Assembly (NCBI GenBank): GCA_030272155.1
Contig: CP126201.1
Span: forward strand, 1,773,501 to 1,837,500
Source of the DNA: Tetradesmus obliquus
Lineage: Eukaryota; Chlorophyta; Chlorophyceae; Sphaeropleales; Scenedesmaceae
Direction: 5' to 3'
Length of the DNA stretch: 64,000 bases
The notes below the pieces were generated by a model. It did not search any database. It saw only the letters and a list, made by a program, of their open reading frames with translations, and was not told the DNA's origin. Shown here piece by piece: positions 1 to 64,000 of this stretch. The translations under genes were made by a program, and so were the position numbers. Each line of letters opens with the position of its first letter. The first letter of the stretch is position 1.

Positions 1-2845
1 GCCTTCTCACTCTCTGGCATGGTGCTGTTCAGTGTGCCACCCACAGCCAGGGCAGCAGCAGGCACGCCAAGCACTGCGGGAGCAGTGAGCGCGGCCGCAG
101 GCACTGCAGCAGCTGCTGTGTCGCTGCTGCTGCTCTGCCGTGCGCCGGCTGGGGCTGCAAGTGCATCTGCTGCTGCTGGGGGCTCAGCTGACACGCTGCT
201 GGGCTGCTCAACAGTGCTCTGCTTGCTGCTGCTGTCATCTGCTGCAGCTGCCTGCTCCACTGCCTGCTCAGCCGCGCCACCCTCAACACCCTCAGCAACA
301 GAGCTGCCCTCACCACCTGCCGCCTGTTGCTCTTCCCCTTCAGCTGCTGCCTCGTCACCCTCAGCGGCGTTGCTGCTGCGCCCCTCCACACTACCCTCCT
401 GCTCAGCAGCCTCTGCTGTTGCATCATCACCACCCTCCCCTGCTGCATCCCCGGCTGCTGCTGCATCCGCCTCCTCTCCTTCTGCATTCGCTGCATCTGC
501 ACCTTCTGCCGCTGCTTCGGCATCAGCTGCTGCTGCAGCAGCACCCTCCACAGCGCTGCCTTGCTCCGCCGCCTGCTGCTCCGCCTGCGCAGCCGCACCT
601 GCGGCTGCCATGGCTGCTGCCTCCTCTGCTGCTGCTGCCTGCACGGCTGCCGCCGCTGCGGCGTGCTCCGGCACATGCGGCGTAGGCTGCAGAGAGCTCA
701 GCGCGCTGCCGCTGAGCAAGCTGCCTTCAGCAGAAGCTGCTGCTGCCGCCTTGATACTGGCCAGGTCCAGGCCCTCTCCTGCCATCAGCAGCTTCTCCAG
801 CCGCTCAGTAACATCAGCCAGCAGCTGCGGCAGCCCCTCAAAGAACGCATCGTCCTCGATTGTGTTCTTGCCGCGCGAGGGCAGCATCGGCCTGCTGGTG
901 GCTGCTGCGCTGGCAGCGCCAGACACAGGGCCTGACAAGCCAGCCAGGGCCAGGCCAGACACAGGGCCTGACAGGCTGGCATTACTGTCCTCTGGCACGT
1001 GCGCCAGCATGACGGCAGCTGCAGGCACATCACTGCCGGCTGAGCGGGCGTCACGCACACGCGAAGAACCCAGCCTGCAAGTTGGCCACACACACAAAAA
1101 AACATGTTGGCAGCAGTAGGGTGCTGTGGAAGCCAGGGAGCTAAGCTGCCTAAATAAGACCAGTGATATAACAGCGGATCGCTTTATGCCAAGGTTGCAG
1201 CACTGGCTGGCCACGCACCAAGTCGCCGGGTGCACATTCCGCTACCTACCTGTTTGCTTTGGACGCCAGCGCGCTGTCCACTGCCTCACGTGTGGTGCGT
1301 GCCTGCCTGCTGCTGCCAGCTGCTCCTCCATTGCTGCGCCTGGCCTCAATGTGGCTGCCGGTGCTGCTGCTGGCGCCAGCCGACTGCAGCCGCTGACCCG
1401 GCATTGCAGCGCCCAGCTGAGCAGATGCTGTGGGCGATTGGTGCCCGATGTGAGGTGACGGCATGACAGCTGCACCGGCTGGTGGCACCTCCTCTGCTGC
1501 CAGCTTGAGGCGGTACAGTAGGGAGCGCAGGCCTTGCTCTGCTGCCACGCAGATGCTGCGCAGCTTGCTGAACTGGACCTGAGGATGCACAACATAACGC
1601 AGCAGGGGTGTGTGACTGGTAGCACATGTAGACTATGACGGCTGTCTCAAACTGCATGATGGCTTGCACTGCTGCGTGAGCAGGGGGCCAGCTAGCTGCA
1701 GTATGCTGAGCATGTCAATACTCCTTGGCACAGAAAGGAGCAGGCCTCTGAACTGGGGACCAAACCTAGCTCAAAGCCACCTTGCCTGTTGCCTGCCATT
1801 CATCTGTTGCACCTCTCACCTGTGCAGCATCCATGCGCTTCTCTGCTGCCTCAATCTTAGCATTGACAGCATCCATGTCCTCCTCCGCGCTGTGCGGTCC
1901 AGCAGCAGCTGCCGCCGCCGCCTCGGCTGCCGCTGCTGCTGCAGCCGCCGCCACTGCTGCTGCTGCCTTGCTGGACTCAAACATGGCGCTGCGGCTGGCC
2001 AGCAGCTGCCCAATCTCTGACTTGCAGGCTGCCTCGCGCTGCTCTGCCAGGGCCACCAGGTCCCGCATGTGCTGCTCCTTGGATTTGAGGCCTGCAGGCA
2101 ATCACAGGACAAGGCCGCGCACAGTACTTGGTCAGTGGTGACATGCAACCAGGTCAACGGCCTCCTTTAAAACAGCCAGCGTGTACATGCAGATGGTGCA
2201 GGTGACAGCAGGACTGTGAACGTGACCTGTGCACACATGAGGCACACTGCACAGCAAATTAGCATCGGCTGCTTGTGCATGCTGCGTGCATGGTAGCACT
2301 GCCAGTGCTGACATGCTGTTCATTGTGGGGTTTATCCGTACCCTGCCAGTAGTCGACCACTTCATTCGGGGTCTCAGCCCCAGAGATGGCCCGCAGCCTG
2401 TTCCAGCTGGCCTCCATTGCCTCAATCTTGGGTGCCAGAGCAGCAACCTGCATAACACAAATGTACCAGGATTCAGTTGTGCAGTGCTAAGCTCAGAGTA
2501 TGAATAGTGAAGAATTTGTTACTGCAACAATGGCACAGGCATGCTGCAGGCATTCCAGCATGCACAACATCTGCACTGTGCCAGGGCAGTGCACTCCACA
2601 CCACGTCGTGTTGTCACATCGTGCAAAACACTGCACTGCTGTACTAAATCAAACACCAGCCAGTCATGATCACCTGCAGATTGTATGCCTCCTGCTCCAT
2701 CTTGAGCTTGGCCTGCGCTGCACGCTCCGCCTTTTCCTTCTCCAGCTGCTTCTCCCGCCGCTTCACCTCCTTCTCCCGCTCCTTCTGCTGGCGCTTCTTC
2801 AGCTCACGCACCTGCACGCTCAGCGGCAGAAGCAACAGGGGCAGG

Positions 2846-2876
<31 letters not shown>

Positions 2877-4732
2877 CAGCAAGCGTGAGCTGGGAACATG
2901 CTGAGAGCTAGTTGTGTATGATCTGCAGTTGACGGTTGCTTGCAGGAGACAGCCGACATGGCAGTTCATCAAGAGCACTCAACGTCTGTCTCTGCCCAGC
3001 TGGTAGTTCAGCTGCCGCATGCCTCATTCTGGCCTGCTGGTGGTTGGAGCGCACCTCAGCGCGGCGTTCCCTGATTTTCCTCATCCAGTCTGCCCGCGCC
3101 TCCTCGACCTGGCGCTTTGTCTTCGCAAGCTCCTTCTCTGCTGCTTCGTTTGCTGCCCGCGTGGTGTTGAAGTGCTCAGTGAGGTTGGCCAAGTCCTCCA
3201 GGCAAGCACGCTTGGAGTCCTGCTTGTCACGCACCTGCGGCAGCAGCAGCACGAGCAGCCTCCATCAAGGGGTGCACATGTGCACTGCATCGCTGCACAG
3301 CAGCTACTCCGTGAAGTTGCTAGACTGCCTGTACAGCATGGTGCTTTCAGATCATGCCCTTGATACAATGGTGTGCACAGCCTTCTACTGCATGCTGCGC
3401 ATGTGCGATTTGCTAAAAGCCTGGCGCGCTCCATGCAAGCAGACAACTGAGTTTCATCACTGCTACTCCTACCTTCTGGTCTATGGCCATGTGCTCCCTG
3501 CGAGTGCGCTCCCCGAGCAGGTAGTACAGCCTGTTCTTTGCATCTGCCTCAAGCAGGTCCTCCTCAACACGCGTCATCTCGTCTCGCAGGCTCTGCAAAT
3601 GCCGCAGCAGCAACAACAGACATAATCACAGGCACCATGAGAAAGCAGAGGAAGCATGGCTGCCACGCAACAGCTGTGCCTTGAACTCTTAAAACGCCGG
3701 TGTGTAGCATACATGTTGGCTGACTTGCCACATCAACGTGCGCACACAGCAGCAGAGAGCAGCAACACAGCCAGGCTGCGCACCTGGATGTATGCGTTCT
3801 CCTCAACGCAGTCATCAGGTGTGAGGCGCTGCACATCTGTGTCCTCATCCCGTATCTTGGCTATGGCAGCTTCTGTCTTGCGGCTGTCGCCCTTCAGCTC
3901 ATTCAGCTTGGCTTTCTTCAGCTCGAGCTCCTTCAGCAGCTGCCTGATATCAGCTTGCTGCGCTTCACCACCAGCAGTGCCTGCAGGAACATTACACACG
4001 CAGTTGCAGGAACGTCCAATGCCGTAGCAAGTTGCGCTAGCATGCTTCAGCACCTGCGGCATACGCAACTCGAGGTGTTGCCAGCATGCTACCTCAGCTG
4101 CTGTGATTGTCTGTCTCGGACTGTTGCTGCTGCCGACTTGCAGCTGCCGGTGAGACGCATCTTGTTTTGTAGCAAGTTGCTGATTGAACCTCCAGAGCTG
4201 TCCAGCTGTTGGCACAACCCACCTGACTCGGCCTTGACCTGGCTGATTGACTCCAGCAGCTGCTGCCTTTCGCGCTTTACAGACTCCAGCTCAATGGCCA
4301 GTTCCTGGTCAATGGTGAGTGGCTCATCACCAAACCCGCGGGGAGTGTCATAAGCAGCAAGCTGCCCGCCTCGCTGCGAGCCTGGCCTGCTCAGCGTGGT
4401 GTGGCCTGCAGGTGGTGCTGTTGCACGCATCTTGCTCGCAGCAGGAGCTGTGCTACGTGCACTGCTCATGTCATCTCCAAGCAGGAGCTTATTGAAAAGC
4501 TCGGGAGATGTCTGCAGGTACCAGCAGCACCGTGCAGGCAGCAGCATATGACACACCAGCAGTGTCATCACCCAACGCTATCGCTGGCACACAAGGCTAT
4601 AACTGACTCTTGACGTTGATTTCATTGCATGCATCTCGCAACACAAGCTACCAGTGATCCTCTCACCTTGAGCAACTCATCCTTGGTCCTGAGCCTGGGC
4701 AACTTGGTGGTGGATTTTCCCGTGGAGCTCAT
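1..4732 (-). CDS. Coiled-coil protein resembling outer dynein arm docking proteins (CCDC151/ODA10 or ODA1 type), 3' end outside window
   Basis: Exons read on the minus strand: 4732-4667, 4516-4222, 3980-3784, 3592-3473, 3234-about 2990, 2811-2674, 2447-2342, 2091-1820, 1578-1250 and 1074-1, the last open to the window edge. Phases match at each junction except the end of the fifth exon, where I find no good donor. The start is MSSTGKSTTKLPRLRTKDEL. The first ~500 residues are long charged heptad-like helices. A segment reading NRLRAISGAETPNEVV aligns by eye with the conserved block after the main coiled coil in CCDC151/CCDC114-type docking proteins, which attach outer dynein arms to axonemal doublets. 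The tail of more than 350 residues is almost only Ala, Glu, Gly, Ser and Gln. The coiled-coil nature is seen. The docking identity is inferred from pattern only; other ciliary coiled-coil families are possible. No shadow exons are obvious here. Confidence 0.55.
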
Positions 4733-5165
4733 GGCATCAGCTGTTGTCGTAACTATTTAAAGTATAGTAAAGAACGTTTTCAGTCAGACCTCGAGCTGCC
4801 TGAAGCTCCAGGGCAAGCAAGCAACATGTTGACTGAGCCTACGCCAACCCCAGAGGTGCAATTAGCATTTCAAAAAGTAGCAATTGTCAACAGCAGCAGC
4901 ATTGATTGCTGCAAAATCGGTAGGTTTTGCCCGTACGAAACATGTGTTACAGTGCACCACAGCAGCACCACCATCTATTCAATGGCTGATGCTAGGACGT
5001 AGCATCTACTAGTTTTGGTACCAGAGCATGAGTGTGCGCTGGCAACATCACCGGGACACATCTTGGCACCAACCGAACAAGTAAACCTGCTGTAGGCGGG
5101 ACACGCTGCAGTTCGAACGGACATAATGAGACTTTTGTTGTAAATCTGTCGCTGAGATCGCCACG
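4733..5165. promoter_or_regulatory. Divergent intergenic region
   Basis: This 433-bp gap separates two start codons pointing away from each other (coiled-coil gene on the minus strand, TMEM115-like gene on the plus strand). It has lower GC than its flanks, with A/T-rich stretches near 4750-4775 and 4860-4890. It must hold both 5' UTRs and probably a shared promoter. I see no convincing TATA box. Confidence 0.5.
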
Positions 5166-6133
5166 ATGATGCACGACGGTCACCGGTTTACCAGGCTCTC
5201 CAAAGTGCTTGCTGTTGTGCTACTAGGCCTGTTCCTGGTCACATACTTCGCGCCATCCAGCAAAGAGTACCTCACACTCGTCCCTGGAAGGTATATATAG
5301 CTCTTTTTGGTGCTTGATGCACCCCCTTTGGCACAAGGCCAACACCACTGCTGCAGCACACATGCTGCTCTGCAAACCGTCAGCTGATCAAGCGCTTTGG
5401 GACTTGCAGGACGCTGCCATGTGTGTGGAACTTGATAACTGGAGGGCTGGTGTGCACCAATGTAGTAGAGGTAAGGACTGTCGTGCAGCAGCTGCGGCGT
5501 GCAGCAGCATGACTGACAGCAGCACAGCAGCACCTTGTGTGTCACCTGTGATAACGCCAGCATGCATCTGGCATACCACATTGCTCCACATTACTAGCAC
5601 TGATGTCTTAACGTCCGTTTCAACCCAGCAACCTGCAGCAGCTTCCACGTTGCAACGTGCATCCCTTGCCATCGGAACTGGCAATCCTGCTGCTGGCCCA
5701 CTGTCCTGCAGGTGCTGGTCATGATCATGGCGCTGCTGCTGCTGGCACGCATCATTGAGCCAGTGTATGGCTCCACTGAGTTCCTGAAGCTCATCCTGGT
5801 GGTGGACTTTGCAGCCAGCACAGCAACCTTCTGCATAGCGTACATCATCTTCCTGTCAGCGCCAGATGATCGGAAAGGACGGACACTGTGAGTCACTCAG
5901 CGGCAATGTTTGCAGATACATTGTAGGTGTGCACGCCTGAGCAGTTGCATGTCTGAGGCTGCGTCGCTGGCTTGAGCAGCTGCCTATTGTGTGTACCTGG
6001 TGTTACACAGCAGCTAGTCAGATGCTGCAGCACTACTCCATGGTGGCAGAACAGCTACTCTGTATGCTTGCTTGCAGCCTCGTATATGCACAGCCAGCTG
6101 GACAGCCGCCTCATGCCACGGGCTGTGCTCAAC

Positions 6134-6186
<53 letters not shown>

Positions 6187-7610
6187 AGGTACAAGGAGTT
6201 CAGCGGCTTCCATGGCCTGCTGGCAGCGCTGCTGGTGGCAGTGAAGCAGATCATGCCAGACCATGAGGTCATACTGGCAGGCTTCCTCAGGCTCAAAGCA
6301 GCGGTGAGCCTTGCGCTGCAAGGCAGAGCACACACAAGGCTGTGCTGCACTTCAGCAAATGTTGGCAGAGTTTGGCTTCGCACTGGCAGAAGATTATCAG
6401 AAGCCACGCCTGATTCATACGCTGCATCTACAAACCAAAACCATAGTTTGGTGCTGCACAGCAGGGTAGCTAAGGTGGCCAGCTGGTGGCTGCTGGTGTC
6501 AGCGGCGATAGCAGCAAGCGGAGACTTTGCAGAGCAGCAGCAACAGCAGCAGCAGCAGCAGCAGCGCAGCGACAGCTGCCGCGGTAGCAGCAGCAGCAGT
6601 GCTAGGAGCAGCCTGCAACATAGGCCATGCAGCGGGTACGATTTCAACATTGCTGGCCCAGCTGCTGCTTTGTCAGCAGCGGCCTTACAAATAGCCGCAA
6701 ACTTGTACGGTGCATTTCAAGCGAAGGAAGCCTGGGATGTGTCGTCTGTCCTCTGTATCACGGCATCTGTCCTACTACCTCAACCCCTCACCCTCCCCCA
6801 TCTGATTCCTGTGCTCCTCCGCTTCTCTGCTGTTGCTGGTGTGCACCGCAGCACTTCCCAAGCGTGTACGTGCTGGCCTCCACAGTGGTCATTGCAGCGC
6901 TGCAGTCATGGCACTGTCTGGCCTTCCTATACCTAGGCACCTACTTTGCATGGCTATACCTGCGCTTCTTCCAACACCAGCCAGAGACAAGCATCATGGG
7001 CGACCCATCCGAAGACTTCAAATTCAGCTCCTTCTTCCCTGCAGCAGCAGCAGGGCCGATTGATGCAGCTGCAGGAGTGCTGGGCAAAGTGTTCAGGCTG
7101 CGGCATGATGCACATGCGGAAGCAAAGCCGCTGCTGCCGACAGCAGCGACTGGCACACTGCTGGGGAGTAACGCTGTCGACGCCAACCGGCGGCGGTGAG
7201 TGACGGTTGCAAGGTGTTGCTTGAAAATGATGGGATAGCAGTACGGCAGCTGTGCGCTGAAATTATCTATCACCAGTTCTCAAAGCAGGGCCACAGGCTC
7301 ACCCACTAATGTACCAGACATAGCTCATGGGGTCTTGCTGCAGTCATAAGACCATTGCTGTGTGCTGTGCTTGGCTGCAGGGAGCGTGGTGCAAAGGCGC
7401 TTGAGGAGCGGCTGGTAGCCTTGCTGCTCTGCATCTGCACCAAACACTTGCTGCGCTGTGTGCTGCGTTTGCTGCAGGGAGCGTGGTGCAAAGGCACTCG
7501 AGGAGCGGCTGGAGATGAAGAAGATTGCGGATGCGCCAGTGGTGGAGTCGGCAGCAGCAGCAGCAGCCAGCGGGCTGCCGCACACCGGCAGCGGCTCGCG
7601 GCTGGCATGA
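5166..7610 (+). CDS. TMEM115: TMEM115-like Golgi multi-pass membrane protein (rhomboid-like fold)
   Basis: Six exons: 5166-5290, 5410-5470, 5712-5887, 6189-6303, 6852-7195 and 7478-7610. All phases agree and give 317 residues, near the family length. The N-terminus has a hydrophobic helix (about residues 13-28). The block TLPCVWNLITGGLVCTN is followed by a helix ending ARIIEPVYGSTEFLKL, the family hallmark. Further helices follow (FHGLLAALLVAVKQIM; VLASTVVIAALQSWHCLAF). The soluble tail carries FKFSSFFP and ends in a basic, Ala-rich stretch. TMEM115 proteins are rhomboid-like but not proteases, and act in Golgi organisation and retrograde traffic. Intron 3 ends in about 17 CTG units against the acceptor of exon 4. 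A truncated copy of exon 6 precedes the real one. ATG 5166 and 5169 are in frame; the first is used here. Confidence 0.9.
7380..7415 (+). repeat. Shadow copy of TMEM115 last exon (5' part)
   Basis: An acceptor TTGGCTGCAG is followed by about 34 bases nearly identical to the start of the real exon at 7478 (ERGAKALEERL). It then diverges at a GTAGCC. The spacing to the real exon is 97 bp. If the copy were spliced with that GT as donor, an in-frame repeat of ERGAKALEER is conceivable. Confidence 0.85.
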
Positions 7611-8332
7611 TCTGTCTGAGAGGGGCCATTGGTGATGTGAGGGAGGCAATTGGGGTTGGGAAGATAGGATCTCTACGGCGCAACGTTGAAGCCTTTAAAG
7701 ATCTTGCTGGCTTGCTGGTGGGAGTGGGTGCAGGGCTCAACTCCTTGGCAGCAAGGAAGAACGTGATCTCAGCTCTGTGATCGTTTGTTTAGCCGCAGCA
7801 CGTTGCAGGTGTGGGTCGTGGCGGTTGTAACAGCTGCGCAGGACAGCGTCATCTTGGAACCCTTGGGTCACAGGCTTTGCAGTTTTGTTGATCCAAGGCA
7901 ATCGCACCCACGGCTGAATGTATCGCTGTTGTCCGCACCCCTGTTGAAACCGAGGCCAAACCGGGCAGCTGTTGTACTTGTGGAGCAGCTCCAGTGACTA
8001 CCAGTGCAGCAGTAGCAAAGCAGCACGATGCAAGCGCTGGCAAGCTGCTCATGCAGGTGAACCAGGGGTTCGAGGACACTGAGATCGTTGCTTTCAGGAC
8101 TTAGGGTCCTCAATGGGGCACTGGCTACAGTAGTTTGCAGAAGAAGCGCCAAGTGCTCGCACCAGCCTGCTCGCCGAACTCGGAACACAGGCAGAGCAGT
8201 GCTGAAAGTTCCTTGCATGCTCTTATAGCTGAACCAGTAAATTACTGCACTTGAGTTGCAAAGCTGGCAGCGGGTGTCACCACTAGTGCCACTCTACTGT
8301 AGTGTGATCAGTCACGATGCCAATTGCCGCCA
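7611..8332. other. Intergenic region, no gene recognised
   Basis: This holds the TMEM115 3' UTR and the 5' flank of the phosphatase gene. No open frame here joins to a neighbour with convincing splice sites, and I see no RNA gene. Confidence 0.5.
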
Positions 8333-9893
8333 ATGGTGCCGAAAATGGCCTCACTCCACTGTACTATGGCATATGTTTACCGCAGCGGCCGTGTGTCGGT
8401 CTCCAGGGCCAGCAGGCCCCTGGCAGCAGTGCAGTGCAGGCGTGCTGGCCGGGTGCGCACTGTTGTGGCAAAGGCAGCAATGAAGGCACTGGTGTTTGAC
8501 TGTGATGGTGAGTAGAGCAGCAATTTTAGATTCAGATCACTGTAAGTCGAGATATGGGCAGCAGCCCCGCCTGTTGCAGCGCACCACACTGACCAGCGCC
8601 TCAGCCAACCAGCTTTGCCCTTGCTTGGCAAAGGTCTTTTGCATACAGAACTGCAGCAGTGTTCTAGGCACGCAAGCATAGTAGCATGGCAGCTGTGTAG
8701 GACAGTAGCGGCTAACAGCAATGTTTGTGTCCCGTAACAGGTGTCATTCTTGAGTCAGAGGACCTGCACCGCCGCGCTTACAACGCCACCTTCCAACACT
8801 TCAACGTGCAGTGCGGTGAGCGTGCGGCTACACCACAGCAGAGCTGCACAGCAGCAGAGCTGGACAGCAGTACCCTGCCTGCAGCTGCAGCTTGTTGCAC
8901 TGTCATAGGCAGAATGTGCTGACGCAGCACGCCGGTGTGTCCGCCAGCTTACATCGCCAACATGCAAACCAAGCAAGCGGCTGCCTTACATTCCAATGCA
9001 TGCTACAGCTGGACGCATGCCCAAGTTTGCATGCTCAACCACGTGGCATCCTGCATTCACTGCTACACAACTCCGCATCCTTGCATGTTCCTCTTGCCTT
9101 CCTGCAGGCGTTGCTGGCGTGGTTGATTGGGACGAGCAGTTTTATGACATGCTGCAGAACACAGTGGGTGGAGGAAAGCCAAAGATGCGCTGGTGAGGAG
9201 CACGTCTGTGGCTCGTAGACCAAATAGCAGCAGCGATGGCAGCAGCAGCAGCAGCAGCTGTATCAGCAACGGGAGCGGCAGCAGCAGCAGCGGCAGCAGT
9301 GGAGGCGGCAGCAGCACTCAGTAGCAGCAGCTGGTGAGGACCACAGGCTTGCAGGAGCCACGCCTGTGGCTTGTACGCGACAGAGCAGCAGCAGCAGCAG
9401 CTGCAGCGGCAGCGGCGGCGACAGCCAGTAGCAGCATGCTTGCAGGAGCCACACCTGTGCCTTGTGCGGTAGATCAGCAGCAGCAGGCCAGTAGCAGCTC
9501 GCTTGCAGGAGCCACGCCTGTGGCTTGTGCGGCAGAGCAGCAGCAGCAGCTGCAGCACCGGCGACGGCAGCCAGTAGCAGCAGGCTTGCAGGAGCCACAC
9601 TGTGGCTTGTGCGGCAGAGCAGCAGCGGCAGCAGCAGCAACGGCGGCGGCAGCCAGTAGCAGCAGGCTTGCAGGAGCCACGCCTGTGGCTCGTGCGGTAG
9701 ATAGCAGCAGCAGCAGCAGCAGCAGCAGCTGCAGCAGGCGGCGGCAGCCAGTAGCAGCAGGCTTGCAGGAACCACGCCTGTGGCTCGTACGGCAGATCAG
9801 CCGCAGCAGCAGCAGCTGCAGCAGCTGCAGCAGCGGCGGCGGCGGCCAGTAGCAGCAGGCTTGCAGGAATGACACCTGTGGCTCGTGCGCCGG

Positions 9894-9933
<40 letters not shown>

Positions 9934-12900
9934 TTTGTCGTCTGCTCATATTGCTACAGCTGATCCTAGACTTCCCACCCAGCAGCGCAGTTCACTTGCA
10001 GCTTGCGTGTGACTGACCTGTCGGTTTCTTCCCTTTCTCCAGTTGCTGCTTGCCCCAGGTTCAAGCGCTTGGCTCTTGAACTGTTTGCATCAAGCGGTTG
10101 GATTTCATACATGAATTTTGTTTCTGCCCTGTCGCTTTTCTTCTTTGCCCCAGGTACTTCAAGCGCATGGGCTGGCCCACCAGCAGCATCTTAGCAGGGC
10201 GCAAGCCAGCCAGTGAGCAGGAGGAGGCCCAGGTCATCGACACACTGCAGGACTGGAAGACGGATAAGTACCAGCAGATGATCGGGTGAGCAGCACAGCA
10301 GTACAGCAGTACAGCAGTACAGGTCATACCGTGCACTGCAGTACACATGCAGCTCACAGACATGATGCAGGACTGAAAGACAGACAAGTACCAGCAGATG
10401 ATTGGGTGAGCAGCACAGCAATACAGCAGTACAGCAGTACAGCAGTACAGGTCATACCGTGCACTGCGGTACACATGCAGCTCACAGACACGCTGCAGGA
10501 CTGGAAGATAGACAAGTACCAGCAGATGATTGGGTGAGCAGCACAGCAGCACAGCAGCAAAGCAGTACAGCAGCACAGCAGTACAGGTCGTAGAGTGCAC
10601 TCCAGTACAGGCTTCGCTGATAGACACATTGCCAGACAGACAAGTACCAGCAGATTATTGGGTGGGCAGCAAACTAGAGGCAGGCAAGTTGAGTTATGTC
10701 GTGCTGTGTTGTTATGTGTGGGCGTGGCGCAGGTGTGCAGCAGGAGCAGCCTGTGCTGCACATGTAGGCTGTGGTTCCCGCTAGCTATCGTGAAGGATAT
10801 GTGTGACTGCATCACTGACATCAAGTCATGTTGTGCAGGTTGTGCTGGCTGCTGCTGCGTACTACAAGTTGTACAGCACATAGTACATGCTGCAAGCGAC
10901 TGCTTGCATGGGATAGCCATGTCATACGGCCGTGCTGCTGTGTTGTTGCTGCTGCTATTGCCTTCGCGCCTCAGGCAAGCAGCAGTGCTGTGCTGTACAT
11001 CACGCTATATGCAGCCGGACAACAAATGCACATGCAAATTCTGCGACTGAGAAGGTGCTGGCATATCCATGCTGTACCCACTGCTGCTGGTGGTGCTACT
11101 ACTGCTTCCACGCCTGCTGCCGACGCATCGTTTAGATTGAAGTCTGATAACGCATGACCGAACAACAAATTGAACATTCGACATTATACAGCCCTCGTAC
11201 TGAAACATCCCAGGTGTGCATTGTGCAGAACAAGAACTTGACAGTCACTGCCTGTCTGGACATCGCCCTGCCGGCGTGAATAGACCTGAACCTGTTTAAT
11301 TAGAACGTTTCGTTAAATGTCGGACAATTTGGAGCAACTGCAAGGCACTCAACAGCAGGCCGCCTTTAGCATGATGGCTTTACATTGGATTTGGGTCCTG
11401 AGGGCGTGCATGCATGCACGCCCCGATCACAGGTGCCTAATGCATGCTTTATGTATTGAACTCGCGTTTGCATGCTCTCGCTTGCCGTGCATGGGTCGAG
11501 ATCCACCGCACAGAGATGCCGGCCCGCCTGGGCGTGCATGCCTGCACGCCTTGATGCAAGATCCGACAAGTGCAATGGCAAGAAGCTGTTTTGCAACATT
11601 TGCTGCTACTCCTCCAAGGTTGCAGCAGTGTCCCGGTTGATAGCGCACTTTTACCGGCCCGGAGCTATGGATAAGACGCCAAAGTCTCAACTTGCAATGA
11701 CAGGGGTGCCAGCTCAGATGAGAACAGGCCTGGAGGACAGAAAGGTACCAGCAAGTGACCAGTGTTCCTTACGCATACAAGGTGGTATTCATAACCTTGC
11801 AACTTGTGTGCAGGTCTGGCGAGGTACTGCCGCGCCCCAGCGTGCTGCAGCTGATGGAATAGCGCAGCTGCCACTTACGTCACTTACGGTTGTCGTGTGT
11901 TGTGCCAATGATGTTGTGCAGGTCTGGCGAGGTGCCGCCGCGCCCCGGTGTGCTGCAGCTGATGGATGATGCGCGCGCAGCAGGCCTCAAGGTGGCAGTG
12001 TGCAGCGCAGCCACCAAGAGCAGTGTGGTGTTCACGCTGAAGAACTTGCTGGGAGAGCAGCGCTTCAACAGCCTGGACTGCTTCCTCGCAGGTGGGTGAG
12101 GGGGCCGCCTCCTGAGGCTCAGCTGTAGTATGCGATTGTCCAGCTGGGGCAGCGCCGAGGCCAATGCTGCAGGCGTTATTTCACTTGTTGCCTAACATAT
12201 CTTGCGCAAATTGTGTGAAGCACGTGCTGTGAAAGGCGACGTGCACACAACATACTCAAGTCTCCCACCACCAAAGCCAGCCCTTGCAGCTGTGCCAGCT
12301 GTCCACAGCCAGCTGTTATATTTTCAATTCATATGTTTTTGTAGGTGACGATGTGGACAAGAAGAAGCCAGATCCTGCAGACTGTGTAGTGGTGTAAGCA
12401 AGCTGCTCACAGCCACCTGTCAATTCGAATTACGTTCTGCAGGTGATGACGTGGACAAGAAGAAGCCAGACCCCAAGATCTACAACGTAGCTGCGCAGCG
12501 CCTCGGGGTGGACCCTGCAGACTGTGTGGTGGTTGAAGACAGCACCATCGGCCTGCGGGCAGCGCTGGGGGCAGGCATGCGCTGTATCATCACCTACACA
12601 CCATCAACCAAGCAGCAGGTGAGCTACCGTCTGACACGCCACAGGCGCAATATTAGAAGCTGCGCCCTGCAAAGCAACTGGACAACCATGCCAGCTTCTG
12701 TGCTTGCATAGGGTCAGCACGTAAGGATTCCTGAGGCTGTGCTTTGCCAACAATCATGCTGAGAGCGAGAGCACTAGCTAGCAGCGACAGCAGTGCATTT
12801 CCAGCAAGTTGTGCTGCTGCGCGCTTGGCTGCTGCATGCATGCAGGCTTTTGACGGTGCTGACATTATTTTGCATGAGCTTGGCGGCAATGTCTCACTGC

Positions 12901-12983
12901 GCGACCTCATGGAGCGGCCAGCAACAGTGCGGGACGACAGGCAGGCAGCAGCAGCACAGCCGGTCAGCAGCAGCAGCTGGTAA
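8333..12983 (+). CDS. HAD-superfamily phosphatase, CbbY-like (Arabidopsis At4g39970 type), probably plastid
   Basis: Seven exons: 8333-8507, 8741-8815, 9108-9192, 10154-10285, 11922-12091, 12443-12618 and 12846-12983, giving 316 residues with every phase matching. The first ~48 residues are rich in Arg, Ser, Ala and Val, like a chloroplast transit peptide. Motif I is FDCDGVILESE (nucleophile and acid/base Asp). The cap domain follows and contains GGGKPKMRWYFK and TLQDWKTDKYQQMI. Motif II is CSAATKSS, motif III lies around KKKPDP, and the acidic motif is VVEDSTIGL. All catalytic positions are present. The family hydrolyses small phosphoesters such as sugar phosphates; the substrate here is unknown. 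The gene is spread over 4.7 kb because introns 3, 4, 5 and 6 contain minisatellites and truncated exon copies. The Ser-rich end SSSSW lies in a 17-bp repeat, so the exact C-terminus is uncertain. Confidence 0.9.
9330..9950 (+). repeat. Intronic minisatellite, about 7 units of 65-100 bp
   Basis: Within intron 3 of the HAD gene a core GCTTGCAGGAGCCACGCCTG recurs near 9349, 9440, 9503, 9585, 9665, 9762 and 9859. Cores are separated by (CAG)n and GGCGGCAGCCAGTAGCAG linkers of variable length. The array ends in a pure (CAG)n run at 9896-9931. All six frames are partly open because the units are low in stops, but the peptides are only repeat translations. Confidence 0.9.
10286..10675 (+). repeat. 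Tandem shadow copies of HAD exon 4 (3' part plus donor)
   Basis: Downstream of exon 4 the end of the exon (GACTGGAAGACGGATAAGTA and onward to the donor) recurs with its GT at about 10365-10407, 10491-10533 and 10627-10658. Spacing is about 126 bp and the copies are separated by CAGTACAGCAG-type filler. The first copy has an in-frame TGA where the exon has TGG. Copies degrade with distance from the exon. Confidence 0.88.
11815..12396 (+). repeat. Shadow copies of HAD exon 5 and exon 6 (5' parts with acceptors)
   Basis: At 11815-11861, GTCTGGCGAGGTACTGCCGC and onward copies the start of exon 5 behind a TGTGTGCAG acceptor and then reaches a TAG. At 12345-12396, behind a TTTTTGTAG acceptor, the start of exon 6 (GDDVDKKKPDP) is repeated with an internal deletion that jumps to ADCVVV, ending in TAA. 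Each lies 98-107 bp before its intact exon. Confidence 0.85.
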
Positions 12984-13024
12984 ACAGCAGCAGCTGGTGA
13001 ACAGCAGCAGCTGGTGAACAGCAA

Positions 13025-13077
<53 letters not shown>
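12966..13077 (+). repeat. 17-bp repeat units followed by pure (CAG)n
   Basis: Three units of CAGCAGCAGCTGGTRAA (17 bp) are followed by CAACAA and about 17 CAG units. The HAD stop codon TAA is inside the first unit. Because the unit is not a multiple of three, each gain or loss of a unit changes the reading frame across the stop. Confidence 0.9.
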
Positions 13078-13078
<1 letters not shown>

Positions 13079-13547
13079 ACTTTGCGGATCCAGGCAGAGC
13101 AGATGCAGCAGGAACAGCAGGTCAGCCTGTGTAGAGCAGCTGCAGCACCACGGCTGCAAAGCTGAGTCTCACACCCACATGCAGCGTTGGCTGCACTGCC
13201 AGCAGCTCTGGCGGCTTCAGTTGACGCTGGAGCCGCAACAGCTGGCTCGAATGCAGTGTGGGGCAGGCGTTCCAGCAGGTGCCTCCCGCACTGCACCGCG
13301 CCGCTGGCAAAGCTTATGCGTATGGCTGGCACAGAACATCAACACTGCCAATTTTACACCAAACCTGCTGCACCTGGGCTTGCAGGAGTTTGCTGGTGCA
13401 GAGCGCATCGTGCAAGATGTGGAGGCAGCAGGTGTGACAGTGCGGGAGCTGCAGGAGCGGCGCATCGTGCAGGATGATCGGGTGGAGTTCACCATCACAG
13501 ACAGTGCGGTGCTGTTTGGGTCACCCAACAGGGGCGGCAACTGGTGA
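13078..13547 (+). other. Orphan exon pair behind the HAD gene (possible C-terminal extension or remnant)
   Basis: After the CAG run an open segment reads LRIQAEQMQQEQQ and stops at a GT (13121). A second open exon at 13387-13547 begins behind a CTTGCAG acceptor and reads EFAGAERIVQDVEAAGVTV, with the end FGSPNRGGNW and a stop. The two segments are in matching phase. The codon use and amphipathic sequence look protein-coding, but I recognise no domain. No frame connects them to the HAD exons without a stop inside the 17-bp units, unless splicing removes those. They could be an alternative C-terminus, the 3' end of a lost gene, or a decayed gene. Confidence 0.45.
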
Positions 13548-13704
13548 GCTGCAGGCAGCTGTGAGGCGTCTGGGAAGCCCGTGGTAGGGGGGACTGTGGC
13601 AAAGGGCAGGCTTTGGCTGATGGTGTGGTGTTTGTGTTGCATGGGTGTGTGGTGCTCAGTTACCGTGTCACTCCCGCGATGTTTGAGGTTGACTGACGCG
13701 TGGC

Positions 13705-13880
13705 ATGGCGACAGTCACGGTGACAGTGGCAGGATGATAGGGTGATGTTCACTATCACTGACAGTGCGGTGCTCTTTGGTTCACCCAACCGGGGCAGCAA
13801 CTGGTGAGCTGCAGGCAGCTGCGAGGTGCCTGGGAAGCCCGCGGCAGAGGGGACTGTAGTAGAGACAGGCTTTGGCTGAT
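13705..13880 (+). repeat. Downstream copy of the orphan terminal exon
   Basis: The end of the exon at 13460-13547 plus about 80 bp of its 3' flank recurs here (QDDRVMFTITDSAVLFGSPN, then the same stop and GCTGCAGGCAGCTG flank). The period is about 258 bp. A fragment with a stop downstream of the intact terminal exon fits the pattern seen in other genes. Confidence 0.85.
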
Positions 13881-14088
13881 GGTGCGCTATTCGTGTTGCA
13901 TGGTCGTGCTCTGTGATCCTGTCACCCTGAGTGGTGGAGCTGAGTGACTTCATGTTTAGGGCAGTGTAACGGTTGGTCTGCTATCCCTGAGACGCCATGA
14001 CAAAGGAAAGGAGACTGCTGATTGTGATGATGTGTTGCGAGAGCATCCTTGTGTCTACAAAGCCGCCACACTTGATCCAAGCTCAGCA

Positions 14089-14128
14089 AGCCGCTTGCCA
14101 AGGCCCTTGGGCCTTGGCTAAGCGGCTT
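14089..14128. repeat. Long hairpin between genes
   Basis: Two arms of about 18-19 bases (left starts AGCCGCTTGCCAAGG, right ends CCTTGGCTAAGCGGCT) pair with a single bulge and a 2-base loop. A second, shorter near-palindrome, CCCAGAAGTTCTGGG, follows at about 14151-14165. It may be the core of a small inverted-repeat element or a 3'-end signal. Nothing in the sequence decides which. Confidence 0.7.
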
Positions 14129-14511
14129 AGCAGGGTCCCTGACCGGGTCACCCAGAAGTTCTGGGCCTGCATGCGCATAGCCTTTCACCACAGCAACTAG
14201 TCCAGCTGCGCAGCTGGAGCTTACTACAGACTAAAGTGCTGATTTTGAAGCTGTCAAAGAGCACAAGCAGGAGTAGCATAAGCAGGTCCGTCAACGGCCA
14301 CGCCTAACTGAAGCCTGCAGTGCCAAAAACCCCTCCAGGGTAGATTAGGGTTTCAAGGGCAGCTTGTTTGATGGCTGCACACGGTTAAATGCGTTTAAAA
14401 CGTACCAAAACGTGCAACGTGCAGTTTAAGCGATCTACAGCTGCGTGTCACTCCGTGTACTCCAACCCGGTTTTGCTGGTGCAGCAAACATCACGATCAA
14501 AAGGTGGCACC

Positions 14512-16490
14512 ATGTTGAAAGCTACCTCAAATTCACAGTTACAGAGCGGGGTACACCGCAGCAGGCACGGGGCATGTGCACTTGCCCCTGTACAACAGCA
14601 GCGCTGCTCATTTGCACAACCTCTACAATCCAGGCCAGCACCATCCTTCAGCAGCAGAGCATTACAAAACAACTGCTCCACTAGCATCTGTAGTCAACGC
14701 ACGAGCAGCAACACCAATGAGGCTCTGCCTGCTATGCTAGCTGGCGTGGTGGTTGGGACAGCAGTTGCTGCACTGCAGTGGCTGGGCCCAGCAGTTCCTG
14801 CAAGCCACGCAGCAGACTTGAACCCCTACCAGGAAGCCAAGCAGATGGTATATGGGCCCACGGCTGATGGCAGCATACGTGGCTGCCCCAGCAATGTCAA
14901 CCCCAACTGTATCAGCACAGGTAAGGATGGTAACAGCTAGAGGCAGGTCTCTTCATGTGGCAGCGGAAAGCCTGCAGCATGCAAATAGAGCAGTGATAGT
15001 AGTCGAAGTGCTGCTGTCCTGGTCAGCAACAGCTTGTGTAGCGCCTGCTTGGGCCTATCAGTGGTTTGCCAATGTAGCTGGTGACTGACTGCCAGCACCT
15101 GACCAGCAGCTCATCTGGCATGGCAGTTGCTGATGTTTGTAGGCAGTGGCTGCTGAATCTGACATTGTCCTTGGTCTTGTGTTTGCGCAAAAGCTGCTTT
15201 TGTTGTGCCCTTGGCCGAACTCCACCAAGGATAAGGATTGGCCTTGGTAGTCCATGCATATCCAGCAGTCAAGCTCAACTCACTCATCTGCCTTGTCGCT
15301 GCGCTGCGCATGTTGATACGGGTGTGGACACCTGAAAGGCAGCATCAATGACGCATGCAACCCAGCCTGGCATTCAGAAGAAAAGCCTTTCAAAAACACT
15401 GACGCCTGCTTTGTTGCTGCATTGCACTTGTTCTGTTGCACCACACTGGCAGGCAGCATCAATGACGCGTACAGCCCAGCTTGGCGGTCAGGCGAGCCCT
15501 CCCCGGCACAAGCAGCTGAAGTGCTGGAGGATGTGGTGCTAAGTGAGCTGACTCATGTGGCTTAGAATTCACCCGTACTGCGATCAGTGTCCACTTGCAC
15601 TGGAGCTTATGCTGCTGTCTGGCGATCAAACAATGCATGCATATGCCTATGGCCATGTGTGACACTAGTAAGCAGCAGCAGCAGCGGTGGCAAGCTGCCG
15701 GAAAAGGTGTCTGCGTTGAGAGCAGAGCATGTGTGGGAACAAGTTTGATGCCATGAAGCTGTGACAGAAACAACGGATGCCGTGGCCACTTACAACAACA
15801 TGACTCCCCAGCCATCTGTGCAGATCATCCACAGCTGGGCACCCAAACCACGCACACATCACATGTCTTGTCAAGCTGCCCACTGCGCTGCTGTCTGCTG
15901 TGTCATCTTTCCCTACAGGCAAACTGGAAGGCGTGCGGCTGCGCTCCCTGTTGCTGCAGTCTGGTGCAGAGTACTGCATTTGTGTTGCCAAGCTGCCCAC
16001 TGTCCTGCTGTCTGCTTTGCTATCCGCCCCTACAGGCAAGCTAGAGGGTGTGCGGCTGCTGCGCTCCCTCTCCCTGCAGTCTGGTGCAGAGTACCGCACA
16101 TTTGGTGTACAGAGCCTCTTCAGCATGCTGCCCACTATGCTGCTGTCTGCTGTATTCTGCACTGCAGGCAGGCTAGAAGGCGTGCGGCTGCTGCGCTCCC
16201 TCTCCCTGCAGTCCGGTGCAGAGTACCGCGCATTCGGCGTGCAGAGCCTGTTCGGCGAAGACGTTATGGAGTTTGTCATAAAGCCAGAGTCTGTGCAGGA
16301 CCGCAAGTGGCAGGGTGACGTCCCGGGGCCGTTAGTAACGTACCGCAGCATGGCTGGCAGCGTCAAGTATGTGTGGCCGATCCAGCAGCCGCTGGGGGAT
16401 TTTGATGCACAGCGGAAAAGGTTGAAGCTGGTTCGGGATGAGCTGGGGTGGCAGATCATCGGCTGTGAACTGCTGGAGTGCTACCAGTGA
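14512..16490 (+). CDS. DUF1499-like thylakoid lumen protein
   Basis: Three exons: 14512-14920, 15453-15542 and 16168-16490, all in phase, 273 residues. The N-terminus is a bipartite plastid targeting sequence: a Ser/Arg/Gln-rich transit part, then a hydrophobic segment (LAGVVVGTAVAALQWLGPAV) ending ASHA before ADLNPYQ, a typical lumen cleavage site. The mature part has NPNCISTGSINDAYSPAWR near its start and YRSMAGSVKYVWP and RLKLVRDELGW near its end. This is the layout of DUF1499 proteins, whose role is unknown. I chose ATG 14512 because the targeting signal starts there; an in-frame ATG also lies at 14389. Exons 2 and 3 have upstream truncated copies, and the end of exon 3 has three downstream copies. 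Confidence 0.75.
15344..15395 (+). repeat. Shadow copy of DUF1499 exon 2 (5' part)
   Basis: Behind CACCTGAAAG, the string GCAGCATCAATGACGCATGC and onward matches the start of the real exon at 15453, with decay after about 30 bases. The spacing is about 109 bp. Confidence 0.8.
15920..16133 (+). repeat. Two shadow copies of DUF1499 exon 3 (5' parts)
   Basis: Copies begin behind CTACAG acceptors at 15920 and 16036, before the intact exon at 16168. They read KLEGVRLRSLLLQSGAEY and KLEGVRLLRSLSLQSGAEYR and lose homology after about 55 and 90 bases. The intronic flank CTGCCCACTGYSCTGCTGTCTG is repeated with them, so the duplicated unit is intron tail plus exon head. Confidence 0.92.
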
Positions 16491-16539
16491 TATGGCACAG
16501 CTGCAGCTGCAGCTGCTCAGCTTGCAGGAAGATTGTTGA

Positions 16540-17075
16540 GTACCGCAGGTACAACTCAAGTTGAAGTTGGTGTGGCGTGAAGCTGGTGAGGAATGAGCTA
16601 AGGTGGCAGGTTATTGGCTGTGAGCTTCTGGAGTGCTATCAGTAGCTATTTGTCTTACTGCGCTGTGGCTGTTCCACTGGCAGGAGGATCGCTGCTGTTG
16701 GGCCTTGCATGATGCTGGCGCCAGTCACAGTGTTATTGTTGCACCCGTTGCCTTTTGGGATGGCCCCGCCTATCAAGCCATAGCGTGGCAGGCAGCATCA
16801 AGTATGTGTGGCCGATCCAGCAGCCTCTGGGGGACTTTGATGCGCAGCGGAAAAGGTTGAAGCTGGTTCGGGATGAGCTGGGGTGGCAGATCATCGGCTG
16901 TGAACTGCTGGAGTGCTACCAGTAGTATGGCGCAGTGCTGCAGCTGCTCAGCTTGCAGGAAGAGTGTTGTGCACCTCAGGTACATGGCAAGTTGAGGTTG
17001 GTGTTGCGTGAAGCTGGTGAGGGGTGAGCTGGGCTGGCAGATCATCGGCTGTGAACTGCTGGAGTGCTACCAGTA
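16540..17075 (+). repeat. Three downstream copies of the DUF1499 terminal coding segment
   Basis: Past the stop, the end of exon 3 recurs near 16550-16644, 16787-16925 and 16980-17075, each ending in a stop after the ELLECYQ-type end. The middle copy is nearly perfect over about 135 bases starting at AGGCAGCATCAAGTATGTGT. Possible uses are alternative 3' ends or none. Confidence 0.92.
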
Positions 17076-17748
17076 GCTGTTACAGAGTGTTACTGGAGTG
17101 TTACTGGAGTGTTACTGGAGCGTTCCTGCAGTGTTTGCAGTAGCTGCTACTGCGCTGCAGGGCCAGGAGGGCTGCAGTGTGCTGCAGCACACCAGTAGAG
17201 CACACTGCGCTGCAGCTGCTCGTGCAGGCTGGGTTGCTGCTGGGAATCCTTGGATTGTACACATATGTGTCTGCATCGTTTGCCTTCGGTGCGTACATCC
17301 GATTGTGTGGCTTGAGGCTGGTCAACCCCACGTCTGGTCATGGCAAACATGTGATCTGCAGTACACTGGCGCTGCAACGCTCTACAGCTTTGCTGTTGGT
17401 ATGACTCTCCGCGTGGACGACCCTTGTCATCACGCGCGTTGAAAACAGTAACAGGCTTGAGCGATGATGCAGTGCCACCCAGGGTGATGCGAGTGTACTG
17501 GGTTGACATAAATGACACAACGTTTCGTCTGCCTTGTCTGCCTGATCACGGCAACCGCTGAATGCAACACTGTTTGGTGTTTGAAACGTGTCTTATCAGG
17601 GCTCCCACAGCACACACGGGCACGCACAGAAGTCGTGAGCAAGCAAAAGCCCTCATAAGCAACTCTGCTGGATCGCTGCTTACGTGCCTTGTGTTGCCTG
17701 GGAAAACTGTCACGTCAACTGTAGATCAGACACCCAGCAGACTTCAAG
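17076..17748. other. Intergenic region, no gene recognised
   Basis: It begins with a short run of GTTACTGGAGT units (about 17085-17120). I see nothing else supportable before the next start codon. It must contain the succinyl-CoA ligase promoter. Confidence 0.5.
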
Positions 17749-20700
17749 ATGCTGCGGTCTTCACACCACCTGCGGAGCCTGCTTCGATACAGCCAAACTG
17801 CCGCTGCCGCTCAGCTGCAGCAGCAACGCTTCTTGAACGTGCATGAGTATCAGGTTAGTATGATTCTGCAGGGCGTGCTGGGCCTCGTCCTCGCGATCCT
17901 GCCATATCCCGGCACAGCAGCAGCATCAACCGCAGCACATACGTTGGCACTTGATACAGCAGTGCATTCAAGCGCAGCTGAACGTTGCAACAGCGTTATC
18001 AGGCATGTACATCCCTTTCAGTCTCACCCAGACATGCATTGACAGCATATGCTGCATCTGCATTAAGCGCGCTGTAGCAATGAGTGCTGTTTTGTGCATG
18101 TGCCATACCTGCACCTGTTACCTGTCCTCCACAGGGTGCTCAAATCATGAGCAAGTTTGGCATCAACGTGCCACCCGGCAAGCCAGTGTTCAGCCTGGAT
18201 GATGTGCCAAAGGCAGCAGAGGAGATGAAGGACGAGAACAATGAGGTGCGCTAGGATTGTTTTGTTTCCGAGTTGGTGTGGTGCGCAACAGCAAATCTGC
18301 CCACATGCTTGACAAAACGGTTCTCGCTGGTCTAGCATTGCATTGAAGGCGTACATCTGCCCATTCTGGTGTTCAGCATCCTCCCAGAACCACTTCAAAG
18401 TAGTTTCTGTGTGCAGCTGCTTACAACCGCCTGAGTTGTATGTAATGCCTGTTACAACTGCGGCTCTAGCTTGCTACCCAGTGCCTGCCAAACCATGGCA
18501 AAACCGCTCTTCAAATTTGCTTGCTGCAGGGAACCACACCATAAGCAAGCGAGTTCATTGGCCTGTTGACAGTGCAGCTGTGTGTTTGCCGTCCTGCAGG
18601 TGGTGCTGAAGAGTCAGATCTACGCCGGAGGTCGTGGCCTGGGCACCTTCAAGAATGGCCTGCAGGGTGGCGTGCACATCTGCAGCGTGAACAAGGCAAT
18701 TGAGCTCGCCAAGCACATGCTGAATCAGACGCTGGTTACCAAGCAGACAGGACCCGCAGGTGCGCGCTACAGCAGCAGCAGCAGCAGAAGGCAGGGGCAC
18801 ATAGTTGCAGCGTGGGCAAGGCAATTGAGCTTGCACAGCAGATGCTGGGCCAGACACTGGTCACCAAGCAGACGGGGGCGGCAGGCGCGTGCTCAGCAGC
18901 AGCAGCAGCAGCAGTGGATAGAGGCGGAGCAATTGCACAGGTGATTAGAGTGCCTATGCCACGCCGACGTAAGCAAATGGAGTCGCATTGTTGCTGGGAT
19001 CCTACAGTGCACGTGTGGTTGTAGCAGCTGGACATATCTGAGGCAGTACATGCTGCTGCTGTTGCTGCCTGTGGTTGTGCCTGCATACTCACAGGCAAGC
19101 CAGTGAACACGCTGTACATAGCCAAGAAGATGAAGCTCAAGCGCGAGATGTACTTTGCGATCCTGCTGGACAGGAAGACATCAGGGCCCATCATGATCGG
19201 CTGCAGGTTTGTACAGTCAACACTGTTTTGATAGTGTCACAGCTGTTCGTTATCCGGTGTTTCATAACCCAGTGTCAGAAGCGACAGCAGCGCTAGCAAC
19301 AGCTTGGTCGTTGATGCATTGCTCGTGCGTAGAGGGTGGGCCAGCAGCACAAAGTAGCAGTGGCAGGGTGGCTGAGCATTAGCGTGTGTTTGGTGGATGC
19401 ATGTGTTTGGAGTACAGCTTTTACAGACAGGCAGCGTTGCCAGCAGCATAAGTGCCTTTTCAAGCGTGGCCGTTTGAACTCCTAGGAAATGCCACACACA
19501 GCACCCGCTCACGCCTTCCGCCGACAACACGCACAAGCACTGCTCACACCTGCTGCCCCCATCAACCCTTGCCCTTGCTGCTGAACTTTGGTGTAACCAT
19601 CTTTTCCAACTTCACACCTGACTTCACAGTGAGGGAGGCACCAGCATCGAAGATCTCGCGGAGAAGTTTCCCGAGAAGATCATCAAGATCCCAGTGGACA
19701 TCCGGGTGGGAATCACCGATGACCAGGCGCTGCAGATGGCCAAGGGCCTGGCAGTGACGGGTGACATCAATGCGGCGGCTGACCAGATCAAGCGGCTGTA
19801 CCAGCTGTTTGCAGCCAGCGACTGCACCATGGTGGAGGTGAGCACAGTGATTCTTGATCATAATTGATTATTTATTATTCTTGGTGCTCGACAGCGCGGC
19901 TCACCTTTTGCTGCCTGCCTGGTCATCGGCCTGCCTGCTGCCATTGGTTGCAACACGCGCTGTCAAACCCAGCATATGCAACCAACCTTTTTTCGCTGAA
20001 ATCGCAGGTGAACCCGCTGGCCGAGGACGCTGAAGGCAAGCTGATTGCTGCCGACGCCAAGCTGGGCTTTGACGACAGCGCTGGCTACAGGCAGAAGGAC
20101 ACCTTTGCGCTGAGGGACGAGAGCCAGCTGGACCCCAGGTAAGCTGTCACATCCGTACGTTTGCATCAAGAAACGACTTTTAAGTTAATATCATTCTAGC
20201 CCCATGAATGGCTGCTGCATGCCAGCCACTGACATTGCCCATCTATCGGCCCTGAATGCTGTTGCATCTGCTACGTCCTGCAGGCAGGTCGCTGCGGACA
20301 AGTTTGACCTGAACTGCATCGGGCTTGACGGCACCATTGCCCCTGTGACATGTACAACATTTTGCACGTTATGTTATTGTTGTTTTCTGCTTGCAGGGAG
20401 GTCGCTGCGGACAGGTTGGGCCTGAATTACATCGGGCTTGACAGCACCATTGCCCCTGGGACATGGACAACATTCTGGACGTTATGTCATTGTTATTTTC
20501 TGCTTGCATGGAGGCTGCTGACAAGTTTGACCTGAACTGCATTGGGCTTGACGGCACCATTGCCCCTGTGACATGTACAACATTCTGCACGTTATGTTAC
20601 TGTTACTTTCCGCTTGCGGGGAGGTTGCTGCGGACAAGTTTGACCTGAACTACATCGGCCTTGATGGCACCATTGCCCCTTTGAACATTTATACTTGCAT

Positions 20701-21789
20701 TGATTCTATGTTCCGTGTGTTATGTCATTGGGATTTTGCCTGCAAAGAGATGGCTGTGGATAAATTTGACCTGCACTACAGCGGCCTGGACGGCACCATC
20801 TCTCTTGTAACATGCTTACCGTCCCGTTTGTTATGTTCTTGTCATTTTTGTTTGCAGGGAGGTGGCTGCTGACAAGTTTGACCTGAACTACATCGGCCTT
20901 GACGGCACCATCGGCTGCATGGTCAACGGCGCAGGCTTGCTTGTCTTGCACCATGAGCTGTTTGAAGGTGTCAACTTCAACGACAGCAGAACGAGCGTCA
21001 AAGTGGCCTCCCAGAGCAGCAGCTTCACGTCATACCACTCACATCTCTCTGTTTGTTATGGTACCATGCTTTGTCCTGCAGGGAGGTCGCTGCGGACAAG
21101 TTTGACCTGAACTACATCGGCCTTGACGGCACCATCGGCTGCATGGTCAATGGTGCAGGCCTGGCCATGGCCACCATGGACATCATCAAGCTGCGTGGTG
21201 GCAGCCCTGCCAACTTCCTTGACGTGGGAGGCAACGCCAGCGAGCAGCAGGTATGTGTAACTTCAATCTGCTTTGCTGAGAATTTGTCTGCGTTCTGCAC
21301 AGTGTGTTGACATGAACCCTGTGCTCTGCGCATTGTGGTGTACGGTCATCAAACTTCTGTGGTTTGGTGGGTTTGGGTATTTGGTGGCCTGGCCATGGCC
21401 ACCATGGACATCATCAAGCTGCGAGGTGGCCGCCCCGCAAACTTCCTGGACGTGGGAGGCAACGCCAGCGAGCAGCAGGTGCGGCAAAATGACATGTGTT
21501 TTGTGGTGCATTGCGTGATGATGTATGCTCTGCAGAGTGTGGCGTGATGATGTGTGTATCTGCACAGCGTGCTTCAGCATGTTCATTGGTCATTGTTTTG
21601 TGGTAACCTGGCCATGGCCACCATGGACATCATCAAGCTGCGTGGCGGGAGCCCTGCAAAGTTCTTGGACGTGGGTGGCACCAGCGAGCAGCAGGTGCGC
21701 TGCACGAGCATGTATATGTGTGGAGCGTCAGCAGCAGGGTGATGTAGCAGCTGCGCGGTCGTTGCCATCAGGCAAGTGCCCTGAGCATG

Positions 21790-21835
<46 letters not shown>

Positions 21836-21906
21836 GCTGCAGGTGATTGAGGCGTTCAAGATCCTGACCAGTGACCCTCAGGTGAAGGCCATCCTGGTCA
21901 ACATCC

Positions 21907-21942
<36 letters not shown>

Positions 21943-22741
21943 GCAGGTGATTGAGGCGTTCAAAATCCTGACCAGCGACCCGCAGGTGAAGGCCATCCTG
22001 GTCAACATCTTTGGCGGCATCATGAAGTGTGACGTCATCGCCAGCGGCATCGTCAGCGCCGCCAAGCAGGTCGGAGTGAAGGTGCCGTTGGTGAGTGGTA
22101 CGCTGAGCAAACAAGAATGCAGCTAACCTGCTGCTGCTGTTGCTGCTGCTGTTCTACAAACATACTGCGCATGTAGCAGTGTGCTGTTTTTTTGTTGATT
22201 CTAAATGTTGTGGTTTGCTGGGTGACAACGGCAAAGATAGCATTGCTAGTGTGCTGCCGTGAGGGCATCATGAAGTGTGACGTCATCGACAGCGGCATTG
22301 TCAGCGCCACCAAGCAGGTCAAGGTGCCCCTGGTGAGTGCTGAAATTGGAAAACAAAAGGAATGGCTGTGGAATGTTGCTGCTGCTGTTGCTGCTGTGCG
22401 GCATAGCAGACACAATGTACTCTGCAGAGATGGGCAGGGCTGGCTTTAACGTGTTAAAGTATGCTGACTTAGCATAGCACAGCCAGCGTTGGTTGGTGCG
22501 TTGCCTAAAAGTTTACAGGCTGACTGGAAGCACCCTCCAACACCAATTTTGCGCTGGTTGTGTTCGGTCACTGTAATAACGCACCTGTCGCTGCTGCTGC
22601 TGCTGCCAGATCGTGCGCCTGGAGGGCACCAACGTGGAGGCAGGCAAGAAGATCCTCAGCAGCAGCAACGTGAAGATCATTGCGGCCGATGACCTGGACG
22701 ACGCAGCAACCAAGGCGGTGGCTGCGATCCAGAACCTTTAG
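17749..22741 (+). CDS. SUCLA2: Succinyl-CoA ligase (synthetase) beta subunit, mitochondrial
   Basis: Nine exons: 17749-17853, 18135-18245, 18600-18759, 19095-19206, 19630-19837, 20008-20138, 21082-21250, 21947-22090 and 22610-22741, all in phase, 423 residues, the normal length. It makes ATP or GTP from succinyl-CoA in the citric acid cycle, paired with an alpha subunit. The Arg-rich N-terminus ([16 protein letters not shown]) is a mitochondrial presequence before FLNVHEYQ. The ATP-grasp fold shows [18 protein letters not shown], the metal-binding region [45 protein letters not shown], and [17 protein letters not shown] in the CoA-ligase domain. The nucleotide preference cannot be read from sequence. 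This gene has the longest series of exon fragments around single exons: six upstream and two downstream copies of parts of exon 7, plus copies of parts of exons 3, 8 and 9. Confidence 0.96.
18806..18900 (+). repeat. Shadow copy of SUCLA2 exon 3 (3' part plus donor)
   Basis: The end of exon 3 (GGCAATTGAGCTTGC to GCAGACGGGG and a GCAG/GCGCG junction) is repeated just downstream in intron 3 together with the flanking CAGCAGCAG. Confidence 0.85.
20284..20937 (+). repeat. Six-unit array of shadow copies of SUCLA2 exon 7 (5' part with acceptor)
   Basis: Units start near 20284, 20401, 20510, 20623, 20749 and 20859, spaced 109-126 bp, followed by the intact exon at 21082. Each has a pyrimidine-rich TTGTTTTCTGCTTGCAGG-like tail and about 55 bases encoding [18 protein letters not shown] with substitutions. 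The last unit extends to CMVNGAG, showing nested duplication events of different length. Confidence 0.95.
21389..21700 (+). repeat. Two downstream shadow copies of SUCLA2 exon 7 (3' part plus donor)
   Basis: Copies at about 21389-21479 and 21607-21694 begin GGCCTGGCCATGGCCACCAT and run to the CAGCAG/GT donor. The second has lost four bases (VGGTSEQQ), which would shift the frame if used. Confidence 0.93.
21784..21945 (+). repeat. (CTG)n tracts and a shadow copy of SUCLA2 exon 8 (5' part)
   Basis: A CTG run (about 21788-21840) abuts an acceptor at 21841. About 65 bases of exon 8 follow ([18 protein letters not shown]), then a second CTG run (21909-21940) abutting the real acceptor at 21946. 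The duplicated unit is therefore CTG tract plus exon head. Confidence 0.93.
22260..22334 (+). repeat. Downstream shadow copy of SUCLA2 exon 8 (3' part plus donor)
   Basis: GGGCATCATGAAGTGTGACG and onward, ending GTGCCCCTG/GTGAGT, copies the last half of exon 8 with the codons for VG deleted. Confidence 0.9.
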
Positions 22742-23854
22742 GGAGCGTTCATTTGCGAATGCAGCAGCTTAATTTGAGCTTATTGGGAGCAGCAATTGCT
22801 GATGACCTGGATGCAGTAGCAACCAAGACAGTGGCCGCCACCCAGCTGGGTGCACAGCGCAGCGCGCAGCTTGTGTGGGTGGCGATTGCTTGAGTGTCAG
22901 CCTCCAGCTGCCTACGCACCATTGCTGCCTGGTTTTGGAAGCTGTTATGTCATCGTGCATTCGTGCAGCGTCGCAGTGCATGGTTTGTTCCATCATGGCG
23001 CATGCACGCATCATTCATTTAGTGCATTGTTCCCAAGCTTGTATTTAGATCGGGTTCATGCAGGAGCACCAGCTGCTGCATGCACAGGGTTCCATGCTGG
23101 CATGATTGAAGTTTCACCACTTTGAGGAACACCAGCGCTGGTCACAGCCGTCGGTATGGAGCCTGGCTAAGCGGTGCAGCTGCGCAGCGACAACCCTGGT
23201 TGTGCTGACGCACTGGCAGCGCCGGTCTGCCGCCTGGCTTGCGCTTGCATTTGGGTGTGATATGTCCGGCACTCGTCTTCCCAGTCTCCGTGTAGATGGC
23301 TCTGACTGTATCAGGGGTGGCATGTACCATAACTGTGTGACTGCAGGTCTGATCAAGAAATAATACTTAAGACCAGACAGTCGCCATGGCAAACGTTTTC
23401 AGTCACAGCAGCCGGTCCTGTCTGGTATCTACGCTTTGTGTGGAGTAAGAAACGTGCCTGCATGACAGTCGGTTGAATTCGTTGGGTTACAAGACCCGCT
23501 CAACGGGCCCCAATCAGGCCGTGGCACTCAGTGCTGAGTCAGCCAATGGTGGGAACCACAACCGTTTTTGGGGGCCCCAATCAGGAGCTGACGTGAGGCT
23601 CATGAACAACTGGCGGGCAGCCAGCTGCTTGTTGCTGCCCGCAATAGTGGTAGCCACTAACACCGCAAGGCCAATCAACCATCACAAACCTCCTGCAAGC
23701 TCTGCCAAGAGTATCAATTACATGCATCCAAACGAATGTGTTCCAACCACAAGACCAGCTTCATGCTGGACAAAAAGTTGCGAAGCATGCCCAACATGGC
23801 AACACCAGCATATGCCACCCCCCACTGCACCAACCATCCCCAACATCCCACCGC
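22742..23854. other. 3' flank and convergent intergenic region
   Basis: At about 22792-22852 there is a decayed copy of the SUCLA2 last-exon segment GATGACCTGG..GCAGCAACCAAG..GTGGC. At 23506 and 23572 a direct repeat of GGGGCCCCAATCAGG lies 66 bp apart. No gene is recognised. The region holds the 3' ends of two convergent genes. Confidence 0.55.
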
Positions 23855-26800
23855 CTAGTACGGAACGTTCTTAGGCAGGTTCCTGTTGATGTTGGTGCGC
23901 ATCGCCAGGTTCAGCCACTGCCGCTGCTGCCGCTGCCGCTCGCGCTGCGCGCGCTGCTCCCCTGCAGGCGGCGCCTTACTGCCCAGCGTCTCAACCCCCA
24001 GCGCCCGATACTGCGCCACAACCAGGCCTGCTGCCACGCTGCGTCGCGCATCAATCGGCTTCGGCTTTTGCCGGTAGTACTTAGCCATCTCTCGAGAGCC
24101 CAACACCTTACCGACTGCTGCTGCTGCACTGCCCTCGCCTGCTGGCACTGCTAGCTCCCAGCCCGCTGATACAGCTGCGCTGCTGCTGCTGATGCTGAGG
24201 CCGTTCATAGCAGTAGATAGCTGCTGCGCTGACTCCACGCTGCCATCTGCTGCTGCTGCTGCGCCTGCTGCTGCTGCTGCATTGTCCGATGCTGCGTCTC
24301 CTGCAGGTGCTGAGTAGTCGTAAAAATCTTCGTACTCATCTTCGTTGCCGTCGTAGAGCATCCTGCATTGGTTGGTGTCCACCATGTGGCGCTGCACCGC
24401 GTGCAGCGAGCGGAACTGCTTCGCGTTGGCGTCATCACCAGCTGAGTGCAGCGGCACCTGTGGTCAGGCGGTCAAGTACGGAACATGAAGGGCGCGGTGT
24501 GAATCACAGCAGACGCAGGGCTTACAGTTGTTGGTAGCCAGATCAAGCAGAACGTGGCGCACAAACAGTAGTAGCTGATACAAGGTGGCAGCCAAGACAC
24601 GAGCTCAGGCGGAACACTAGCCAGCAATCTGCTCATCGCCCGTATAAACCATATGCACCTGTGTGCTAGCACATCAAACATTAGGCAGCGAAGTACGAGC
24701 GTGAGAGCATCTCGGGCGCACCTTGCCGTAGGCCAGCTTTGCTCCCAGGTACTTGAGCAGGCCCTCGGGGTCTGTCAGGAACTCGCTGTCAGGCAGGTAG
24801 AAGCCAAAGTGCTTGTACATGTACTCCAGGTTGGCCTGCATTACAGGCAGAACATACAGATGTGATATATCATTGGTGACAGCACACAGGTGCAACGTAG
24901 AAGCCAGAGTGCTTGTACATGTACTCCAGGTAGGCCTGCAAGTACACATAACACACAGATGTAATATATTTATGGTGACAGCACACAGGTGAAAGGTGGA
25001 CTCCAACGTGCTTGCACATGTACTCCAGGTTGGCCTGCAAACATTAGTCAGGAAAGGCATGTAAATTCAGCCGATTACTACCGCAAATTACCACCGCACA
25101 TAAACGAGATGCTTGTGCTGGCGATTCGGTAAAGACAGCAAAAATTGGCAAAGTGTGCTTTGAGCATCAGGCACCAGCAGGGCGACACTGCGATGTGCGC
25201 ATGAAGCACCTTCATGGCAGCCAGTAAGCGCTACCTAGCCCATCATGCGTGCCACCTGCACAAGCCTCACCTGCATGCTCGCGCTGCGCTTGTTGTCAAA
25301 CAGGCTCACACGCACATCCCACTCTTCTTAATCCTCCTCTGCCACCTCAGCATCTGCCTCATCCTCGCCAAACCCTCAACCCGTCAATCTCAATACCTCA
25401 CCTGCGTGCTTGCCTGCGCTGATGTCACACAGGCTCACACACACATCCCAATCCTCCCAATCCTGAAACCCCGTAATCTGCACAATGCCATATCCTCAGT
25501 ATCTATAAACAAATCAGTTGCTGTAAAAGTCACCTGCATGCTAGCGCAGCGCTTGTTGTCGAACAGGCTCACGCACACATCCCACTCCTGCCAGTCCTCC
25601 GCTACCTCAGCATCCGCCTCATCCACAACCCACATCCACAACCCACATCTACAACCTACATCTACAACCCGCCAAACTCAAAACCACACCCGCATGCTTG
25701 CCTGCACTGGTGTCACCAGCTCAAGACACACATCCCGATCCTCTCAATCCTGAAACCCCGCAATTTGCACAATCCCACTATCCCATATCCTCAGATTCTA
25801 TAAAACTCAAGTGCTATGAAACTCACCTGCATGCTTGCGCTGCGCTTGTTGTCAAACAGGCTCACGCACACATCCCACTCTTCCCAATCCTCCTCTGCCA
25901 CCTCAGCATCCGACTCATCCCCACTGCCTGCTGCTGCACCCGCTGCTGCTGCTGCTGCTGCTTCCTCGTCGCTCTCTGTTTCCCATCCTGAGTCATCGTC
26001 TGCTGCATCTGACTCATCATCTGCTGCTGCGCTGCCGGGCAGGGGCACGCCGCCACGGTGAGGAGCCCTCACAGTGAACCCTGTCGGGCCTGCTGGCTTG
26101 GCTGCTGCTGTGCCTGAAGACATGCGGTTTGGAGCAAAAGAACAGAGGACACCAGAGGAGTGAGAATGCACATCAAGAGGACTTCAGCATGTGCCTTCAC
26201 TGTGAACCCTGCTGTGCCTGCTGGCCTGGCTGCTGCTGTGCCTGCATTGAGAAGAGCACAGCAGCGAGTAAGAATGAAGCTCACAAAGTTCAGCACTTGC
26301 TTTCAAAGTGAAGCGTGCTGGGCCTGGCGTGGCTGCTGCTGTACCTGCAAACATGCGATGTGCAAAGCAGCACAGTGAGGATGGTGCGGACAGGACTCAC
26401 AAACTGACAGAACATGCGTGCGCAAACGCAGCAGCAGCATACTGCCTGCCACCCTTTACTACCAGGGCACCGCCAGCAGCTGCTACTGCCTGGTGCCACC
26501 GCCCTGCTGCTCCTGTTGCATGTCACTTTCACGCTTGAAAGTTGCGTCCTTGCAGCCTCACCGTTTGCTGCTGCTGCGCCAGCCTCGCCATCTGCGGGCT
26601 GCTGCTGCTGCTTCATCATGATGATGGGCGCTGGTGCAGGCTCGCCGCTCGCTTTGACCAGATCTTGATACTTCTTTGACTTGACGTGCGCCTGTCCACA
26701 AGAGACAGCATAGCAAAAACATCACATAATGATTGGCCGTTGTGATCAACACAGACGTAGCACAGCCGCTGCTTGCACGTTGGCTGCCGCACAGGCGTGC

Positions 26801-27843
26801 ATGTACATGGACCAGCTGCATACAATCGAAACCAAGCAGCCATACAAGCACGTCAGCCGCTGTTCATTGCAGTTGTGACAAAAGCCTGCTCTAGACAACT
26901 CCCCAGGAAGTGAATGACTATTAAAAACAGTGTGCCTGTGCTACAGCAGCACACCAACTACACATGCTGTGCGCATGCACTGCACATGCCAACCAGCTGG
27001 CGCGCATAACAACTGCAACTTGCCGAGCTGCAGCATGGGACCTTGCTTAAGCTTGCTGGCGCACCTGGTATGTGTTTTGTGTCTGGAACTTCTTCTTTGT
27101 GAGCGGGTCGAACCAGATGGCTGCGTTGGGTGTGGTGGATGCTGTTGCTGTGGACAGCTGCGCCTTGCGTGCCTCGAACCACTCCTTGGTCACAGGCGGC
27201 AGCCCAGCAACCTGCAACATGAGGAGTACAGGCACACTGCATTGTCATGATGTGTTGAATGAGGCTCAGAAATGACACATACAGCATCTCAAGGCATGGG
27301 AAGCAACACGCGACCAGTTGCTGGCTGGCATGATACCAGTATGCAAAAGTGTGAACGAGCACCAAATCACATGGCAGTATACGAGAGCGTGATTTACTTG
27401 TACGCGCACAGGCACACTCAGTGAACTGAGTGCACCATAGCAAGCCCTTGCACCCAACCAGCGAGCCAACATAGCCGAAGCACCATGCATGACATGCTCG
27501 GTGCAGACCATGCGCGTGCATTTGTGTGGCTGCACATGCATGCTACGCTTCAACAGTGAGTGCTGAGTCAAAACAAAACGGATGCAGTAAAAGCACCATG
27601 CATGTGCTGCTTGTCAGGCCCATGCATGCCGGCACGGCTGCTGTTGCTGCCGCTGCAGCTGACACAGTGTCCCCAGGCTGTAGCTGCAGCTGGCGCCGCA
27701 GCTAGTATGCAAGCGCTACACACCTTGCGTTTAAGGTTGTAGCGGTGAAAGTCGCTCTTGTAGTGCTCTGCAAGGGACTCCTTGTCGCTGAAGTAAGTGC
27801 CTGACGTGCTGCAGTAGAATCCGGTCTCACGGTCTGTCGCCAT
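23855..27843 (-). CDS. REI1/ZNF622-like pre-60S ribosome maturation factor with degenerate zinc fingers
   Basis: Exons on the minus strand: 27843-27724, 27211-27065, 26691-26562, 26113-25827, 24835-24722 and 24457-23855; all phases match, 466 residues. REI1/ZNF622 proteins act in late cytoplasmic maturation of the 60S subunit. Recognisable blocks are HYKSDFHRYNLKRK at the end of finger 1, AHVKSKKYQDLVK at the end of finger 2, NLEYMYKHFGFYLPD, SLHAVQRHMVDTNQC and EYEDFYDYS. The C-terminus has KYYRQKPKPIDAR and a basic Arg/Gln helix ending RTNINRNLPKNVPY. An acidic Asp/Glu stretch lies in exon 4. The expected Cys ligands are mostly missing: finger 1 reads CSTSG where CxxC is usual, finger 2 has WFDPL, and finger 3 has LHSAG. 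Exons 4 and 5 have several truncated copies. Confidence 0.87.
24885..25040 (-). repeat. Two shadow copies of REI1-like exon 5 (5' part with acceptor)
   Basis: Copies at about 24895-24940 and 24990-25037 repeat the start of exon 5 (NLEYMYKH) and its TTGCAG acceptor plus about 60 bp of intron. They lie upstream of the exon in gene direction. Confidence 0.9.
25265..25765 (-). repeat. Four shadow copies of REI1-like exon 4 (3' part plus donor)
   Basis: Copies at about 25267-25370, 25398-25475, 25529-25625 and 25683-25760 resemble the end of exon 4 (EDWEEWDVCVSLFDNKRSAS and its CAG/GTGAG donor at 25826). The copy at 25529 is the best preserved; the two at 25398 and 25683 are alike and more decayed. 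All lie downstream of the exon in gene direction. Confidence 0.88.
26200..26360 (-). repeat. Two shadow copies of REI1-like exon 4 (5' part with acceptor)
   Basis: The exon start (GTAAAKPAGPTGFTV) recurs near 26195-26241 and 26305-26348 with its CAG acceptor, spaced about 112-128 bp, upstream of the intact exon in gene direction. Confidence 0.87.
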
Positions 27844-28294
27844 GGCGAGCTGGAGTTTGCAGCACGTACACGTGCTGAGTACTTTGAAAGAAAGTGTCTG
27901 AGTGCGGGAAAGAACAACCAGGGACAGCTACGCGATACAAAACGATCGAGTCGCCACGGAACAGTGTGAAGTAGGCTCGGCACTAGCTCGGTCACCTGAA
28001 CACAACACACAACCAAGTGATCACACGGTCTATATGTTTGTGTTGTAAGCTTGTGCCAGCACGCCTGTGCTGCAGCAGTTAGTCATCATGTTACTCTCGC
28101 TGCGACGTGCGTATCGCTTTTCTAATCATTGAGGTAGTGATTCTATGTTGTTCATGTAGTGAACGTCTCTGTCTCAGCCATTAACGCTGCGTTTGTACTG
28201 TGGTTGAACTCCTGCCTGTCTTCGCACGCTTCCAACATCTCTGATCGGGGCATAAACATATTGTTAGGTATCAGATCAAACATAAAAGTCAACA
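27844..28294. promoter_or_regulatory. Divergent intergenic region
   Basis: A 451-bp gap lies between the start codons of the REI1-like gene (minus) and the proteasome alpha-7 gene (plus). The half next to the proteasome gene is A/T-richer. Both genes are growth-linked housekeeping genes, so a shared promoter is plausible. No specific element is recognised. Confidence 0.5.
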
Positions 28295-31129
28295 ATGTCG
28301 GGCATAGGCACAGGGGTGAGGAACCTGCAGTACTTCCCAACCCACTGGCCTGTGCATACTGCTGCTGACGCGTACCGGTGGTGCTGCAGTATGATCTGTC
28401 GGTAACAACATATTCTCCAGACGGAAAAGTGTTCCAGACGGACTATGCGCAGAAAGCAGTGGACAACAGCAGGTGGGTGAAGAGGTGATGGCTCCCTCTC
28501 GTTATGCCTCTCGGGATCACCTGACGCTGGACTTGTCTTTTCTTGCAGCACGGCAATGGGTATTAAATGCAAGGATGGCGTAGTGCTGGTGAGTTGGGCT
28601 TGCAGGGCTATGATCATGCTGCTGCTGGGGCTTGCAGTTGTGGTCTGTTGTGCCTGTGCCGCTGCTACAACTGCTTCTGCTTTTCATTGCAGGCAGTTGA
28701 AAAGCTGGTGCTGTCTAAGCTGCTGGTGGAAGGATCCAACCGCCGGATATTCAACATAGACCACCACGCAGGCATGGTGAGCAGCAGGTGCAGCGGCAGC
28801 ATATCGAGTGAAATCCTGCGCTTTCACAGTGCATTCAGGGGATTTATCATGCGCCGACACATGTTTGTGTTGCAGTGTGGGATCTGCCGTGGTACCTTGC
28901 AGTGACTGCTTGCTTCCCTCTTATTCCTTATATGAGAGCAGTGCCAGAGCAATGGGAACCAACAGTAGACAGGCATAGAGGTAGTGCCATCAGCATTGCA
29001 ACAGCACTGCTGGCATTTCCTCAACTGCTTACCTTGGGTGCTGCCACATCGCTGTTTGCACACTATTTTGCTCATGCTGCTACAGGCAGTAGCAGGACTG
29101 CAGCCAGATGGGCGGCAAATCGTCAACAGGGCGCAGGACGAGGCAACGCAGTACAAATCGTGCGTGACAGCTGCCAGCTGGACCCCTTGCATATGTCACT
29201 TCACAGCGACTGCAATCAGGCTGCAGCTGCCATGTCTCAGTCATGCTTTTGCGTGTGCAGCAGCTGCGGTAGTAGCAGGCAAGGCAGCTTGAGCTGCAGC
29301 AGGTGGCGTGCAGGGGTTGACGGTGGGGGTGGCAGATGTGATCATCAGCAGAGCACACCCTTAGCCTAGCTCCAGCCAGCAGCAACAGCAGCTGCTGCTG
29401 TGCTGACATGGCACGCCCAGCGGGGGCCTCATTACATATCCAGCACATGGCGTGTCTCTCTGTCACCGAGCTTGTCGCTGACCTTGCTACTTGTGCTGAT
29501 GCTCAATTCCTGCTGCAGCTTCTACGGCGAGTCCATTCCTGGCAGCGTGCTGTGTGAGCGCGTGGCCAGCTACAAGCACGCCTTCAACCTGTATTGGTCT
29601 ATGCGGTGAGATTTGCAGATCCTGATGTTTGATCTGTGCTAACAGTTCATCAGCATCATTGTGCTAGCTACAAGCACGCCTTCAACCTGTACTGGTCCAT
29701 GCGGTGAGATTTTGCAGATTTAGATACATATACTGTTGTTCGTATGATGTTTAATCTGTGTTGGAAACTGATCAGCATCAATGGAGCCAGCTACAAGCAC
29801 GCCTTCAACTTGTACTGGTCCATGCGGTGAGACTTGGAGCACGCTTACAACGGGGGATTTGCAGAGGGTTATTGAAGCTATATGTCTCATCATCTCATTT
29901 GGCACTTCATCAACATCTCTATAGAGCAGGCAGCATCCAAATCTGGCAGCTCTCCTGTTGCTTCTCCACTCTACACCTTGCGCTACATGTCGCACTCTGT
30001 GATTCATCGGCTTGTGTTCTTTACTGTTGTCACTTCTGCAACTCAATCACTGCAGGCCGTACGGCGTGTCGTCGCTGCTGGCGGTGCACGACAAGGCAGC
30101 AGGCCCGCAGCTGTACCTGGTGGAGCCTTTCTTGTTGCTGTTGCTATACCACAATGCTTGCTGAGTCTCTTGATCTGTGCCACCTCTGCAGGCCGTATGG
30201 CGTGTCGTCGCTGCTGGCGGTGCACGACAAGGCAGCAGGCCCGCAGCTGTACCTGGTGGAGCCTTTCTTGTTGCTGTTGCTATACCACAATGCTTGCTGA
30301 GTCTCTTGATCTGTGCCACCTCTGCAGGCCGTATGGCGTGTCGTCGCTGCTGGCGGTGCATGACAAGGCAGCAGGCCCGCAGCTGTACCTGGTGGAGCCC
30401 TCCGGCATCGCGCACCGCTACTACGGCACCGCTGTGGGCAAGGGCCGGCAGAGCGTGAAGACTGAGATTGAGCGGCTCAAGTTTGACCAGATCAGCTGCA
30501 GGCAGGCGGTCGTGGAGTGCGCCAAGACGTGAGTGGCTTTGTAGAGCTTGCAGGAGTGGGGTTTGACCATGCATTGTGTTGACCGTGTGTCATGTGGAGA
30601 GCTGCTCTCAGGGGGCGCTTCTAGTCGTTGGGTGGTGGTGCAGACTCTCAAAAGTGCACCAGAGGAGCGACAAGCCTTTTACGTTGGGAGATTGCTTGTT
30701 TGCTTGCCTGATATCTGGTTGCTGATTTGTTAAATCTTCTGCAGGCTGTACAAGGTGCACGAGGAGAGCGGCAAGCCCTTTGAGCTGGAGATGAGCTGGA
30801 TCTGCGAGGAGAGCGGCTGGAAGCACGCACGGGTGAGTGTGCATGTACACCACTCAGGGCTTGGTCGTAGTTTTGCTGCGTAGTTCGCTGTGTTACTGAC
30901 AGCCACATTGCATGTTGCATGCAAGCATTTTAGCGCAGTGGTTGGCGTGTTATGTTAAATGAGAGATGAGAGATGGCAAAATACAGTGGTAAAAGCTGGG
31001 CTGCAGAAGTAAGTGTGTTTCCTGCTGGTGTTCCTTGACTGCGCCCTGCTGCAGGTGCCTGCTGAGCTTGTGGCAGAGGCGGAGCAGCAGGCTAAGGCAG
31101 CAGCAGAGGAGTCAGACATGGAGGACTAA
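28295..31129 (+). CDS. PAG1: 20S proteasome subunit alpha-7 (PAG1/PSMA3)
   Basis: Nine exons: 28295-28315, 28390-28472, 28549-28588, 28693-28776, 29086-29159, 29519-29605, 30328-30528, 30745-30832 and 31055-31129, all in phase, 250 residues, the family length. It is a structural alpha-ring subunit of the 20S core and has no catalytic Thr. The N-terminal alpha signature is [20 protein letters not shown]. Other blocks are [73 protein letters not shown] and [16 protein letters not shown]. The acidic tail EESDMED is typical of alpha-7. Exon 1 is only 21 bases. Exon 6 has two downstream shadow copies and exon 7 two upstream ones. Confidence 0.97.
29664..29829 (+). repeat. Two shadow copies of PAG1 exon 6 (3' part plus donor)
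   Basis: The exon end ([13 protein letters not shown]) and donor GCG/GTGAGA recur at about 29668-29704 and 29788-29827 with about 80 bp of the following intron, period about 120 bp. Confidence 0.93.
30056..30327 (+). repeat. Two shadow copies of PAG1 exon 7 (5' part), exact 136-bp period
   Basis: Exon heads begin at 30056, 30192 and 30328 (the intact one). Copies 1 and 2 share about 70 exon bases (to LYLVEP) plus the same intronic filler TTCTTGTTGCTGTTGCTATA and onward, and are nearly identical. The event is therefore recent or kept homogeneous. Confidence 0.96.
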
Positions 31130-31578
31130 GCCAGCAGCAGGAGCAGCAACAGCAGCAACAGCAGCAGCAGACCAGTCACCCAGCGGCTGTTGCATCGGAT
31201 GGCAAGTTTCAGAACATGGCCGCAGCTGCAGCGGCATAGAAAGGCAGCTGGAGGCTGCAGTTGTGTCTGATGCAGCTGATTTCGCATGATGGTGCAGCGG
31301 CTGTGGCCGTTAGGGAGAGGTGTACGCTGTTCATATCAACATGTTTTGGCGCGCAACTTGAAGGAGCTCAGCAGGAGCTATTGACGGACCTATTGTTGTG
31401 TTGTGTACGTATGCACACGGGCTGAGTGCACTGGTTGTCAGTAACTCTTGTAAGGATTCAAACGTTGCAAAAAATTTTACAGCTCCCAGAGGATACTCTG
31501 CTGCTGGTGACATCAACAGCAGTGCGCGTTGGTTGTGCCTGGTGCACAGGCCAGGAGCTCAGGGCGGTCATGAGCAAG
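31130..31578. other. 3' flank of PAG1, no gene recognised
   Basis: It starts with CAGCAG-rich 3' UTR sequence. No gene or RNA is recognised before the inverted-repeat element. Confidence 0.5.
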
Positions 31579-31775
31579 GGGCGAACCACAAACCACCGTA
31601 TAGGGGGGGGGGACGCGTAGCCACTTTTTGCATAGGGGGTAGGGGTTCGACGAGCCCGGCCTTGCAGTAGCCACTCCCCCTTCGGAAGCCACTTTTCGCA
31701 TAGGGGGTAGGGGTGCCTCAAAACCCCGCGTCCCCCCCCCCCCCCTCCCCTGTACGGTGGTTTGTGGTTCGCCCC
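31579..31775. mobile_element. Small inverted-repeat (MITE-like) element
   Basis: About 197 bp are bounded by terminal inverted repeats of about 22-30 bases (left arm GGGCGAACCACAAACCACCG; the right arm is its reverse complement with few changes). The arms run inward into G(9) at the left and C(14) at the right. Inside, the string AGCCACTTTTYGCATAGGGG occurs twice in direct orientation (about 31619 and 31687). CAAG flanks both ends (31575-31578 and 31776-31779), a possible target-site duplication. No coding capacity is seen. It is probably a non-autonomous DNA transposon or a foldback element. Confidence 0.65.
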
Positions 31776-31779
31776 CAAG

Positions 31780-32041
31780 GGTTTTTCTACCTAGGGTTCT
31801 ACCATGGCTATTGGAGGTTCCTCGGCATTGCTGAGCAGCTGGAGCAGCCACCTTTTGTCTTACTAGTTCCGTTTAGCTGGGCTTCGTGTGCGGGAGGGTT
31901 GGCATCTGAGAGACTGCTCAGTAGTTTCGTGTACGAGTGAAGCTACACTGGACATGTCTCGAGCAGTCGAACAGTATCAAGGCAGCCTAAAGCACCATCA
32001 AATAGCTACTAGCATTTAAAATAATTACAAATTAGCCAGCT
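31780..32041. other. 5' flank of ABCA gene
   Basis: A/T-richer sequence lies just before the ABCA start (for example AAATAATTACAAATTAG near 32019), consistent with a promoter or 5' UTR. No gene is recognised. Confidence 0.45.
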
Positions 32042-34009
32042 ATGGGCTGGCAAGGAGCTGCCGGAGTGGCAGACAAGCTGTTTGGCTGGTCTCGCTTCTT
32101 GCAGCAGTCTGCTGCCCTGACGTACAAGAACCGTCCGTAACTTTCAGCATTAAAACACACTTATGTCTCTGGGCTGCTCAGTGTACCAGTCAGACTGCTT
32201 AGCAGTACATGGCAGCATTCCAGGCTGCAGCAGCAGTACCTGGCAGGCACCATGCCACAGTAGCCATGCACGCATGATAGCAACTCCCCTACCCACTGAC
32301 TGAAGCAGAACAACAGTGGCAGTTACAATGACAGCATATATATACATTTTGATGGCAGCCTGCCAGCACACCACAGCCAAAACACATGTGCATGTGCCCA
32401 CAACTAGCACTGCCGCTTTTCTCTGCTGTGCTTGCAGTGCTGGTGGCATGGCGCTCCAGGCGCGCAACACTGCTGCGCCTGATGGCGCCATTTGTGTTCC
32501 TGCTGTTGGCACTTGTCATCCAGCTGGCTCTGGACGCAAACAGCAGGAGGTGCGTGAGCAGATTGATGCTTGCAGGACACACGAACGCATGCCCAGCAAC
32601 AGATGAGCAAGTGTTGCAGATAGCTGATGCAGCACCTGCCAGCCGCAAAGGCAGCTGCATCCGCTAGCCGTTGACCGCAACTGCATCCGCCAGCCAATCA
32701 AGGCAGCTGCAACCCAAGCCCCCTGTACAGCTGCTGGCTCAGTAGGCAGCAGCGTGCCACTGCAGCAGTCGCCTCCAGCCGATTGCTGTTGCACTGTCCC
32801 TGCACTTGCGAGCCTATACTAGATGCAGTTGCAGAAGTTGTGCTGCCTTTCTTTCAAGCAATGTTGAGTGGCGCACATAGTTGCCATATCAGTTCAAGCA
32901 CTGATGAGCTTCTTGTTGCTTTGTGATTGTTTACACATCTTCCTGCAGGGAGCAGCGCATCAGGGCAGTGGAGTGGTCTGCGCCAGAGGACATTGGCCCC
33001 ATCCCTGACTGCAACCAGGACGTTTTCATAGCCAACAAGGCTTGCAGGACATTCCTGTTCAGCCCCAATGACAGCAGCGTTGTGCAGGTGCGGTGCAGCA
33101 GCTTGCAGGAAAGCCAGCCATGCGCTGTTTCGCTACTTTTTCTTCTAGCATGTGCCGTGGCCTCGGGCCAACCCACCACGCAGCTGCACTGTACCTCCAT
33201 GGCGGCTCACACGAATGTGCTGCGACAAACAAGCCCGTAACAGCGTCCTGGCTGTGATGTTGCTTGCAGGACATCGTGAACAACATCAAAGCGTCCAACA
33301 CGCCACCAATAAGAGATGACAAGGTGTGCAGCAGCTCGCCTTGTGGATGTAGTCTCTGCTGTGCCGCTGGGACTTGGTGTATGCATGAAGCCGTCAGCAA
33401 AAGGCAGCCGTCAGACTTGACTGATTCTTGGCATGGCCACATTATGTGGCTGCACCGCCGTGACAACTGGCTGCGTTTATGCTCTGGCAGCTGCATGCAA
33501 GCTGCAAATCCCTGGAGTTGGCGTTGCGTAGCACGCTGCTGCGCTTGTTGTCATTAGACTTCAGGACCTGCAAAGCTCAGGGGCCCTGCAGCCGATCACA
33601 CATCATTGATTCTAAATGATCCTGCACCTGGTTTTTAAATGGTAACACTGTGTACAACTCCTGTCCTGCAGGTGCTGGGCTTTGCCAGCAGGTTTGCAGC
33701 GGAGGATTACATGCTGGCCAACCCAGAGACCACGCTGGGTGCGGTGCACTTCAGCCTGGACGGCAGCAACGTGAACTACATCATCCAGACCAACACGACA
33801 GTGAGTGGGTTTGCTGAGGGCTGCTACTCTGTTTGCCAGCTGGCGTCCTCTGCAGGCACGCAACAATCTGCGCATTGCTGTGTGATGAACGACACTGCAA
33901 TAACGCAGGGATAACACGCATATGCTAGCATGCCTTGCTGAAAGCTCAGCTGAAGCAAGTGTGCTTTGTTTGTATCATCACAGACCACATGCCTGCTGCT
34001 CTTACCACC

Positions 34010-34052
<43 letters not shown>

Positions 34053-37000
34053 AGACCAAGGGCTTCCGCGGCGGCTACCAGAGCAGCGTGATGTTCTTCA
34101 CGATGCCCTTCATGTCGGCAGTGGCCTATTGCTTCAACAATGCTGCTGCCACTGCTGCTGCTGCTGCTGCTGCTGGCACTGCCGCTGCTGCAGACCAAGG
34201 GCTTTAGGGGCGGCTACCAGAGCTCTGTGACCTTCTTCACCATGCCCTTCATGTCAGCGGTGGCCAGGGAGACGGCCAAGGTGCAGCTGGCTGCAGGGGG
34301 CAGGCCTGGTGTCGCAGGCAGCCTAAGCTGGGAGCCCAAGCTTGTAAAGTGAGTAGCTGCATCATGCAGCACAATGGTTGGGCTGGCTATACAGTCGTTG
34401 GAAGGCTTGCTGGTGCTGTGACAGATTAGTACGTGCGGCACTGCTGTGCAGAGTGGGCGGACTGTGCCATCTGCATCATTCAAATTTGAGCTCTCAAATC
34501 CTCAAGACCCTCAAGCACCCTTGCACCTGCTGGTTTCCGTTTTGCGCACTCCATTCATCATGCACGTTGCTTGCTGCAGTGTGTGCCTGTCAATGCCCTC
34601 ACGTTCCCGCACCCTCAGCTGCGCAGCATCGGCATGGTGGGCTTTGTGCTGGGCGTGCTGCTCACATGTCGTGCCTGGCGTTTATGTGGCTGCAGGTTCC
34701 CGCACCCTCAGCTGCGCAGCATCGGCATGGTGGGCTTTGTGCTGGGGCCCTTCATCTTCGCAGCCTGCATGTTTGGCATGGTCACACAGGTGCGCGCAGC
34801 GGGCGAGAGTGTTTTAGTGTTACACTGCTGATCCAACAGCAACAGCACACTGCCTGTGCTGGGCGACCTTCAACGTCGCAGCCTGCATGTTTGGCATGGT
34901 CCCACAGGTGGGCGCATGAGGTGTTGCACGCAGCTTTGTGTGTTGCAGGGCACCAGCTGAAGTACAGAAGAGTGCAAGGGTGAAAAGCGCCTCCAGAGCT
35001 AGTCCCCTGCAGGGACCGACACTCTGTACAGCCAGCAGCTGCTCAACTAATGCTGTGCATGCCGTTTACTGCCCTGGCACGCCTCAAGGTCTGTTGTAAT
35101 GCTGGGTGCTGTCTCTTGAACAACCCACTTCATTTTCTGCACATCCGGCATCCTAGTTGCTAGTAATCTGCCTGCCACCTACTTAGCTCAACAGCCCTGT
35201 GGAGTTTTTGATGCTGCAAAAACGACTTCCTAATGTATCCGTCTCTGTTTTTATGTGGCCTGCAGCTGGGCAACATTGTGGGTGAGAAGGAGTCTGGCCT
35301 GGTGACCAGCCTGCGCCACATGGGCCTGCTGCAGTCCGCCTACTGGGCCAGCTGGGTGGCCTTCGACCTCATCATGGCACTGGCCACGGCGCTCAGCATC
35401 GTCATGTGGGGTGAGCAGTGACAATCAGCAGTGTAGCTGCAGCAGAGATACTGCTTTGTACAGCGGCATACACGGTGTTGGTGGCGTTCGACCTGATCGT
35501 GGTGCTGGCCACGGCGCCCAGCATCGTCACGTGCGGTGAGTCGCCGTGGTTATGAGCAGTGCGGCTGCAGGGGAGATATCGCATTGTGCGGTGCCGTAAA
35601 GACAGGTTGTGGACGTTTAGGCTGCTCCTTCTGCTCCTGCAAATAGCACCGTCTGTCAACATTACTCTTGGTTTGGTCACTCTGCTGACTCGTGCTACTG
35701 CTGCTGCTGCACAGGCAGTGTCTTGCAGTTCCACATCTTCTTGCGCAACGATGCCAGCATCCTGGCGGCGCTACTGACTGCTGCTGCCGCTGCTCATTGA
35801 CATGCAGGCAACATCCTGCAGTTCCGCTTCTTCCTGCGCAACGATGCCGGGATTCTGGTGGCGCTGTTCTGGCTCTTTGCATGTGCACTGAACAGCTTTG
35901 CCTACTTCGTCTCCGTGTTCCTGGCGAAGCAGCAGTCAGCAGTGTACACCGGCTTTGTGGTGTTCCTGGTGAGTGGAGTGTGTGCAGCACTAATGTGATG
36001 CTGACACAGCAGTCCTCTAGAAAAAAGGAAGTAGCCAGCTCTAGTTGTCACAGAAACGAGTTGCTTTTGCACCATGCTTTGCGTGGCTCAACTGGAGGCT
36101 GGACAGCCTGCTGTGCTCAACACACAGCAGCCTGTCCAGCTTCCAGGTAGAGACGACTGCGCTTGCCGTGCTTGATGGCACCACAACGGTTCCAGCATGA
36201 TCTGCGCATGACTAAATTTGTGCTTGCTGCTGCTGCTGCAGGTGGGCTGGATCTGCCAGACCATCGTCATCTTTGGGCTGCCGTACGACCCTGAGCTCTA
36301 CTTCAACCCTAACAACGTGGCCAAGGTATTCTTCTGGATCTTTGCCTGCCTGCCGTGGTGCCCGCTGTCCAAGGCGGTGCTGGACCTGGCTGCAGCGACC
36401 AACTCAGAGCGCGACCCAGGTAGGTCTCTATGGGTGGTGTGCTATGTATCTGGATGAGTAGGAAAGCATGTGCTTTTTGCTGTGGCCTGCCTGCCGTGGT
36501 GCCCGCTGTCCAAGGCGGTGCTGGACCTGGCAGCAGCGACCAACTCAGAGCAGGATCCGGGTGGGTGGTGGCAACTTTGAGCTGTGAGACAGGGCTGTGC
36601 AACTGCTCCAGCTGCTGAGCTTCAGCTGCACGGGGAGCTATGGGTCACTGACTGCAAGATTGTCATTACAGCTGACAAGCCAAGGCTAGAGGGATGTCTG
36701 ACCACACACTAAGTGTCCGAAGTCTTTGACCTCAAACCCACTGGGATAAACTGATATCAGACCTCACGCTCACTGGGGATATTGCCCTTGTGCACCTTGC
36801 ATTGCATGCCTGCAGGCCTGCGCTGGAGCCAGCGTGAGAGCTACTGCCGCTACATCCCCGACGCAGCGCAGCAGCCGCTGCACGACCCCACCGAAAGCTT
36901 CGTTGACTTCACCTGCATCTTCCCCATCAGCCAATGCCTCGTCACACTCGTGATTCAAGCTGTCGCATGGATGGCGCTCGCGATTTACCTGGATAATGTC

Positions 37001-37944
37001 ATGCCAAATGGAAGCGGCAAGAAGCGGCCCCTCTGGTATTCCCTGCTGCCGTCGTACTGGATGAATGATAAGAACAGTGCGGTGCGGCGGCTACGGAAGA
37101 CGGATAGCGTGTCGGGTGACGGCGCGCGACGCACAAGCTGGCCTGATGCAGGGCCCAGTGAGACAGATCTGCGGCGGCAGCAGCAGCAGCAGCATGATCT
37201 GCAGCTGCAGTTGGACGGGCCAGCAGCAGCAGGGGTCAAGGCAGCTGCAGCAGGAAGCATCCAAGAAGGTGACGAGGATGTTGCAGCAGAAGCAGCGCGA
37301 ATGCATGCGCTGCTGAGGCACCGCGTGGCGGCAATGGGAGCAAAGTCGAAGGGACTCGCAAAGGCCAGTGCGCGCGTGCAAGCTGTGTCACCAGATGCGG
37401 ATGCGGCAGTCGACCTGTCAGTGCGATTTGCTGTCGAGGTGTATGGCCTGTCCAAGGTTTTCAAGGGTGGCGCAAAGTGCTGCACCCTGCCTGGCTGTGG
37501 GCCTCGGAAGGCTAGGAAAGGTGCAGTACACAGTGCTGGAGGTGCTGCAGCAAGGAAGGCGGCAGCAGCAGCAGCTGGCGGCGACTTTTGGGCGATCCGG
37601 GACAGCTGGTTTGGCATTGAGGAGGGCCAGCTGTTCTGTTTGCTGGGGCCTAATGGGGCCGGGAAAACAACCACCATCAACTGCCTGACTGGTGAGCGAC
37701 TTGTGGTCGGGCCTTTTCTCAACTGTAAATGTATTATAGCTGTGTTATGGCTGAATGCTGTAGGGGTGATGTGGCAGCAGGCTACAGTGCTGATCCAAGA
37801 AGTTTTTGCACATGCAGACCTGCTGCAACTTGCCTGGGCATTGATACAGTACGCATGTAGGTGTTGCTGCAAAGGGCCTGGGGAACTTCATCCAAGCCGC
37901 AGCGCTGCCTGTGGGTGCAATTGCTGCATAGCTGTTGAGGCTTA

Positions 37945-37977
<33 letters not shown>

Positions 37978-38540
37978 TGGCTGCGTCTGTGCGCCTGCAG
38001 GGGTGCTGAGCCCCTCAGGGGGAGAGATGCTGGTGTGTGGTGAGTCTGTCACCACAGAGGGAAGCCTGGACAGGATCAGGCCGCAGGTGCGCAGCAGTAC
38101 TGTCGGCCGTCCACTAGAGTCGACTAAGATTTTATAATGGCAGGTACGGCAGTGATTGTCAGCGCTAATTAGCACGCGGCCTAGCAGTTGTGGTGTGTTG
38201 GGAGTCTGTTCTACAGAGGTGAGCCTGGACAGTATCAGGCCGCAGGTGCACAGCACTCTCTGGTGGACTGCTTGCAAAGCATTTGCTGCTGCTGCCGCCG
38301 CTGCTGCTGCTGCTGCAGGTTGGCGTGTGCCCCCAGTTTGACGTGCTGTGGGGCGAGCTGACTGGCCTGGAGCACTTGGTGGTGGCGGGGCACGTGAAGG
38401 GCCTGCCCTTCAGCCAGGTGAGGTTGGATTAGATTTGGTGTTACTGCTGCTGCTGCTGCTGCTGCTGCATTTGCCGGTCCTGGTGGTGGCGGGGCACGTG
38501 AAGGGCTTGCCCTTCAGCCAGGTGAGATTAGGGTTTGGTT

Positions 38541-38636
<96 letters not shown>

Positions 38637-40066
38637 CTGCTGCACGCCGCTCCTGGTGGTGGCGGGGCACGTGAAGGGCCTGCCTTTCAGCCTGGTGAGT
38701 GGGGATCAGGTTTGGTGTTGCTGCTGCTGCTGGCAGTCAATTGTCATGCTGTGTTCTGCAGTGGTGCTGTCTGGTGTTTGTTACCGGTGCTGCTTGCTGG
38801 AATCAACTCAACTGCTTATGTTGAAAGTTGCCCAACAGGCGTGTGTCTGCATGGCTGCAAGTGTGAGGCCATGCATCTGAGCTGCTGCAGTGCATGCAGG
38901 GCTGTCCTTCACAGGCGCTGCTTGCTTGCATCAATTTCACTGCTCGCTCAGCAACTGCATGCATGTCTCCGCATGGCTGCAGATGTGTGGCCATGCCTCT
39001 GAGCTGCTGCAGCGTGTGCAGCTGTTCTCCGCGCAGGCGCTGCTTGCTTGCATCCATTGAACTGCTTGCTCAGCAACTGCACGCATGTCTCCGCAATGCG
39101 CGTGGATGCAGGTGCGCGGCCATGCCTCTGAGCTGCTGCGATGCGTGCAGCTGCTTCTTGCCTGAATCTACTCAACGGCTTGTTCAGCGGCTGCATGCAT
39201 GTGCCTTGGCTGCAGGTGCGCGGCCACGCCTCTGAGCTGCTGCAGCGCGTGCTGCTGCTGCTGTCTGTCACAGGCGCTGCTTGCTTGCATCAATGCAACT
39301 GCTCGCTCAGCAACTGCACGCATGTCCCCGCAATACTTGTGGCTGCAGGTGCGTGGCTATGCCTCTGAGCTGCTGCGTGCAGCTGTTCTCCGTCACAGGC
39401 GCGCTCGCTTGCATCAACTTAAGTGCATGTTCATCAAATGCACGCATGTCTCCGCATGGCTGCAGGTGCGCGGCCATGCCTCTGAGCTGCTGCAGCGCGT
39501 GCAGCTGCTGTCGGCGGCTGGCATGCGCAGCGGCAGCTACAGCGGTGGCATGAAGCGGCGGCTGAGCGTGGCGCTGGCGCTGCTTGGCGATCCAAAGGTG
39601 CTGTACCTGGATGAGCCAACCACAGGTAGGCTGCAGGGCTGTGAGGCACTTCTGTTGCACCTTCGGTGTGGCTGTGGATATCTACCGCGGGCAGTGTGCG
39701 TGTGCTGTACCTGGATGAGCCTGCAGCAGGTGCGTATGTGCAGCGTAGCAGCTGCTTTATGGACGTGTGCTATGCATATAAGCTTTTATGTATTTTGCTG
39801 GCGCTTCCCTGTATATGCTGTACATGTCCGTTGGAAAGAGTCTGCTACAGTTGCAATGCTGCACTGTGAGATTTGCATGTGGTGAACCTGGATGAGTCAA
39901 CCACAGGTGGGCTACGGGGTTTTCAAACACCTTGGGGATGATGTGTTGCTTCCAGGTTGGCTGTGCAGCTGTGTTGGGGATCAGCTAACCAGCAGAGGAG
40001 GCTTACCTGCGCTGCTGCTCTGAGTACTGCTTTGGGTGTGTTGCAGCTCTTCCAACATCAATCACC

Positions 40067-40149
<83 letters not shown>

Positions 40150-40220
40150 AGGCATGGACCCCATCAGCCGCCGCTACGTGTGGGAAGTCATCCAGTAGCC
40201 AAACTAATGTTGACCTTATA

Positions 40221-40269
<49 letters not shown>

Positions 40270-42155
40270 AGGCATGGACCCCATCAGCCGCCGCTACGTG
40301 TGGGACGTCATCCAGGCCGCCAAGCCCGGCCGTGCCATCGTGCTGACCACGCACAGCATGGAGGAGGCGGACATCCTGGGGGACCGCATTGCCATCATGG
40401 CGCGGGGCAGGCTGCGGGCCATCGGCAGCAGCATCCGGCTGAAGCAGAAGTTTGGCGCCGGCTATCAGGTACGTAAATCACCCTCCTGGCCTCAGCTGCA
40501 GCTGCTATGGTACATCAGTGCTGGCCACCATGGTGGTTGCCTAGGTTTTTAGGGTTGCTGTGGTGCTTGCTGTGGTGTTTGGAGGAGGCAGACACTCTTG
40601 GGGACCGCATTGCCATCATGGCATGGGGTCGGCTGCGTGCGATTGGCAGCATCATCAGGCTGAAGCAGAAGTTTTGCGCTGGCTATCAGGTAAGAGAGGG
40701 GTAGGCCGCAGCAGCAGCTCTCATTATGGATCTGCTGGTGACTAGGTGTTCGGGGCCGGCTGCGGGTCATCGGCAGCAGCATCCGGCTCAAGCAGAAGCT
40801 CGGCGCTGGCTATCAGGTACGTGGTTACTTGCAGGATGTGTGGGCCGTAACTGCAGCTGTTATGTTACATCAGCGTTGGCTGCCTGTTGGCTGTTCAGGT
40901 GTTAAGGGCTTGCTGTGACGAGTTCATGTGCTTGCAGATGTTTCATGATGTTTTCTGAGATGTCTCCTGAGAAGGTGCTTTGGGTTGGCTGTATCACCCA
41001 GAGAAGCAAACACCAGTGGCATCACCAGTGACAACCGGGTTGCTGCTATGACATGCAGGTCTCAGTCACGCTGAACCGCAGCTCCAACAAACCAGCCAGC
41101 AGCAATACGGCGACAGGTCACGATCAGCCCTTCGACCTGTTCACTCCTCGCAGTGCTGCTGCTGCAGCAGCAGCAGCACCCAGAAGCCCCTTGGGACCCC
41201 AGCAGCAGCAGCAGCAGCATACACCAGCTGACCTTTTGTTGGCGCAGCAGCAGCAGCAGCAGCAGCAAGAGCAGCTTGTGATTGTGGCTGATGCCAGCCG
41301 GCAGGCTGTAAAGCAGCTGTTTGCGCAGCACCTGGATGGGCTGGGCCCTGCTGAGGAGAGCAAGTACACCATGAGGTAGGCTCCGAGTTGCGATTTTTGA
41401 AGCCGAAAGGTTGAGCACATGTGTGCATGTGCTCAGCATTGTGTGCCCATGTTCTTGCAGCTGCATCTGCGGGCCATTTGCTTCACTAGCTCTGAACTCC
41501 ATGCTGCCACCATGAGTGATTGAGAGCATGCCGAGTATTTGCGTATATATGCGTCTTGGGCGGTTGCTCTGTGCCGCAGAGCTTGCGGCAACGTGTTTAG
41601 GTGTTGGACGTGTCGGGCCCTAGGCTGCATGCTGCGCTGCTATGACATGCCAAACCAATCATTCGCTTCCCGACAGTGCGCTCAACTCCGCCTCCGTCCC
41701 TGTGCAGGTTCCTTGTGCCTCGTCAGCAAGAGCAGCAGCTGGTCGGCCTGCTGCAGCTACTGGAGCAGCAGGCAAACAGCAGTGGCAGCAGCAGCAGTGC
41801 GGCGCAGCAGCAGCAGCAGCACGCTGCCCTGGCTGGCGTTGATGTGCAGCTGAGCCTGACCAGCCTGGAGGAGGTCTTCCTCAACATTGCAAAGCAGGTG
41901 AGCGCTGCAGCTTCTTCGTTGGCAAGCCACCAGTTTTCACGGTTCAGCAGAGCGTAGTTTGGAAGCGTGTCAGGCTCTCTGCCAGGCCTCAACAAATCGT
42001 GTTTGCATGGTGACACCATCACGTGCGTCACCAGGAGTCGGTGCACGGGGCCAACGACGTTGTTCCTATGGCTTGATGGGTAGTGTGATGATGACTAGGA
42101 GTCGTGCGGCCTGTTGATATCTATGCCTGCATACATACAACAACACTACTGCCGC

Positions 42156-42191
<36 letters not shown>

Positions 42192-42498
42192 CATTCCGCT
42201 GCAGGCGGAGCTTGAGGAGGCTGCAGTGACGGGTGCCAGGGTGCTGGTGACGCTGCCTGACAGTGGCAAAGAGGTGCTGGTGGGTGTGGGGCAGGACTGG
42301 CTTGAGGCCTTAAGCAGTGGTGCTGCTGCTGGCACGCAGAAGCGCTATCAGATCAAGTGGGCTCAGGATGAAAGCGGAGCGCTGACAGTGCTAGAGGTGG
42401 TGCCAGTGCTGTCGCAGATGAGCGATAGCAGCAGCAGCAGCGGCGTGTCGAGTAAGGGTGGCAGCAGCGGGATGCACTTGGCTCCTGTTGCTGGCTGA
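32042..42498 (+). CDS. Half-size ABC transporter, subfamily A (plant ABCA2-12 type)
   Basis: Eighteen exons: 32042-32132, 32438-32549, 32949-33087, 33270-33323, 33672-33800, 34194-34348, 34696-34789, 35266-35410, 35808-35968, 36242-36419, 36816-37691, 38001-38086, 38319-38417, 39466-39625, 40272-40468, 41059-41375, 41708-41897 and 42205-42498. All are in phase, giving 1158 residues in TMD-NBD order. The N-terminal [20 protein letters not shown] leads into helix 1 ([15 protein letters not shown]). Several helices follow ([37 protein letters not shown]). The NBD has Walker [11 protein letters not shown]-loop CPQFDVLW, signature [12 protein letters not shown], Walker [14 protein letters not shown] and H-loop TTHSMEEAD, all intact. 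A linker of about 190 residues before the NBD is Gln/Ala-rich. This subfamily is linked to lipid transport; the substrate is unknown. The gene spans 10.4 kb, with about 19 shadow copies. Confidence 0.93.
34014..34140 (+). repeat. (CTG)n and shadow copy of ABCA exon 6 (5' part)
   Basis: A CTG run (about 34012-34050) abuts an acceptor. About 80 bases of exon 6 follow ([20 protein letters not shown]). The intact exon at 34194 also follows a CTG-rich stretch. Confidence 0.93.
34590..34907 (+). repeat. Shadow copies flanking ABCA exon 7
   Basis: At about 34605-34667 a copy of the exon 7 head ([17 protein letters not shown]) precedes the intact exon (34696-34789). At 34866-34907 a copy of its tail ([10 protein letters not shown]) with a GT donor follows it. 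Only the second head gives the right phase from exon 6. Confidence 0.9.
35470..35785 (+). repeat. Shadow copies after ABCA exon 8 and before exon 9
   Basis: 35476-35534 copies the tail of exon 8 ([19 protein letters not shown] with a GTGAGT donor). 35713-35780 copies the head of exon 9 ([19 protein letters not shown]) behind a CACAG acceptor. Confidence 0.92.
36483..36565 (+). repeat. Shadow copy of ABCA exon 10 (3' part plus donor)
   Basis: [20 protein letters not shown] is repeated with a CCGG/GTGGGT junction, 118 bp after the original. Confidence 0.92.
38190..38700 (+). repeat. Shadow copies of ABCA exons 12 and 13 with expanded CTG tracts
   Basis: 38197-38246 copies the tail of exon 12 plus donor. 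After exon 13 its tail ([12 protein letters not shown] plus GTGAG) recurs at 38480-38521 and 38655-38694. CTG tracts lie between copies; the one at 38542-38633 is about 30 units. Confidence 0.93.
38850..39465 (+). repeat. Five shadow copies of ABCA exon 14 (5' part with acceptor)
   Basis: The exon head ([15 protein letters not shown]) recurs near 38862, 38982, 39110, 39215 and 39349 before the intact exon at 39466, spacing 105-134 bp. The intron piece CTTGCATCAATTCAACTGCT-like is repeated in each unit. Several copies end in GCGCTGCTTGCTTGC filler. Confidence 0.93.
39700..39910 (+). repeat. Two short shadow copies of ABCA exon 14 end
   Basis: The Walker B segment GTGCTGTACCTGGATGAGCC with a following AG/GT recurs at about 39702-39729 and, more decayed, at 39883-39906 (VNLDESTTG). 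Confidence 0.8.
40070..40271 (+). repeat. Two (CTG)n tracts and a shadow copy of ABCA exon 15 (5' part)
   Basis: A CTG run of about 26 units (40072-40150) abuts an acceptor and 48 bases of exon 15 ([14 protein letters not shown] then TAG). A second run (40221-40270) abuts the intact exon. The intronic filler AACTAATGTTGACC separates them. Confidence 0.94.
40580..40818 (+). repeat. Two shadow copies of ABCA exon 15 (3' part plus donor)
   Basis: 40583-40688 ([20 protein letters not shown], ending GYQ/GTAAGA) and 40746-40816 ([20 protein letters not shown], ending with a GTACGT donor) repeat the exon tail. Confidence 0.93.
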
Positions 42499-43869
42499 GA
42501 GTTTGAGTGTTTTTGTTCTGGCGGTGCCAGCCTTTGGTGGTACATCAGTCACACAGCTGGCTGGTTTATGTGATGAAGCAGCAACAGCGCGACTGCACAG
42601 TCCTCGACTCTTGAGCGAGGTTGTGGTGATGGAAAGCCATGAATTGGCATGCTGCCGTGAGATGCTAAGCACGTTGAGTGGGTGTAAGGCGTTATACTTT
42701 TGGTTTGAGATACCAACACCCTTTGAAAGGCCCAAACACGATCACACTGGCCAGCGAGGCAAAGCAGGCGGGAAGGGGGGGCGTGCCTGTGGCCGCGCCC
42801 GCAGTCTTCGCCAACTCGGTGCTACAAGGACTTCTTGAGAACGCACAAATTTTAGGCATAACGTATAGCATTGGTGCCTTTGCAGCAATGTTAACGGTGT
42901 GTTTGAAAGGACGAATGTCGTGCTCGACGAATGCCTCGTAGCCGCGAGCACCCAGCCTGTTCATCAAGTGTCTATCAGAGCATAATGTGGCAGATGCCAG
43001 ACAGAAATGGTGATGTAATAACTACCGGCATGCAACAGCGCCAAAGATCAGGGGTCGGGTTGGGTGGGTGAGCATGTCCTGACTAGACTGGCAGGCATAC
43101 GACAGAGCGAGGGAGCCGCAACCCTTACATGTATCTCAATTATGTTTGTTGCTGCTGAAACGCTGGTGGAAGAGATTTGAGAAGAGGAACGTGCAGATAC
43201 CTGGGATGACAATGCACCGGGTGTTATGGTTCGCAAGCCCGGCAATCCTCGTCCGCAAAGCTCAGCCCGGGCAGGACGGTATCTAAAAACGTCCCATTTG
43301 CTAGCATAACAACAAGATTTGTGCCTTGACGAGACACAAGCAAGTCACGCGAGTAGAGAACGCCTACACGCACAAGCTCAGCAGTGTGTTCTTTTGTCGA
43401 GCTCCTCTGCACGTCACCTATTTTGTATAGTTTTGTTGGTGTTGACAGCAAGCAGCATACCCTACAAGGTGCTGGCAGCCAGCTCACAGGAGGAGCTGCC
43501 ACCTTCAAGGTGCATTATTGCCTAGAGACGTGCAAAGTGAGTTGAAGCCGGACTGAAATGGTCATCGTCGCATGATGATGACTTGCTAGGCGTCAGACAG
43601 CTGCATTGTGTTCCCAAAGGCTCTTACGCGGTGCTCAACTGCTGCTCTGGCACAGCCCCCGACACTGCACCCATTGCTGTCCCCTGGCATGACAATAATG
43701 TTTAAGAGTAAAGTTGCTAGCGCTTTGCATGGCTCCACGTCGCAGGGCACCCTGCGCCAGGGGCTTTCTCACTAATCGTTGCTGTGGGTGTCACTGCTCA
43801 TTGTTGCTGCGTCTGCGCAGAGAGAAGGGCCATCATAGAAGCTCAAAGACATACTTAGCAGCCATTAAA
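42499..43869. other. Intergenic region, no gene recognised
   Basis: It includes the ABCA 3' UTR and about 1.3 kb of mixed sequence without CTG tracts or credible exons. Short open frames lack splice continuity. The last part holds the 5' UTR of the RING-CH gene. Confidence 0.5.
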
Positions 43870-46196
43870 ATGGTAAGTGTGCTGCGCAGTGCACCCTGCG
43901 CGGGACGGGGGCCATAACTTCTGCATAGCGTTCCGTGCACGGTTTTGCCTCGCTGCTGACCCCTTCTTCCTTTCGCAGGCGGCAGAAACAGACAACGAAA
44001 TGTGCTGGATCTGCTTGGAGGAGGCTGCGGAGAACGGTAGCCACAAGCTCATGAGCCCCTGCAAGTGCCCCCGCAAAGTGCACCCTCAGTGCCTGGCAAG
44101 GTGGCAGCTGCAGCAGGCTGGCAGGCATGAGGAGAGATTCTGCAGGTGAGCTGCTGTAGACACAAGCTGGCTGGCTGAGCAGCAGCTGGCTGGTGCCTCA
44201 GGCTGTGCTGCATTAATGGGGCATTGGGCAGCTGCTTGGTGGATGGGTTCACACACAGCATCAGCTGGGCTGCAAGCAGCAGCCATGCCACTGCAGCTGG
44301 TTTGGTGTGTAAAGTAGAAGGAACATCAACAGCAATAACAAACGCGCAGTCAGGGGCTTACACTGCTGGGGCCCTCATCCACCGCATGTATCCTTGCGCA
44401 CAGCTGTCCCATCACCCTGCTCAGCCGCTGCTGCCAGCTGGTTGGCACACACATCCCAGCCAGCCTCCTCCATCCGCTGCACACTACCCATTGCACCACT
44501 TGCCAATGGCCATGTACCAACACACAACAACCCACCCACAACAACTTGCATTGAACCACATTCCTCGCAGGTTCTGCAACAACGAGCTCGCGGACTGGAA
44601 GCTGCACCTCACCCCTGAGGACCTGAAGCCCGAGGTGTCCAAAGTGCAGCCCATCATGGTGGTCTACTTTGAGGGCCAGATCCACCGCATCCCAGTGAAG
44701 CAGGGGCCATACGGCCTCACAGAGTTCACCGGCAAGATCAGGTGCGTGTTTGATGCTTGGCAGAGGCACTGCTGCTGCATGCTGCTGTGTGCTGATTGCT
44801 GCTGCCCGTGTGCTGCTGCTGCTGTGGTGTTGATTGCATGCTGCCGTCTGTTATGCTGATGGCCTCACAGTGCTCATCAGCAAGACCAGGTGCAAGCTGT
44901 TGGCAGGGGCGTGCTGCTGTGTGTTGATTGCTGCTTCTACATGCGGTGCATTCTTGCTGCTGCTCGTCTGTTTCTTGAAATTTGCTGTCTCTGCTTGTGG
45001 TGCACAGCCTATGCTGTTGCGTCGAGGCAGTCCTTCCCGGTGGATCATATTCTGATGCCTCTTCCCTGACGGCCCTTCCACGTGCTGCTTGCACTGCTTG
45101 CTTTTATGCAAACAGGGAGCTGTTCCGTCTGCCGGAAGATGTGGACATCAGCCTCACATTCGGCTGCAAGGAGCCCATGAGCGGCACACACCTCAAGCTG
45201 GAGGGCATGGGCGCATTCGACGCTGCCGTGCACTGCGCCAGCGTGGCGGCGGCGGAGCGCCAGCAGAAGATCAAGAAGAGCTACTCCACGGGCAACCTGG
45301 GCAGCACGCCGGCGCTGGCGGGCAGCGAGCAGCAGCAGCACATGGGCCGCTCCGCAAGCAACAGCAGCATCCCCGCAGCCAACCTGTCCGCGTCCCCAGC
45401 AGCCACAGCCGCCGGTCTCTCTGCAGCCCCCGCCGGGGCCGCACAGGACCGGCGGCGCAGGTTTCAGGGCCAGCAGCAGCAGCAGCGGGCAGCAGGGCGC
45501 AGCCAGAGCTTCAGCGTCGGCAGCGCCGCTCCCTCCGGGCGCAGCAGCAGCGGCGCGGAGCCCCCAGCAGCCTTCCGCAACATCCTCAGCATGCTTGGAG
45601 GCACCAGCAGCAGCAGCAGCGCCGGCGGCGCAGCAGCAGGCAGCAGCCCCTTTGCCGCGGCAGCAGCGCAGGCGCCCGCGGGCGGCGACGCAGCAGCAGC
45701 AGCAGCAGCCGGGATCGAAGCGGAGGCGCTGCGCAGCGGCAGCGGCAGCCCAGAGCCAGCTACAGCCTCGCTTCGCGGCGGTGCCGGCGAGCAGCAGCGG
45801 ATGAAGGGGCGGCTGAGCCTGCGCAACATCAGCGAGCTGACTGACGTGCCGGAGGTGGACGAGACGGTTGCGATCGGCAGCTTGTCTGGCAAGTTCAAGC
45901 TGCAGCTGAAGGCCTTTTCCCGCAAGGTGGCGCGCAGCCTGAGCTTCACCAACAAGGTGCCTGGGACCAGCGGCGGCAGCAGCAGCAGCAGCGCGGCGGC
46001 AGCAGCAGCAGGCATGGAGAGCTACGGCAGCGCCGGCATTCCGGCCAGCGGCAGCACCAGCAGGGCGGCGAGCATGAGCAGCCCTCGGGTGATCAACTAT
46101 GCGGCTGGCGGTGCTGTGAGCCCCAGCCCGCGCAGCATGACCAACAGCCCGCTGCCGCCGCCCTGCCCCAGCCCTCGCCTTGAGCGCGTGGCGTAG
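43870..46196 (+). CDS. RING-CH (MARCH-type) E3 ubiquitin ligase-like protein
   Basis: The coding exons are 43870-43872 (the ATG alone), 43979-44145, 44571-44741 and 45116-46196; phases match, 473 residues. ATG is followed directly by GTAAGT, so an intron splits the protein right after Met1. Residues 8-60 form a C4HC3 RING variant: CWIC, CKC, HPQC then W, and CRFC. RING-CH domains recruit E2 enzymes. The second exon continues with a folded-looking domain (IMVVYFEGQIHRIPVKQGPY) and LTFGCKEPMSGTHLKLEGMG. The remaining ~310 residues are low-complexity Ser, Ala, Gly and Gln. Unlike animal MARCH proteins it shows no clear transmembrane pair. A small copy of the exon 3 end with a GTGCAAG donor-like site sits at about 44860-44893 in intron 3. 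Confidence 0.83.
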
Positions 46197-46804
46197 ACAG
46201 ATCTGTCTGCTATGCTGTGAGCTGCAGGGATTGAACTGCATATCCAGAACTGCTGCGGTTATGCGGTTGCACAGTGTATGTGTGGTGTGGTTGAGTGCAC
46301 GGTCAGGGTGCGTCCTGGTGCGCGCGGGTCGCCTGTACATGTCGCTGCTCTTGCAAGAGTGGCGCCTGCGACCCGTTCAACAACTGCTGTGTACGCGGCG
46401 TACATTGTACATGCTGAGAGGAGTATCATAGCAGGCGTGGTCAGGGTGTGTTTCATTTCGTGGCAGCCTAGGGGCTGCATGGTTAGCTCGGGCTGTGGCA
46501 GTCACCGCGCAATCTTCTTTTGTCTTCTTCCGTTTGCCAGTGAGCTGCCAATCTGAAGCGTCCGCGCTGCAATTTGGAGTTGTTGGCGTGTCTGCTGTTT
46601 GTTGCATGATGTGAACAGCGTGCCTTGAGGCAGGCAAGTTCTGGTGTGGTGCTGGTTGTGCAGTAAAGACAGCGGTGCTCGCTGCTCTCTGGGCTGGTTG
46701 CACAGTTTGTGTGCATGTGTGTATGGTTTGTAGCACACTGGAAGCCCGAGCACAGCAGCAGCAACGCAGGAGCAGCAACTATACTTGGCAGGGACATACC
46801 TTCG

Positions 46805-46835
<31 letters not shown>

Positions 46836-48527
46836 CCATCAGCTTTACAGCAGCAATGTGTTTGATGTGTGAGCACATTGGCGGCGCGGCAAGAGGTGTG
46901 CATGTGAGAGCGTCCGCTGCTGCGGCCGCAAGGCATCTGTGTGCCTTGGTGTGCGGCAGCACATGCATTTGTTGGTTTCACAGGAGTACAGCACAACAGC
47001 ATATAGCTCGGCAGGACAGGTGATGGTGGCTTCTCAAGTTCAAACTGCAGTCGAGGTGTAGCATGCCCTGCAGCGCAGCCCTATACATACCCTGGCCAGC
47101 TGCAAATGCACACCTCGGAACAGCAACAACCCGTGTGCAGAGTGAGTAGGCAGGTGCAGTTGCAGCAGGGTGCGGTGCGCCTAGGCGCGCAGCGCCGATG
47201 TACCTATGTTCCTCTATGTGCAGAAATGCAGATGATGCTGTGGTGGGTGCGAGTGTAGGCTTGTCTGCTTTCTTGTTCCGGCAATGCCCTGGGTGTGTGA
47301 GTGAGGAGCGCCATTGCTGGATGCTGTACATGCCACAGTGTGTGGTTTTGCTACAACACACACCGCAGCTGCAGCTGTCCTGCGCAGGCGCAGGTGTTGC
47401 CTCTGTGCGAAGCGCAGCTTGTGTGCTGTTGGTGTGTGTGCATTGGCTTTCCTGCAGCTTGCTCTGGCAGGGTAGCTGCTCTGCTGCTGCATTCTGCGCA
47501 ACAGCTGACGGTTGCATCCTGCGTGTATGTGCTTTTCTTTGCATCTTGCATACACACCTGTGCAGCAGTGCAAACTGCTCACAGACGGCATGCCAGATGC
47601 CGCTCGAGTGCATGGCTTCTGTTGGTCGTATCATTCAAACATCAGCAAACACGGGCAGTTGTGGTGACGAGTCCGTCTGCTGCGTAAACATACGTACAGC
47701 ACACCCCGTTCTGTTTGGCGACACGTCATGTTGGTGTACTGTGTGACTGATGGCGGCAGTATCTTGCCGCAGCAATTGCAAATAACAAGCACAGATATGG
47801 GGACGGGAATGGCGCGGAGCAGGCGCAATGTGGCCTTGCCTGTATGCAGCAGCCTTCAAGGGGGTCCTGGGTTTTTGACATTTGATAGGGTATACAAGGG
47901 GATGCCTGACTGGGACATACTTGAGGCTTTGATGCACAGCTTGTGTCCTGTTCTCACCTTTCACGGAGGTTTTGTAAAGCGGTAAGACAGTGGTGGCTGG
48001 TTTTGCCCGTGTATATGTCAGCGCGCTTGCTGCCACTTTCAGACATTTGATACATGCATGCAGGATGTTGGCTGCAAGGGCTGGCTGATGGGCTGAGGTT
48101 CAGGGTCCAGCAACAAGCATTGCGGAAGAGGCCCTTGGGGCGCCAATGAGTATCATTCTTTGGATGCTGCTTGTGTTGTGGTTGCAGAGTTGTGCGGGGC
48201 GCGTGGCGGCAGCTGCATCCAGCTGTTGTTGCGCTGGAGCATGCATGGTCTGGTGTCAGGGCAGGATGTGCCACACGCTGGCGATGTAACCAACTTCTTG
48301 ACAACGCTGCTGTGTACGATGTCCACTAGGCTAGCTTAGGACCTAGCCTAAGCCCAGAACAGTGAGCAAAACATACCACTGAACCCATCACGTGCATCGC
48401 CACAGACACAAGGCTTACTATTACCAAAGGGTCATTAGGGTTGTTCGGCGTCAATCGCAAGTAACTATGTCCTGCTCAGCTACTAGTAGTACTGGTCTGC
48501 AGGATGCAACTAATGACATGAAAAACC
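46197..48527. other. Long intergenic region, no gene recognised
   Basis: About 2.3 kb between the convergent RING-CH and LURP-one genes. It contains scattered CAG runs (46750-46840) and GT/TG-rich stretches. Many short open frames on both strands lack splice partners. A weak inverted repeat TAGGCTAG/CTAGCCTA lies at about 48328-48351. Long 3' UTRs probably fill part of it. Confidence 0.5.
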
Positions 48528-51505
48528 TCAGCGCTGCTGGTCGTGGAAGATCTCATCGCACAGTGTGGCCAGTGCCACCACAAAGGCAGCATCCACGCCC
48601 GGCTCAATGCTGACAAAGTACTTCTGAGCGCCTACCAGCTGGCTCCTGCACGTGGCGGTTGAAAAGGCAGCAGCGGCAGCAGCAACAGCAGCAACACTCA
48701 TCATGAGGCTGATGGCAGCGGCAGCAGCAGCGGCGGCTGGGGCAGGGTGGCGATTTACGTTGTGTTTTACACAGCGCCGTTCAGCATGCTGCGAGCAACC
48801 CTTGCCAGCTTCACAACAGCAATATACACGGCCGCTGTTCAGTGTAGGGATTTCTGCAGCGTGCTGCGGGGTGCACTGGCCGTGCTAATGGAAGCAGTGG
48901 CTGGCGCAGCCGCAACAGCTCTGAACTGCTGCTCATGAGCTAGCCTGACGTGGTGCATCCAAGCTACTTTACGTCTTGGTAAATGTAATCAGCTGGGCCA
49001 GCTGTTGCTCACATGAAGAAGGCATTCACGCTGGCATGGCTGCTCTCCTTCTTCACCCTGCCGATCACTGCATTGCTGCGGCACTGCGTGATGGCAAACG
49101 ACTTGGCCCGGAAGTCTCCCTGAGGTGGGTGGCAGCAGCAGCAGCAGAGTTGACCATACTGGCGGCAGACACTTGTGCTCTAGGTATTCGGAGTGCAGTG
49201 CTGCTACCTGCCATGTATGCAGCCCAAACACATGGCATAATGCTGTCACCCGACATGATGCTTTCACCAGACATGCAGCTGTTGGCGTTTACAGCTGCTG
49301 CAGCAATCGCTGATCGCACTTACCGCAATTATGAAGTCCGGGTTATCGTCGCCATCATTCAGCATCACCTTGATGGCTGTGTACAAAGCAGCACACATGT
49401 AGGCCGACGCCGTTGCAACATCGTGCAAGGCAGCAGCAGCAGTGCAACACAGCAGTCAGAAGCTCCATTTCAAAAACATGGACTTGTCTCACTGGCAGGC
49501 AACTGAGCAGGGATGAAAGTGATGGCTTCAACACAGCCAGCTGTCGCCTGTATCAGACTTGACTAGAGTATACAATCAGGAACTTTGGTGCATTGTAGTC
49601 CATTGAGGTCATCATGTTGTGGCGCACAGTCTAGAATGCTGCGAGGAACCACATGTGACGACCCTCTCTTGACACCATTGCTCACTTGGTGTGAATGACG
49701 ACAGTGACGGCTTCACAACGGCCAGCTGCAGCCCATCACGCGAGCGCAGCAGCTGCCAGCTGCCCCTCAGGGAGGTCAGCTTGCGCTCCATGTGTATGCA
49801 GGGCTGACCATACGCATCAAGCAGCGCCCGGCGGCCGCTGGCCGAGTGAGGCGCGGCTTTCAGCAGGAAGAAAGTGGTGCCTGCAGCAGCGCAGCGTGCA
49901 TGAGAGGAAGTTTGCTGCATGAGAGAGGGGCCAACATGTGTATGCAGGGCTGACATTAGGCGTCAAGCAGCTGGCGCCGCCCGCTGGCCGAGTAAGGCGC
50001 AGCCTGCAGCAGGAAGAAAGTGGCGCCTGCAGCAGCGCAGCGTGCATGACAAAGGAAGTTTGCTGCATGAGAGAGGGGCCGACATGTGTATGCAGGGCTG
50101 ACCATAGGCGTCCAGCAGCTGGCGCCTGCCACTGGCTGAGTAGGGTGCAGCCTTCAGCGAGAAAAAAGTGGTGCCTGCAGCAGTGCAGCGTGCATGCATA
50201 AAGAGGGGTTGAGTTTGCACCATGTGTGTATGCAGGGGGGACCGCATGCGTCAAGCAGCTGGCGCCTGCCGCTGGCTGAGTAGGGCGCGGCTTTCAGCAG
50301 GAAGAAAGTGGTGCCTGCAGCAGCGCAGCGTGCATAAACCAGCAACAACATTGAGCGTTGACAGCACTTCAGTGCAGAAACTCAACTGTGCAAAGGAGTT
50401 TGGCGAGTCACAAGATGCAGCCAAATGGATGGCAGGTAGATTCAGAAAGCTGGCGGCGTGCTGGTGGTCTGCTGCTGACAGCACAACAGCCTGAGGCTGC
50501 CTGACAGCGCTGAAGCAGGTGGCAGAGGCAGAGGCTGCGGCTGCGTAGTTGAAGTGCACGCCTCCTTTGCTGCTGGTCAACCCTCCAACAGTCAGCCTCA
50601 CCTCAGGTGCCTCAGTGAGGCATTGCAGATGTGGAAATCACAAGTTACATACTATGCCACGTATCATGTGTTATCACGTCCTCTTGAAGCAGTAGTACTG
50701 CTGTCAAACCACCCATATCAGCCCTACCTGAGGCGTCGCAGATGTGGAAGTCGTCATTGCGGTACGCCCCCAAGCTTTCCTGCATGACCAGCGTCACCTG
50801 CTGCAGCAGGCAGAAGTTGGGTGACACCACTGTGCACCGCAGACACAGCAGGCAGGCAGCAGACACATAGCCCGTCTGTTGAATCATCAGGTCAGCTGTC
50901 ATGACCAGCGTCACCTGCTGCGGCAGGCAGAAGTTGGGAGACACCACTGTGCAGACAGCAGACAGAGCAGGCAGGCACAACACAGACACACAGCAGTTGG
51001 AAGCAGTAGTTGCAGCACATGGTGCGTATATGACAGCCACAAGCAACAGTGGCAGATGCTGCTGCAGTACTTGCTGACTGTGCGGCATGCAGTGCACCTG
51101 CAGCTGCACAGTCACCATGTGCCACATCAGTGATGCTACGCTTCGCGCCCCGGTACAGTGGTTGTGCCCCTGCAGTAACCACCTCGGCACACATCACATG
51201 CACTTTTGTGTGCGACTATGCCACAGCAGTGCATGCTATGCAGTAGGCCCATTGGGGACCAGTTCACGATTCCTATCCACGCTTGTATACCAACAGCCAG
51301 CATGGCAGGCCTACTGAATGGGAGCAAAGCAGCAGGTGCAACACAGCAGGCAGGCAAATTTCTTCCAGACACTCATGCAAACGCGTGTTGTTGTGCACCC
51401 ACCTACTAGTTGCTGTGCGGTGCCTGCTGGTGCATGCCCAGCAGCAGCAGCATGGCCTGCAGCAGATGCAGCAGGCGCGGCCTGTGGTGGCGGGTAGCCG
51501 CTCAT
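48528..51505 (-). CDS. LURP-one-related (DUF567, tubby C-terminal-like) protein
   Basis: Exons on the minus strand: 51505-51403, 50829-50728, 49880-49686, 49376-49324, 49119-49013 and 48645-48528, all in phase, 225 residues, the usual length for this family. An Ala/Pro-rich start (MSGYPPPQAAPAASAAGHAA) leads to VVSPNFCLLQQVTLVMQE. Next come NDDFHICDASG, GRRALLDAYGQPCIHMERK, SLRGSWQLLRSRDG and GDFRAKSFAI. The family signature EPGVDAAFVVALATLCDEIF is near the C-terminus. The fold is a 12-strand barrel around a central helix, like tubby and phospholipid scramblases. In plants LURP1 is a pathogen-response gene, but the biochemical role is unknown. No single exon is long, so the gene is easily missed. 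Exon 3 has three, and exon 2 one, upstream truncated copies. Confidence 0.87.
49945..50335 (-). repeat. Three shadow copies of LURP-one exon 3 (5' part with acceptor)
   Basis: The exon head (GTTFFLLKAAPHSASGRRAL) recurs with its GCTGCTGCAG acceptor, heads ending near 50031, 50180 and 50321, spacing about 140-150 bp. They lie upstream of the intact exon (head at 49880) in gene direction. The intron segment CATGCACGCTGCGCTG is repeated in each. Confidence 0.93.
50878..50957 (-). repeat. Shadow copy of LURP-one exon 2 (5' part)
   Basis: VVSPNFCLPQQVTLVMTA is encoded behind a TGCACAG acceptor, then the copy diverges before a stop. It lies about 120 bp upstream of the intact exon in gene direction. 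Confidence 0.9.
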
Positions 51506-52112
51506 GTCCGCTGCTGGGTCCGCTTCTGTTCAAAAGATGCAATCTTGTTGTATAGACTCGGAGCTGGGAGGCCCAAACGCACTACAATGGACGTTTGCTG
51601 CGGACTGTTGCAGCCTGGCTGAGCACGTTGCTTGAACGTTTCAACCAGCAACTCCGGCTCCTTGGCGCTTGATTACGACTTCAGTTGGATTAGTTTACAT
51701 ATGGTATGGTGGAATGTTCACAATCGACTGTCCTTGTCGTCCATTGGCTCCGCACATCAACAGCTGAGCTGCGACATGCTCATGGGTGACTGTGTGATCT
51801 GCGTCAACCGCTTCTGCCGCTGAAAATGCTGAACAAGCTTTAAAGAAGATTGTGTTCAAACAGCGCAGAGTTCACTGTACAACGGCTGGCTGGACGTTCG
51901 CATACGTGGAGTTGACCGGCCCGGTCACCGTCGTGTCACCGGCCACGAGAACGGTGTAAAGATGGCTTAAAGGGCTGCAGGACAAAAATCGAAGACGAAT
52001 AGTTGCTTCGGATCTCACGATATGGTAAAATCACAGCTCTCACACATTCGTGCAATGAGCAGGCGCCATCACAGAAGCACAAACCAGCCGCTGAAAAACC
52101 GGGGTTTCTCCA
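51506..52112. other. Intergenic region, no gene recognised
   Basis: It holds the promoter side of the LURP-one gene and the 3' end of the SNF5-like gene. A 15-base palindrome, TGACCGGCCCGGTCA, lies at about 51914-51928, followed by a GTCACCG duplicate. It could be a factor site; there is no support beyond symmetry. Confidence 0.45.
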
Positions 52113-54939
52113 TCAATGCCGCTGCTGCTGCTGCTGCTGCTGCTGTTGCTGTCGGAACATCATCTGTTGCTGCAGCTGCTGTATCTGCTGCGACGTCATC
52201 TGCGTTGGCAGCTGGGCTGGAAGCTGCATGTGTGCAGGCAGCTGCTGCTGCTGTTGCTGCATCTGGGGCTGCTGCTGCTGCATCGGATGCTGCTGCATTG
52301 GCTGCATGCGAGGGAACTGCTGCTGGGCCTGCATATGCTGCTGCTGCTGCTGCTGGGCCTGCATGTGCTGCTGCTGCTGCTGCTGCTGCTGCTGGCTTTG
52401 CTGCTGCAATGTGGGCTGGGGCAGTGATGGCAGCATCTGCTGGGGTGCAGGCTGCTGCTGCTGCTGTTGAGAAGGCAACATCATGTGCTGCTGCTGTGGC
52501 TGCTGCTGCGGCTGCATTGTGGGCATTGCCGGCTGTTGCTGTTGCTGCTGCTGCTGCTGCAAGGGCACTGTGCCTGCTTGAAGGTGCTGCTGCTGCTGCT
52601 GAACAGCCTGCGGTGATGCCAGCTGCTGCTGCCGCTGCTGAACAACAGCCTGCGGGGACGCCAGCTGCTGCGGCTGCTGTGGCTGCTGCTGCTGCTGAAC
52701 AGCCTGTGGCGAAGCCAGCAGCTGCTGCTGCTGCTCCTGCTTGACTGCCGCTGCAACAGCCTGGGGAGAAGACAGCTGCTGTGGCTGTGCAGCAGGGTGC
52801 GCCGCTTCTTGCACCTGCTGCTGCTGCTGCTGCTGCTCCTGCTTGACTGCCGCCTGCTGCTGCTTCTTGTCATGCCGTATCTGCAGCATCCGCTGCCGCT
52901 CAGCCGCCCTAGATGCCTCAAGATCATTGGCAGGATCATACAGCTCTACACGTGGCACTCCCACTGCTGCTGCTGACGATGGTGCATCCGGCTGCTGCTG
53001 CTGTGAAGTTGCAAATGCTGCCAGTGCTGCTTCTCCAGGCTGCTGCAGCTGCACCTCCTCTGGTGCTTCCTTCAGGTCCTGCATGTCATAACAAGACAAG
53101 CAGCAGCTGTGTGAGTGTTACGTAATGTCACTGACAGCATCCAGGTATGTGACAGGCATCCAGGTGTTTGGCTGCTGCGCTGGTGATTCCCTCAGGTCCT
53201 GCAATAGAACCAAGGCAGCAGCGGGGGTTCATGACACATTCTCAGTGTGGGTCATAGCCTAGGTCTTGTGATGGCATCATAACAGTTGCATCCCAGCCCC
53301 AGGTCGCCACACACAACCCCCAGGCCCCAAACCCCAAGCCATTCCTGCAAGTCCTGAGCCCCACCTTGCCGCACTTCCTGCAAGCGCGCATCGAGTGTCC
53401 CTTTATGGCATCGTTCCAGACGCACCCCAGCCCCAGGTCGCCACACGATACCCTGCACCCCCATTACCCCAAACCCCTTTCCTGCAAGCCCTGAAACCCA
53501 CCTGCCGCACTTCCTGCAGGCGTGACTCCAGGTGTCCCTTTATAACATCATACCAGTCGCAGCCGAGGCCAAGATCTCCGCACACGCGCATGGCGTATGT
53601 GTCTGGTGTGTTCTGGGGGTTGGCGACGTCCCACAACAGCTCGTCGCGGAACACCCTGTCATTCAGGCGCGCATACAGCTGCAGCAGCAGGGCAATAGCA
53701 GGACAATCAGCCAGCAGCAATTGAAACAGCAAGCCCACAGCGCTGAAGACTCCAAACAGACAGCTTGTGTGTATACACGTTCTGGCTGAGACACAAGTGA
53801 GCCGCCCGCCTGCACTGTTACTGGCAGCGCAACCGCATGCATGAAACAGTCCTTTGCCGACTGCTGCAGGCTGCTGCAAAGCCTCCTCACACTCTCACAG
53901 ATGCCAGCACATGTGCCTTCACAGCTCTGTCAATCTGCAGAGCTGCTTCCGCTGCTGCTGCTTCCGCTGCTGCTGCTGCCACCCACCTGCAGCGCCACCA
54001 GCTGCTCCCTGCCCGGGTCCTGCCAGTCCTTATAGGGCTTCAGCCCGGCTGTTATCTGGTCCTGCACCGTCCTGCAAGCAGCAGCAGCACGTTTCTGATG
54101 ATATATGCTTGATGCAAAGCAGCCTAACCGGCACTGGCAGCAGCAGAGCATGGGCCTGACTGCAGCTGATGATAGTGAGGCAACTGCTTTTTAGGCTTGC
54201 TTCTGTGCTACCATTCATGGAAATTATATCGCTGCTGCTGCTGTTGGTGGTGCAGCAGGAGGCCGCGGTTGCTCACTTCTCCAGGTTGCCTGGCAGTGCC
54301 GTCTCCAGCAAAAACCGCGAAGCAGCCGGCTTCACAGACCACTGCTTGTCTGCGGGACACTCGGCAAACAAGTGAGCAGCAAGAATCAGCAAACACAGGT
54401 GGTGAAAGCTGGAGATTACTTGCCATCAAGTGGATGGAGCAAGTGAGCAGATGCTCTGAGAGCATATCTGTCTGGCTGTAGCTACGCTGAGCAGCCTGGA
54501 AACGGGCAGAGGGAGGTAAGCACAATCAGCAGTGCTGTCTGGCCCATCTGCCCAACCGCCCAGGAGGCTACAAGTGCAATTGCTTGCAGGAAGGTGCCAA
54601 GGCTCACCTCCATGTCGGTACAGGAACATCTGCACAGTCATTGTAGCAGCAGTGACGGCAGCAGCAGCAACAGGGGTTGACATGATGCAGCATCACACAG
54701 CCAACCGCCACAGGCAGCCTACCAGGCAGCGAAATGCGTTCAGCGATGTTCTCGAATAACGTTGTAGTCCTGCTCACCTCACGCAGCTGCTCATGATCGC
54801 GGTCCACACCAATGTAGATAGGCACCAGTGGTACTGACTCCTTTGTGGTCTCTGGTACCGGCTTGCCGGCTGCTGTATGCGCTAACTTGCTGATCCTTTC
54901 AACAAATCCCGTGGCGGATTGCTTGGTTGAAGTCTCCAT
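52113..54939 (-). CDS. SNF5/SMARCB1-like chromatin remodelling subunit with long polyQ C-terminus
   Basis: Exons on the minus strand: 54939-54778, 54629-54608, 54349-54277, 54071-53987, 53678-53502 and 53078-52113; all phases match, 494 residues. SNF5 proteins are core subunits of SWI/SNF complexes. Repeat 1 is divergent (PLVPIYIGVDRDHEQLRE, then MFLYRHGDKQW and FLLETALPGNLEK). Repeat 2 is clear: LNDRVFRDELLWDVANPQNT, then DTYAMRVCGDLGLGCDWYDV. A basic stretch with RAAERQRMLQIRHDKKQQQ follows. The last ~220 residues are almost only Gln with Ala, Pro, Met, His and Leu. Two exons are very small (22 and 73 bases). Fragments of exon 5 (donor side) and exon 6 (acceptor side) are duplicated between them. 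Confidence 0.83.
53160..53460 (-). repeat. Shadow copies between SNF5-like exons 5 and 6
   Basis: 53160-53200 copies the head of exon 6 (acceptor TTGCAG, then GACCTGAGGGAATC). Around 53255-53320 and 53365-53460 are decayed copies of the exon 5 tail (CGDLGLGCxxYDxI and ARLQEVRQ with donors). They follow the usual polarity for a minus-strand gene. Confidence 0.85.
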
Positions 54940-55302
54940 GTTCGACCTTCACTGTTGCAACACTTTCAAATACTAAAGCAGCACGCTTCATGTACTTCAA
55001 GCGCAGCAGGGTTTCGAGATTGATGTCAGAAATTCCGACTGAGAGATTTGAAGAGCAACTTATAGGCTGTGAGGCACTACCAACCTCCAAAGCCCTGGTC
55101 TGTCACAAATGCTACGTCCCTGCACGCTTCTTCCCCTCCGGCCTGCCGATCGTGCGTCAGTAGTCTGCCGTACGCTGCTGCTTCGTTCTTTAGCCTTCTA
55201 CCACAGGCTCTTGCGTCTTGCTGTGTCCTTGACGTGCAAGCAGGGCTGAGTAAAGACTCAGGGACCTCTGTCCACAGCAAGGCACAGCTGCTGTACACAG
55301 CA
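54940..55302. promoter_or_regulatory. Divergent intergenic region
   Basis: A 363-bp gap lies between the starts of the SNF5-like gene (minus) and the unknown gene (plus). It includes both 5' UTRs. No element is recognised. Confidence 0.45.
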
Positions 55303-55831
55303 ATGTCTAGCTCTTCCGGTCCCCCTACGCAGCTGGTGCTGGCCGTACACACGGTGGAAGCAGCCACTGCAAAGGTGAACACTGAAGCAGCATATGCCCG
55401 CCCTACGGACAGCTTTCATGTGAGCACCTGCTGCTGTCTCCTTGTACAGCATTATTTCACTGCAGGTGCCTGTCCTGCAAGCACTTCTTGCCTCTTCTCA
55501 CGACACTTTTTGTTGCTGCTGATGTTGCAGGTGCCTTTTGCCATGATTCTGCTGCTGGACTTTGCCAAGCGCAAGGCAACACCCCCAGGCTGCAAGTGCA
55601 GGATGGTGAGTGTGCAGTGTGTTGTCCTGCAACACCAAGAGTGCAGCTGAACAGCAGACAGTATTCAATTGCGCGCCAACCATACATCGTGAAGAAATAG
55701 TGTGAACGCATTTATGCGAGTATTGTGCATTGCATCTTGTCTTGGTACCTCCCTCGTTGCTCAGCACCTTTTCCTGCACCCTCCTCCTCCTCGACACTAC
55801 TGCTGCTCTACCACATTGCTGCTGTTGCCGG

Positions 55832-55874
<43 letters not shown>

Positions 55875-58729
55875 TCATCCCCAGTGACGGCATCACCAGC
55901 GTGAGCCTGTGGGACACTGTTGACCCTGCCATCCCTCCGCCCGCTGCGTTACCTTATTTTTGTTGTTGCTGCTGCTGATGCTGCTGCTGCTGCTGCTGCT
56001 GCCAGGTCATCCCCAGCGACGGCATCACCAGCGTGAGCCTGTGGGACACTGCTGACCCCGCCAGCCTGCAGGAGTGGCTGGCAGAGAACTTGGGCAGCGA
56101 CTGCAGGAGCGAGCTGCATGAGGTGCGGCTGGGTGTGTTTCACACTTTTGTGACAGAGACGTAGCAACTGCTGACATGCAAGCAGGCTGGCAGCTCAATC
56201 GTTTACCATTGATCAGCGACGACGGGTGTTTGCAGGCGGAGGGTCAGGGGCGGGCGGCTCTGCTGTGAGCTGAACATCAGCTCCTTCAACTTGCCTGTTG
56301 CTCAGGTCACTGCGTGCGTTTGGACGAGGTTGCCACTGTGCCTGCCACTGCTGCTGCTGCTGCAGGTGCAGGAAGATTTCACTTGGGGCATGTCGCTGGA
56401 GCTGGCTCGCATGCGCGCAACAGAAAAGGTGTGCAGCCGCAGCAGCAGCATGCACCTGAACAGCAGCAGCTGCAGCGTTAGACTGCAGCACAGAACGCAG
56501 CAAGGCATAACCGTGACCGGGTTTGGTTTCAGCATGGCATATGCTTCAGCAGCAGCAGCAGCAGCAGCAGTATCAGCATCTGCTTGTGCGCTGCATGCCA
56601 GCACCGCTCAGCAGCTTGTCGGCAGCTGAAGTGCAGCCCACATCAAAGTGACTTGTGCCCTGGCCACTGACCAGCATGTCTGTGCTGTCTCTTGATGGAC
56701 AAATGGTCGTGTGACTGCTATTGCTGCGGCCTTTTGGATGCCGTGCAGGTTACTGATGGATCCATGAAGACGATTGGTGCGCTGGGCGAGAGGACCAGCA
56801 GAGCAGCAGAGGTGGTGGCAGCGGGCCTCACCACAGCAGTAGGCTCCACGCAGCAGAAGGTGAGGCAGCGAGGCTTGCTCAAACAGGCTTGCCAGCACGT
56901 AGAGTGTGAAGACAGTGTAACTGGTTTCACCACACAGCAGCAGGCTCGATGCAGCAGAAAGCGAGAAAGCGAGTCGGTTGCTCTGCCAGTAGGATGCTCG
57001 GGATACATGTTGGAACGTTGCCGTGCCGGTGCTGTGCTGCGCTGAAGTGATCGCCCGTTGAGAAGGCCGTGTTCACCTGTTTGCATGTTGTCCTGATATT
57101 GTCAATTTGGCGTGTGCGGCCGCTCACTCTTCCTGACCATGATCGCTGTGATACTGCTGCTCAAATCCTTTTCTTCTTGGAAAAACTACAGCTCGAGGCA
57201 TGGGACCAGCGCACGGGCGTGCTCACAAGCGCCAAAGAGACTACGGCTGCGCTGCAGCAGCGCGTGATTGGCGCCATGGCGAAAGCGGCGGAGAATGAGC
57301 GCGTACACAGCGTGGTGTCCAACGTGTCAACAGGCGTCAGCAGCAGCTGGTGGGTGGCGTATCAGATGCCGTGTTATTGTTTGAACAGGCAATGCTAAGC
57401 TGCGTGTACAATGCAACGTAAGGGCTGTTCATGGTGCAGAACGCGGTGTCCAACGGGTCAACAGGTGTCAGCAGCAGCTGGTGGGTGGCGTGTCACATGC
57501 CATTCTATGCAGCAGCTCATGCACGGCGGCTCTGTTGATGTTAATCTTTGGATGTGAACCTCGCCAGAAATCATGGTGTTGCTGCTGCTGCTGTTGCTGC
57601 TGCCGGCTTTGTCTGTTGCTGGCTGTGACCGCAATGGCTGTACCTGCAGGGTTGAGGTGTCCAGTGCGTGGGGCAGCGGCTTTGGGACATGAATGCAGTG
57701 ATGCTGCTGTTGCTGCTGCTGACGGTGTCTGTTGCTGGCTGCACCTGCCACGCCTGTACCTGCAGGGCCAAGGTGTCCAGCTGGGTGGGGCAGCGAACTG
57801 GCATGTTGTATGTACTGCTGCTGCTGCTGCTGCTGCTGGCATTGCCTGTTGCTGGCTGCAACTGCTACACCTGTACCTGCAACGCCTGTACTTGCAATGC
57901 CTGCACCTGCAATGGCTGTACCTGCAGGGCCAAGGTGTCCAGCTGCGTGGGGCAGCGGCTCGGGGACATGAATGTACTGCTGCTGCTGCTATTGCTGCTC
58001 CTGGCCTTTTCTTTTGCTGAATGCACCTGTAACGCCTGTCCCTGCAGGGCCAAGGTGTCCAGCTGGGTGGGGCAGCGGCTGGGGAGCATGAACGTGGTTG
58101 ATGGAGCTGCCGCTGCTGCTATTGCTGCTGGTGGATGCTCAAATTCACGCCTGTTATCAAATTCAACCCTGTGCTGTGTTGCTTGCAGGGCTAAGGTGTC
58201 CAGCTGGGTGGGGCAGCGGCTGGGGAACATGAACGTGGTTTATGGAGCTGCTGCTGCTGCTGCGATTGCTGCTGGTGGTTGCCCAAATTCACGCCTGTTA
58301 TCAAATTCGACCCCTGTGCTGCGTTGCTTGCAGGGCCAAGGTGTCCAGCTGGGTGGGGCAGCGGCTCGGGGACATGAATGTGAATGATGGAGCAGATGAG
58401 TACGGCCCGCAAGCAGGCGGCGCAGGGGTGAGCAGCAAGCAGCAGCGCAAGCTGTGTCCACAAGCTGAGCCTTACTGTACATGCTATGGGAGATGATTGC
58501 TGCGGAAAGATCAGCCCAGAAACACACTTGCTGATGCGAGAAGGGACTGCATGTTTGCTGCGTGCAGGCATGCGCTCGAAGCACAGTATGCATGCAGTGG
58601 TATGTGTGAGGCTGCCTGCAGCAGGTGTTGCAAATTATCAAGGTGCTGACAGTGCATGGGTGTCCTGCTGCTGCTGCTGCTGCTGCTGCTGCCACAGGCC
58701 TACACTCCAAACAGCTACAGTGCAGCGCC

Positions 58730-58765
<36 letters not shown>

Positions 58766-59404
58766 CAGCAGCCCGCAGCACACGCTGAGCAGCAGCACAG
58801 GCGGCGGCGCGGAGCGAGCCGACTCCACTGACAGGTGCGGCATGCACATGTGGGTGTGTCAAAATGTGCATGATGCAGTTTTGCCATGCCCTGCAGGGGC
58901 ACCTGTCTCGCTACCTGCGCACAAGTTGTGAGCATGCAAGCAGCTCCACCAGCACAATCGATACACCTGTAGCGAAAGCGTTCCTTGCATGGGCATGTGG
59001 TATGCGTGCACACTCATGTTTCAGGGAGGCACTGCGCTATATTGTTCAGCTTTTAATGCTCATTGCCCTTGCTTTGCATCTGGCTCACCTTGCATGGCGC
59101 TTGCTGTTGATTTGGCTCAAAGTGCATTGTCCTTGCTTTGAGTTTGGCTCAGAGTGCATTGTGTTCTGTGCTGCTGTTGTGCCCTGCAGGCGTTTCACCT
59201 TCACACACAGTATGCTGGCTGCCCCTTTGCGTGTGTTGCAGGCCTTTCACTTTTTAAGGCGGCATGCTGCCTGACCCCTGTGCTGTGCCCTGCAGGCCCC
59301 TCACCTTCACCGACAGTATGCTGGCTGACCCCTTGGGCTCGCCAGACAGCAGCAAAGCAGCGGCTGCAGCTGGCGGCTCCCCACCCAAGGCAGCTGACAG
59401 CTAA
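55303..59404 (+). CDS. Protein of unknown function, helical, 326 residues
   Basis: Nine exons in phase: 55303-55419, 55531-55605, 56006-56122, 56366-56428, 56749-56859, 57192-57349, 58334-58427, 58698-58834 and 59296-59404. I do not recognise the family. It starts MSSSSGPPTQLVLAVHTVEA. A middle block reads SLWDTADPASLQEWLAENLG and VQEDFTWGMSLELARMRAT. Then come helices (LGERTSRAAEVVAAGLTTAV; QRTGVLTSAKETTAALQQRV), a repeated amphipathic segment SSWAKVSSWVGQRLGDMN, an acidic patch, a polyQ run with YSSPQHTLSS, and the end FTDSMLADPLGSPDSSK. The Ala/Thr/Val-rich helices could bind membranes or form bundles; that is inference. There is no signal peptide or transmembrane helix. Exon 7 has five upstream shadow copies; exons 3, 6 and 9 also have copies. 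Confidence 0.75.
55838..56005 (+). repeat. (CTG)n and shadow copy of unknown-gene exon 3 (5' part)
   Basis: A CTG run abuts an acceptor at about 55873, followed by 60 bases of exon 3 (VIPSDGITSVSLWDTVDPA). A second CTG run (55967-56001) abuts the intact exon. Confidence 0.93.
57425..58333 (+). repeat. Shadow copies of unknown-gene exon 6 (tail) and exon 7 (five heads)
   Basis: 57436-57480 copies the exon 6 tail and GTGGGT donor. Exon 7 heads (RAKVSSWVGQRLG) start behind CTGCAG or TTGCAG near 57651, 57768, 57929, 58048 and 58189 before the intact one at 58334. Spacing is 117-161 bp and CTG runs lie between. The later copies are nearly perfect over 45-55 bases. Confidence 0.95.
59188..59295 (+). 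repeat. Two shadow copies of unknown-gene exon 9 (5' part)
   Basis: Behind CCCTGCAG at 59190 and TTGCAG at 59240 are decayed versions of the exon head (RFTFTHSMLAAP; FHFLRRHAA), about 55 bp apart, before the intact exon at 59296. Confidence 0.85.
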
Positions 59405-60905
59405 GCAGCAGCAAAGCAGCGGGTGCTGCTGGCAGCTCCCCACCCAACCCAGCTGAGAGCTAAGCAGCAGCAGCAGCTACTGGTTTTCAATGTATTGACA
59501 ACGTTAATGCGCACAACAGAGTTATCAGATGCATGCACGCAGTTTGTACGAGATGACAGCCCTGACTTTTGCAAGTTCTCCACACTGTAGCAGTTGCTGC
59601 ACGTATGTTTGCAAACACCAATTGGTCAACTCTGGCTAGCCCTGCCAGGTGGCGATTGCTTACGTTGTGCGTGAGGATGGTTCTTGCCAAGAGATGTGCC
59701 ATGCTTGTATTTTGATCATTGGATTACTGCAAAGATGTATTGCAGTTGATCATCAGCTGGGGCACCTGCCCTTGTATAAGCGTTGAACAGGCGGTGGCCT
59801 CGAGACACTAGAGGTTGCAGACTGTCCAGCATCCACGCTGAGCAACACCAATATGTTACAAGGCACGTATTGTACAATGCGGTTTCAAGAGCCTCACCCC
59901 AGGCCCCAGCCCAGCCCAGCGCGCCGCTTTTCGTTCTCATGGCAACACCATGCCACACTGCCACTCTTGACACCATACCAGGCTCACCAGAAGAAGCTGT
60001 GCATGCAACTGCCATGGCTGCCAGCAGAGCTGCAACGCGACACCACTGCACAGCGCACCAACACCATACCAGTCTGCAGCTGTTTAAACCATACCAGGCT
60101 TACCAGAAGCCCTGTTTGACCAAGGTCCCCGCCCCGGGGCAGTACCCTCACTTCTAATATCCAATTGTAGTTGAGCTCGCGGCGCAGTTTCAGCTCCAAA
60201 CCTGACGCAAGTACTCAGACCCGGGCCCAGCTGCAGCAAACGCTGGCAAGCAAAACCGTCTACTACACGGCCTAGTAGGCCGCAGGTGACACGATGCTGT
60301 TCAAGCAACAAGTAGGGACACGTGGGTTTGGGCACTGTTTAAAGGCAATGTGAGGCACAAACACCCAAATGAACGCAGCATGACCAGTGATTGTGGAGAC
60401 CAGACAGCTCACAAAACGTCATGAAAGCAGGGATATCCTGCTCACATGCATGCACACAAGGACGGCAGAAAACCAGCTCCAATGTTGCAACCTCCTTGTT
60501 TCAAAACATCATTGGGATTGAGGATCCTCAACCTTTCATGAACAACACAAGGATGCGACTGTTCACAAAGTTCCGACATACGTTCTGCCACATTGCTCTG
60601 CAGCCGTCCCCAAACGCCCCAAAACCTTGAAACCAACCTGTCACAATGCAACGCAATGCCCAACAACCCCGGCTAGCCACCAACCCCAAAACTCAAACAT
60701 ACGCACAATGCAGCAGTGCTCCCTTCTCAGCCTCCCCCAGTGGCACGATGCCGTCAGCGCCGTTGCTGTCGGCATATAGTGTTGTCACTAACAATTATGT
60801 AGCCTCACAGCAGCTCACAAAGCTCCAGCGCGGCGCATGGCCAGGAGTGATGTTGCTGCGGCTTAATGCGTAACACAATGAATGTCAGTGACAGTTACGA
60901 CACCA
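59405..60905. other. Intergenic region, no gene recognised
   Basis: It begins with a second copy of the GCAAAGCAGCGGSTGCWGCTGGC stretch just past the stop (59410-59460). The rest shows short direct repeats such as ACACCATACCAG (59970 and 60062) but no credible exon on either strand. Confidence 0.5.
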
Positions 60906-61951
60906 ACAGTAGCACATGGCTCAGCACACACACTCCTCCATGCAATAACAGCTCGTACATAGACATGTAGTATAGTAGCATAACAACGGCGTGCATGATG
61001 ATGGCAACAACAGTAACATGAGGCTTATTCATACTTCTGCGTTGTAGGCTCCACCACCGCAGCCAGCTCATGAACAGCCATAAACCGTAGTACATAATGA
61101 TGCTGCTGCTGTTAGTAACAGTAACACAAGGCTCAGCACTCATACTGCTGCAATTGACACTCCACCAGATGAACCAGCTTGTACATGGACATATGGTATA
61201 GAGCACAACAACGACGTCGACAATGATGGCAGCAACAGCAACACAGGCTCAGCACTCATACTCCTTCATGCAACACCACATGTGTTATGGCTCCACCAGC
61301 GCAGCCAGCTCAACAATAGCCATAAAGTGTAGTACATACAATGATGATGCTGGTGGTATCAGCAACGCAAGGCTCACACTCTTCCATGTTGGGCTCCACC
61401 AGCGCAGCCAGCAGCCCGTGAACAGCCTTGTAGCACAAAACACAACGACAACATTGCCGTTACCAACAGTAACAGAAATGCATCAATCAGTACTCATACT
61501 CCTCCATGTTGGGCTCCACCAGCGCAGCCAGCTCGTGAACAACCATATAGTGTAGTACATAACAACGATGATGCTGTTGGTATCAGCAACGGAAGGCTCA
61601 GCACTCCTACTCCTCCATGTATGGCTCCAACAGCGCAGCCAGCTCTGAAATAGCCATGTAATGTGATACATAACGTTGATGATGCTGCCAGTAACAGTAA
61701 CACAAGGCTCAGCACTCATACTGCTCCGTGAGGGACTCCACCAGCACAGCCAGCTCGTGAACAGCCATACAGCACAGAACACAACGTCAACGATGCTGTT
61801 AGTAACTGTTTTCAAGCTGAGCAACGCAAGGCTCAGTACTCACACAGCCCCATGTTGGGCTCCACCAACACAGCCAGCAGCTCGAAACAGCCTTGTAGCA
61901 CAGAACGCGACAACGGCAAAGCCGTTACTAGCAGTAACAGCAACGCAAGCC
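60906..61951 (-). repeat. Array of about 8-9 downstream copies of the LRR gene's terminal coding segment
   Basis: Past the stop of the minus-strand LRR gene, about 45 bases encoding ELAALVEPNMEEY plus 3' flank (GTTACTGTTACTAACAGCAT on the minus strand) recur roughly every 110-130 bp, down to about 60910. Copies nearest the gene (for example 61495-61535 and 61848-61885) are best preserved. Both the coding end and the 3' UTR are in the unit. Confidence 0.9.
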
Positions 61952-64000
61952 TCAGTAATCATACTCCTCCATGTTGGGCTCCACCAGCGCAGCCAGCTCA
62001 TGAATAGACACCTGCATAGAACCAGGCGCCCCGCGCGGCCCCAGCTGCTCCAGGCTCTGCTGTAAGCCCTCTAGGCTCAGGCACAGGTCCCTGTCTTCAT
62101 CGCACAGCCAGCACAGCTCCTGCAGGTGCGGCAGCGCTGCAAACCCGTGCATCACATGCAGCACCGCGTCAGCACAGTCTGCCAGCTGTTCTGCAGTATG
62201 CTCGGTCCAGCGAGTGCCCACATACTCATCATACCAGCCCCAGTGCAGCGACAGCTGCCGCAGATGCGTCAGCTGCCCAATGCCTGCAAACACAGCATGC
62301 TCCAGCGGCCAGTCTAAGGTCAAACTGGTCAATCCTGCAAGCTTCTGCAGCTGCTTGGTGAGCCCTATTGTCAGCGGGCCAAACACCCCGCCCTCATACG
62401 GCCCAGAGCCTTCATACAAGCCCAGGCTGACAACCGGCAGCTGAATCCACACCGCTGCTGACTCATTGAGCCGCTGAATGCTCCAGTGCGTGAACTCGCC
62501 GCACTGCTTGTAGCCTCCCTCGTAGAAGAGTTTGACCGAAGTCAAACTTGTCAGCTGAGTGAGGTCCTGCAGCCGCCTTGGAGGAATGGTGCTGGGGCGC
62601 ATCGCCAGGGACTGCAGCTTGGTGAGCCCTAGCAGCGGGTGCAGGTCGAAGCACTGCCGCAGCCGCAGCTGCAGCAGGGTGGCTGGCAGCTCATCGTCAG
62701 ATACCAGAGGCACGCTGGCTGACAGCGTCAGCTTGGTCAACGCGGTCAAATGTGACAGCTCCAGCGGGTACTGCTGGCGGCCCTGCAGCACCTGCAGAGC
62801 AACAGCACGAAAGCAGAGGGTGGGTGAGACGAGCAGGTGATGACGCAATACTTGTTCATGCATGCATGCATGCCACCAGTCTGCAGGTATCACAAAGCAC
62901 TGCAGAAGCCTGACTGCGGCTGATGCAACATGCTAGACCTTACAAAATTCTTTTACCTCCAATCCTGTGGTAGGGCTACCATGGTTACCTGCATCGCCGT
63001 GCTGCAAGCATGTTGACCCTAGCAGCACTCACCAAGCGTGCGCCTCACACCTATGCCTACAAACCCCTGCCCGGCAAGCTCAACATGCAGCACATCCCCT
63101 CAGCTCACCCCCAAGCAAGCCTCAACGCGCTCACCTCTTCCCCCTCTATCACTCCAAACGCAATGGCGCCCTCATCCTGCTCTGACCCTGCATCTGCTCC
63201 CAGCTGCAGCTCCTGCAGCCCTGCAGGAAGGCACTGCTGCAGATGCTGCAAGCCTGCCATGTCCCCCATGTGCACTGGCAGCTCCAGCCGCGTTAGCTGC
63301 TTCATGTTGTACACACAGTCCTGCAAGAAATCTTGCAAGAGAGGCCATGTTGCGCCAGCTACGTTTGAATCCACGTTACATGGCTGGTGCAGCACGAGGC
63401 TGCGCAGCGCAGTCATTCCTGCAAGCGTTGCGCCTGGTGGATCTGGCGTGAACTGTGCTGGAGCGCCGAGCCCCTGGTCGTGCTGCATCCGCAGCAGCAT
63501 ACCCAGTTCTAAGTGCGTCAGCTGCGCTGCCACGCCTTGCAGTGACGCTGCTAGGCTGCTGCAGCTGTCGGCGAAAACACCACGAGCAGCGAAGCCGCGC
63601 AAGCTGGTCACTGCAGCTGCTGCTGCTGGTGGTGGTGGGTGCGTTGTTCCTGCAAGCGTCGCCAACCCTGCGCCAATGGCTGCAGTAACGGCATCTATTA
63701 CAGCAGCCTCTGCTGTTGGCACTCTCCAAAAGCAAGCATCTGCTCCTGACAACACGACTTCTATGTCGTGCAGAATGATGCTGTTTCGCAGCACCCAGGC
63801 GACGAACTGCTGTGTCCTGGCAAGGGTGTCAGCTGACAGCTGCACTGCCAGCCTGCCTGCAGTCTGCTGATGCACTGCTGCTGCATGCCTGCATGACACT
63901 TGCAGCAGCTTGCAGACCACAAGAGGGTCTTGTGCGACACTTGGGTGTGACAGGATAGTTGTCCAGGCCTCATTTTCTGGGTCTGATGCTGTTGCTGCGT
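61952..64000 (-). CDS. Leucine-rich-repeat protein, F-box/LRR-like, 5' end outside window
   Basis: Two exons are visible: 64000-63135 (open at the window edge) and 62791-61952, joined in phase (EGEE to VLQGRQQ). The N-terminal part reads ENEAWTTILSHPSVAQDPLV then VCKLLQVSCRHAAAV, similar in layout to the F-box-like heads of large LRR families in green algae. About ten irregular LRRs follow (for example LTHLELGMLLRM, MTALRSLVLHQP, LTALTKLTLSAS, LTSLTSVKLFYE, LAGLTSLTLDWP, LTHLRQLSLHWG, LPHLQELCWLC). The end is HELAALVEPNMEEYDY. Such proteins bind other proteins; no function can be assigned. The F-box reading is an inference. The gene's last 45 coding bases are copied in a 1-kb array downstream. 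Confidence 0.72.
62792..63134 (-). other. Intron of the LRR gene
   Basis: The donor is at 63134-63129 (GTGAGC on the minus strand) and the acceptor CTCTGCAG ends at 62792. It contains a short CATGCATGCATGC palindrome near 62857-62871. No shadow exon is seen. Confidence 0.7.

What the first reader, a model, noticed from the sequence alone, without database searches (positions are those of the whole stretch)
5166..62791. Shadow exons: pervasive truncated tandem copies of exons in almost every gene
About 80 partial exon copies are visible around intact exons in 12 of 13 substantial genes. They follow a strict polarity on both strands: copies upstream of the intact exon retain acceptor plus exon head; copies downstream retain exon tail plus donor, or exon tail plus stop for last exons. 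Typical unit length is 100-150 bp and always includes adjoining intron. A tandem duplication with one breakpoint in an exon and the other in the neighbouring intron gives exactly this and leaves one functional exon, so selection explains the polarity. The abundance implies an ongoing process. I do not know a named description of this phenomenon.
Basis: partly seen in the sequence, partly recalled or inferred. Interest (0 to 1): 0.9.

Follow-up and report, generated by a model that had tools for sequence, protein, structure and literature searches.

The report
Partial exon copies beside intact exons
In the green alga Tetradesmus obliquus, many genes carry extra, broken-off copies of exon edges in the neighbouring introns; they are real, far commoner at exon edges than chance would give, and look like leftovers of an unusual kind of DNA duplication rather than working parts.

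Summary
The window is Tetradesmus obliquus (one spliced gene matches protein OEZ86_013519 at 100%). At a strict threshold it holds 40 partial exon copies, or runs of copies, at 28 exons. In 264 kb from 17 contigs, 99 of 100 boundary copies obey the stated polarity. That polarity is geometry: any tandem duplication with one break in an exon and one in the adjoining intron gives it, so it is no evidence of selection. The surprise lies elsewhere. Duplications confined to introns or intergenic DNA are rare (6 and 6 events against 86 exon-edge events, where random placement predicts more intron-only than edge events; a second program gives 42 edge, 13 intron and 3 intergenic arrays). Units are centred on splice sites more tightly than random placement allows. 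Copies decay mostly like neutral DNA, but 28 of 98 exon-copy pairs differ at 14.7% of third codon positions and at no first or second position. I propose error-prone break repair templated by a homologous exon, sometimes from a diverged allele. This mechanism is unproven, and some results speak against its simplest form. A sister assembly would test it.

The parts
7357..7415 (+). head copy upstream of exon 7478-7610 (DUF1751 gene)
   Evidence: d 98, 91.5%
10350..10671 (+). run of tail+donor copies downstream of exon 10154-10285 (HAD hydrolase gene)
   Evidence: d 120, 81.5%
11807..11858 (+). acceptor+head copy upstream of exon 11922-12091
   Evidence: d 108, 92.3%
12294..12375 (+). acceptor+head copy upstream of exon 12443-12618
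   Evidence: d 104, 75.6%
13729..13925 (+). tail+donor copy downstream of exon 13386-13543
   Evidence: d 260, 83.3%
15864..16124 (+). two head copies upstream of exon 16168-16490
   Evidence: d 117, 78.5%
16578..16689 (+). tail+stop copy downstream of last exon 16168-16490
   Evidence: d 155, 75.4%
16782..17081 (+). further tail+stop copies of last exon 16168-16490
   Evidence: d 435, 88.5%
18806..18914 (+). tail copy of succinyl-CoA ligase beta exon 18600-18759
   Evidence: d 125, 82.7%
20279..20939 (+). run of six acceptor+head copies upstream of succinyl-CoA ligase beta exon 21082-21250
   Evidence: aligned; matches
21386..21699 (+). two tail+donor copies downstream of exon 21082-21250
   Evidence: d 228 and 447
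21804..21905 (+). acceptor+head copy upstream of exon 21947-22090
   Evidence: d 104, 95.1%, copies adjacent
22264..22396 (+). tail+donor copy downstream of exon 21947-22090
   Evidence: d 248, 77.3%
22798..22845 (+). weak copy of last-exon tail of succinyl-CoA ligase beta (exon 22610-22741)
   Evidence: d 113, 79%, below the bit-50 cut
24897..25040 (-). head copies upstream of exon 24722-24835 (zinc-finger gene)
   Evidence: d 100, 85.6%
25267..25627 (-). run of tail copies downstream of exon 25827-26113
   Evidence: d 263, 77%
26193..26371 (-). head copies upstream of exon 25827-26113
   Evidence: d 128, 70.6%
29663..29835 (+). two tail+donor copies downstream of proteasome alpha exon 29519-29605
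   Evidence: d 98, 75% over 173 bp
30050..30263 (+). two nearly identical acceptor+head copies upstream of exon 30328-30528
   Evidence: d 136, 99.1%
34013..34126 (+). head copy upstream of exon 34194-34348 (ABC-transporter-like gene, my reading)
   Evidence: d 139, 86.8%
34600..34653 (+). head copy, exon part identical over 51 bp, intron part not similar, upstream of exon 34696-34789
   Evidence: d 93
34855..34916 (+). tail+donor copy downstream of exon 34696-34789
   Evidence: d 117, 90.3%
35480..35587 (+). tail+donor copy downstream of exon 35266-35410
   Evidence: d 125, 78.7%
35682..35772 (+). head copy upstream of exon 35808-35968
   Evidence: d 89, 74.7%
36485..36566 (+). tail+donor copy downstream of exon 36242-36419, intron part not similar
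   Evidence: d 141, 92.7%
38191..38255 (+). tail+donor copy downstream of exon 38001-38086
   Evidence: d 160, 86.4%
38569..38732 (+). copy of a whole predicted exon 38319-38417 (exception to the pattern)
   Evidence: d 285, 77%
38836..39385 (+). run of head copies upstream of exon 39466-39625
   Evidence: d 122, 72%, 593-column alignment
40102..40195 (+). head copy with CTG run upstream of exon 40272-40468
   Evidence: d 120, 98.9%
40580..40917 (+). tail+donor copies downstream of exon 40272-40468
   Evidence: d 221 and 348
49935..50335 (-). run of head copies upstream of exon 49686-49880 (SNF5-family gene)
   Evidence: d 146, 82.9%
53271..53446 (-). tail copies downstream of exon 53502-53678
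   Evidence: d 134, 76.7%
55835..55934 (+). head copy with CTG run upstream of exon 56006-56132
   Evidence: d 132, 95%
57434..57501 (+). tail copy downstream of exon 57192-57349
   Evidence: d 131, 88.2%
57583..58248 (+). run of head copies upstream of exon 58334-58427
   Evidence: d 116, 74.8%, 709-column alignment
59175..59229 (+). head copy upstream of exon 59296-59404
   Evidence: d 106, 85.5%
60905..61780 (-). run of tail copies downstream of last predicted exon 61952-62791
   Evidence: d 212, 69.4%, 941-column alignment

Best explanation
These are mostly nonfunctional by-products of local DNA-break repair anchored at exon edges. Shown: short direct duplications (median spacing about 134 bp) crossing one splice site and centred on it, leaving one intact exon, afterwards decaying mostly as neutral DNA. 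Inferred: a break at an exon edge is repaired one-sidedly. The broken end uses the matching exon of a sister or homologous chromosome as its only usable homology, copies through the splice site some 60-100 bp into the intron, then cannot re-anneal because introns differ too much, and is end-joined. The result is a second exon edge next to the intact exon. When the template is a diverged allele, the copy is born with synonymous differences and a differing intron part. Breaks inside introns find no homology and leave no duplicate; copying that stays inside the exon re-anneals cleanly.
For: Exon-edge excess: 86 exon-edge events against 6 intron-only and 6 intergenic ones, where random placement gives an edge:intron ratio of 0.67-0.85; TRF: 42 exon-containing, 13 intron, 3 intergenic, 2 exon-only arrays. 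Splice-centred geometry: exon part sd 15.9 against 23.3 expected, intron part under 45 bp in 9% against 43% expected (0 of 5000 simulations as extreme; 67 events). Coding-type divergence: 28 of 98 pairs have no first/second-position difference but 67/457 third-position ones (simulated 6.6%, p 0.00025), 64 of 67 synonymous against 76% for random changes; the third-position share falls from 0.74 in pairs under 7% divergence to 0.46 in pairs of 14% or more (p 2.4e-6). Exon part detectable alone in 78 of 86, the longer intron part in 23 of 85, where one clock predicts 40-59 of 85 at three assumed indel rates; exon divergence and intron similarity uncorrelated (Spearman -0.03). For two copies and one gene searched, only local matches exist in the genome. 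A related Scenedesmus strain is reported as likely diploid with separated haplotypes (PMC7955037, passage).
Against: The simple two-template version predicts more third-position bias where introns are dissimilar. By intron-similarity score there is none (0.547 dissimilar, 0.59 similar, p 0.39); by a p-value grouping there is some (73/114 against 237/449, not tested). With a higher assumed third-position rate the key test weakens (p 0.004 and 0.0145). Whether this strain is diploid or has such alleles was not tested. In 64 of 97 pairs the intron part is similar, as plain tandem duplication predicts. Breaks spread evenly in exons would not by themselves give exon parts peaking at 50-70 bp. No template was seen directly.
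Confidence: 0.35

Rival explanations
1. Ordinary short tandem duplications (fill-in of staggered breaks and end joining) strike at random; those crossing one exon edge are harmless and stay visible because the intact exon is conserved, while intron-only ones decay out of sight or are deleted again.
For: Indels in the exon part of copies are not multiples of 3 in 30 of 35 cases. Splice dinucleotides intact in 79 of 90, about what 7% neutral divergence per site would leave (my arithmetic). In the 54 pairs with 25 or more aligned intron columns, divergence is 0.069 at positions 1+2, 0.177 at position 3, 0.161 in introns, near the neutral 1:2:2. Small tandem duplications at breaks are an established class (PMC8355091, abstract and introduction).
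Against: Intron parts of 120 bp or more were detectable alone in 8 of 16; at that rate a few tens of intron-only events should be seen (my estimate), 6 were. Splice-centred geometry. Pairs with third-position differences only. Exon parts outlast intron parts.
Confidence: 0.3
2. Duplications arise anywhere, but copies containing exon sequence are refreshed by gene conversion from the intact exon (same chromosome or homologue), so only exon-edge copies persist.
For: Exon parts better kept than intron parts, no shared clock between the two parts, exon parts with 0-2 differences beside dissimilar introns (34696, L011 701, L005 4959).
Against: Conversion from the local exon would reset all codon positions and does not by itself leave third-position-only differences; a diverged donor is still needed. 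Does not explain the depletion of short intron parts.
Confidence: 0.15
3. The assembly is chimeric: reads of two diverged haplotypes or strains were merged and exon edges doubled, since exons align and introns do not.
For: Third-position-only differences, in some pairs with dissimilar intron flanks, are what merged haplotypes would give; unit size is near short-read length (inference).
Against: Runs of 3-6 units with graded divergence (10350-10671, 20279-20939, 57583-58248), frame-breaking indels in the copies, and more than 10% divergence at first/second positions in 20 of 98 pairs are not made by merging two haplotypes.
Confidence: 0.1
4. Some copies are working alternative exon ends (alternative last or first exons) kept by selection on the protein.
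For: 28 of 98 pairs without first/second-position change, 64 of 67 third-position changes synonymous; splice dinucleotides intact in 79 of 90.
Against: All 3 indels within the 28 pairs shift the frame; spacing is a multiple of 3 in 31 of 98, no preference; among the least diverged copies (under 4% at positions 1+2) splice dinucleotides are intact in only 27 of 34, where about 98% was expected.
Confidence: 0.08

Closest known systems
Intron gain in potato RdRp by a tandem duplication crossing one intron-exon boundary (Ma, Lan and Niu 2016, PMC4974935; abstract and introduction read)
   Same: One duplication crosses an intron-exon boundary (first intron, second exon), the 'head/upstream' geometry seen here.
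   Different: A single case in which the copy gave a new intron; here many cases, at both exon ends, and copies are mostly not used as exons in my gene models.
Small tandem duplications from fill-in of 3' overhangs at breaks (Schimmel et al. 2021, PMC8355091; abstract and introduction read)
   Same: Short direct duplications; a general repair product, described there as the most common short (<100 bp) insertion in the human genome.
   Different: No preference for splice sites is described in the parts read; units here are mostly 100-165 bp.
Intron gain by duplication of coding sequence with a proto-splice site (Drosophila near intron pairs, PMC2891723, abstract read; Rogers model as cited in PMC4974935)
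   Same: Local duplication inside genes with splicing hiding one copy.
   Different: There the duplicated piece is coding sequence and makes a new intron; here the piece spans an existing boundary and lengthens an existing intron.
Tandem exon duplication / mutually exclusive exons (recalled)
   Same: Exon copies side by side.
   Different: Whole exons with both splice sites; here only 6 of 107 copies include both.

Membership tests
Short tandem duplication | Direct orientation, local | tested here: met
   108 direct against 12 inverted window self-matches, 98 of the direct ones within 1 kb
Short tandem duplication | Copies adjacent, whole unit similar | tested here: inconclusive
   Intron part of unit similar in 64 of 97, unclear in 13, not similar in 20
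Short tandem duplication | Placement independent of gene structure (my expectation for the class) | tested here: not met
   86 exon-edge against 6 intron-only events; 42 against 13 arrays with TRF
Intron gain by tandem duplication of an AGGT exon segment | New intron made of exon sequence | tested here: not met
   Intron-side sequence is copied in 64 of 97 pairs; in the one gene with a known protein the copies lie within introns or beyond the last exon of the spliced product
Tandem exon duplication | Whole exon with both splice sites | tested here: not met
   6 of 107 copies, some at doubtful exons
cDNA-derived exon copies | Exon-exon junctions in the copy | tested here: not met
   3 of 91 above the random 95% score, 4-5 expected; one of them scored high (50) and was not followed up
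Satellite or minisatellite arrays | Many similar units unrelated to exons | tested here: not met
   Copies match the adjacent exon; satellite-like arrays (L005, L016) are separate
Functional alternative exon | Open frame under constraint and spliced use | tested here: inconclusive
   Third-position-only subset, but frame-breaking indels; no RNA data

The most novel reading that the evidence does not exclude
A splice-site-anchored duplication process: something tied to exon edges (homology limited to exons during repair between diverged homologues, or chromatin or RNA processing at splice sites) repeatedly copies about 60 bp of exon plus about 70 bp of intron beside intact exons across the genome. 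It lengthens introns and leaves fossils of old exon alleles that could be read as a record of past recombination.
Probability: 0.4. Interest if true: 0.85.

Novelty: new variant of a known kind. Interest (0 to 1): 0.7.

Why it matters
If duplications really prefer exon edges, a mutational process knows gene structure, which is not expected of break repair. It would give a source of intron growth and of raw material for new introns and exons. Each copy is an untranslated fossil of an exon edge, so mutation spectra, allele replacement and gene conversion could be read within one genome. It also poses a question for splicing: copies keep an AG upstream of the true acceptor in 41 of 45 and a GT downstream of the true donor in 38 of 45, yet in the one gene with a known protein they are not used.

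Tried and rejected
Rejected: polarity as evidence of selection (geometric necessity). cDNA or mRNA origin (3 of 91 junction matches above the random 95% score). Paralogue origin: for two copies and the succinyl-CoA ligase gene only local matches are found. In-frame use of copies: spacing modulo 3 is 31/29/38. Sequence motif at the exon-side breakpoint: none evident by eye in the base composition. Branch-specific codon test with multiple copies: ambiguous because copies have nested ages. Junction microhomology was not measured. First gene-finder version drifted into CAG repeats and was replaced. Word searches in two Scenedesmus obliquus genome papers found no mention of introns or exons, and in a Sphaeropleales comparison none of 'tandem' or 'intron'. 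Ten library searches showed, among the titles and abstract openings listed, no description of genome-wide partial exon copies; only the listed rows were seen and the library lacks most subscription papers.

Rows dropped before counts: matches under 50 bits, repeats over 1500 bp apart, low-complexity matches; 26 matches with both copies in predicted exons; 20 shadow-to-shadow and 15 redundant matches when counting non-exon events; 1 of 99 boundary copies lost at boundary mapping (98), 1 more for short flanks (97); geometry test limited to spacing 80-200 bp (67 of 86). The coverage profile used gene models before masking.
Full report
WHAT WAS CHECKED. The window lies in G000:C11:1773501-1837500, a genome of 104.7 Mb in 17 contigs. 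Splicing nine hand-picked exons between 17749 and 22741 gives a 423-residue protein identical to OEZ86_013519 of Tetradesmus obliquus; the assembly size fits GCA_030272155.1 as tabulated in PMC12571836 (passages). I built a simple gene finder, seeded from that one gene and retrained on 264 kb: the window with its two flanking 10-kb stretches (5 kb of one withheld) and 18 remote 10-kb stretches. On its own seed it returned 8 of 9 exons exactly and called about six partial copies as exons. A masking step then removed predicted exons that are truncated copies of a longer neighbour, and two loci were corrected by hand. Of 7 spliced window proteins given to Pfam (7 of 11 models, one cut to 310 residues, one the seed gene), 6 carry a family: DUF1751, HAD hydrolase, ATP-grasp/CoA ligase, zinc finger, proteasome, SNF5. 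The official annotation was not available except through that one protein.

THE OBSERVATION. Local direct repeats are abundant (87 in the window at 50 bits and under 1500 bp) and inverted ones nearly absent (1); Markov controls of all 21 sequences gave 0. Thirteen of 18 remote stretches show local direct repeats, five show none; exon-edge copies were seen in at least ten remote stretches (L005, L006, L007, L009, L010, L011, L013, L014, L015, L020). Of 107 non-redundant exon-derived copies in 264 kb, 46 are heads upstream, 53 tails downstream, 6 whole exons, 1 internal and 1 tail upstream. The 99 that fit belong to 72 exons. In the window: 22 heads, 18 tails, 1 whole exon, at 28 exons, several being runs of units.

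POLARITY IS GEOMETRY. If a unit with one end in an exon and the other in the adjoining intron is duplicated in tandem, the copy on the intron side is always truncated and the other always whole. The strict polarity (99 of 100 boundary copies) therefore confirms tandem duplication across one boundary and says nothing about selection.

EXON EDGES ARE PREFERRED. Coverage by local repeats is about 0.32 at splice sites, about 0.165 deep in introns and 0.12-0.14 deep in exons (models before masking). Counted as events, 86 exon-edge duplications stand against 6 intron-only and 6 intergenic ones, the latter including satellite-like arrays. Dropping units of the observed lengths at random on the same sequences, with neutral decay and the same score cut, gives edge:intron ratios of 0.67-0.85 and edge:intergenic 1.4-1.64. 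Intron parts of real copies are hard to detect alone (23 of 85, low complexity excluded; 8 of 16 if 120 bp or longer), which lowers the expected number of intron-only events to a few tens (my estimate), still well above 6. TRF (period 60-400) found 42 exon-containing, 13 intronic, 3 intergenic and 2 exon-only arrays, a smaller excess in the same direction.

GEOMETRY. Spacing of primary events has quartiles 117, 134.5 and 165 bp. The exon part peaks at 50-70 bp (43 of 99). For 67 events with spacing 80-200 bp, exon and intron parts are less variable and less complementary than a randomly placed unit would give: exon part sd 15.9 against 23.3, intron part under 45 bp in 9% against 43%, exon part of 80 bp or more in 12% against 37.5% (none of 5000 simulations as extreme). 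Part of this may be survivorship, since long repeats with short spacers are easily deleted; I could not test that.

FATE OF THE COPIES. In 98 exon-copy pairs mismatches are 154, 133 and 369 at codon positions 1, 2, 3 (about 2060 sites each). In the 54 pairs with a well aligned intron part the rates are 0.069 (positions 1+2), 0.177 (position 3) and 0.161 (intron), close to a neutral copy beside a constrained exon. Gaps in the exon part are not multiples of 3 in 30 of 35 cases. Splice dinucleotides are intact in 41 of 45 heads and 38 of 45 tails, in sum what neutral decay would leave. They do not track divergence, however: 27 of 34 in copies under 4% first/second-position divergence (about 98% expected), 37 of 37 at 4-10% (87% expected) and 15 of 19 above 10%. 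I read the copies as mostly nonfunctional.

WHAT DOES NOT FIT SIMPLE DECAY. (1) Exon parts outlast intron parts: 78 of 86 against 23 of 85 detectable alone, where one clock predicts 59, 51 or 40 of 85 depending on the assumed indel rate. Twenty of 97 pairs have no recognisable intron similarity, some with exon parts that are identical or nearly so (34696, 0 of 51; L011 701, 1 of 55). (2) Exon divergence and intron similarity are uncorrelated. (3) Twenty-eight pairs have no difference at positions 1 and 2 but 67 of 457 at position 3, 64 of the 67 synonymous. A neutral-from-birth simulation gives 6.6% instead of 14.7% (p 0.00025; 0.004 and 0.0145 if the third-position rate is raised to 2.57 or 3 times). 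The third-position share falls with divergence, 0.74 under 7% and 0.46 at 14% or more (p 2.4e-6). My inference is that part of the divergence arose while both stretches were coding: before the copy's birth, or by later replacement of the exon by another allele. Against a neat two-class picture, the third-position share does not differ between pairs with similar and dissimilar introns by score (p 0.39), though it is higher in the dissimilar group (73/114 against 237/449, untested).

MECHANISM. One-sided repair with exon-limited homology would give the exon-edge preference, the direct orientation, the intact exon, differing intron parts and synonymous pre-divergence in one stroke; separated haplotypes are reported for a related Scenedesmus (PMC7955037, passage), not shown for this strain. 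I give it 0.35. Plain tandem duplication with strong ascertainment is nearly as likely (0.3). Gene conversion, assembly chimerism and function follow.

KNOWN KINDS. The closest case is a single potato gene in which a duplication crossing an intron-exon boundary created a new intron (PMC4974935, abstract and introduction). Small tandem duplications as repair products are well established (PMC8355091, abstract and introduction). I found no description of a genome-wide, exon-edge-centred pattern among the rows listed by ten library searches (named under Tried and rejected); that library is incomplete.

Noticed in passing
L005 1-1135: Satellite-like array with 191-bp period, 84-91% identity.
   Followed up: no
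L016 1-3959: Satellite-like array with unit of about 275 bp, about 95% identity, filling 40% of the stretch.
   Followed up: no
window 9196-9933: Minisatellite-like run of about 110-bp CAG-rich units inside an intron of the HAD hydrolase gene; no exon part.
   Followed up: partly
window 31578-31775: About 200-bp element with 35-bp inverted ends (94%) flanked by G and C runs, possibly a small mobile element.
   Followed up: no
L017 640-10000: Long coding block that appears twice in the predicted protein and looks like a transposase (my reading, no search); no local repeats under 1500 bp in this stretch.
   Followed up: no
L008 4926-9326 and stretches L002, L003, L004: Multi-exon gene models without any local direct repeats at the threshold used, so the phenomenon is patchy between genes.
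   Followed up: partly
P0026 and P0095 (alignment A1, columns 331 on): Proteins from other algal sequence sets that end or change after the exon corresponding to 21082-21250, as if the following intron were retained.
   Followed up: no
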